A stretch of 28,827 nucleotides of DNA from a virus: IMG/VR virus record IMGVR_UViG_3300047287_000438, positions 1 to 28,827 of that record; one strand, given 5' to 3'. The translations under genes were made by a program, and so were the position numbers. The notes under the pieces are model-generated. The model was given only the letters and a program-made list of their open reading frames with translations, had not been told where the DNA came from and made no database searches. Shown in pieces: positions 1 through 28,827 of the stretch (position 1 is the stretch's first letter; each line of letters starts with the position of its first letter).

Positions 1-28
1 CCCATCCCCCGACCCCCACCTCTGGGGC

Positions 29-40
29 GGCTAACCTCAG
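29..40 (+). promoter_or_regulatory. weak copy of the late-gene element before the terminase
   Basis: GGCTAACCTCAG differs from the recurrent element by one inserted T after GGC. It ends 25 nt before the GTG start of the terminase, which is the spacing seen at better copies. Positions 1-65 otherwise hold no gene that I can support. The assignment is weak because the insertion breaks the otherwise fixed GGNAANNT spacing. Confidence 0.35.
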
Positions 41-65
41 TAAGTAAGGGCCTGGGGGTTGTGGG

Positions 66-1421
66 GTGTCGATTCTGAGCGTGATTGCTGGGGGCAACGT
101 GCTGGAGCCTCCACAGCGCACCAGCACCCGCTGCACCGAGAGCTACGAGGAACTCCGCAGCCGCATCTACGAGTGCCTCCTGCCCCCTCAAAAGGAGTTT
201 GTAGACGACACCGACACCAAGATCTTGGGGTATTGCGCTGGTTTTGGCGCAGGTAAGACCTTTGCGCTATGCGCCAAGGCCATATTCCTAGGTATGGATA
301 ACCCAAACACCACAGCAGCGGTGTTTGAACCCACCAACATCATGCTCCGTGACGTATGGCTTAGGGCTTTTGATAGTTTCTTAGAAGAGTTCAAGATTGA
401 ATACGACTTTCGGGTATCACCGCAGCCCGAATACGTCATGCACCTACCCCGAGGCCCAGTAACCCTGCTGTGCCGCGCCACTGAAACATACAACCGCATT
501 CGTGGACAAAACCTCTCCTTTTGTTTGGCTGACGAAATAGACACCTCCTCCCAGGAGGTATCACAGAAAGCGGCAGAGATGATGCTGGCCCGTCTCCGGG
601 GTGGCAAGAAACCCCAGCTGGCACTGGCTTCCACGCCAGAAGGCTATAAATACATGTATAAGACTTTTGTGGAGGACGCCCATATTCCTGACCGCAAGCT
701 GATCCGAGCTGCCACCACAGACAACCCCCACCTTCCATCCGGCTTCGTTGAGTCGCTATACCAGAACTACGATAGTCAGCTGGTCGCCAGTTACATCCAG
801 GGCCTTTTCACGAACCTGGCCAACACGACGGTCTACCACCCGTTTGACCGTGACAGGCACTGGTGCGACACGGAGATCAACGAATCAGACCGGGTGTTTG
901 TGGGGATTGACTTCAACGTGGGTGCCTGCTTCTGCATGGTGGTGGTTCGTAGAGGAGACGAGTTCCACGTCGTAGCCGAGCACCACCCCAAGGACACGCC
1001 AGCCGTGGTAAAGGCTTTGAGCGAGACCTACAAAGCGCAGGTTGAGCGTGGTGATCTGGTCGTCATCCCTGACGCGGCATCCCGCCAGCGCACCACGACC
1101 AACGCAGCCGAATCCGACCTATCACTGCTGAAGAAGGGTGGATTTGCCGTAAAGAGCCAGACGGCCAACCCCCAAGTGGCGGACCGTGTGAATGCGGTGA
1201 ACGTCCTACTGATGGCAAACCGTCTGAAGGTCCACAACCGCTGCAAGTACCTGATCAAGTCACTGGAGCAGCAGACCTACGACAAGACGGGAAAGCCCAC
1301 CAAGGGGATTGGGGGGCTTGACGACATTTCGGGCCCCGTCGATGCGTTGGGCTACCTGACCACCTACCTCGCTCCTCTGCGCCGCTGGAGCACTGGTGGC
1401 TCGTCGTTCCGCACCTACTGA
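66..1421 (+). CDS. terL: phage terminase large subunit
   Basis: This is the ATPase/nuclease motor that packages phage DNA into the prohead through the portal. The 451-residue protein carries all the expected motifs in order: Walker A GFGAGKT at residues 59-65, Walker B LADE at 154-157, the coupling motif LASTPEG at 187-193, and an RNase H-like nuclease domain with VGIDFN (Asp282), VIPDAA (Asp336) and a late Asp cluster near 419-426. The length is normal for the family. The start is GTG at 66; an in-frame TAA lies just upstream at 45-47. The stop overlaps the next start as TGATG. No small terminase is visible in the window; it may lie to the left. Confidence 0.95.
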   Translation: MSILSVIAGGNVLEPPQRTSTRCTESYEELRSRIYECLLPPQKEFVDDTDTKILGYCAGFGAGKTFALCAKAIFLGMDNPNTTAAVFEPTNIMLRDVWLRAFDSFLEEFKIEYDFRVSPQPEYVMHLPRGPVTLLCRATETYNRIRGQNLSFCLADEIDTSSQEVSQKAAEMMLARLRGGKKPQLALASTPEGYKYMYKTFVEDAHIPDRKLIRAATTDNPHLPSGFVESLYQNYDSQLVASYIQGLFTNLANTTVYHPFDRDRHWCDTEINESDRVFVGIDFNVGACFCMVVVRRGDEFHVVAEHHPKDTPAVVKALSETYKAQVERGDLVVIPDAASRQRTTTNAAESDLSLLKKGGFAVKSQTANPQVADRVNAVNVLLMANRLKVHNRCKYLIKSLEQQTYDKTGKPTKGIGGLDDISGPVDALGYLTTYLAPLRRWSTGGSSFRTY

Positions 1422-1753
1422 TGAAGTACCAACGCCTTCAGCTCAGCCCCCACACCAGCCTGGAGACCTCGCTGGACACAAACGGTCGCTTTTGGATCGC
1501 CTACTCCTCGGGGGCAAGCGTGTTCATCCGCGACGTGAAGGAGCTACGCCGGTTCCTCAAGATCCCCAAGGGAATCCAATTAAGGGAACGGCTGGACGCC
1601 TGGCTTGACGAGCTGGCCGCGGCTGACACTGCCCGCCAGGAGCGTAAGGAAGCCAAGGAGGGCCTATCCGAGGAGGTGTTGGCGACGGGATTTGGACCTG
1701 AATGCCACCTGGATGAGAGCGACCCGAACTATGCAACTCGGGTGGTGATCTAG
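1421..1753 (+). CDS. small hypothetical phage protein after terminase
   Basis: The protein has 110 residues and I do not recognise its family. Its ATG overlaps the terminase stop (TGATG), so the two are probably translationally coupled. The N-terminal half looks like a small beta-rich fold (residues 20-45, including GRFWIAYSSGASVFIRDV). The middle (about 48-90) is charged and helical with many Glu, Lys and Arg, which would suit DNA or protein contact. Its position between terminase and portal would allow a packaging accessory role, but nothing in the sequence proves it. Confidence 0.75.
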   Translation: MKYQRLQLSPHTSLETSLDTNGRFWIAYSSGASVFIRDVKELRRFLKIPKGIQLRERLDAWLDELAAADTARQERKEAKEGLSEEVLATGFGPECHLDESDPNYATRVVI

Positions 1754-1761
1754 GTGCCGCA

Positions 1762-1772
1762 GGAAATCTCGA
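1762..1772 (+). promoter_or_regulatory. late-gene element copy (GGAAATCTCGA)
   Basis: This copy of the recurrent element lies in the 40-nt gap between the 110-residue ORF and the portal gene. It ends 21 nt before the portal GTG. It could be the promoter of the portal to minor-head-protein operon. Confidence 0.55.
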
Positions 1773-1793
1773 ATATACGTGTGACTGCGAAGC

Positions 1794-3347
1794 GTGGCTG
1801 ATAACAGCACCTACCCCATGCGGGTGTCATCAGCTGCTCCGCTACAGCTGCAGTACGGCAACAGGGAGGATCCGAGCATCCTGAGCAGCGCGGTGCTGTC
1901 CATGCGCCCGCAGTGGGAGCCGGTTGATATTTGCATTGGCGGCACCGCTGTCCTCCGCGCCAACGCGGAGAAGATCATCCCCCGCGAGCCCAGCGAAGCC
2001 CGCGAGAGCTATGAGCGGCGCATCTTCCACGCCACGATGCCCCCGTTCTTGCCCCGCCTGGCCTCTCAGGCGGCGGGTGTAATCCTGCGCAAGGGCATCC
2101 AGATCGAGGGCGACGAGTATTGGGAGGAGTGGATCAAGGATGTAACGGGTGATGGCACCACCCTCAACGAATACGCCCGCCGCCAGCTGATCACGGCGAT
2201 CCTCTACGGGCACAGCAGCAGCATCGTTGATTTCGTCAACGACACCACGGCTCGCACCTTGGCCGAGGAGCGTCGTCTGAACCGCAAGCCGTATCTGGTG
2301 CCGATCCACCCGCGGCAGATCCTGGGCTGGCGCACCAGCAACGACTCCAACAGCAGCGAGCTATCACAGGTGCGTATCAAAGAGCGCATTGTCACCGCTG
2401 ACGGTGCCTATGGCGAGGAGCTGATCGACCAGATCCGGGTGATGGAGCCAGGCCGCTACGAGCTGTGGCGCTCACCTGCCACCACCTCCACGGCTGCTGC
2501 TCCCAGCTGGCAGTTGGAGGAGCGGGGAACCACCAGCCTGGAGCGCATCCCACTGGTGACGGTCTACAGCAACCGCCAGGGGAACCTACTGAGCACCCCA
2601 CCGCTGCAGGAGGTGGCGTATCTGTGCATCGCCTACGCGCAGCGGTTCTGTGACTTCCACCACGCCGTCCATGTCAGCGCCAACCCGATGCTGGTGCTGC
2701 GCGGCTTCGACCCCGATAGCGACGCTGAACTCGGCATCAGTGTGAACACGGCGCTGCTGCTGCCTCCGGATGGCGGTGCGGAGTTTGTCAGCCCCACCAC
2801 CGAAGCCTTTGACAGCCAGATGCGGTGTCTGCAGGCGCTGGAGGATCAGATCAGCCGGCTCGGCATCAACACGCTGAGCAGCCAGAACCTGACCAACGCC
2901 GCAGCGGAAGCTCGCCGTTTGGATCGGATCGACTCCGACTCGATCATGGCTGTGATCGCAGGCGATCTGGAGCGTGCCATCAGCCAGCTGTTTGAGCTGG
3001 CAGCGGAGTACGTGGGCATTGAGCCACCCACGGTGTTCATCCCCCGCGACTACGACAACCGTCTGGTCACGGGCAACGACATCACGGCTTACCTGCAGCT
3101 GTACATGCAGGGTGCGATCAGCCAGGAGACGCTGCTGGGCATCTTGCAAGACGGCGAGATCCTGCCGGCCACGCTGTCCATTGACGAGGAGATCAGCCGC
3201 ACGCAGGAGATGCTGGCCGAGCAGCAGGCCATGGACCGCATGGCTGCAGGGGGTGCCGACATGGCGTTCCAGAACGCCGGTCAGGGCGAGTCCTTGAGCA
3301 GCCAAACGCTCCCCACACCCCTGCGCCCCGGCCGCAACGCCAACTAA
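1794..3347 (+). CDS. phage portal protein (DUF4055-like)
   Basis: This is the dodecameric connector at the capsid vertex through which DNA enters and leaves. The 517-residue length and the position between terminase and a MuF-like minor head protein are diagnostic of siphophage head modules. The N-terminal third, with an arginine/tyrosine-rich helix (ESYERRIFHATMPPFLPRLA) followed by AAGVILRKG, resembles DUF4055 portals. The central part is mixed alpha/beta. Residues about 330-420 form the long helical stem region (MRCLQALEDQISRLGIN). The C-terminus is helical and acidic. The start is GTG at 1794; there is no clear Shine-Dalgarno, but a late element lies upstream. The family name is assigned by pattern, not by search. 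Confidence 0.88.
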   Translation: MADNSTYPMRVSSAAPLQLQYGNREDPSILSSAVLSMRPQWEPVDICIGGTAVLRANAEKIIPREPSEARESYERRIFHATMPPFLPRLASQAAGVILRKGIQIEGDEYWEEWIKDVTGDGTTLNEYARRQLITAILYGHSSSIVDFVNDTTARTLAEERRLNRKPYLVPIHPRQILGWRTSNDSNSSELSQVRIKERIVTADGAYGEELIDQIRVMEPGRYELWRSPATTSTAAAPSWQLEERGTTSLERIPLVTVYSNRQGNLLSTPPLQEVAYLCIAYAQRFCDFHHAVHVSANPMLVLRGFDPDSDAELGISVNTALLLPPDGGAEFVSPTTEAFDSQMRCLQALEDQISRLGINTLSSQNLTNAAAEARRLDRIDSDSIMAVIAGDLERAISQLFELAAEYVGIEPPTVFIPRDYDNRLVTGNDITAYLQLYMQGAISQETLLGILQDGEILPATLSIDEEISRTQEMLAEQQAMDRMAAGGADMAFQNAGQGESLSSQTLPTPLRPGRNAN

Positions 3348-3350
3348 GCC

Positions 3351-3596
3351 ATGCGCCACCACCCCAGCTGGCGAGAAGTACGCCATGAGTTCATGCGCGA
3401 TCTAGTGCCGATCAACGCCACCTGTGCGGTGTGCCGCTGGTGGTTTCCAGAGAGCAGTGCTGCGTCAGACCCTGTTGGCTACTGCCACTTCAGCCCACCA
3501 ACGGTGGAGGGCTGGCCCCAGACCAACGGGGACGAAGACGTGTGTAGTGCGTGGGAGACGGACTACCAGCCCGTTCCTCGCGTGAAGGCCGCATGA
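3351..3596 (+). CDS. small cysteine-rich phage protein, probable metal binder
   Basis: The protein has 81 residues. Cys25 and Cys28 (CAVC), Cys45 (GYCHFSPP) and Cys65 (DVCSAW) form a four-cysteine set that could hold one zinc ion. The spacing, with a Pro-Pro and WPQT segment before the last Cys, fits a small family of phage proteins with the pattern CxxC...G-C...P...WP.T..D.C..W. Its exact role is unknown. It starts 3 nt after the portal stop and its TGA overlaps the next ATG (ATGA), so it sits tightly in the portal operon. Confidence 0.8.
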   Translation: MRHHPSWREVRHEFMRDLVPINATCAVCRWWFPESSAASDPVGYCHFSPPTVEGWPQTNGDEDVCSAWETDYQPVPRVKAA

Positions 3597-4402
3597 CCAA
3601 CGAGCAATACATCCGCGAGCTGGCGCAGGCCATCACCCGCCAGGAGGATCTAAGCGACGAGGAAGCCCAGCAGGTGCTCTACGAGCTGGCGCTGCGCATC
3701 TACGCCCTGCTGCTGAAGCGCCTGCCGGAGGGGCGCTTTGAACGCTACCTGAGGTGGCCGGAGCTACGGCGTCAGATCACGCTATGGCTGCTGGAGGCCA
3801 ACGACCGTCTTGCCCAGACGCTGTTCAGCCGCCTCACTGCCGCTGAGACGCTGGTGCTGGCACCCACCAGCAAGCTGTTCAAGCTGCCTGAGGGACGCTT
3901 GACTGCGAGGCCCGTCGCTGAGCTGCTGGACGCCACAGAGGTGATCGGCGTGCCGGTGTCGCGGTTGTTCGCACGTAATGCGATGACAGGCATGACGCCC
4001 TGGGTAGCGCAGATGCTGCAGCTGCTGGAGCGCAGCCTGATTACGCTGTTCTTCCAAGACCCACCCACCAGCGCAGTGGCGCAGAAGGTCATTGGCGTCC
4101 GCACCCGCTTGGGTAAGGAGGTGCCAGTGGTGAGCAAAGGCACGGTGGCCAATGCGTGGCGCGAACGCCAGCGCAACATCGTGGCCGCGGCGTTGTGGAG
4201 CCCCGTCACTCCAGCTGCTCTACGCGCCGCTGAACTGTCCGCGGTAGCGAGCTGGCGCTGGAACGCAATCCTGGACCCCAAGACGTGTCCGGTGTGCCGC
4301 CCCTTGCACCGCACTACCGCACCAACACCTGAGGACTTCCCGCAAGGCCCACCTCCTCTACACCCTCGGTGCCGTTGTGTAGTGCTACCGCAATTTGAGT
4401 GA
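3593..4402 (+). CDS. phage minor head protein, MuF/SPP1 gp7-like
   Basis: This is a head morphogenesis protein that associates with the portal and is packaged in the prohead. The protein has 269 residues. The C-terminus carries the hallmark metal-binding signature of the MuF/gp7 domain: CPVC at 232-235, His239, then PPLHPRCRC with His257, Cys260 and Cys262. The N-terminal 200 residues are helical. I chose the ATG at 3593, which overlaps the previous stop (ATGA), over a GTG 42 nt upstream. The gene is followed by a 49-nt gap holding a strong copy of the late element. Confidence 0.88.
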   Translation: MTNEQYIRELAQAITRQEDLSDEEAQQVLYELALRIYALLLKRLPEGRFERYLRWPELRRQITLWLLEANDRLAQTLFSRLTAAETLVLAPTSKLFKLPEGRLTARPVAELLDATEVIGVPVSRLFARNAMTGMTPWVAQMLQLLERSLITLFFQDPPTSAVAQKVIGVRTRLGKEVPVVSKGTVANAWRERQRNIVAAALWSPVTPAALRAAELSAVASWRWNAILDPKTCPVCRPLHRTTAPTPEDFPQGPPPLHPRCRCVVLPQFE

Positions 4403-4420
4403 GTTACCTGTGTAGCTAAG

Positions 4421-4431
4421 GGCAACTTAGG
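4421..4431 (+). promoter_or_regulatory. late-gene element copy (GGCAACTTAGG)
   Basis: This near-consensus copy lies in the 49-nt gap between the minor head protein and scaffold genes. It ends 20 nt before the scaffold ATG. No Shine-Dalgarno is visible between the element and the start. Confidence 0.6.
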
Positions 4432-4451
4432 CGGTACTTCCAACCCATTGC

Positions 4452-5180
4452 ATGACTGAGCAAGTCATGGGTGCTCCTCAGGTAGAGGAGCAAGTTGATT
4501 CCGTGAATCAGCAGCCCGATGCCCCCGCCAGCACCGACGATGCAGCAGCGATGCGGCGCAAGCTAGAGCTTGTCCAGCAGGACAATCTCAACAAAGGCGA
4601 AGCGAACCGCAAGCTCAATGAGCGTCTCGGTGAACTCGAGCGTCAGCTCAGGGAGCGTGAGACAGAGCTTAAGTCGGGCAAACAGCAGCAACTCGCCTCT
4701 CAAGGTGAGTACAAGAAGCTGTGGGAGGACGCGAACGCGGACAATGCGCGTTTGCAGCAGCGCATCACCGAGCTTGAAGCCGCGCTTCAGGCAAAGGACA
4801 GCGAAGCCGAAGCCGAGCGACTACGCGCCAGCGCAATGCAACTGATCAGCCAGGCATCAGCCTTGGCACCTGAACAGCTGTATGGCCTGTTGGCACAGAA
4901 GCTCCGCAGCAGCGATTCCGGTCCCACGGTGATCGTGAACGGCATTGAGCAACCGCTGAATGCGTACCTCACCCAACTTCGGAACCCCGGCTCAGGCTGG
5001 GAACACCACTTTGCTGCCACCGGCACCCGTGGCATGGGCAGTGCGCCCAGCACCAACGGTATGCCAGGTGTTGTGAACCCGTATAAGCGCGAGACGTTCA
5101 ACCTGACGGATGCACTGCTGTTGGAAGCAGAGAATCCCGATCTCGCCAAGGCCCTCAAGGCTGAAGCAGTTCGCGGGTAA
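4452..5180 (+). CDS. capsid scaffolding protein
   Basis: This is the internal scaffold that directs capsid assembly and then leaves or is cleaved. The protein has 242 residues, with an acidic, disordered N-terminus (about 1-35) and a long coiled coil from about 36 to 135 rich in Glu, Gln, Arg and Leu (KLNERLGELERQLRERETEL). A flexible Gly/Ser/Pro segment follows at about 175-210, and a short C-terminal helix (LLLEAENPDLAKALKAEAVR) probably binds the capsid protein. Position directly before the capsid gene and the coiled-coil design support the call; sequence conservation in this family is low. It appears to be its own transcription unit after the late element at 4421. Confidence 0.85.
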   Translation: MTEQVMGAPQVEEQVDSVNQQPDAPASTDDAAAMRRKLELVQQDNLNKGEANRKLNERLGELERQLRERETELKSGKQQQLASQGEYKKLWEDANADNARLQQRITELEAALQAKDSEAEAERLRASAMQLISQASALAPEQLYGLLAQKLRSSDSGPTVIVNGIEQPLNAYLTQLRNPGSGWEHHFAATGTRGMGSAPSTNGMPGVVNPYKRETFNLTDALLLEAENPDLAKALKAEAVRG

Positions 5181-5186
5181 GTCACG

Positions 5187-5197
5187 GTAAACCCCGC
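5187..5197 (+). promoter_or_regulatory. weak late-gene element before capsid gene
   Basis: GTAAACCCCGC resembles the element (7 of 11 positions) but lacks the second G and the conserved T. It ends 11 nt before the capsid ATG, closer than most copies. It may be a diverged site or chance; the capsid gene could also be read from the scaffold promoter. Confidence 0.25.
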
Positions 5198-5208
5198 ATT
5201 TAAGAGCC

Positions 5209-6282
5209 ATGTCGCTTCAGAACATGGGTGGCACCACCCTGAGTGGTCTCGTCACCCGCCCCGAGTTTCTCGCTTACACCAGCGAGCGTATTTTTGAGCA
5301 GTCGGCTTTCATCCAAGCCGGCGTTGTGCGTCGCAATTCTGCTCTGGACTGCCGCGCAGGTGGCACCCGTGTGCGCGTGCCCTTTTTCGACTACATCGCT
5401 CCGACTGAGGAGCAGATCAAGTCGTCCAACGATTGGGGCACCAGCGGTGCCGGTTATCTGACTTCGCAGTCAGTGACTGCCGACGAGCAGATCATGACGA
5501 TCCTGCACCGCGGCTTCCAGTTCGCAACCGACGATCTCTCGTCGCTTGCAACCGGTAGTGACCCTCTCGGTCATGTATCCTCTCAGCTGGCAGCCGCCAT
5601 TGCCAAGCTGAAGACCGCCACCCTGCTGGCTCAGCTGAACGGCCTGTTCGGCAACATCAGCGGCAGCGGTGTGCTGGGCGCCAACACTTACAACGCTACT
5701 GGCACCACGACTGCAACGGCGTCTAACTACCTGACTGCCGCTAACGTCATCAAGGCCAAAGCCAAGCTGGGTGAGCGCGGCAGCGATCTGACTGCCATCG
5801 CCATGCACAGCAACGTCGCCGCCTACTTGGAGGAGACGGGTTACATGCAGGTGCAGGTGAGCGGTTCCACCGTTTCCGGCGCCACTGGCCTGATCGGCGT
5901 TCCCTATAACACCTTTGCTGGCCTCCGCGTCATCGTGGACGACCAGATCGGCGTGATCAGCGGCGGCACCAGCACCCACTTGAACAAGTATCCGGTGTAT
6001 CTGCTGGGCAACGTGATTGCCGAAGGTGTGCAGCAGGATCTGCGCGTGGATACGGACCGTAACAAGTCCAGCTTCCAGGATCTGCTGATCTGCGACTACC
6101 ACTACGGCTACCACGTCCTGGGAACCAAGTGGGGCGCTGCTGGCGACAACCCGACCAACGCTGCCACCACTGGCAACCTGGCTGCTACCGGCTCTTGGAC
6201 TCTGGCCTACCAGACCGCCAAGAACGTGCCCCTGGTGCGTCTGTTGGTGAATTCGCCATATGATGTTGGCACCTACGCCTGA
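5209..6282 (+). CDS. major capsid protein
   Basis: This is the shell protein of the head, expected to have an HK97-like fold. The protein has 357 residues, starting MSLQNMGGTTLSGLVTRPEF and continuing with an N-arm, a charged segment (GTRVRVPFFDYI), then alternating helices and strands. Typical features are the RGFQFATDDLSSLA region (about residues 100-115), the AIAMHSNVAAYLEE helix, and the conserved C-terminal strand with YHYGYHVLGTKW and PLVRLLVNSPYDVGTYA. It directly follows the scaffold gene and is followed by a strong terminator, as expected for the most abundant protein. Codon use is strongly GC-ending. The family is assigned from context and overall character. Confidence 0.92.
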   Translation: MSLQNMGGTTLSGLVTRPEFLAYTSERIFEQSAFIQAGVVRRNSALDCRAGGTRVRVPFFDYIAPTEEQIKSSNDWGTSGAGYLTSQSVTADEQIMTILHRGFQFATDDLSSLATGSDPLGHVSSQLAAAIAKLKTATLLAQLNGLFGNISGSGVLGANTYNATGTTTATASNYLTAANVIKAKAKLGERGSDLTAIAMHSNVAAYLEETGYMQVQVSGSTVSGATGLIGVPYNTFAGLRVIVDDQIGVISGGTSTHLNKYPVYLLGNVIAEGVQQDLRVDTDRNKSSFQDLLICDYHYGYHVLGTKWGAAGDNPTNAATTGNLAATGSWTLAYQTAKNVPLVRLLVNSPYDVGTYA

Positions 6283-6298
6283 TCGTCATAAGGCAACT

Positions 6299-6327
6299 AG
6301 CCCCCACGCAATGTGGGGGCTTTTTTA
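6299..6327 (+). terminator. rho-independent terminator after capsid gene
   Basis: AGCCCCCAC and GTGGGGGCT form a 9-bp GC-rich stem around the loop GCAAT, followed directly by a run of Ts. It lies 16 nt after the capsid stop and just before the 3' end of the convergent minus-strand HTH gene. It is therefore placed to end rightward head-gene transcripts. Confidence 0.9.
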
Positions 6328-6331
6328 ATGC

Positions 6332-6622
6332 TTACTCAGCCGCGAGGCGGTTCTCTTCGTGGCGCTCAAACACACTGATGGTGTCGATCGACATCTTGTA
6401 GCTCTGCACCATCACTTGATTAACGAGCACGTAAGGCACGTCCAGCTGATCAGCGATAGCGGGAACGGTCAGACCCTCTTCACGCAGGCGACGAATGTCG
6501 GCAACGACGACCTTCCAGTCACGCTTGCCACTGGGCTCTGCGGCAGCCGCTTTAGCCGACTTCTTCCGCACCGGCTTTTCAGGGGCGGCCTCTACGGCAG
6601 GCGTGAGATCGGCGTCAGTCAT
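6332..6622 (-). CDS. small helix-turn-helix protein on the opposite strand
   Basis: The protein has 96 residues. The first 35 are a low-complexity Ala/Lys/Pro/Glu arm. Residues about 36-78 form a compact helical domain with a helix-turn-helix pattern (REEGLTVPAIADQLDVPYV), suggesting DNA or protein binding. I chose the ATG at 6622 rather than the longer reading back to 6691, because the late element on the minus strand ends 15 nt before 6622. It runs against the head genes and shares a 61-nt divergent region with the head-completion gene. It could be a late regulator; no family is recognised. Confidence 0.7.
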   Translation of the reverse strand: MTDADLTPAVEAAPEKPVRKKSAKAAAAEPSGKRDWKVVVADIRRLREEGLTVPAIADQLDVPYVLVNQVMVQSYKMSIDTISVFERHEENRLAAE

Positions 6623-6637
6623 ACCAAGAGGCTTTCC

Positions 6638-6648
6638 CCGAAGTTGCC
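6638..6648 (-). promoter_or_regulatory. late-gene element, minus strand (GGCAACTTCGG)
   Basis: Read on the minus strand this is a near-consensus copy ending 15 nt before the HTH gene start at 6622. It stands back-to-back with the plus-strand copy at 6652-6662, 3 nt apart. Confidence 0.6.
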
Positions 6649-6651
6649 TCA

Positions 6652-6662
6652 GGAAATCTAGG
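6652..6662 (+). promoter_or_regulatory. late-gene element copy (GGAAATCTAGG)
   Basis: This plus-strand copy ends 19 nt before the ATG of the head-completion gene at 6682. It is paired with an inverted copy at 6638-6648. Confidence 0.6.
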
Positions 6663-6681
6663 AACGCCGCTGCACTGGACC

Positions 6682-7251
6682 ATGCCTGCACCCACCATCG
6701 TTGCGACGGCAGGCAGCGCCAGCGCCAACAGCTACCTGAGCGTCGCTGGTGCCGACACCATTGCCAACGGCATGGTGGGCACGGTGACGTGGACTACGGC
6801 GACCAGTGATGACAAAGCCCGTGCCCTGATCACGGCGACCAACGGCCTGGAGACGCTGGAGTGGATTGGCAGCCGAACCAGCGAGACCCAAGCATTGGCT
6901 TGGCCGCGCACGGATGCCAGCTGCGGTGACAAGGCCCCAGCCGATGACGAGATCCCCTGCGAGATCGAGCTGGCCACGTTTGATCTCGCTAACGCACTGC
7001 TCACCACCCCAACCCTGCTGCGCAGCTCCAGCAGTGCAGCGGCGCTGGTGCCCGGTGTCCCCAACCGCGACCTCAAGCGCCTGAAGCTGGATGTGATGGA
7101 GCTGGAATGGCGGACTGACGTGGGCAACAGCACCACAGAAGCCACCACGCCCCTGACAGTGCTGCCTCACCTAGCCACGATTCTCGGCTGCCTGACCACC
7201 AGCACCACCCGCGGCGGCATCGGCCGCGTATGCGGAGTCGTTCGCAGTTAA
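6682..7251 (+). CDS. head completion/connector protein, DnaT-like phage family
   Basis: The protein has 189 residues. The N-terminus (SANSYLSVAGADTIAN) and the motif QALAWPRTDA at about 70-79 match a phage family that databases often label a putative DnaT-like ssDNA-binding protein and that sits at the head-tail joint. The pattern is a series of helices ending at a conserved tryptophan-proline motif, followed by a C-terminal helix bundle. Given its place just after the capsid gene, I infer a head-completion or adaptor role rather than a replication role. It has its own late element, on a divergent control region. Confidence 0.75.
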   Translation: MPAPTIVATAGSASANSYLSVAGADTIANGMVGTVTWTTATSDDKARALITATNGLETLEWIGSRTSETQALAWPRTDASCGDKAPADDEIPCEIELATFDLANALLTTPTLLRSSSSAAALVPGVPNRDLKRLKLDVMELEWRTDVGNSTTEATTPLTVLPHLATILGCLTTSTTRGGIGRVCGVVRS

Positions 7252-7257
7252 TTACAT

Positions 7258-7304
7258 AGGTATCTAGCAAATCAGCCTTATTGGCTGGTCGCTAGGGTAT
7301 CTAT
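7258..7304 (+). promoter_or_regulatory. leader of the short sigma gene with direct and inverted repeats
   Basis: The octamer GGTATCTA occurs at 7259-7266 and again at 7296-7303, just before the GTG at 7305. Between them lies a nested inverted repeat: CTAGC (7264-7268) with GCTAG (7291-7295), and CAGCC (7273-7277) with GGCTG (7283-7287) around loop TTATT. AGGTATCTAGC resembles the late element only partly. The layout would suit an operator, an RNA hairpin hiding the start, or a diverged promoter pair. Confidence 0.5.
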
Positions 7305-7880
7305 GTGGCTAACTCAGCTCTAGCTGACGAGCCGGGTACGCCGGCAGAGTCGGTGCGTCGTCGTCCTCGCACCGGCTACTTATCGACGCCGCTGAATAAA
7401 GACGAGCAGCGCCACGTTGGCGCCATGTACCGCAAGCATCAGGGCTTGCTGCGCCTGCTGGGCCGCAAGCTCTGCCGCAAGTACCCCTTTGTCAGCGCAG
7501 AAGACATCTTCAGCTGCATCGACACAGCTTTTATCAAGACCTGCCGCGCCTGGGATCCCAACCGTGGCGCGTTCAGCACGCTGCTCACCGTCTTCTCTGA
7601 GGGTGACGTGCTGCACTTCATCCGCGATTCCAACTGGACGGTCAAAGCCCCCGGCGCAGTACGCCGCATCGGCCAGCTTGCCCGCAAGATGCTGGAGCGC
7701 GGCGAAAGCATGAATGCTATCCGCGACGAGCTAGGAGTCAGCGACGAGCAGCTCAAGCTGGCGCTGGTGGCCACACAACCCACCGACCACGATATTCGCG
7801 GCTTCGACCTTCACGTCTGCCCCCGTCCCAACCCGTGGGAGATGCTGGAGGCGACGGAATACGGCTACGGGGAAAACTAG
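7305..7880 (+). CDS. short sigma-70-like protein lacking region 4
   Basis: The protein has 191 residues. Residues about 34-107 follow the sigma region 2 pattern: a helix (DEQRHVGAMYRKHQGLL), then SAEDIFSCIDTAFIKTCRAW, the typical FDP-like WDPNRGAFSTLL segment, and a 2.4-like helix EGDVLHFIRD. Residues 112-155 resemble region 3, with VKAPGAVRRIGQLARKML and then SMNAIRDELGVSDEQL, a helix-turn-helix. No region 4 follows. It probably binds host RNA polymerase core and directs it to a -10-type element, perhaps the 11-bp late element in this window. It sits among head-tail genes, so it would be made late. It starts with GTG at 7305. An HTH regulator unrelated to sigma is the main alternative. Confidence 0.72.
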   Translation: MANSALADEPGTPAESVRRRPRTGYLSTPLNKDEQRHVGAMYRKHQGLLRLLGRKLCRKYPFVSAEDIFSCIDTAFIKTCRAWDPNRGAFSTLLTVFSEGDVLHFIRDSNWTVKAPGAVRRIGQLARKMLERGESMNAIRDELGVSDEQLKLALVATQPTDHDIRGFDLHVCPRPNPWEMLEATEYGYGEN

Positions 7881-7881
7881 C
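7871..7881 (+). promoter_or_regulatory. late-gene element copy (GGAAAACTAGC)
   Basis: This copy overlaps the end of the short sigma gene, including its TAG stop, and ends 26 nt before the tail tube ATG. This is the longest spacing among the good copies. Confidence 0.5.
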
Positions 7882-7907
7882 ACTAGATCCCACCCGACCC
7901 TGTTGTC

Positions 7908-8387
7908 ATGGCCACTGGTGCCTTTTTCAACGCCCTCAACTATCGCTTTTATGTGAAGGCGGGCACCACTGCTAGTGCTGTGCCATCGACCAGCACCGGC
8001 ATGACCGAAGTGCTGAGCCTTACCAATGCCGGCATCCAAGGCAGTTCGGACACGATTGACGTGCTGGACTACGGCAGTCCGCAGGGGTACAAAGCCAGCC
8101 TGGTGACTGGTCAGAGCTACACCATCCCGATGAGCATGAACCTGGATCTGAACGATGCGGGTTATGCCGTGCTGAAGCAAGCCAGCATGGATGCTGCCAC
8201 TGGCGTCACCGTGCAGTGGTATCGGGAATCTCCTGAGATGAGCACCACCGGCAACCCGGAAAAGCACGCTGGCGTGGCGTTCGTTACCGACTTCTCTGAG
8301 AGCATCCAGGCTGGCAACGTGGCCACTGTTAGCTTTACCCTCTCTGGCTACGGCGCCTACACCTGGACTGCTGAGACAAACGCCTGA
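7908..8387 (+). CDS. major tail tube protein
   Basis: The protein has 159 residues and is predicted to form the stacked rings of the siphophage tail tube. It is rich in Thr, Ser, Gly and short beta strands, with the expected order: an N-terminal strand (NALNYRFYVKAG), a central IDVLDYGSPQGYKASLVTGQ segment, a helix LNDAGYAVLKQASMDAATG, and a C-terminal pair of strands with VTDFSESIQAGNVATVSFTL. The length and position (after connector genes, before the tape measure) fit the family. The late element at 7871 likely gives it a strong promoter of its own. Two minus-strand neck genes separate it from the tape measure, which is unusual. Confidence 0.82.
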   Translation: MATGAFFNALNYRFYVKAGTTASAVPSTSTGMTEVLSLTNAGIQGSSDTIDVLDYGSPQGYKASLVTGQSYTIPMSMNLDLNDAGYAVLKQASMDAATGVTVQWYRESPEMSTTGNPEKHAGVAFVTDFSESIQAGNVATVSFTLSGYGAYTWTAETNA

Positions 8388-8394
8388 TGGTGGT

Positions 8395-8427
8395 AGCGCC
8401 GGCAGTGGTGGGAGCTTTGCTGGCGCT
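8395..8427. terminator. possible bidirectional terminator in convergent gap
   Basis: AGCGCCGGCA at 8395-8404 and TGCTGGCGCT at 8418-8427 form a 10-bp stem with one mismatch around a 14-nt loop. It lies in the gap between the tail tube gene and the convergent minus-strand neck gene. There is no clean T-run on either side, so the call is tentative. Confidence 0.35.
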
Positions 8428-8437
8428 CTTGCTTCAC

Positions 8438-8914
8438 TCAGCGGCGCTGAGCCAACTGGTTCCAGCGCCTAACCAAGAATGGCAAGAACGGCCGCTCCCC
8501 TTCGGGTCGGAGCTGCGCATACGTTTTTTGAATCCAATCCCGCGACGGTGCCACGTAGTTAGCTCGCACCGTCCCAATCACATAACCACCAGCACGTACA
8601 GCCTCTGAGTATGGGGCCATCCACTGAATCTGGAGCTTGCTGACGTTCCCCACTGAGGACACCTGCGGGGATGTCGCGGAGTTCATCAGTTTTCCAGTGT
8701 CCACGATGTCGCGTGGCGTTGTAACCTGCTGGCCGTTTTTGCGGTAGGTGATTATCCGTGTGCCGTCGCTGCGGGTGCGCGGCCATTCGTATTGAATCTT
8801 GGCCAGCTCCTGCTCGGACTGAAACGCCACTTGAGGCCCAAACTCCTCCAAGATCTGAGGAACGCGAGCCAGCAGGCGGTCAGCGTTCCATTCGGTGATG
8901 CGGAACTGCGCCAT
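8438..8914 (-). CDS. tail completion / neck protein, HK97 gp10-like
   Basis: The protein has 158 residues. The N-terminal helix (RLLARVPQILEEFGPQVAFQSEQELAKI) followed by a beta-rich part with DIVDTGKLMNSATSPQV, then APYSEAVRAGGYV and a C-terminal helix, is the pattern of HK97 gp10-type neck or tail-completion proteins (the DTG.L..S segment is characteristic). It would join the head connector to the tail tube. It is encoded on the minus strand, opposite to the other structural genes around it, and its ATG overlaps the upstream gene's stop (TGATG), so the two form a small divergent operon. Confidence 0.72.
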   Translation of the reverse strand: MAQFRITEWNADRLLARVPQILEEFGPQVAFQSEQELAKIQYEWPRTRSDGTRIITYRKNGQQVTTPRDIVDTGKLMNSATSPQVSSVGNVSKLQIQWMAPYSEAVRAGGYVIGTVRANYVAPSRDWIQKTYAQLRPEGERPFLPFLVRRWNQLAQRR

Positions 8915-9309
8915 CAGCGCTGACCGCGAGCGACCAAGCGAATGCGATCCCCCAATGCAGCCTGGAGGGTGGCACCGAGGATGCCTGTGCCGCCATAAGC
9001 CATACGCAGCTCCAGCACTTCACAGTCCACGGTCTCCTCGCCGGCAAAAGCAAGCGTGCCCACAGAACCCACCACCACACCAGCAGGCACAACCTGAGGA
9101 TTAACCGCGTATCCCTCGTAGACCGTATCGACGACCTCTACTCCGGGGTAAGGGGAGTAGCCAACCTTCTCAGCGCGGAGAAACAGGCTCAGCGTCGTGG
9201 TGCCCGTGACGGCAGTGACATTACCTGTATCAGGGTCCGTCAGCACACCAGTAGCTGCCACCTCCAGTGTGGCAGTGGCGTTAGCTAGGGCGGAAAGAGC
9301 AGAAGCCAT
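8914..9309 (-). CDS. head-tail connector-like protein on the minus strand
   Basis: The protein has 131 residues from the ATG at 9309. It is beta-rich, with TGTTTLSLFLRAEKV, PGVEVVDTVYEGYAV and the C-terminal GGTGILGATLQAALGDRIRLV. This looks like a small stopper or connector protein, though I cannot name the family firmly. It is the first gene of a two-gene leftward unit with the gp10-like gene. The inverted late element ends only 2 nt before the ATG, so either the mRNA is almost leaderless or that copy acts as an operator half-site. A reading back to 9333 is possible but would run through the element. Confidence 0.62.
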   Translation of the reverse strand: MASALSALANATATLEVAATGVLTDPDTGNVTAVTGTTTLSLFLRAEKVGYSPYPGVEVVDTVYEGYAVNPQVVPAGVVVGSVGTLAFAGEETVDCEVLELRMAYGGTGILGATLQAALGDRIRLVARGQR

Positions 9310-9311
9310 AT

Positions 9312-9322
9312 CCGAAGTTGCC
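9312..9322 (-). promoter_or_regulatory. late-gene element, minus strand (GGCAACTTCGG)
   Basis: This copy is identical to the minus-strand copy at 6638-6648. It stands back-to-back with the plus copy at 9329-9339, separated by TGCTGC. Its 2-nt distance to the ATG at 9309 is unlike all other copies. Confidence 0.5.
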
Positions 9323-9328
9323 TGCTGC

Positions 9329-9339
9329 GGCAACCTCGG
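9329..9339 (+). promoter_or_regulatory. late-gene element copy (GGCAACCTCGG)
   Basis: This consensus copy ends 20 nt before the GTG chosen for the tape measure gene. It probably serves the long tail operon that runs with no real gaps to about 18114. Confidence 0.6.
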
Positions 9340-9344
9340 CTATC

Positions 9345-9349
9345 GGAGG
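9345..9349 (+). promoter_or_regulatory. Shine-Dalgarno GGAGG that fixes the tape measure start
   Basis: GGAGG lies 10 nt before the GTG at 9360 and downstream of the late element. It supports 9360 rather than the TTG at 9318, which would place the element inside the coding region. Confidence 0.65.
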
Positions 9350-9359
9350 CGCAGAACCA

Positions 9360-12242
9360 GTGGCAGGCGAGAACCTCGGCACCGCTACTCTTGTACTGGA
9401 TGTCGATAGCCGCAATTTTGATAGAGCACTACAGAAGTTAAGGCAAGATATTGACAAATTCAAAGTTGGCGACCTAAAAATTGATCTCAAAGGCGCCCCG
9501 CAAGTACAAAAAGAGCTAAAAAATATCAGCACAGAAGCCGATCGCGCCACAGTGAAAGCGCGCTCGCTCGCCCAAATACTCAATGACCCCGTTGGCGGAT
9601 CTTACAGCAAACTTAGCGCTCAAATTAGTGGACTAACAACAAAGTCGCGCGAGCTAAGTCTCTCGTCACAAGATTACCTGCAAGTCCTAGAGAAGATCAG
9701 CAGGCTTGAGTTAATTAGATCATCAAAAACTGGCAGGGCTCGGGTTGAAGCCGACTTTGAAGCTCAGAAGACCCTAATAGCTGCTGAGCGCGCCCCAAAC
9801 GCAGTTCCACGAAAGGGCCTGCCTAACACCACCGCTGCGGATTTGCAGAGGCTCGCAGAGCTGTCTGAGCGCCTGTTGAACGTTGATAAAAGCAGCGCCA
9901 ACTATGAGCTAACGCTTCGTCAAATTGAAGCGATACAGAGGCGTGTTACAGAAGCCAACAACGGTGTTTCTGCGTCACTTAAGCAGCTCCAAGTTCAGCA
10001 AGACGGAGCTGCGCGTCGCGCCGAGAAACTAGCTTCAATCCAGGATTATTACGCGAGCAAGACACCTGCTGCTGGTGGTATTCGCGATGCAAGCGGAGCG
10101 ATGATAGCTCGCGGCGCAGGAAGCAGAGCCGACGAAAAAGCATACAACGACGCCATCAGGCCAGCCAAGCAACTCCTTGAGACAGATCTTCGACGCGCAC
10201 AAGTTATTCGTGAAATAAGCCAACGGATGAAAGCGGCTGCCGACACCAGCGGCGGCTTTGGCGACTTCAGCAAAGGCTTAGGTGGCGATCCCGTATCAAA
10301 GGCAATTCGACGCAATGCTGAGCGAACTGCGAGCCGCGAAGCCGCGCAAGCTGCTAAGCGGGAGGCGTTAGAAGCAGATCTGTCGCGGGTACGCGAGCTT
10401 CGCCTCAAGACAGAGAAGGAAAAACTAGCAGCTGATAAAGCAGAAGCGGACGCACTAAAAGCCACTGCAAAGGAAGCTACCGCTGCAAAACAGGATCGCA
10501 CAAGGCGTAGAAAAGATGCCATTGGTAGCGCAATTATTGGTGGAGCTTTTCCAGCGCTGTTTGGCCAGGGCCTTGGTGCAAGCGTTGGTGGTGCGTTTGG
10601 TGGTGGTGTAGGCGGAGCTGTTGGAGGTCAGTTCGGATTTGGCCTTTCGCTGGTAGGCACCGCCGTAGGTGCCCAATTTGACACTCTGCTGCAAAAAGGG
10701 CTGGCGCTAGCACAATCGCTAGACGACCCTATCAAGAACTTTGAGCAGCTAGCTGATGCTGCGGTACTTAGTTCCAAGCAACTTGAGAGCTATGTCCGCG
10801 GCCTAATTGAGTCTGGCCGCGGCGCTGAAGCGCAGGTACTAATCCAGAAAGATCTGTTTGACACATTTGGAAGCCTACAGGGCGTCAAGGACTACCAGAA
10901 TTCTATTGATGGTCTTAATCGGTCGTGGGCGCGTGCAGGCACCATCATCGCTGACTTTGTTTCCGGTCCTCTAGCGAAGCTGCTGCAGGGTTTTACCAAC
11001 ACTAATGACAATGTTGGTACTGCCGTCAGATACGAGCAGTTAGTTGGGCAGCTGACGCCTGAGCAGTACAACCGAGTACAAGCGGTGCGCGACAGCGCGA
11101 CGCGACAGAGCGCTGCTGCAAGCGGTCGTCCGGGTTTTCTACCACCGTCTGAAAACAACGTGGCGGCTGGTCGTCAGGCCGCCATTCGCGAAGCGGAACG
11201 CCTTCTGGGAGTAGATAAACAAAGGGCTGAAATAGCTGCGCAGCTAGCCGCAGCTCAGCTCAGAAACAAGGAGTCAATTAGCACCAACTACAGACTCATA
11301 GATGCTCAGACTCAGGGGTATGAGAAGCAAACCTTGGAGTTGCAGATACAGGAAGCGCTAAACGAGCGCAACCGCCGACTACTTGAGCTGCCAGCAGACA
11401 AGCGGGTGGGTAGCCCAGAGGCGCTGAGGATACAGCAAGACACAGCGCTGAAGGTTTACGAGAGTACACAGCGCATAACCGAGCTTGACGAACAGCGCTG
11501 GGCTAACAACATTGCTGCCGCTAACCGCCTAAAGGACATCCAAGAGCAAACGTCGATTGAAGCCTCGCGTCCCAGCCTCTCTGGCACCGGCATTGGCGCA
11601 TTGCAGTCCATAGCTCAGTTCAATGCCGCTAAGCGTGCTGAGCAAAATGCACAAGCCCAGCTGCGCACAAAACCTGGAGATCCCGATTTATTAAATGCAG
11701 CCGCAGAAGCATCTGCCAAAGTCAAGTTAGCTGCCGCGAAAACAAGGTCTGACCTCAAAGAAGCTTATCAAGCTGCAGAAGACTCCGTACGAAACATTAG
11801 CCGAAGCATCCAAGATGCTACTACCGCGCTGAATGCTGCACAGGGAAGCGACCAAGGCGTCAACAAGTACATCAGCGCACAAGAACGATATGATCGTCAA
11901 ACTGCTGCTAACGCTAGATTGTTTAGCGAAGCACAGAATGCCGCTAGGGCTTTAGGCGTTACAGCCACTTTTGCAGGTACATTAACTGAGCGAAACTCGC
12001 AGCTAACAGAGTTCATACAGTCAGCCAAAGCTGAGCTGAGAGCACCGGAAGACATTGCTAGGTCGCAAGTAGACTTGTACAAGTCAACAAATGACCTTGT
12101 TGTAATTCAGCAAAAGTTGTTGGAAATGAGCTCATCTCTGAGTAAGAACATTGCAGACCTAGCCAACAAGGACTGGACGGTCAACGTGAGTGTCAATAAA
12201 GGCGGCGCTGTGGCAGGCCCAAAGTACAACCCCACCTTCTGA
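9360..12242 (+). CDS. tail tape measure protein
   Basis: The protein has 960 residues, sets tail length and helps DNA cross the cell envelope. Most of it is helical and coiled-coil, rich in Ala, Glu, Gln, Lys and Arg. A glycine-rich hydrophobic segment at about residues 386-440 (including GGAFGGGVGGAVGGQFGFGL) is typical of the membrane-active part of tape measures. The start is GTG at 9360, with GGAGG 10 nt upstream and the late element before that. The base composition is clearly less GC-rich than the head genes, suggesting a tail module of separate origin. It is the longest gene but one, as expected for a siphophage. Confidence 0.9.
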   Translation: MAGENLGTATLVLDVDSRNFDRALQKLRQDIDKFKVGDLKIDLKGAPQVQKELKNISTEADRATVKARSLAQILNDPVGGSYSKLSAQISGLTTKSRELSLSSQDYLQVLEKISRLELIRSSKTGRARVEADFEAQKTLIAAERAPNAVPRKGLPNTTAADLQRLAELSERLLNVDKSSANYELTLRQIEAIQRRVTEANNGVSASLKQLQVQQDGAARRAEKLASIQDYYASKTPAAGGIRDASGAMIARGAGSRADEKAYNDAIRPAKQLLETDLRRAQVIREISQRMKAAADTSGGFGDFSKGLGGDPVSKAIRRNAERTASREAAQAAKREALEADLSRVRELRLKTEKEKLAADKAEADALKATAKEATAAKQDRTRRRKDAIGSAIIGGAFPALFGQGLGASVGGAFGGGVGGAVGGQFGFGLSLVGTAVGAQFDTLLQKGLALAQSLDDPIKNFEQLADAAVLSSKQLESYVRGLIESGRGAEAQVLIQKDLFDTFGSLQGVKDYQNSIDGLNRSWARAGTIIADFVSGPLAKLLQGFTNTNDNVGTAVRYEQLVGQLTPEQYNRVQAVRDSATRQSAAASGRPGFLPPSENNVAAGRQAAIREAERLLGVDKQRAEIAAQLAAAQLRNKESISTNYRLIDAQTQGYEKQTLELQIQEALNERNRRLLELPADKRVGSPEALRIQQDTALKVYESTQRITELDEQRWANNIAAANRLKDIQEQTSIEASRPSLSGTGIGALQSIAQFNAAKRAEQNAQAQLRTKPGDPDLLNAAAEASAKVKLAAAKTRSDLKEAYQAAEDSVRNISRSIQDATTALNAAQGSDQGVNKYISAQERYDRQTAANARLFSEAQNAARALGVTATFAGTLTERNSQLTEFIQSAKAELRAPEDIARSQVDLYKSTNDLVVIQQKLLEMSSSLSKNIADLANKDWTVNVSVNKGGAVAGPKYNPTF

Positions 12243-12246
12243 TGCC

Positions 12247-13638
12247 ATGACTATCACCATTGGATCCTTCTCTTGTAATACCCTAACGGCACAGCCGTAT
12301 GGCTATGAGGGAGAAGCTCGCCTCGGGTTAACGTCAAGGGCATTTCGTGTTAGCGGTCTACTTACTGCTAGTCAGTGGTCAGCACTGCGAAATGTTTATG
12401 ATACGTGGCGCAATACTAGAATCACTGACGACGATAGCCTTAAAACAGAGTCAATCGGAACTACAGTATCGCTTAGCAGCACATCTGCAAACGGCATTAG
12501 CTTTAGCAATGTTGCCTGCTGGTTTGCTGACGCACCGGCTGGCGAGCAGCTAGGTGCCTATGTTTCTGCTTCGGCAACCCTAGTAGACGCAACGCAGGCG
12601 TTAGCTGTACTCTTGCGTGAGCGGGAGTTGGCTAAGCAGCGAGAGCTGGTTGACGCAGAGCAAACTGTAGATTGCGCCAAAATTGCGGCCGATTTAGCGA
12701 GGAGGCGCGACGAAACTGATTGTGAGTTGAGCGCCCTAGCAGGCGGCTTGGCAGATGATTTTGCTGCTCAGAGTGTTACACGGGAAACGCTTGAAAAGAC
12801 CGCACAACTTTCAGCGCTTGGTGGTGGCGCGTCTGACTCACTAGCGCAGTTAGATGCACAGCTGAGCGTTCAGTCAAAGACCTCAGAACTTGCTACAGCA
12901 AACGCATACGGAGAAACGCTGGCTGGACTTGATGCACAGCTGAGCGTTCAGTCAAAGACCTCAGAACTTGCTACAGCAAACGCATACGGAGAAACGCTGG
13001 CTGGACTTGATGCCCAGCTTGAGGTAGCAAAGAAGACAGCGGATAATGCTGTTGCGAGCGCGTATGCAGGTGACATAGCTGGCCTAGATTTAGCGAGAGA
13101 AGTAATTGACGCAGAAGCTCGCGCAGCATTGTACGCAGGTGCTGGAGCAGGCAGTATCCAAGCACTAAAAACTGCCGAAGTTGATATTGAGATTGCGGAG
13201 TCCGCTGCTCGCGTTGCGGCGCTTGGGCCAAAGCTGGAAGACTTAAAAAGTAGTCGCAGCCTGTTGGCGCTCTACGAAAGTTATTTGACCGAAGACCTGC
13301 CAGACTTTGGGAGTGAGAGCGTTGGTCCAGTGCAACTAACATTGCTAAAGCCGGCAGAGTCTCGTAGCGCTGGGCCCTCTGTAAGTCTGACCGCAACTGG
13401 GAACACTTATATCAGCGGAGCATTAGGAACGCTGGTAGCCAAAGACATTGAGGGCTACACGACAAGCCTTTCAGCAGCATCACTGATGAGCTGGTACGAC
13501 AGCGTTGTTTCCCAGTCTCCAGGCTCGGGTACATGGTTTCCTGCGGCAGCACCAAGCGTGAGAGCTGAAAAAGTCTTGGTGAATGGGTTGGTAGGAACAC
13601 GCTACATCGTTACGGTGACCTTGGTGCAGATAACCTAA
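12247..13638 (+). CDS. tail protein with inserted coiled coil and 26-residue repeats
   Basis: The protein has 463 residues and follows the tape measure, where a distal tail or minor tail protein is expected. Residues 1-115 are beta-rich (QPYGYEGEARLGLTSRAFRVSG). Residues about 118-335 are a long Ala/Glu/Leu coiled coil. Residues 345-463 are again beta-rich, so it looks like a beta domain split by a helical insert. Two identical 26-residue units (203-228 and 229-254, DAQLSVQSKTSELATANAYG...) sit in the coil, followed by a degenerate third unit. I chose the ATG at 12247, 4 nt after the previous stop. The exact family is unknown. Confidence 0.75.
   Translation: MTITIGSFSCNTLTAQPYGYEGEARLGLTSRAFRVSGLLTASQWSALRNVYDTWRNTRITDDDSLKTESIGTTVSLSSTSANGISFSNVACWFADAPAGEQLGAYVSASATLVDATQALAVLLRERELAKQRELVDAEQTVDCAKIAADLARRRDETDCELSALAGGLADDFAAQSVTRETLEKTAQLSALGGGASDSLAQLDAQLSVQSKTSELATANAYGETLAGLDAQLSVQSKTSELATANAYGETLAGLDAQLEVAKKTADNAVASAYAGDIAGLDLAREVIDAEARAALYAGAGAGSIQALKTAEVDIEIAESAARVAALGPKLEDLKSSRSLLALYESYLTEDLPDFGSESVGPVQLTLLKPAESRSAGPSVSLTATGNTYISGALGTLVAKDIEGYTTSLSAASLMSWYDSVVSQSPGSGTWFPAAAPSVRAEKVLVNGLVGTRYIVTVTLVQIT
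12853..13008 (+). repeat. tandem 78-bp repeat, two identical copies
   Basis: Copies at 12853-12930 and 12931-13008 are identical by eye, in frame, and encode 26 residues each. A third, diverged unit begins at 13009. The identity at every codon position points to a recent duplication. Confidence 0.92.
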
Positions 13639-16601
13639 TGGCTATTGATATACGTGCGTCAATCTTCTGCAATCTTGGGGACATTATCCAAGCCAACATT
13701 TCGGATTCTGGCGTTTCTGAAGCCGGGCTTGTCAGGACGACAGGAGCCTGCGAAGTAGTTGGCACCAGCACGCCAAACATTGGCACTGCGGTCACGTTTT
13801 CATACACCACCCCGGATGGTGTCACACGAGCGGTCCCGCGCACGCTGTATGTTTTAAGCAGCTTTGCTAATCCATACAAGTCAACGACCGAAATTCAGCT
13901 TGGCTGCGCGTTGACCTACAAAGAGGGCTTGCGCGAAGTCATTAAGTGGGATGCTCTTGATGATCCAGCAAATGGCAGTTTTACTGCAGCCGATCAAGCA
14001 GTTATCACCGTGCCGATCAGTGCTAGCTCGGTAATGAACTACTGCTTAGAACAGCTTGAGCTTACGGCAACACAAAACCCATTAACCAACAAGTTTTCAA
14101 TTCCCGAGTTTGACTATAGCGCCGGCTATGTCCAGATTCTTAACGACCTTTTGGTTAGCGAAAGCTACTGCGGCTTTCTAAATGCAAACGGGGAGCTAGA
14201 GGTATTTTCATTAGACACTGATGGTGGTAGTGGGCCGGTAATAGGCATAGACAAGATCATTGATGTTGGCGGCATCAATGCGGGTCAGCTACCTGGGGAA
14301 GCTGTCACCGTCAGCTACAGCACGCTTAAGCTGAAACAACCTGATAATACCAATACCAATGCGGGTCAGTTGGGACCGCGTTGGGAAACAGTAGAAGCCA
14401 GCAGCTACCGCGACGTGATGATTACCTACACAAGTGCCAGCAGCGGCGAGCAGGAGTATAGGGTATACGGCACGTTAGACAGTACAATAAGCACAACATA
14501 CTATTCAGACTTTAATATCGCCAATCTTGTGCCAGGCACTGGCGCCTTCAAGATTGTTAGCGGTTACGAAAAAGTCCGCAAGGTATCCAAACGATATACA
14601 GTTGAGCGGACTGGCTCCGTGTCAACTGAGGGCTCTATTGCCTCAAGCTACCTTGCCAATGGACTGGACTACAGCAGCAGCGACCTATACACTGCCACCA
14701 CCGAAACGTTTACTTATGACTCATATGGAAATGAGGTTTATTATGTCAGCAATAAAGTAGGCTCCTCGGCCCATCTTATCGGCAACCTTGGCGTGCAAGA
14801 TTGGGTATTTACAGACAGCACAGGCGTACAAGCATATGCGCCTCCTAGAGGTGACCAAGTTAGCATTGCTCGCGTTGAACGCCAGACAGAGACTATTGGC
14901 GACTATCAACGGGTCGTAACCCGGACATATGGGCCTTGGACTAACACTATTGCTGGCCAGCAGGCCATGGCAATCGGCTTGCGTGGTATTGCTTCTTACA
15001 ACGAGCTTAGCGAGACCCTTGCCAGCGTCCCAGGCCGGCTATACCTGCTGAACACATCAGTTGAGACAAGACGCACAGCGGAAGGCGAGGTTGCACCTAC
15101 AGAAGCCGATATCACTAACAGTACTTATGCAAATGGCGGCGATCCAAGCAACGGGTATCGGACCGAAAGCAAAGTCGAGCTGCAGCTTGCGTTGGGCAGT
15201 GCTGCTGCACAGCGGCGCATTGAGTTCAATCTTCCCTATGCGCCTGATGATGTATTTACAAAATCAGGTGGCACATATTCTTCCGTTGAAAGCGACGCAG
15301 TTCAAAAAGCCACAAAGTACGGGCGTGTACAAAACAAGATATTACTGGCCAACAGAAATGGAATGAATGTCCAGACGGCAGCGGACGTTTTGTCGGCGAA
15401 ACCGTTTGAGTTGTTTGTTGTAACAGCCAACGGCATCAGCGGGGTTTATCGCACTAATGCGATGTCTTGGACAATGAGCGGGGATGGCATTGTCGCTTCA
15501 ACCGATGCTCTGTTTTGGGGTGGTGCTGGAGCAGCGCCGGCGACTACGGGCTCAGCTTGGTTCCCCACCAGCCCAACAATTACAACGCTGCCAGTGGCCC
15601 CAGCGGTGGTCAATACCGCACCTGCGCAGGTCGTTGGCACGACCTCCACCGTCAGCATCAGCAGTGGGGCAACCCCGAATACGGTCCCAAGTGTTGGGGC
15701 AAACCCACAGACAACACTCAACACCGTGTACCCAAATGCCGTAGCTGGGCACGTGGTGCAGGATGCTACGACGGATGAGTTGTGGGTCTACAACGGCGGC
15801 ACGTGGGCAAGTGTCGGTACAAATCCCACGCCGGCGCAAGTGTTGGGGGCTGGCTATCCCACAGCCGTCTCAGGCGATGGCGTTCAGGATCAGGCGACGG
15901 ACGAGTTCTGGGTCTACGACGGCAGCGCCTGGGAAAACGTCGGCACGAACCCCGGCCCCACGATGACCGTTGCGACGACGGTGCCGGTCTGGAACGAGAC
16001 GGCCAAAGCAGTAGGCCGTATCGCGCTTTCTGTTGAGGTGTCAAGCCTGCCGTACCCGCTAGAGGTTTTGACGCCCATAGCTGGAAACACGCGCACAACT
16101 CTAGAAATCACCAGACTTGTACCGATTAAAGTCCCGCTAGTTGCTGTGGCGCTGGCGGCTCAACCAGCAGCGGTGGTGACCGGCTCAGCGGTACGAGTCC
16201 CATTGACCAGTGTGGCTGTTGCTGCAGTCGAGCCAGCAGTGCTCATTGGCGTTGGCCTCACTGCCCCGCTTGCAGCTGCGATTGCACTTGCGGCAATCAG
16301 TCCGGCCGTAAGGACTGGCGCCAGTGCAACAACGCCACTGACAACAGTAGGCATTGCAGCCTTGGTACCGTTGTCTGTTGGCGGTGCTGGGGCTTTGCTG
16401 AGCGCCCCTGCAATAGATCTTGCCGTAGCCGCAGCCGCACCCACTGTGGTGACGGGAGCCAGCAGCCAAGTGCCATTGGTTGCAGTCAGTTTGTCGGCAG
16501 CGGCCCCTGAGGCAACCTTGGAAGGAGACTATTTCGGCAGCATGGCAGTTCAGCTGTACGGCTGGGAATCTGACTTCTACATTCCCTGGTGGGGCAACTG
16601 A
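13638..16601 (+). CDS. tail tip / hub protein with fibre-like C-terminal repeats
   Basis: The protein has 987 residues. The N-terminal 650 residues look like a baseplate hub or tail-tip protein: beta-rich start, EGLREVIKWDAL, then large beta domains with VNYSTL-like strands (TVSYSTLKLKQPDN) and ending SAWFPTSP. Residues about 697-775 hold two related units with WVYNGGTWASVG and WVYDGSAWENVG, as in phage fibre stalks. Residues about 833-965 are six hydrophobic 22-24-residue repeats (PLVAVALAAQPAAVVTG). The C-terminus YGWESDFYIPWWGN is aromatic. Its ATG overlaps the previous TAA. It likely binds the tail tip and presents a fibre. Confidence 0.75.
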   Translation: MAIDIRASIFCNLGDIIQANISDSGVSEAGLVRTTGACEVVGTSTPNIGTAVTFSYTTPDGVTRAVPRTLYVLSSFANPYKSTTEIQLGCALTYKEGLREVIKWDALDDPANGSFTAADQAVITVPISASSVMNYCLEQLELTATQNPLTNKFSIPEFDYSAGYVQILNDLLVSESYCGFLNANGELEVFSLDTDGGSGPVIGIDKIIDVGGINAGQLPGEAVTVSYSTLKLKQPDNTNTNAGQLGPRWETVEASSYRDVMITYTSASSGEQEYRVYGTLDSTISTTYYSDFNIANLVPGTGAFKIVSGYEKVRKVSKRYTVERTGSVSTEGSIASSYLANGLDYSSSDLYTATTETFTYDSYGNEVYYVSNKVGSSAHLIGNLGVQDWVFTDSTGVQAYAPPRGDQVSIARVERQTETIGDYQRVVTRTYGPWTNTIAGQQAMAIGLRGIASYNELSETLASVPGRLYLLNTSVETRRTAEGEVAPTEADITNSTYANGGDPSNGYRTESKVELQLALGSAAAQRRIEFNLPYAPDDVFTKSGGTYSSVESDAVQKATKYGRVQNKILLANRNGMNVQTAADVLSAKPFELFVVTANGISGVYRTNAMSWTMSGDGIVASTDALFWGGAGAAPATTGSAWFPTSPTITTLPVAPAVVNTAPAQVVGTTSTVSISSGATPNTVPSVGANPQTTLNTVYPNAVAGHVVQDATTDELWVYNGGTWASVGTNPTPAQVLGAGYPTAVSGDGVQDQATDEFWVYDGSAWENVGTNPGPTMTVATTVPVWNETAKAVGRIALSVEVSSLPYPLEVLTPIAGNTRTTLEITRLVPIKVPLVAVALAAQPAAVVTGSAVRVPLTSVAVAAVEPAVLIGVGLTAPLAAAIALAAISPAVRTGASATTPLTTVGIAALVPLSVGGAGALLSAPAIDLAVAAAAPTVVTGASSQVPLVAVSLSAAAPEATLEGDYFGSMAVQLYGWESDFYIPWWGN
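15726..15960 (+). repeat. two diverged WVYxG units in the tip protein
   Basis: Two units of roughly 40 codons repeat the pattern V-QDxxTDExWVYxGxxWxxVGTNP. DNA identity is moderate, so this duplication is older than the 78-bp repeat at 12853. Such units are common in phage fibre stalks. Confidence 0.65.
16131..16530 (+). repeat. six hydrophobic 22-24-residue repeats in the tip protein
   Basis: The coding sequence repeats a pattern of Pro-Leu, then alternating Val/Ala, then Pro-x-Val-x-x-Gly about six times. Copies differ at many positions. The alternating pattern suggests a beta-solenoid or triple-beta fibre shaft. Confidence 0.6.
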
Positions 16602-16604
16602 CAA

Positions 16605-16961
16605 ATGGCCGCTCCTAATCTCAAAGCCCCTACGAGCATCACCGGCAAAACGGCGGTTTATGCCTGCACGGCATCCTTGGCATCCGCTTTGTCCAACAGC
16701 GCAGCCAGCGGCAAATCTCTCAAAGTCAATGTCATTCGTGCAGCCAACGTTTCTACTGCTGCTGGGACTATTGAAGTGACGATTTACCGTTCCAGCAATC
16801 ACACCGAGATTATCAAGGCGGCGCAGGTGCCAATCAACAGTTCGTTAATTGTACTGAACCGCGAAGAATACATTTACCTGGAAGAGGGCGACTCAATTTA
16901 CGCTAAGGCCAATGCAACGAGCACGATCGACCTGATTGTGACCTACGAGGAGATCGCGTAA
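16605..16961 (+). CDS. small tail-associated structural protein
   Basis: The protein has 118 residues and is largely beta: KSLKVNVIRAANVSTAAGTIEVTIYR, NREEYIYLEEGDSIYAKANA and a final strand STIDLIVTYEEIA. This resembles the compact jelly-roll-like proteins found in siphophage tail modules, for example tail-tip or decoration proteins, but I cannot name it. It starts 3 nt after the tip protein and ends 2 nt before the next gene, so it belongs to the same operon. The composition is less GC-rich than the head genes. Confidence 0.72.
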   Translation: MAAPNLKAPTSITGKTAVYACTASLASALSNSAASGKSLKVNVIRAANVSTAAGTIEVTIYRSSNHTEIIKAAQVPINSSLIVLNREEYIYLEEGDSIYAKANATSTIDLIVTYEEIA

Positions 16962-16963
16962 CT

Positions 16964-17941
16964 ATGACCGTCGCCCCCCAAACATACACTGCTGCGGCAA
17001 CTTGGACAGCTAGCCAGCTTGCCGATATTTTCAAGCAAGCATTGATTGATGCAGGCTTGATGACCGACTGGTTTGATAGCTTTCTGAATACTGTTGAAAG
17101 CCGCGTGCTGCGCGTCATCAATGACGGCAGCAAGACTTACGGCACGGTCTATTACTGGTTCATGTTTACGACGAACGGAGTGTTTGTACAGACAACCAGC
17201 ACCTGGAACGCCGCAACCCATGTACCGACTGGCACGCAATATATTGACTACCTTTCGGCAGTTACAAGCGTCACAACAAACCATGCCACGCTGCTCTCCC
17301 TGTCAAACACAACAAACTGCGCACTGACACGCTACACAAGTGGTGTTAACAGCGCGGTTTCTCTGTTTTTAATCCGAAACGGCAGCAGCAACACGGTGTT
17401 TATGGTGTCAAACCCAAGCTTTAACGCATCCGCCTTTGTTGATCAAAACAAAGTGCAGTTTAATAACCTGCTTACGGTTGGCACCAGCACAACAGGCAAT
17501 GCCAGTACAGTAGTTGCATCTCAAGTTTTCCACACAAGAGCATCATACTTAGGCGCTGTCGGTCTTCGCGGCATCACTACGGCTTCTCAATATGCCAGTT
17601 TGCGACCGATTCAACAATTTACTGCACCCGGAAATGCCATAGGCAGCTCAACAAATTACAGCAGTAGCGTTAACTCCGTATGGCTGCCTATCGCGGAAAA
17701 CAATACGAATACAGCACTAGCTGCCGACCATATGCCTGTGTTTACCGCACCAACAATTAGCCCTTACATGGCTGCCTTGCCTAGCGACTTTGGGATTGTC
17801 GGCTACTACGCTTCTAACACCATGGCCGTGCAAGATACCCTGGTCGTCAGTTCTGGAACTGAGGAATGGGAAATGTTAGCAGTGGGTCTGAACGCAACTA
17901 CAGACGCCGCCCGTATCATGTTCTGCGCTAGGACGGTGTAG
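16964..17941 (+). CDS. tail fibre-like structural protein
   Basis: The protein has 325 residues. The N-terminal 60 are helical (ASQLADIFKQALIDAGLMTDWFDSFL); the rest is rich in Ser, Thr, Asn and short strands, like many adhesins and fibre heads. There is no signal peptide and no recognisable enzyme motif. It lies in a run of closely spaced genes (2-nt gaps on both sides) between the tip protein and LamG-like genes, so a host-contact role is likely. The family is unknown. The composition is moderately AT-rich compared with the flanking head module. Confidence 0.7.
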   Translation: MTVAPQTYTAAATWTASQLADIFKQALIDAGLMTDWFDSFLNTVESRVLRVINDGSKTYGTVYYWFMFTTNGVFVQTTSTWNAATHVPTGTQYIDYLSAVTSVTTNHATLLSLSNTTNCALTRYTSGVNSAVSLFLIRNGSSNTVFMVSNPSFNASAFVDQNKVQFNNLLTVGTSTTGNASTVVASQVFHTRASYLGAVGLRGITTASQYASLRPIQQFTAPGNAIGSSTNYSSSVNSVWLPIAENNTNTALAADHMPVFTAPTISPYMAALPSDFGIVGYYASNTMAVQDTLVVSSGTEEWEMLAVGLNATTDAARIMFCARTV

Positions 17942-17943
17942 CA

Positions 17944-18114
17944 ATGGCCAGTTTTAACCAAGCTCCGCTGAGTCAAGCGTCCTTGGCGCTACAGGCATTT
18001 TCATTGACGCTCGGGACTGATGCAGCAGCTGTTCCGGTGGCACCAATCGCAAGCAAGTCTTCTGAGCCCTACTTGCGCCCGAGCTGGCGTCGCGGCTCAG
18101 GGGTGCTGCGCTAA
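17944..18114 (+). CDS. 56-residue tail-module ORF
   Basis: ATG at 17944 lies 2 nt after the previous stop, and the frame runs to TAA at 18112-18114. The product begins MASFNQAPLSQASLALQAFS and ends in an Arg-rich tail (RPSWRRGSGVLR). It has no membrane segment or known motif. The tight spacing and the following intergenic gap with a late element support a real gene; very small proteins like this are common at the end of phage tail operons. The function is unknown. Confidence 0.55.
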   Translation: MASFNQAPLSQASLALQAFSLTLGTDAAAVPVAPIASKSSEPYLRPSWRRGSGVLR

Positions 18115-18132
18115 GTCTGCACCAGCAGCGCA

Positions 18133-18143
18133 GGCAACCTAGC
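18133..18143 (+). promoter_or_regulatory. late-gene element copy (GGCAACCTAGC)
   Basis: This copy lies in the 46-nt gap before the gene at 18161 and ends 17 nt before its ATG. It is preceded by GCGCA, a prefix shared with the copy at 23618. Confidence 0.6.
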
Positions 18144-18160
18144 GGCAAAGCGCCTGCCAA

Positions 18161-18592
18161 ATGGCTGTCACAATTAGCGTCTACAACCACACGGCTGCCA
18201 AGTTTGCAGATGGTAGTTTTGCCGTAGGAGACACCTACAAGGTGAAGCTGCTGACAGCTGCCACGTTTGATGCAACCCATGCAACCCTGGCTGCAACGGG
18301 AGGTACTGAAGTCGCAGGCGCCAATGGATACACCACTGGCGGGCAAGCATTGGCCAACGTGGCCGTGACGACCGTTACGACCAACGATGCCAAGTTTGAT
18401 GCAGATGATGTGACGTGGAGCGCTAGCGGGGGCAGCATTACAGCTTCCTACGCCATTCTTTTTGACGACACTGATGCCAATGATCCGCCGTTGGCGTTCA
18501 TTGATTTTGGCGGCAGCCAGAGTGCAGGCGATGGCACGCAGTTCAAGGTGATCTGGAACGCCAGCGGCATCTTTACCTTCACCGTGGCGTGA
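18161..18592 (+). CDS. small beta-rich phage structural protein
   Basis: The protein has 143 residues, rich in Thr, Ala and beta strands. It opens MAVTISVYNHTAAKFADG and contains TYKVKLLTAATF, then a central TTGGQALANVAVTT and the C-terminal strand WNASGIFTFTVA. This type recurs in phage tail or decoration modules (an immunoglobulin- or jelly-roll-like fold is likely), but no function is assigned. It is the first gene of a unit with its own late element and is followed after one base by the next gene. Confidence 0.7.
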   Translation: MAVTISVYNHTAAKFADGSFAVGDTYKVKLLTAATFDATHATLAATGGTEVAGANGYTTGGQALANVAVTTVTTNDAKFDADDVTWSASGGSITASYAILFDDTDANDPPLAFIDFGGSQSAGDGTQFKVIWNASGIFTFTVA

Positions 18593-18593
18593 C

Positions 18594-19001
18594 ATGGCAG
18601 TTAGCACCGTCATCAGTCAGAAAGAGCTAGAGCGCGTCGCAGCACTGGCTTACGAAGGTGAAACCATCAAGGTCATGTTGTGCCAAGTCGCCACTAGCGG
18701 CTACACGGCGCAGAGCACTGTTGCCAACTGGCAGACGGTAGAACTGCCAAGCACCGGCGGGTATGTGCGCTACTCGCAAGCGGTGGGTACTGGTAGCTAC
18801 AACGCAACTTCTGGACGGTACGAGCTGCCTGCCATTGACGCGGAGTTTACAGCTTCCGGCGTAGGATTTACCTACGAAACTATTGTAATCTACATTGATG
18901 GCGCGACCTACCCGCATTCTGTAATCACGGAATCACCCAATCTTGCCTTGCAAGCTGGGCAGGTGCAAACCTATCGCATTAGCCTCATCACGGATGACTG
19001 A
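18594..19001 (+). CDS. beta-rich tail-module protein
   Basis: The protein has 135 residues with a mostly beta pattern: ETIKVMLCQVATSGYT, GGYVRYSQAVGTGSYN, VGFTYETIVIYIDGATY and a final GQVQTYRISLITDD. The design (a short N-terminal helix with ISQKELERVAALAY, then strands) is like that of phage proteins placed next to fibres and resembles its neighbour at 18161 in size. Its stop overlaps the start of the LamG-like gene (TGATG). I do not recognise the family. Confidence 0.7.
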   Translation: MAVSTVISQKELERVAALAYEGETIKVMLCQVATSGYTAQSTVANWQTVELPSTGGYVRYSQAVGTGSYNATSGRYELPAIDAEFTASGVGFTYETIVIYIDGATYPHSVITESPNLALQAGQVQTYRISLITDD

Positions 19002-19990
19002 TGAGCACCGAAATCAACGTTACAGTTGAAGACGAAAGCCTTATCGATATTGACATGAAATATCGACGACAGAATAGGCAAAATGAACAGTTGCGTCGCC
19101 AAAACAACCAAGCAATCCTTGCCGAGGAGCAGAAGAAAAGGCAAGATCTGCAAAAAAAACCAGCGCCTGCCAAGTCAGCTGCCAAAGTGCGCAAAGACGA
19201 GCCAGCCGCGTCAAGCTCACTTAACAGTTTAGTCTTAAGACCAACTCTGCCACCCGATGCTAACCAATGGTTTGATCCAGATGTAAGAGCGGCCATTCCG
19301 TTGCAGAGCAATGGCGGTTATCCAAGAGTCGCCAACTCAGACACGAGCAATACATATGGATTGGCTAGACCAACTTACTTCCCAACGCAGGGACCCTCGG
19401 AAGCACCGGCCCTGGCTGCGGTTCCAGTTGGCAGCTTATCAAGTAATTACGTGACACTCACGGCTTCATCCCCGCCGAACAAAGTCTTAAATCAATTTAC
19501 TGTTCAACTGTACTTTCGCATGGGGACTTCAGTGCAGACATACCAACCCTTCCCCGAAATCCTGCTAGAGCTTGGCCCAATATCTATGTTTTTTTCTATT
19601 GAATCAGGAAGTTCTCTGCGCAAAGTCTTTCAGTATTCTATTTATGCTGGTGGAAGGACTACAGACATCTATTCTGCAAACAGCTCCCTTGGCGACATCG
19701 GATCTCCAATGCTTAGGGCAGGTGTATGGCATCATGTAGCGATGACTCTTAGAGCCGGAGTTGCGACTGCGTATTTTGACGGCCAAGCTTTGAGTCAGGT
19801 CACTCTTCCTGCGTTAACGGTTGAGCTTTTGAAATATGGGCTGAGCAGAACCGATTGGCTTACCCTTGGTTTTGGCCAAAGCGTTACAGGGTTTATCAAT
19901 CCTGCTCAGCCTGTGTACGTTCACGGTCTAAGGTTTGAGCCCAAATGCAGATGGCTCAGCGATTTTACGCCTCCCGCAAGGCTTCCGTAG
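19001..19990 (+). CDS. tail fibre with LamG/concanavalin-like domain
   Basis: The protein has 329 residues. The N-terminus (1-70) is highly charged and coiled-coil (YRRQNRQNEQLRRQNNQAIL), probably an anchor to the tail. Residues about 140-320 show the LamG/concanavalin A-like lectin pattern: NQFTVQLYFRMG, then a beta sandwich, GVWHHVAMTLRAGVATAYFDG (the typical W-H-H-V turn and strand), and VYVHGLRFEPKCRWLSDFTPP. Such domains bind sugars on the host surface. It is therefore a candidate receptor-binding protein. It starts within the stop of the previous gene. Confidence 0.78.
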   Translation: MSTEINVTVEDESLIDIDMKYRRQNRQNEQLRRQNNQAILAEEQKKRQDLQKKPAPAKSAAKVRKDEPAASSSLNSLVLRPTLPPDANQWFDPDVRAAIPLQSNGGYPRVANSDTSNTYGLARPTYFPTQGPSEAPALAAVPVGSLSSNYVTLTASSPPNKVLNQFTVQLYFRMGTSVQTYQPFPEILLELGPISMFFSIESGSSLRKVFQYSIYAGGRTTDIYSANSSLGDIGSPMLRAGVWHHVAMTLRAGVATAYFDGQALSQVTLPALTVELLKYGLSRTDWLTLGFGQSVTGFINPAQPVYVHGLRFEPKCRWLSDFTPPARLP

Positions 19991-20085
19991 CTTCCTCAAC
20001 GAGCTACAAGATGATTAGCACATGATCACGTGGAGAGCACTTGTCCGGGGGCCTATCAAGTGCCGGTGGCTACCTGACTGGACGG

Positions 20086-20700
20086 ATGACACTAAACTTA
20101 CGCAAGATCAACACAGTCCTCATGCTGCCTTTTATCACCCCACCTGCGCCGCGCAGTGTGCGCCAGATCGGCAATGATCAGGTTGGTGTGCTGGAAGTGG
20201 AAGTGCGTGGTGGCCTGACGGTCGGCGAGAGTGCCACCATCAGTGAGCTGCTGGCCCAAGAGCAGAGCGCTTTTGTGCGTGGTGCGCAGATCGCGGATGC
20301 CATTGCCAAAGAGGAAGAGATCAGCCTGACCGAAGCGTTCCAGCTGATTGAGAACGCGATTGCTGGGCGTTCGCTGGAGCCGGATGCGGATGCGATTCGC
20401 GTGCGCCATGCCGAGCGCATTGCCGAGGTGGCCCGCGTCTATGCCAAGGCCGGCCAAGCCAACCTGGAGGCCACTGTGACGGCGCTGGTGCGTAGCCGTT
20501 GCAACCTGCCGGCATGGACGCTGGAGGATACGCGCAAGATGGATAAGCCCTTGTTCGATGGCCTGTGGCAACTGGCGCAGGATGAACAGGCGGCTGAGGA
20601 TCTGCCCAGCACACCACCCACTGAGGAAGAACTGGGAAAGCAGCAGCCGGCAACGCCGACAGAGGGCAAACGGACTGGGCGCAACTCTTCTGGGAACTAG
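20086..20700 (+). CDS. tail assembly chaperone, short (G-type) product
   Basis: The protein has 204 residues from the ATG at 20086. It is mostly helical with LTVGESATISELLAQEQSAFV and SLTEAFQLIENAIAG, then HAERIAEVARVYAKAG. It ends by normal termination at 20700 in a low-complexity tail. A lambda-type slippery heptamer lies at 20634-20640, and the reading frame that continues after a -1 shift is clearly coding. This is the G/GT arrangement of siphophage tail chaperones that guide tape measure and tube assembly. A later start at 20122 (MLPFITPP) is possible. The gene lies far downstream of the tape measure, not just before it as is usual. Confidence 0.75.
   Translation: MTLNLRKINTVLMLPFITPPAPRSVRQIGNDQVGVLEVEVRGGLTVGESATISELLAQEQSAFVRGAQIADAIAKEEEISLTEAFQLIENAIAGRSLEPDADAIRVRHAERIAEVARVYAKAGQANLEATVTALVRSRCNLPAWTLEDTRKMDKPLFDGLWQLAQDEQAAEDLPSTPPTEEELGKQQPATPTEGKRTGRNSSGN
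20634..20640 (+). promoter_or_regulatory. programmed -1 frameshift site GGGAAAG
   Basis: In the upstream frame the codons read CTG GGA AAG, so the heptamer is G GGA AAG, the same slippery sequence as lambda G/T. A -1 slip joins residue 185 of the chaperone to the frame starting at 20640, which stays open to 21293. Confidence 0.85.
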
Positions 20701-21293
20701 CCCGAGGGTTCCCCGGTCAATTTGACCGCAGCACCTACGGCACTGAGTTGCGGGTGACGGTGCTTGTCGCGTGGAAGGCGCTGCAGAAGCTGAAGCGTGA
20801 GGAAATGGCACTAGCTGAGCTGCCGGTGGCCAGCCTTGCGGCACTGACGGCCAACATCAACCGCGACCCGAAGAAAGGCAAGCCGTTTGCTCCGGCCGAC
20901 TTCGCCTTGTTCCGCGAGAAGGAAGAACCGACCGCCCAGCTCAGCGCTGAGGTGGCCGCCACCGCTTTAGCACTACGGCATGAAGACAAGCTGCCGTCAA
21001 TCCTGCTGACCGCCTGGCAGCAGATCCTGGCATCCGCCAACGAGAGTGCTGCACCACCAAGCGTCAGAGCGCTGCACTCGGATGATCAACGCGTTTGGGT
21101 GCTGTGCCCCAGCTGGGAGGGCAAGAACTGCCGTGGCGGCTTGGTGGCCGTGCATGGCCAGATCAGCGGGTCGGTGCTGCTGCGGGATCTTGATCGCCAA
21201 CTTGCCACCTATGAGGTGCAGATCCCCGCCAGACCATTGGCAGGCTGGCTGGAAGCCGGTTTGCTGTTGGTGGCCGGAAATCTAGCCGTATGA
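20640..21293 (+). CDS. tail chaperone frameshift extension (GT-type C-terminus)
   Basis: This -1 frame has no good ATG at its beginning, yet its translation upstream of the first start-like codon (TTG at 20748) is protein-like, including TDWAQLFWELARGFPGQFDR, typical of the T part of GT proteins. Read as a fusion from 20086 it gives about 402 residues. The extension is helical at first (VLVAWKALQKLKREEMALAE) and then mixed. Its stop overlaps the next ATG (ATGA). A separate start at 20748 would cut off the conserved-looking segment, so the frameshift reading is preferred. Confidence 0.8.
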   Translation, partial: AAAGNADRGQTDWAQLFWELARGFPGQFDRSTYGTELRVTVLVAWKALQKLKREEMALAELPVASLAALTANINRDPKKGKPFAPADFALFREKEEPTAQLSAEVAATALALRHEDKLPSILLTAWQQILASANESAAPPSVRALHSDDQRVWVLCPSWEGKNCRGGLVAVHGQISGSVLLRDLDRQLATYEVQIPARPLAGWLEAGLLLVAGNLAV

Positions 21294-21688
21294 ACGTTCT
21301 CAGCCTGCGGACGGCACTGGAAACCACGCTGGTGGATGTGCTGGGCACCTACACGCTGGCGAATGGGGTGACAACACCAGCCATTGCGGTGCGGGCTGCG
21401 GGGGAGAGCCTGCCGGCGGGGACAACGGTGACAGGGCTGGAATGCGTAATCCTGCGCGAGCCGGAGCTGGTGCCGGTGCGGCAGTATCAGCGCGAGCACG
21501 CCTTCAGCCGCTGGACGGTGTATCTCGTGGACTGGGACGGGGAAGCCAGCCTGCAGACCGTGGCGGGCCGGTTGATCTGGGCTTACCCCGGCAGCAATGC
21601 CGTCAGCATCACGGTGCCGCGTGGTGTGGGTCCGCGCAGTCAGATGCGCGTGGACATCCAGACCGATCCCGACACGATCGTCGGCTGA
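21290..21688 (+). CDS. small phage protein, possibly tail-terminator-like
   Basis: The protein has 132 residues. An N-terminal helix (MNVLSLRTALETTLVDVLG) is followed by strands with IAVRAAGESLPAG, LECVILREPELVPVRQYQREHAF, WTVYLVDWDG, then helix TVAGRLIWAYPG and a final strand with MRVDIQTD. This alpha/beta order resembles tail terminator or minor tail proteins, but I would not assign it firmly. It is translationally coupled to the chaperone extension by ATGA. Confidence 0.65.
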   Translation: MNVLSLRTALETTLVDVLGTYTLANGVTTPAIAVRAAGESLPAGTTVTGLECVILREPELVPVRQYQREHAFSRWTVYLVDWDGEASLQTVAGRLIWAYPGSNAVSITVPRGVGPRSQMRVDIQTDPDTIVG

Positions 21689-21692
21689 GCGC

Positions 21693-21703
21693 GGAAACCT
21701 TGG
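21693..21703 (+). promoter_or_regulatory. late-gene element copy (GGAAACCTTGG)
   Basis: This copy lies in the 34-nt gap before the gene at 21723 and ends 19 nt before its ATG. It is preceded by GAGCGC. Confidence 0.58.
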
Positions 21704-21722
21704 GATAGCAAGTATCTCGTCG

Positions 21723-22100
21723 ATGGCAGTCTTTCCCGGAGCTGGTGATGCGTCAGTCCGGTTGGCGTTCAACGATGCCAACGGTGTGGAGCAGAGCGTC
21801 ACCGCCACCACGGCACTGCCGATTGAACCGCTGGGCCAGGCTGGTGTGGCACGCAAGCTGACTGCAGGCGCCAGCAGCGCCAACACCGCGCTCACGTCTA
21901 CCTGCAAGCGGGTCACGATGCGAGCAGTGACGGCTGATATTCGCTACAGCATTGGCACCACTTCGCAGACGGCTACCACCAACAGTCACTTCATCGCTAG
22001 CGGTGAGCGGTTGGATCTGGCGGTGCCGTTGGGCGCCAACATTGCTGTGATCCGCGATGCAGCTACCAGCGGCACGCTGGAACTGACCGAGCTGGTCTGA
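21723..22100 (+). CDS. small beta-rich phage structural protein
   Basis: The protein has 125 residues from the ATG at 21723, chosen because the late element ends 19 nt upstream and a longer reading would run through it. It has many Thr, Ser and Ala. The second half (TCKRVTMRAVTADIRYSIG, SHFIASGERLDLAVPLG, then ANIAVIRDAATSGTLELTEL) is a strong beta pattern like small capsid-decoration or tail-tip proteins common in phages. The exact family is not known to me. Its stop overlaps the next start (TGATG). Confidence 0.72.
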   Translation: MAVFPGAGDASVRLAFNDANGVEQSVTATTALPIEPLGQAGVARKLTAGASSANTALTSTCKRVTMRAVTADIRYSIGTTSQTATTNSHFIASGERLDLAVPLGANIAVIRDAATSGTLELTELV

Positions 22101-22906
22101 TGCCAAGACTGCGCGTAACACGCAACAGCGCCACGGGCGCGGCTGTAGCGGCCGTTGCTGCAGGCCCCAGCTATGACGCTGATGCGACGACGTATTTCGC
22201 TGCGGTTGAAGCGGCTGACGGGCAGAGCCTAGAAAGCGGCGTGAAGACCGCGATCAATGATTTCATCGTGGGCTGCAAGGCTGATGGTGTGTGGAGCGCG
22301 ATTAAAGCGTCGTGCATCTTGGCGGGTGCTAGGACACTGGCCGGTGCGCTTGTGCCACTGGTAGGCACCGCACCTACCAACTATAACTTTGTTAGCGGTG
22401 ACTACAACCGTAAAACTGGCCTTGTTGGCAACGGCACAACCAAATATCTAAACAGCAACAGATCAGGCGCTGCTGACCCACAAAATAACTTCCATATGTG
22501 TTGCTACAGGAATAGCGGAACCAATAACACACAAGTTGTTATGGGTGACGATGGCGACGAGGGTGGCGGAAAGAACTGCATGTTGTTCTACAACGGCTCT
22601 ATGTATGTTCGCGTGCGCCATTCAATTGCAAATAATCTGGGCACTTCTACTGGGCTTCAGCTAGTTGGCGTATCTAGATCGTCTGGCACTGCGTACACTC
22701 ACAGGCGCTCTGGACAGAACACTGCAGTCAATCAAACATCTTCCGCGCCGGTAAGTCAGGCTATTGCTTTGTACGCAGGCAATACGCCAAATACTTTTAG
22801 CGCCCAGAGCCTTACTTTCTACTCCATTGGCGAAGCACTGGATCTTGCCTTGCTTGACACCCGCATCACAGCCCTGATGTCCGCCCTGGCTACTGCCATC
22901 CCATGA
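22100..22906 (+). CDS. tail adhesin-like protein
   Basis: The protein has 268 residues. The N-terminus (about 25-75) carries a segment seen in many phage surface proteins: ADATTYFAAVEAADG, then GVKTAINDFIVGCKADGVWSAIKASC. The remainder is beta-rich with many Asn, Ser and Gly (KTGLVGNGTTKYLNSNRSG) and resembles a lectin-like fibre head; it ends with a short helix (LDTRITALMSALATAIP). From about 22375 to 22840 the DNA is less GC-rich than both ends of the gene, suggesting exchange of the receptor-binding part. It is coupled to the gene before it. Confidence 0.72.
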   Translation: MPRLRVTRNSATGAAVAAVAAGPSYDADATTYFAAVEAADGQSLESGVKTAINDFIVGCKADGVWSAIKASCILAGARTLAGALVPLVGTAPTNYNFVSGDYNRKTGLVGNGTTKYLNSNRSGAADPQNNFHMCCYRNSGTNNTQVVMGDDGDEGGGKNCMLFYNGSMYVRVRHSIANNLGTSTGLQLVGVSRSSGTAYTHRRSGQNTAVNQTSSAPVSQAIALYAGNTPNTFSAQSLTFYSIGEALDLALLDTRITALMSALATAIP

Positions 22907-23241
22907 ACCTCTCCGATCTTCTAACTGCCCTGCCCAGCCTCTCGCTGGCAGAACTTCAAGCCAAAGCGTTGGTCTTTGATGACACCACCCTGACGGCACT
23001 GCAGGACGCGCAAGCGCTGCGCCCTAACGCACAGCACCGTGCTCAACCGGTGCAGCTCACCGATGGCCGTTGGATGCTCTCGGCTGATCTGCTCAGCGAG
23101 ATCGGTGCTGGCGGCCTGTACCACGATGGCTTTGAACTGCTGCCTTCAGCGCTGTTCCCGTCCGTCGAGGTGCTGCAGTGGGACGACGCCTTGGCGCTGC
23201 TGCCACCGCCAACACTGCCGGCTCCTAGCGTCCCCGACTAA
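22903..23241 (+). CDS. small hypothetical protein after adhesin
   Basis: The protein has 112 residues, starting MNLSDLLTALPSLSLAELQA and overlapping the adhesin stop by 4 nt (ATGA). A short helical N-terminus is followed by a segment QLTDGRWMLSADLLSEIGAGG that may be a small beta-helix motif, and a Pro-rich C-terminus (PPPTLPAPSVPD). Because it follows an adhesin it could be an assembly helper for the fibre, as fibre-linked genes often are, but this is inference from position. It is not recognised. Confidence 0.62.
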   Translation: MNLSDLLTALPSLSLAELQAKALVFDDTTLTALQDAQALRPNAQHRAQPVQLTDGRWMLSADLLSEIGAGGLYHDGFELLPSALFPSVEVLQWDDALALLPPPTLPAPSVPD

Positions 23242-23253
23242 GCGCCTGAGGCG

Positions 23254-23264
23254 GGCAACTTAGC
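23254..23264 (+). promoter_or_regulatory. late-gene element copy (GGCAACTTAGC)
   Basis: This copy lies in the 46-nt gap before the lysis genes and ends 23 nt before the GTG at 23288. Confidence 0.6.
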
Positions 23265-23287
23265 TCTAGCGAGGGTTCTGGCTGGTC

Positions 23288-23530
23288 GTGATCGAGCTTT
23301 GGGCGGCGGCCATTGCCGCTTCAATCGGCATTGCGGCTGGTGGGGTTGGTGCGTTCATGCGCCGCGATAATGAAGCCTCGCTTGCAGTGGTGCGACTCAC
23401 CACCGGCGTGGAGCACATTTCAGGCGAGATCAGCCTACTGCGCCAAGAGATCAAAGAAGATCGCCAGGAGCTATATCCGCGTATCAGCCAAATTGAGCAA
23501 CGACTCGCCGCACTGGAGGCCAAGCTGTGA
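23288..23530 (+). CDS. small membrane protein with coiled coil, holin/XhlA-like
   Basis: The protein has 80 residues. Residues about 4-24 (LWAAAIAASIGIAAGGVGAF) form one membrane segment; residues 30-80 are a charged coiled coil (EISLLRQEIKEDRQELYPRI). This one-span-plus-coil design matches small phage lysis accessory proteins of the XhlA/holin type. It starts with GTG at 23288, 23 nt after a late element. Its stop overlaps the start of the next micro-ORF (GTGA), and an endolysin gene follows nearby, which supports a lysis role. Which protein is the holin cannot be told from sequence alone. Confidence 0.68.
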   Translation: MIELWAAAIAASIGIAAGGVGAFMRRDNEASLAVVRLTTGVEHISGEISLLRQEIKEDRQELYPRISQIEQRLAALEAKL

Positions 23531-23613
23531 TTGAGTGGCTCGTGATGACGGTGCTATTCGCAGCGGCCTGGCTCCTAGCAATGTGGATCCTGCTGCAGAT
23601 GCTGAAGCCGTAG
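23527..23613 (+). CDS. 28-residue single-span membrane peptide
   Basis: GTG at 23527 overlaps the previous stop (GTGA). The frame encodes MIEWLVMTVLFAAAWLLAMW followed by ILLQMLKP, almost entirely one hydrophobic helix with a single Lys near the end. Such micro-membrane proteins occur in phage lysis cassettes as pinholin, antiholin or spanin-like parts. It is very short, so the evidence is the start overlap, the clean hydrophobic frame and the location between lysis genes. Confidence 0.5.
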   Translation: MIEWLVMTVLFAAAWLLAMWILLQMLKP

Positions 23614-23617
23614 CGCA

Positions 23618-23628
23618 GGAAACCTAAG
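23618..23628 (+). promoter_or_regulatory. late-gene element copy (GGAAACCTAAG)
   Basis: This copy lies in the 38-nt gap after the micro-ORF and ends 23 nt before the ATG at 23652. It is preceded by GCGCA, as at 18133. It is the only good copy without G at position 10. Confidence 0.55.
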
Positions 23629-23651
23629 AGGTCGCTACAGCAGCACTGCCG

Positions 23652-23816
23652 ATGAGTCCCGAACAGATCACGGCCATTGCGGTGGCATTGCTGGCTGGCA
23701 GTGAAGTGCTGAGCCTGATGCCAGGTGTCCGTGCCAACGGTTGGGTGCAGCTGGTACTGGCCATCCTCCAAGGCATTGCTGACTCACAGCAGAAATCCGG
23801 CCGCCGTCGCCGCTGA
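23652..23816 (+). CDS. 54-residue hydrophobic lysis-region protein
   Basis: The frame runs from ATG at 23652 to TGA at 23814-23816. The product starts MSPEQITAIAVALLAGSEVL and has two hydrophobic stretches (about 6-24 and 31-45) and a basic C-terminal tail (SGRRRR). I have the impression of similar small proteins in cyanobacterial phages, but cannot verify it. Its position directly before the endolysin makes a holin-type role plausible; the hydrophobic stretches are short for two full membrane spans. The gene has its own late element. Confidence 0.62.
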   Translation: MSPEQITAIAVALLAGSEVLSLMPGVRANGWVQLVLAILQGIADSQQKSGRRRR

Positions 23817-23821
23817 GCACC

Positions 23822-25003
23822 GTGGCCTCAATCCGTTTGAGCGATGCGGCCAAGTGGGATTCGCGTGAACCCCACCAGCTGGCTGCCTGGAATTGGCTGC
23901 AGGAGCAACTCAGCGAGCAGGTACTGCAGGAGTTTGGGACGCTGTACCGCGCTGCCCCAGACCCCAAGACCCCGCTGCCTCCGCCGTGGCTAAACCCCGC
24001 GCTGAAGATCATCCGTGAGTACGAAGGCGTAAGGCTCACCTCCTACCCAGATCCAGGTACGGGTGGGGCCCCCTGGACAATCGGCTGGGGCGCGACCCGC
24101 ACGAAGGACGGCCCAGTGCGTCGGGAGCAGACCATCACGCAACAGGAAGCTGACGAGCTGCTGGTGCATGACGTGGAGCAGCTTTTTGGCCCTGGCGTGC
24201 TGTCGCTAATCCCCGCTGCAGCGAAGTGGCGCCCCAACCAGATCGCTGCGATCACCAGCTTTGCGTACAACCTGGGGCTCGGAGCACTGGAGGAGAGCAC
24301 CCTCCGAAAGCGCCTCCTCGCCGGGGAAGATCCCTGCACCGTCGTGCGCGAGGAGCTGCCGAAGTGGGTCCATGCCGGCGAAGCGGTGCTGGCTGGTTTG
24401 GAGCGTCGCCGCAAGGCTGAGGTTGAGCTGTTCTGCGGCATCCCTCTGCAGCAGGCCGCGGCCAAGACCAACCCACTGCGGGTGCCGTACTACAGCCAGC
24501 GCGATAGCGAAGTCGCAGGCCAGGCATCACGCATGTGCTTCTCGTCAAGCTGCGCCATGCTCGTGGCCACGCTCAAACCGGGCGTGCTGAAAGGCCCTAA
24601 CGGCGACGATCAGTATCTGCAGCGGGTGCGTCAGTACGGCGACACCACCGACGCCAACGCCCAGATCAAAGCGCTGGCCAGCTACGGCATCAAAGCCAAG
24701 TTCCGCCAAGACTGCGACTGGAAGGATCTGGAGCGCCAGATCGACCGCGGAATCCCAGTCCCAGCGGGGTTCTTGCATCACGGGCCCAGTTCCAAGCCGA
24801 CTGGTGGCGGGCATTGGCTGATCGTGATCGGCCACACCCCCACCGCCGTCATCGTGAACGACCCGTGGGGCGAGATGTTGGTAGCCGATGGGAGCTATGC
24901 GGGTAGCCGTGGCGCTGGGCTTGCCTACTCCCGCCGCAACTGGGGACCGCGTTGGCTCGTCGATGGCCCAGGTAGCGGCTGGGCGATCATCGCTGAGCCA
25001 TGA
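23822..25003 (+). CDS. bifunctional endolysin: GH24 lysozyme plus C39-like peptidase
   Basis: The protein has 393 residues. Residues about 57-205 are a GH24 (T4-type) lysozyme with the catalytic set EYEG (Glu68), YPDPG (Asp77) and TIGWG (Thr86), followed by the family's helical part (AAITSFAYNLGLGALEESTL). Residues about 218-390 resemble a C39-like cysteine peptidase: VPYYSQRDSE, Cys239 in QASRMCFSSSCAM, His331 in GGHWLIVIGH and Asp347 in VNDPWG. Together they would cut both glycan and peptide bonds of the cell wall. It starts with GTG 5 nt after the preceding stop. No signal peptide is seen, so export would rely on a holin. Peptidase activity is inferred from motif order only. Confidence 0.85.
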   Translation: MASIRLSDAAKWDSREPHQLAAWNWLQEQLSEQVLQEFGTLYRAAPDPKTPLPPPWLNPALKIIREYEGVRLTSYPDPGTGGAPWTIGWGATRTKDGPVRREQTITQQEADELLVHDVEQLFGPGVLSLIPAAAKWRPNQIAAITSFAYNLGLGALEESTLRKRLLAGEDPCTVVREELPKWVHAGEAVLAGLERRRKAEVELFCGIPLQQAAAKTNPLRVPYYSQRDSEVAGQASRMCFSSSCAMLVATLKPGVLKGPNGDDQYLQRVRQYGDTTDANAQIKALASYGIKAKFRQDCDWKDLERQIDRGIPVPAGFLHHGPSSKPTGGGHWLIVIGHTPTAVIVNDPWGEMLVADGSYAGSRGAGLAYSRRNWGPRWLVDGPGSGWAIIAEP

Positions 25004-25164
25004 ACGAAAACATCTCCCGCCGCATCCAAGAGGGGCTGTGGGTGGTGCAACGCACCGACACGAAGGTGGAGGTGTGGATGGCGATGGCCAATGGCATCAC
25101 CTACATGAGCTACTGCGAGGAAGCTGCTCGGCTCTGGCTGTCCCGCGAACGCGACGAGCGCTAG
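25000..25164 (+). CDS. 54-residue protein after endolysin
   Basis: ATG at 25000 overlaps the endolysin stop (ATGA) and the frame ends TAG at 25162-25164. The product starts MNENISRRIQEGLWVVQRTD and has a compact alpha/beta pattern with VEVWMAMANGITYMSYCEE and a C-terminal charged helix. There is no membrane segment. Translational coupling to the endolysin is the main evidence that it is real. The role is unknown. Confidence 0.6.
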   Translation: MNENISRRIQEGLWVVQRTDTKVEVWMAMANGITYMSYCEEAARLWLSRERDER

Positions 25165-25180
25165 CGGCATCGTTATAGCG

Positions 25181-25345
25181 TTATGGCCGTTTGTCCCCAC
25201 GGGAAATGCGTAGGCACTCCCATGTCACTTCAGCCTGCCAGCGCTGGCGGTGCTCAACGCAGTAGCCAAGACCACACACCCGCCAGATTTCTTCACCATT
25301 TCGCTCTAATTTCTCCACAATTATTTCATCTCTCACCGGAAACAT
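25181..25345 (-). CDS. 54-residue minus-strand protein
   Basis: The start is ATG at 25345, chosen because a minus-strand late element ends 12 nt upstream; a longer frame from 25378 would read through the element. The product begins MFPVRDEIIVEKLERNGEEI and contains WRVCGLGYCVEHRQRWQAEV, with two cysteines 5 residues apart, then a Trp-rich helix. It is convergent with the gene at 25000. No family is recognised. Confidence 0.55.
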   Translation of the reverse strand: MFPVRDEIIVEKLERNGEEIWRVCGLGYCVEHRQRWQAEVTWECLRISRGDKRP

Positions 25346-25348
25346 AGA
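25338..25348 (+). promoter_or_regulatory. late-gene element copy (GGAAACATAGA)
   Basis: This slightly divergent plus-strand copy ends 23 nt before the ATG at 25372. It overlaps the start codon of the minus-strand gene at 25345. Confidence 0.45.
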
Positions 25349-25357
25349 GAACAGCTG

Positions 25358-25368
25358 CCTAGGTTCCC
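25358..25368 (-). promoter_or_regulatory. late-gene element, minus strand (GGGAACCTAGG)
   Basis: Read on the minus strand this copy ends 12 nt before the ATG at 25345. With the plus copy at 25338 it forms a face-to-face pair, the opposite layout to the pairs at 6638-6662 and 9312-9339. Confidence 0.52.
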
Positions 25369-25371
25369 GGT

Positions 25372-25725
25372 ATGGCATGGGGCGAGTGGATGGTCCCCAA
25401 GCCGGGGCCTGAGCACCTACTCACACTGGAGCAGCAGCGGCGAGTCATCACCGGCTACACCGTGGATCAGGCCAGGGACCAGCTGTGGAGGTTATGCCAG
25501 CTGGCCATGCACCAAGACCTGATCATCCGCGGCGCTACGAAGCGTATTGCTGAGCTGGAGTTGTCCATCGAGCTTGGCGTTCCGCTAGCGGCAGGTGCTC
25601 AGGGATTGCCAGCGGCTGATACAACCGCGCCACAGGCGCAGGTGCTGGCTGAGGAACTGGAGTCGGATCCGGTGCCGTGGCCGATTCGGCTTCTTCGCCA
25701 AGTGATCGCGTTGCGAGCGGATTGA
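25372..25725 (+). CDS. small helical protein, convergent with the sigma gene
   Basis: The protein has 117 residues. The N-terminal half is helical, with LLTLEQQRRVITGYTVDQAR followed by DQLWRLCQLAMHQDLIIRGA. The LxLEQQ...DQA..L..L...R.AT pattern is reminiscent of small cyanobacterial helical proteins such as NblA, but the spacing between the blocks differs, so this is only a hint. The C-terminal half is Ala/Pro/Glu-rich. The last 191 nt overlap the 3' end of the minus-strand sigma gene. The N-terminal part lies outside the overlap and looks truly coding. A late element lies 23 nt upstream. Confidence 0.55.
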   Translation: MAWGEWMVPKPGPEHLLTLEQQRRVITGYTVDQARDQLWRLCQLAMHQDLIIRGATKRIAELELSIELGVPLAAGAQGLPAADTTAPQAQVLAEELESDPVPWPIRLLRQVIALRAD

Positions 25726-26641
25726 GACCAGCTTTCCCAAGCTGAAAGCGCAGCTTGCGCACCGCCCGCTCCAAGATCTGCCGCACCCGCTCGCGGCTGG
25801 TGCCAGAGCGTTTGGCTAGATCGGCATTGCTCCAGCAGCGCCCATCGCCAATGAGCCCGTATTTCAGCAAGATGTAGCTGCGCTCCTGTTCGCTGAGATA
25901 CTGCATGGCCGCTTGGATGACGGGCCGACGCAGCTCCAGATCCAGCGTTAGGTCGGCATCCGCCTCGTCCAGGTCGGTGTCGTAAACGATCAGATCCACC
26001 AGCCTGGAGCAGTCGCTGTCGTTGTTGACGAAGGCGTCCAGCGAGACGGTGCCACTGCCGCGGTGCCGCAGGGTTTCCAGCTCGTCGGTGGTGGTGTCCA
26101 GCGCTTCGGCCAGTTCCTTCATCGTGGGCTGGCGTTGTAGCTCCTGGGCCAGCCGGGTCACAGTTTTGGGCAGTTTGCAGGCAAGATCACCGACGTGGCA
26201 GGGCCGCCGGATCAGCCATTCCTTCTGGTCAATGGCGCGGCTCATCGCCTGGCGGATCCACCAGTAGGCGTAGGTGGAGAACTTGTAGCCCCGGCTGGGG
26301 TCAAACAGCTCCACCGCACGCATCAGCCCCACCGACCCCTCTTGGATGAGGTCGAGCATGTCCAGCGATTGGAAGCGCCGCTTGGTGTACTTCTTGGCGA
26401 GGTAGACGACAAGGCGAAGGTTGGCTTCCACGAAGCGCTTCTGCGCCCGCAAGCCCTTTTTGACGGCGACTTTTTCGGCGCGGGTCAGCTCACGCTCCTC
26501 GGCGCTGAGCGCAAGACCGCGCTGCACAAGCCGGGCCAGCGTGATCTCCTCATCGGCGGTCAGCAGGGGAACGCGGCCCACGGTGTTGAGGTAGTGGTCA
26601 ACGGTGCTGCGTTCGTGATCGGGAATGCGGGTGGCGCTCAT
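25535..26641 (-). CDS. group-2-like RNA polymerase sigma factor
   Basis: The 368-residue sigma factor directs core RNA polymerase to promoters. Region 1.2 is at about 11-42, region 2 at 68-138 (RFVEANLRLVVYLAKKY, LIQEGSVGLMRAVELFDP, YKFSTYAYWWIRQAMSRAID), region 3 at about 145-220, and region 4 at 237-302 with helix-turn-helix SNADLAKRSGTSRERVRQIL. The region 2 core matches primary and group-2 sigmas of cyanobacteria, while the 2.4/3.0 region (KEWLIRRPCHV) is less typical, suggesting altered promoter choice. A Pro/Ala-rich C-terminal extension of about 66 residues follows region 4. It is the last gene of a leftward operon, coupled to the preceding micro-ORF by ATGA, and could serve early or middle phage genes. 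Confidence 0.93.
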   Translation of the reverse strand: MSATRIPDHERSTVDHYLNTVGRVPLLTADEEITLARLVQRGLALSAEERELTRAEKVAVKKGLRAQKRFVEANLRLVVYLAKKYTKRRFQSLDMLDLIQEGSVGLMRAVELFDPSRGYKFSTYAYWWIRQAMSRAIDQKEWLIRRPCHVGDLACKLPKTVTRLAQELQRQPTMKELAEALDTTTDELETLRHRGSGTVSLDAFVNNDSDCSRLVDLIVYDTDLDEADADLTLDLELRRPVIQAAMQYLSEQERSYILLKYGLIGDGRCWSNADLAKRSGTSRERVRQILERAVRKLRFQLGKAGLNPLATRSLGEEAESATAPDPTPVPQPAPAPVARLYQPLAIPEHLPLAERQARWTTPAQQYAS

Positions 26642-26802
26642 GCGTCAGCAGGTGGTGGTGTGGTCGGTGGTTGTGATGCAGCTACCAAGGCCGCGGCCAT
26701 GCGCTTGTGCGAGCCCAACGGTTCATCTGTCAGCGCCGGATCCCAGTAGGCGGCGAGAGCGGCGTCTAGCGCGTGGGCTTCTGGAGCGGCAGTGTCAGCC
26801 AT
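26638..26802 (-). CDS. 54-residue protein before the sigma gene
   Basis: The start is ATG at 26802, which overlaps the previous gene's end by 8 nt; the stop overlaps the sigma start (ATGA). The product begins MADTAAPEAHALDAALAAYW and has DPALTDEPLGSHKRMAAALV, a short helix, then a Pro/Ala-rich end. No known motif is seen. It is one of three micro-ORFs in an overlapping chain leading to the sigma factor. Overlap on both sides argues for translation. Confidence 0.62.
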   Translation of the reverse strand: MADTAAPEAHALDAALAAYWDPALTDEPLGSHKRMAAALVAASQPPTTPPPADA

Positions 26803-26941
26803 CGCTCTGGGCTTCGTGCTGCTTTTGCTGCTCCAGCAGCCACAGGCCAAATGCCACGTAGTTCTCCCTGGCCTGGCGATTAGCTGGAGCCATCGGGAAA
26901 GAGTCGGACCACCACTTATCAAAGGCGTCTGCGACGTTCAT
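26795..26941 (-). CDS. 48-residue micro-ORF in the sigma operon
   Basis: The start is ATG at 26941, overlapping the preceding stop (ATGA). The product begins MNVADAFDKWWSDSFPMAPA and continues with a helical segment ENYVAFGLWLLEQQKQHEAQ. It is amphipathic and Trp-rich, with no membrane span. A longer frame starting at 26977 lacks support from spacing. Small helical proteins of this type are frequent in phage early operons. The function is unknown. Confidence 0.6.
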   Translation of the reverse strand: MNVADAFDKWWSDSFPMAPANRQARENYVAFGLWLLEQQKQHEAQSDG

Positions 26942-27105
26942 GACCCCACCTCCTGAGGTTGGGGCTGAGCGGTCCATTCCTGGAAGAGGCCGGTGTAGAG
27001 GCCACGCATCGGATGCCCCACCCGGCCGCGGCCAGCGCGGCGATAGAGGTCGTCCAAAAAGTCTTGGCGGAGCTGTTGCTCTACCGGGTCGCAGTCGCGG
27101 GTCAT
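26938..27105 (-). CDS. 55-residue first gene of the sigma operon
   Basis: The start is ATG at 27105. The product begins MTRDCDPVEQQLRQDFLDDL and continues YRRAGRGRVGHPMRGLYTGL, ending in a Gln/Pro-rich tail. A longer frame to 27219 would overlap the integrase end and the hairpin, so it is rejected. The gene is first in a chain of four overlapping leftward genes ending with the sigma factor. No clear promoter is seen in the 59 nt upstream, which hold a hairpin. Confidence 0.58.
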   Translation of the reverse strand: MTRDCDPVEQQLRQDFLDDLYRRAGRGRVGHPMRGLYTGLFQEWTAQPQPQEVGS

Positions 27106-27134
27106 GAAGTGAGGTTGAGTAGAGGCCGATGAAA

Positions 27135-27156
27135 CGGGAGGCGTACCCACCTCCCG
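27135..27156 (-). terminator. hairpin after integrase, weak terminator
   Basis: CGGGAGG at 27135-27141 and CCTCCCG at 27150-27156 form a perfect 7-bp stem with an 8-nt loop, 9 nt past the integrase stop. On the minus strand it is followed by TTTCAT, a short T-run. It may reduce read-through from integrase into the sigma operon. Confidence 0.5.
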
Positions 27157-27164
27157 AGATTCCC

Positions 27165-28019
27165 TCAGATCGAGGGCATGGTGTAACTGCCGGTGGTGCC
27201 GGCGTAGTGGCGCCAGCACATCTCAGCGGAGTTGCCAGCCCAGCTGGCGACTTGAGTTACGGGGATTCCCCGCTCCAGCGCCACCGAGATGTTGGTGTGG
27301 CGCAGGTCATAGGGCCGGTAACGAGCGGGTATCAGGCCGCGGTCGTACATCCGCTGCATAGTGCGGCGAAATGCTGTCATGTACCCCACCCGAGACCACG
27401 GCAGGACTTGGGGCTCGTTATGCAGTTTTCGCAAGGTATGCAGAATCTGCATAGCGGGTCCGTTGCAGGGCACCCACCGCTCACGGCCGGTCTTGGTGCG
27501 ATTGCGAACCCCATGGGTGAGGGTGAGGTTGCGGGCAATGCGGATCCGCTTGTTGTCCCAGTCCACGTCGTCCCAGGTCAGGCCAAAGCCCTCGGCGGGA
27601 CGCAAACCGGTCTGCAGATGCAACGCCGCAATCAGATCCCAACGGGCCCCTTGAGTTGCGCTTTCGCGCAGCCATTCCAGCATCACCGGCACTTTGTCCA
27701 CCGCAATGACGCGGGGCTCGGGAAGCTGGTCTTTCTTCGGTAGTTGAAAGCTGGCCAGGGGATTGCGGGGGATGAGGGCCACGTCTTCCGTGGCGGCCCA
27801 CCGCAGCGCTGACTTCAGGTACTGAGCCACGCGTGTGGCTGCCTTGTGGGGCTGCTGCTCCAAGAGCCAGTACATGGCCAGGCGGGTGTCAGAGAGCGAC
27901 TGGTGGGGGCAGCGAGCGAGCCACAACCCCACCTGCACGTAGTCATGCGCCATGGTCGTTGGCGACAGGACAAAGGACTTTTCTCTGGCAAAAGCGTTCC
28001 ATACGTCAAGGAGTTCCAT
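27165..28019 (-). CDS. phage tyrosine integrase
   Basis: The 284-residue recombinase joins phage and host DNA at attachment sites. The N-terminal 100 residues are a SAM-like core-binding domain (ATRVAQYLKSALRWAATEDV, NPLASFQLP). The catalytic domain has Arg140 in TGLRPAE, Lys176 in TKTGRE, box II YDLRHT with Arg240, and the nucleophile Tyr272 in WRHYAG. The usual His of HxxR is Tyr237, and the usual second His position (WAGNS) is Asn263; such variants are known in some integrase groups. It is slightly short but complete. It overlaps the preceding gene by 14 nt. No attachment site could be defined in the window. Confidence 0.92.
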   Translation of the reverse strand: MELLDVWNAFAREKSFVLSPTTMAHDYVQVGLWLARCPHQSLSDTRLAMYWLLEQQPHKAATRVAQYLKSALRWAATEDVALIPRNPLASFQLPKKDQLPEPRVIAVDKVPVMLEWLRESATQGARWDLIAALHLQTGLRPAEGFGLTWDDVDWDNKRIRIARNLTLTHGVRNRTKTGRERWVPCNGPAMQILHTLRKLHNEPQVLPWSRVGYMTAFRRTMQRMYDRGLIPARYRPYDLRHTNISVALERGIPVTQVASWAGNSAEMCWRHYAGTTGSYTMPSI

Positions 28020-28257
28020 GGGCTAGCTGATTACGGATAGAGGTAAGTGCGTCCCTGACCCACAATGCACGCGTGCAGTTCACCAGCCGATTTTGTTCGG
28101 CATCAGCACCGTCCTCAAAGGAACAGCTGCTTAACAAATGCACGTACTGCGAGATGTCGCTGGTGATGTCTAGGCACTCCAGGGCGAGTGCGTTCAGCGT
28201 CTCAGACGTGCCGCTAATTGGGGGGTGCAAAGTAGATACATGCTCTAAGGGCCGCAC
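28006..28257 (-). CDS. 83-residue protein before the integrase
   Basis: The frame starts at GTG 28257 and overlaps the integrase start by 14 nt. The product begins MRPLEHVSTLHPPISGTSET and is mostly helical, with ALALECLDITSDISQYVHLL and ALWVRDALTSIRNQLAHGTP. The start is uncertain because a sigma-70-like promoter lies only a few bases upstream. The family is not recognised. Linkage to integrase might suggest an excision or immunity partner, but that is only a guess from position. Confidence 0.55.
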   Translation of the reverse strand: MRPLEHVSTLHPPISGTSETLNALALECLDITSDISQYVHLLSSCSFEDGADAEQNRLVNCTRALWVRDALTSIRNQLAHGTP

Positions 28258-28261
28258 AGAC

Positions 28262-28288
28262 TTTATAGTACCATTACTTAAGGGTCAA
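28262..28288 (-). promoter_or_regulatory. sigma-70-like promoter for the integrase operon
   Basis: On the minus strand TTGACC (28288-28283) and TATAAA (28267-28262) are separated by 15 bp, slightly short for a host promoter. It is a different class of site from the late element and lies before the integrase pair. The start of transcription would fall near 28255, leaving almost no leader. Confidence 0.5.
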
Positions 28289-28300
28289 GCGGTTTCCACC

Positions 28301-28316
28301 GAGTCTCTTAAGACTC
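28301..28316. repeat. small palindrome GAGTCT-CTTA-AGACTC
   Basis: The 6-bp arms are perfect with a 4-nt loop. The palindrome overlaps the stop codon of the gene at 28308 and sits 12 nt upstream of the -35 box of the integrase promoter. It could be an operator; it has no T-run, so it is a poor terminator. Confidence 0.45.
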
Positions 28317-28571
28317 TTGCTCGCCGTAGTAGCCGTAGCGCTGGGCAGCCCGCCTCCGCGAGTCATGCCGCGTATTTGCCCTAAGGCGCCGCTTACCGCT
28401 CCTGACCTCACGCGCAAAATCAAGGAACGCGGCTGCACGAGAAATTTCTCCGGCAGTGGCAAATGAGACAGCTGCTCTCAGCTTGGCCATAGCCGCCTGC
28501 CGGAGCTGGGCCGCCTCGTCCACACCTACACCAATAAGTAACGCAAGTCTACTGATTCTCAGAGGCTGCAT
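28308..28571 (-). CDS. 87-residue basic helical protein
   Basis: The start is ATG at 28571, overlapping the end of the DUF3310 gene by 23 nt. The product begins MQPLRISRLALLIGVGVDEA and has a helical middle (AAQLRQAAMAKLRAAVSF, AGEISRAAAFLDFAREV), then a strongly basic C-terminus (GKRRLRANTRHDSRRRAAQR). The basic tail suggests nucleic-acid contact, but no fold is recognised. It ends at a palindrome before the integrase promoter. Confidence 0.58.
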   Translation of the reverse strand: MQPLRISRLALLIGVGVDEAAQLRQAAMAKLRAAVSFATAGEISRAAAFLDFAREVRSGKRRLRANTRHDSRRRAAQRYGYYGEQES

Positions 28572-28773
28572 CAATCAACCAGCCCAGATAGACGCGGGCT
28601 TTTTTGAGATCCTCAACCCCGTTCTTGTGCTGCCAGCGAAACACGTACTTAAGTACGTTTCCTGAGCAGTAGTCACAAAAGCCGTCCTTTCCAAGGGCGG
28701 AACGGATAGCGTCGATACATTCGACATTCCCTTGTTGGTAGTGGGAAGGGCTAGTTGGGTCGTTGGTGCTCAT
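28549..28773 (-). CDS. DUF3310 protein (phage nucleotide-kinase-like family)
   Basis: The protein has 74 residues and matches the DUF3310 pattern closely: SHYQQG (His11-Tyr12), ECIDAI at 18-23, FCDYCSGNVLKYVFRW at 32-47, then KNGVEDLKKARVYL. This family is common in phages and often labelled nucleotide kinase; the biochemical role is not well proven. The length is normal for a single-domain member. It starts at ATG 28773, overlapping the stop of an upstream gene (ATGA), so it lies in a leftward early or replication operon. Confidence 0.88.
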   Translation of the reverse strand: MSTNDPTSPSHYQQGNVECIDAIRSALGKDGFCDYCSGNVLKYVFRWQHKNGVEDLKKARVYLGWLIDAASENQ

Positions 28774-28827
28774 TTCGCTTGCCCCCAGGATTTAGCCACT
28801 GAGCCCTCACCGATCATGTCCACGCTA
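28770..28827 (-). CDS. C-terminal end of a further leftward gene (partial)
   Basis: On the minus strand an open frame enters from the right edge and ends with TGA at 28772-28770, overlapping the DUF3310 ATG (ATGA). The visible end reads SVDMIGEGSVAKSWGQAK. This short piece cannot be assigned, but the overlap pattern matches the rest of the operon. Confidence 0.5.
   Translation of the reverse strand, partial: SVDMIGEGSVAKSWGQAK

Follow-up and report, generated by a model that had tools for sequence, protein, structure and literature searches.

A candidate single-block late promoter and the small phage sigma factor that may read it in uncultured cyanobacterial viruses

The window, a viral DNA stretch of 28,827 nt, carries a short repeated element that is limited to late genes, i.e. 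virion genes. On the plus strand, copies are found at 1762–1772 (GGAAATCTCGA, 21 nt upstream of the portal GTG at 1794), 4421–4431 (GGCAACTTAGG, 20 nt upstream of the scaffold ATG at 4452) and 6652–6662 (GGAAATCTAGG, 19 nt upstream of the head-tail adaptor ATG at 6682). The last of these is back to back with a minus-strand copy at 6638–6648 (GGCAACTTCGG), which lies 15 nt upstream of minus-strand ATG 6622, the start of a 96-aa protein. The plus-strand copy at 7871–7881 (GGAAAACTAGC) is within the final codons of a gene for a small sigma-like protein and 26 nt upstream of the major tail protein ATG at 7908; that at 9329–9339 (GGCAACCTCGG) is 20 nt upstream of the GTG at 9360 of the putative tape measure gene. 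Further plus-strand copies are at 18133–18143 (GGCAACCTAGC, 17 nt upstream of ATG 18161), 21693–21703 (GGAAACCTTGG, 19 nt upstream of ATG 21723), 23254–23264 (GGCAACTTAGC, 23 nt upstream of GTG 23288) and 23618–23628 (GGAAACCTAAG, 23 nt upstream of ATG 23652). A weak plus-strand copy at 25338–25348 (GGAAACATAGA, 23 nt upstream of ATG 25372) faces a minus-strand copy at 25358–25368 (GGGAACCTAGG, 12 nt upstream of minus-strand ATG 25345). Two copies, both of a leaderless type that is kept in relatives, are nearly adjacent to a start codon: 9312–9322 on the minus strand (again GGCAACTTCGG), 2 nt upstream of minus-strand ATG 9309, and 21276–21286 on the plus strand (GGAAATCTAGC), 3 nt upstream of ATG 21290.

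Thirteen copies had been listed in the original prediction, and their positions and strands are all confirmed, as are the gaps to the start codon of 12–26 nt, with a single copy at 2 nt. The sequence GGNAANNT is common to all 13, and position 10 is G in 12 of them. Each copy had been said to point toward the gene served, and the minus copies do point at minus-strand genes (ATG 6622, 9309 and 25345); likewise, no element is present upstream of the integrase, 368-aa sigma or DUF3310-type gene. The consensus first proposed was stricter than its own list, with seven of the 13 copies matching exactly and the remaining six deviating at one or two positions. A motif scan revealed the exact copy at 21276, a fourteenth that had been overlooked. 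It is located within the end of one gene and precedes by 3 nt the ATG of a second gene that overlaps the first, so the statement that overlapping genes have no element between them is not strictly true. Matches within genes, e.g. at 14781 and 16511, are not close to starts and are taken as chance.

The major capsid gene lacks its own copy of the element. It is followed on the plus strand by an intrinsic terminator at 6299–6327 (a 10-bp stem and a T run), which closes a late unit; apart from this signal, a terminator scan of the window stayed at chance level, and RNA families and tRNAs were not found in the 28,827 nt. A terminator or hairpin function of the element itself was rejected: the hairpins of facing copies (6638/6652 and 9312/9329) result from back-to-back elements, and single copies have no hairpin.

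The small sigma-like protein (7305–7880, plus strand; 191 aa) displays sigma regions 2 and 3, and region 4 was looked for and is absent. Among solved structures its best sigma match is SigB, by sequence (E 4.8e-6) and also by fold, with fold-search E-values of only 3e-3. The Pfam region 2 score is 21.4 bits, just under the cut-off of 24; among 43 homologues, 39 match region 2 with E ≤ 0.05. A structure model built from 43 sequences reaches a pLDDT of 74, i.e. moderate confidence; an earlier model from 17 sequences was poor (pLDDT 53). The protein is present in about 100 contig stretches, and in the host-genome collection it was found in a single short contig binned as Rhodoferax, which is probably misbinned. 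A tblastn search gave no match at E ≤ 0.01 to phiEco32-like phages. TAGGGT (7293–7298, plus strand), a proposed sigma70-type −10 sequence, lies six nucleotides upstream of the small sigma start codon, GTG. Of 29 distinct relatives, 16 have the form TANNNT 4–9 nt upstream of the small sigma start, where 2.3 would be expected; this start is of a type different from that of the late element. A second sigma, a 368-aa group-2 protein with regions 1.2, 2, 3 and 4, is encoded on the minus strand at 25535–26641.

Over the relatives, the consensus of the element is GG[A/C]AA[C/A/T]CT[A/C]GG. The strict pattern has eight exact matches in the window where 0.47 are expected, and none of 100 shuffles reaches eight. 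With a weight matrix at a threshold of at least 12, 107 sites are detected in nine related contigs, and 10.6 in shuffles. In unbiased 7-mer counts of ten loci outside the matrix training, the top word is AACCTAG (15 versus 0.27). The association with gene starts noted originally holds: at a score of at least 9, 80 of 140 sites lie no more than 30 nt upstream of a same-strand start, where 2.1% is expected by position. Nor does a second block accompany the element, as had been judged by eye; in the alignment over relatives, none of the columns between −44 and −4 on its upstream side is conserved. Matches to canonical sigma-70 promoters (TTGACA and TATAAT, 16–18 nt spacing) are at chance level in a scan, with none at the elements. 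For a −10 box the element is rich in GC, which counts against reading it as a promoter of the −10 type.

The distance between the element and the start codon has a bimodal distribution. A gap of 2–3 nt is found at 23 sites, gaps of 4–10 nt at none, and gaps of 11–32 nt at 171 sites, the bulk of these at about 15–26 nt and the majority at 17–24 nt. The start codon is ATG in all 23 leaderless-type sites versus 101 of the 171 others (p = 3e-5); about 17 of the 23 come from one gene family and the remainder from two further families. Counted from the element, A is most frequent at position 15, and Shine-Dalgarno sequences are present in 12 of 133 leaders. The bimodal gap places the probable transcript start just past the element, ~6–8 nt after the conserved T8 and somewhat nearer than the 6–10 nt after the element suggested originally. 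A start ~14–16 nt from the first G of the element fits messages that would be leaderless or have short leaders.

In a nearly complete relative (G012), no element lies upstream of the polymerase, primase or exonuclease genes, and no T7-like single-subunit RNA polymerase is found among the large proteins examined.

The element accompanies the small sigma gene. In 81 loci with the small sigma there are 341 element hits versus 29 in a reversed control, and every sigma-bearing locus has the element. Among portal relatives, the counts are 58 versus 2 with the small sigma and 63 versus 55 without it. The element is present in locus L244 (portal about 54%), where the small sigma is present, and loci L239, L243 and L248 (portal 51–58%, no small sigma), which share the TerL-portal-scaffold-MCP-adaptor order, have zero matches to GGMAAHYTMGG. 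In one relative with six elements the small sigma was not found; this contig is a linear fragment missing the adaptor-to-tail stretch. Positions 6 and 9 of the element also differ between sigma clades, two of which prefer C or A at position 6. Co-occurrence is not proof of recognition, because it is partly shared descent.

From these sequence comparisons the element is predicted, with a probability of roughly 0.77, to be a single-block late promoter of the extended −10 type, used by the host RNA polymerase core when it carries the 191-aa phage sigma. It is very probably the on-switch of late genes in a family of uncultured cyanobacterial viruses. The comparative evidence, from which we infer the function of the element, favours the original idea of a single-block, late-only promoter that breaks up the late region into numerous small units. 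In the proposed register, A4 would be −11, T8 −7 and GG1-2 −14/−13, with the start at about positions 14–16 from the first G. Sigma region 2 would read and melt the −10 sequence and region 3 would read the bases just upstream; a −35 box would be lacking because the small sigma has no region 4. The small sigma gene would be expressed from its sigma70-type −10, and its product, once made, would activate roughly a dozen short late units. Late messages would in some cases begin exactly at the AUG and in others have leaders of ~12–20 nt, in which Shine-Dalgarno sequences are rare.

A late promoter with another reader is an unlikely alternative; such a reader might be the 368-aa sigma, the SigF of the host, or host RNA polymerase assisted by an activator. 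The 368-aa sigma is also carried by these phages, but the loci of its relatives have no enrichment of the element (37 hits versus 38 in the control), and since it has regions 2–4 a −35 box would be expected. In the cyanobacterium Synechocystis, SigF promoters have GGTAA near −12, similar to GG[A/C]AA, and TAGGC at −32 (PMC2758279). SigF also belongs to the same sigma subfamily as the small sigma; however, the −32 block of its core promoter has no counterpart here. The reader of the element is likely the 191-aa small sigma rather than the 368-aa sigma.

Somewhat less probable still is a translation element acting in the message, such as a start-associated sequence of the cluster K type or a non-standard ribosome site. 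Cluster K start-associated sequences are 13-bp repeats with a Shine-Dalgarno core, 3–7 bp from the start of non-structural genes (PMC3203893). They resemble the present element in being tied to gene starts, but the latter serves virion genes, does not have the 3–7 bp spacing and has no Shine-Dalgarno core within. The tight spacing to start codons, the sense orientation and the scarcity of Shine-Dalgarno sequences in leaders would suit a role in translation; on the other hand, there are two distinct spacings, presence tracks the sigma gene, and the element is missing upstream of later genes within a late unit, e.g. the major capsid gene, which follows a 28-nt gap. The bimodal gap, the all-ATG leaderless starts and the late-only use argue for a promoter and not a ribosome-binding element.

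The −35 boxes of ECF-type sigmas (GGAAC-like) are similar to GG[A/C]AAC, and the element might represent such a box with a weak −10. This is very improbable, as a −10 placed accordingly would fall across the start codon and put transcript starts inside the genes. The arrangement is impossible for copies 2–3 nt from ATG; moreover, there is no conserved block 14–20 nt downstream, and region 4 is missing from the phage small sigma. A role as an operator that marks late promoters and is bound by a phage repressor or activator would also suit a short repeat near gene starts with some copies facing each other, but is scarcely credible given that no adjoining −10/−35 promoter was found in scans (chance level), that start-codon spacing is too tight and that the element has no internal dyad symmetry.

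The best reading of the proposed promoter is that element and small sigma may work like phiEco32 gp36. This sigma lacks region 4, and its middle/late promoters consist of a single element, tAATGTAtA, with the start 6–8 bp downstream (PMC8948821). Both cases have a region-4-less phage sigma and one conserved block without a −35, at virion or late genes and not early ones. They differ in phage group and host, in the GC-rich element found here, in the nearness of the small sigma to the SigB/SigF group 3 with region 3 retained, and in the many late units, some apparently leaderless. The T4 late promoter is AT-rich (TATAAATA) and is read by gp55, a short sigma without region 4 that likewise reads a single −10-like block; unlike the GC-rich element described here, it requires gp33 and the gp45 clamp. 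Group-3 sigmas are known from cyanosiphoviruses, P-SS2 ORF003 and S-CRES1 gp20 (PMC2784084). As here, a SigF-like group-3 sigma is found beside another sigma in a cyanobacterial siphovirus, and S-CRES1 gp20 is about 30% identical to the small sigma; however, both genes adjoin terL, and no promoter is known for them. A search of S-CRES1 for a similar block yielded mostly Shine-Dalgarno words and nothing comparable.

A wider proposal, tentative and put at slightly less than even odds, is that a truncated group-3 sigma and an 11-bp GC-rich element form a self-contained late switch. Its precise start would let the position of the element, at two distances ~15 bp apart, determine for every late unit whether translation is leaderless or uses a short leader, and sigma and element would co-change between clades.

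No described late promoter for these phages was found in the literature searched. For this large group of uncultured phages of cyanobacteria, the findings predict a late promoter, a start site and a sigma, and they make possible a clear test with one purified protein and one short DNA block. Few sigmas are known to work without region 4, and the pair would extend their number by a GC-rich, SigB/SigF-like case; it would also be evidence that leaderless late messages are conserved in these phages. As a compact sigma-promoter pair, it could also serve cyanobacterial genetics.

The virus record of 28.8 kb carries genes for the large terminase, portal, scaffold, major capsid and head-tail adaptor, as well as for a major tail protein, an endolysin, a group-2 sigma and an integrase. 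Judged by the portal sequence, its nearest isolates are the cyanobacterial siphoviruses S-2L, S-H1, KBS-S-2A and MED4-184 (32-36% identity), and the close relatives are in every case uncultured IMG/VR contigs. The host can be inferred only to the level of a cyanobacterium.

An 11 bp element, first written as GG[A/C]AA[C/T][C/T]T[A/C]G[G/C] and with the consensus GG[A/C]AA[C/A/T]CT[A/C]GG across relatives, was originally predicted to be a single-block late promoter with 13 copies. All 13 are found in the window. A home-made gene caller and an ORF list confirmed the gene starts behind them, with minus-strand ATGs at 6622, 9309 and 25345 facing the minus copies, and an overlooked exact copy is present at 21276. 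The strict pattern has 8 matches in the window vs 0.47 expected, and the element does not occur equally often inside genes. Gaps to the start codon are 2, 3, 12, 15, 17, 19, 19, 20, 20, 21, 23, 23, 23 and 26 nt. One copy serves a gene for a 96-amino-acid protein (6332-6622, minus strand), which is coded against the late direction between the capsid and adaptor genes and is found in only part of the clade.

The pattern is present in 16 of 16 related contigs; read backward, it has few matches. A weight matrix derived from well-placed sites detects 107 sites in nine contigs (score at least 12), vs 10.6 in dinucleotide shuffles and 10 in reversed sequence. Throughout, homologous sites remain partly dependent on each other even after thinning. 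At a score of at least 9, 80 of 140 sites fall in the 30 nt preceding a start on the same strand, whereas such positions make up 2.1% of the total. Unbiased 7-mer enrichment before starts, at ten loci outside the matrix set, places AACCTAG, GGAAACC, GAAACCT and AACTAGG on top.

G1, G2, A4, A5, T8 and G10 are invariant in 68 distinct sites, but are fixed by the search pattern. In a looser matrix set, whose cut-off itself favours these bases, G10 is found in 189 and the other five in all of 190 sites. As had been judged by eye, there is no shared -35 block: no conservation is seen upstream of the element from -44 to -4. Downstream, A is preferred at positions 14-16 and T is nearly missing at 17. 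Late-only use is seen in the near-complete contig G012, whose end overlaps its start. Start-linked elements are confined to its virion and lysis region, and none is found at any start in the stretch encoding DNA polymerase, primase, single-strand-binding protein and exonuclease.

Spacing was compared in 269 distinct sites (80% identity cut), with genes called blind to the element. The gap is 2 nt in 20 sites and 3 nt in three; no gaps of 4-10 nt occur among the 269, and a longer class spans 11-32 nt (171 sites, the majority 17-24). Two separate distances with nothing between are not expected of an element acting on the ribosome in translation. Both classes would be accounted for by a transcript start at about position 14-16: short-gap messages would thereby be leaderless and long-gap messages would have leaders of ∼12-20 nt. 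The absent class would correspond to leaders of 1-8 nt, expected to translate poorly. Start codons in the short-gap class are ATG in 23 of 23 sites, compared with 101 ATG, 68 GTG and 2 TTG in the long-gap class (p = 3e-5; 11/11 vs 80/133 after stricter thinning, p = 0.007), which agrees with a leaderless reading. The short-gap class consists of three gene families whose N-termini are similar from phage to phage. In the family of the 8914-9309 gene, members from the G011/G012 clade have the element farther off, by eye ∼17 nt before a GTG. GTG starts are found in 68 of 171 leadered element-served genes and in 55 of 357 genes without the element.

The likely reader of the element, as judged from sequence comparisons, is a 191-amino-acid sigma-70-family protein encoded at 7305-7880. 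Its region 2 gives a weak Pfam match, matched in 39 of 43 homologues, and profile alignments with SigB and SigF extend through region 3. A fold search ranks only sigma factors at the top, SigB first, at borderline E-values (2.8e-3; model mean pLDDT 74). The C-terminus lies ∼35 residues past the region-3 helices, and region 4 was looked for and not found in the 191 residues.

Co-occurrence points the same way. Loci with the small sigma (81) have 341 element matches vs 29 on reversed sequence; loci with relatives of the 368-amino-acid group-2 sigma have 37 vs 38 in the control. Portal relatives with the small sigma have 58 vs 2, and those without it 63 vs 55, an excess to which short fragments from the same clade contribute. 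The clearest contrast is among loci about equally distant from the window: L244 (portal ∼54%) has both sigma and element, whereas L239, L243 and L248 (portal 51-58%, same head-gene order) have neither, in L243 across the whole 48 kb contig. The element is found in 14 of 14 records of the small-sigma group. The exception in that group, G010, has elements without the sigma; the adaptor-to-tail stretch is missing from this contig. G010, lacking the sigma-tail stretch, also encodes a protein homologous to that at 22100-22906, in three closely spaced copies (L128, 380-2766). Element positions 6 and 9 vary with sigma clade, which fits co-evolution of sigma and element but may be drift.

Following the integrase stop directly is GGGAATCTCGG (27135-27164, minus strand) and then a strong hairpin, GGGAGGTGGGTACGCCTCCC, with counterparts in contigs G003 (31147, minus) and G013 (38067, plus). 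Candidate readings are a terminator, an attachment site or a weak promoter.

The phiEco32 sigma gp36 is without region 4 and uses a single element, tAATGTAtA, with starts 6-8 bp downstream; its authors explained the missing -35 through the missing region 4 (PMC8948821). By analogy, the element and small sigma appear to work in the same way, although the element here is different and the sigma is SigB/SigF-like. Synechocystis SigF recognizes GGTAA at -12 plus TAGGC at -32 (PMC2758279). A group-3 sigma with no known target was reported in phage P-SS2 in 2009 (PMC2784084). Synechococcus phage S-CRES1 also encodes two sigma-like proteins (L227, 4757-5533 and 12308-13042); the SigF-like one aligns to 65% of the small sigma with 30% identity, and a comparable promoter block was not found in this phage. 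No description of cyanosiphovirus late promoters was found in the literature searched, of which coverage was incomplete.

The small sigma gene has no late element before its start. Of 29 distinct relatives, 16 have TANNNT 4-9 nt before the start of the gene, compared with 2.3 expected, and in ten the spacing is exactly six nt; the window copy is TAGGGT (7293-7298). The gene is seemingly a leaderless sigma70-type unit, with TANNNT six nt before the start codon. The presence of TANNNT rather than the late element suggests a two-step order, with timing as inferred, whereby a sigma70-type promoter would produce the small sigma, which in turn would switch on the late genes.
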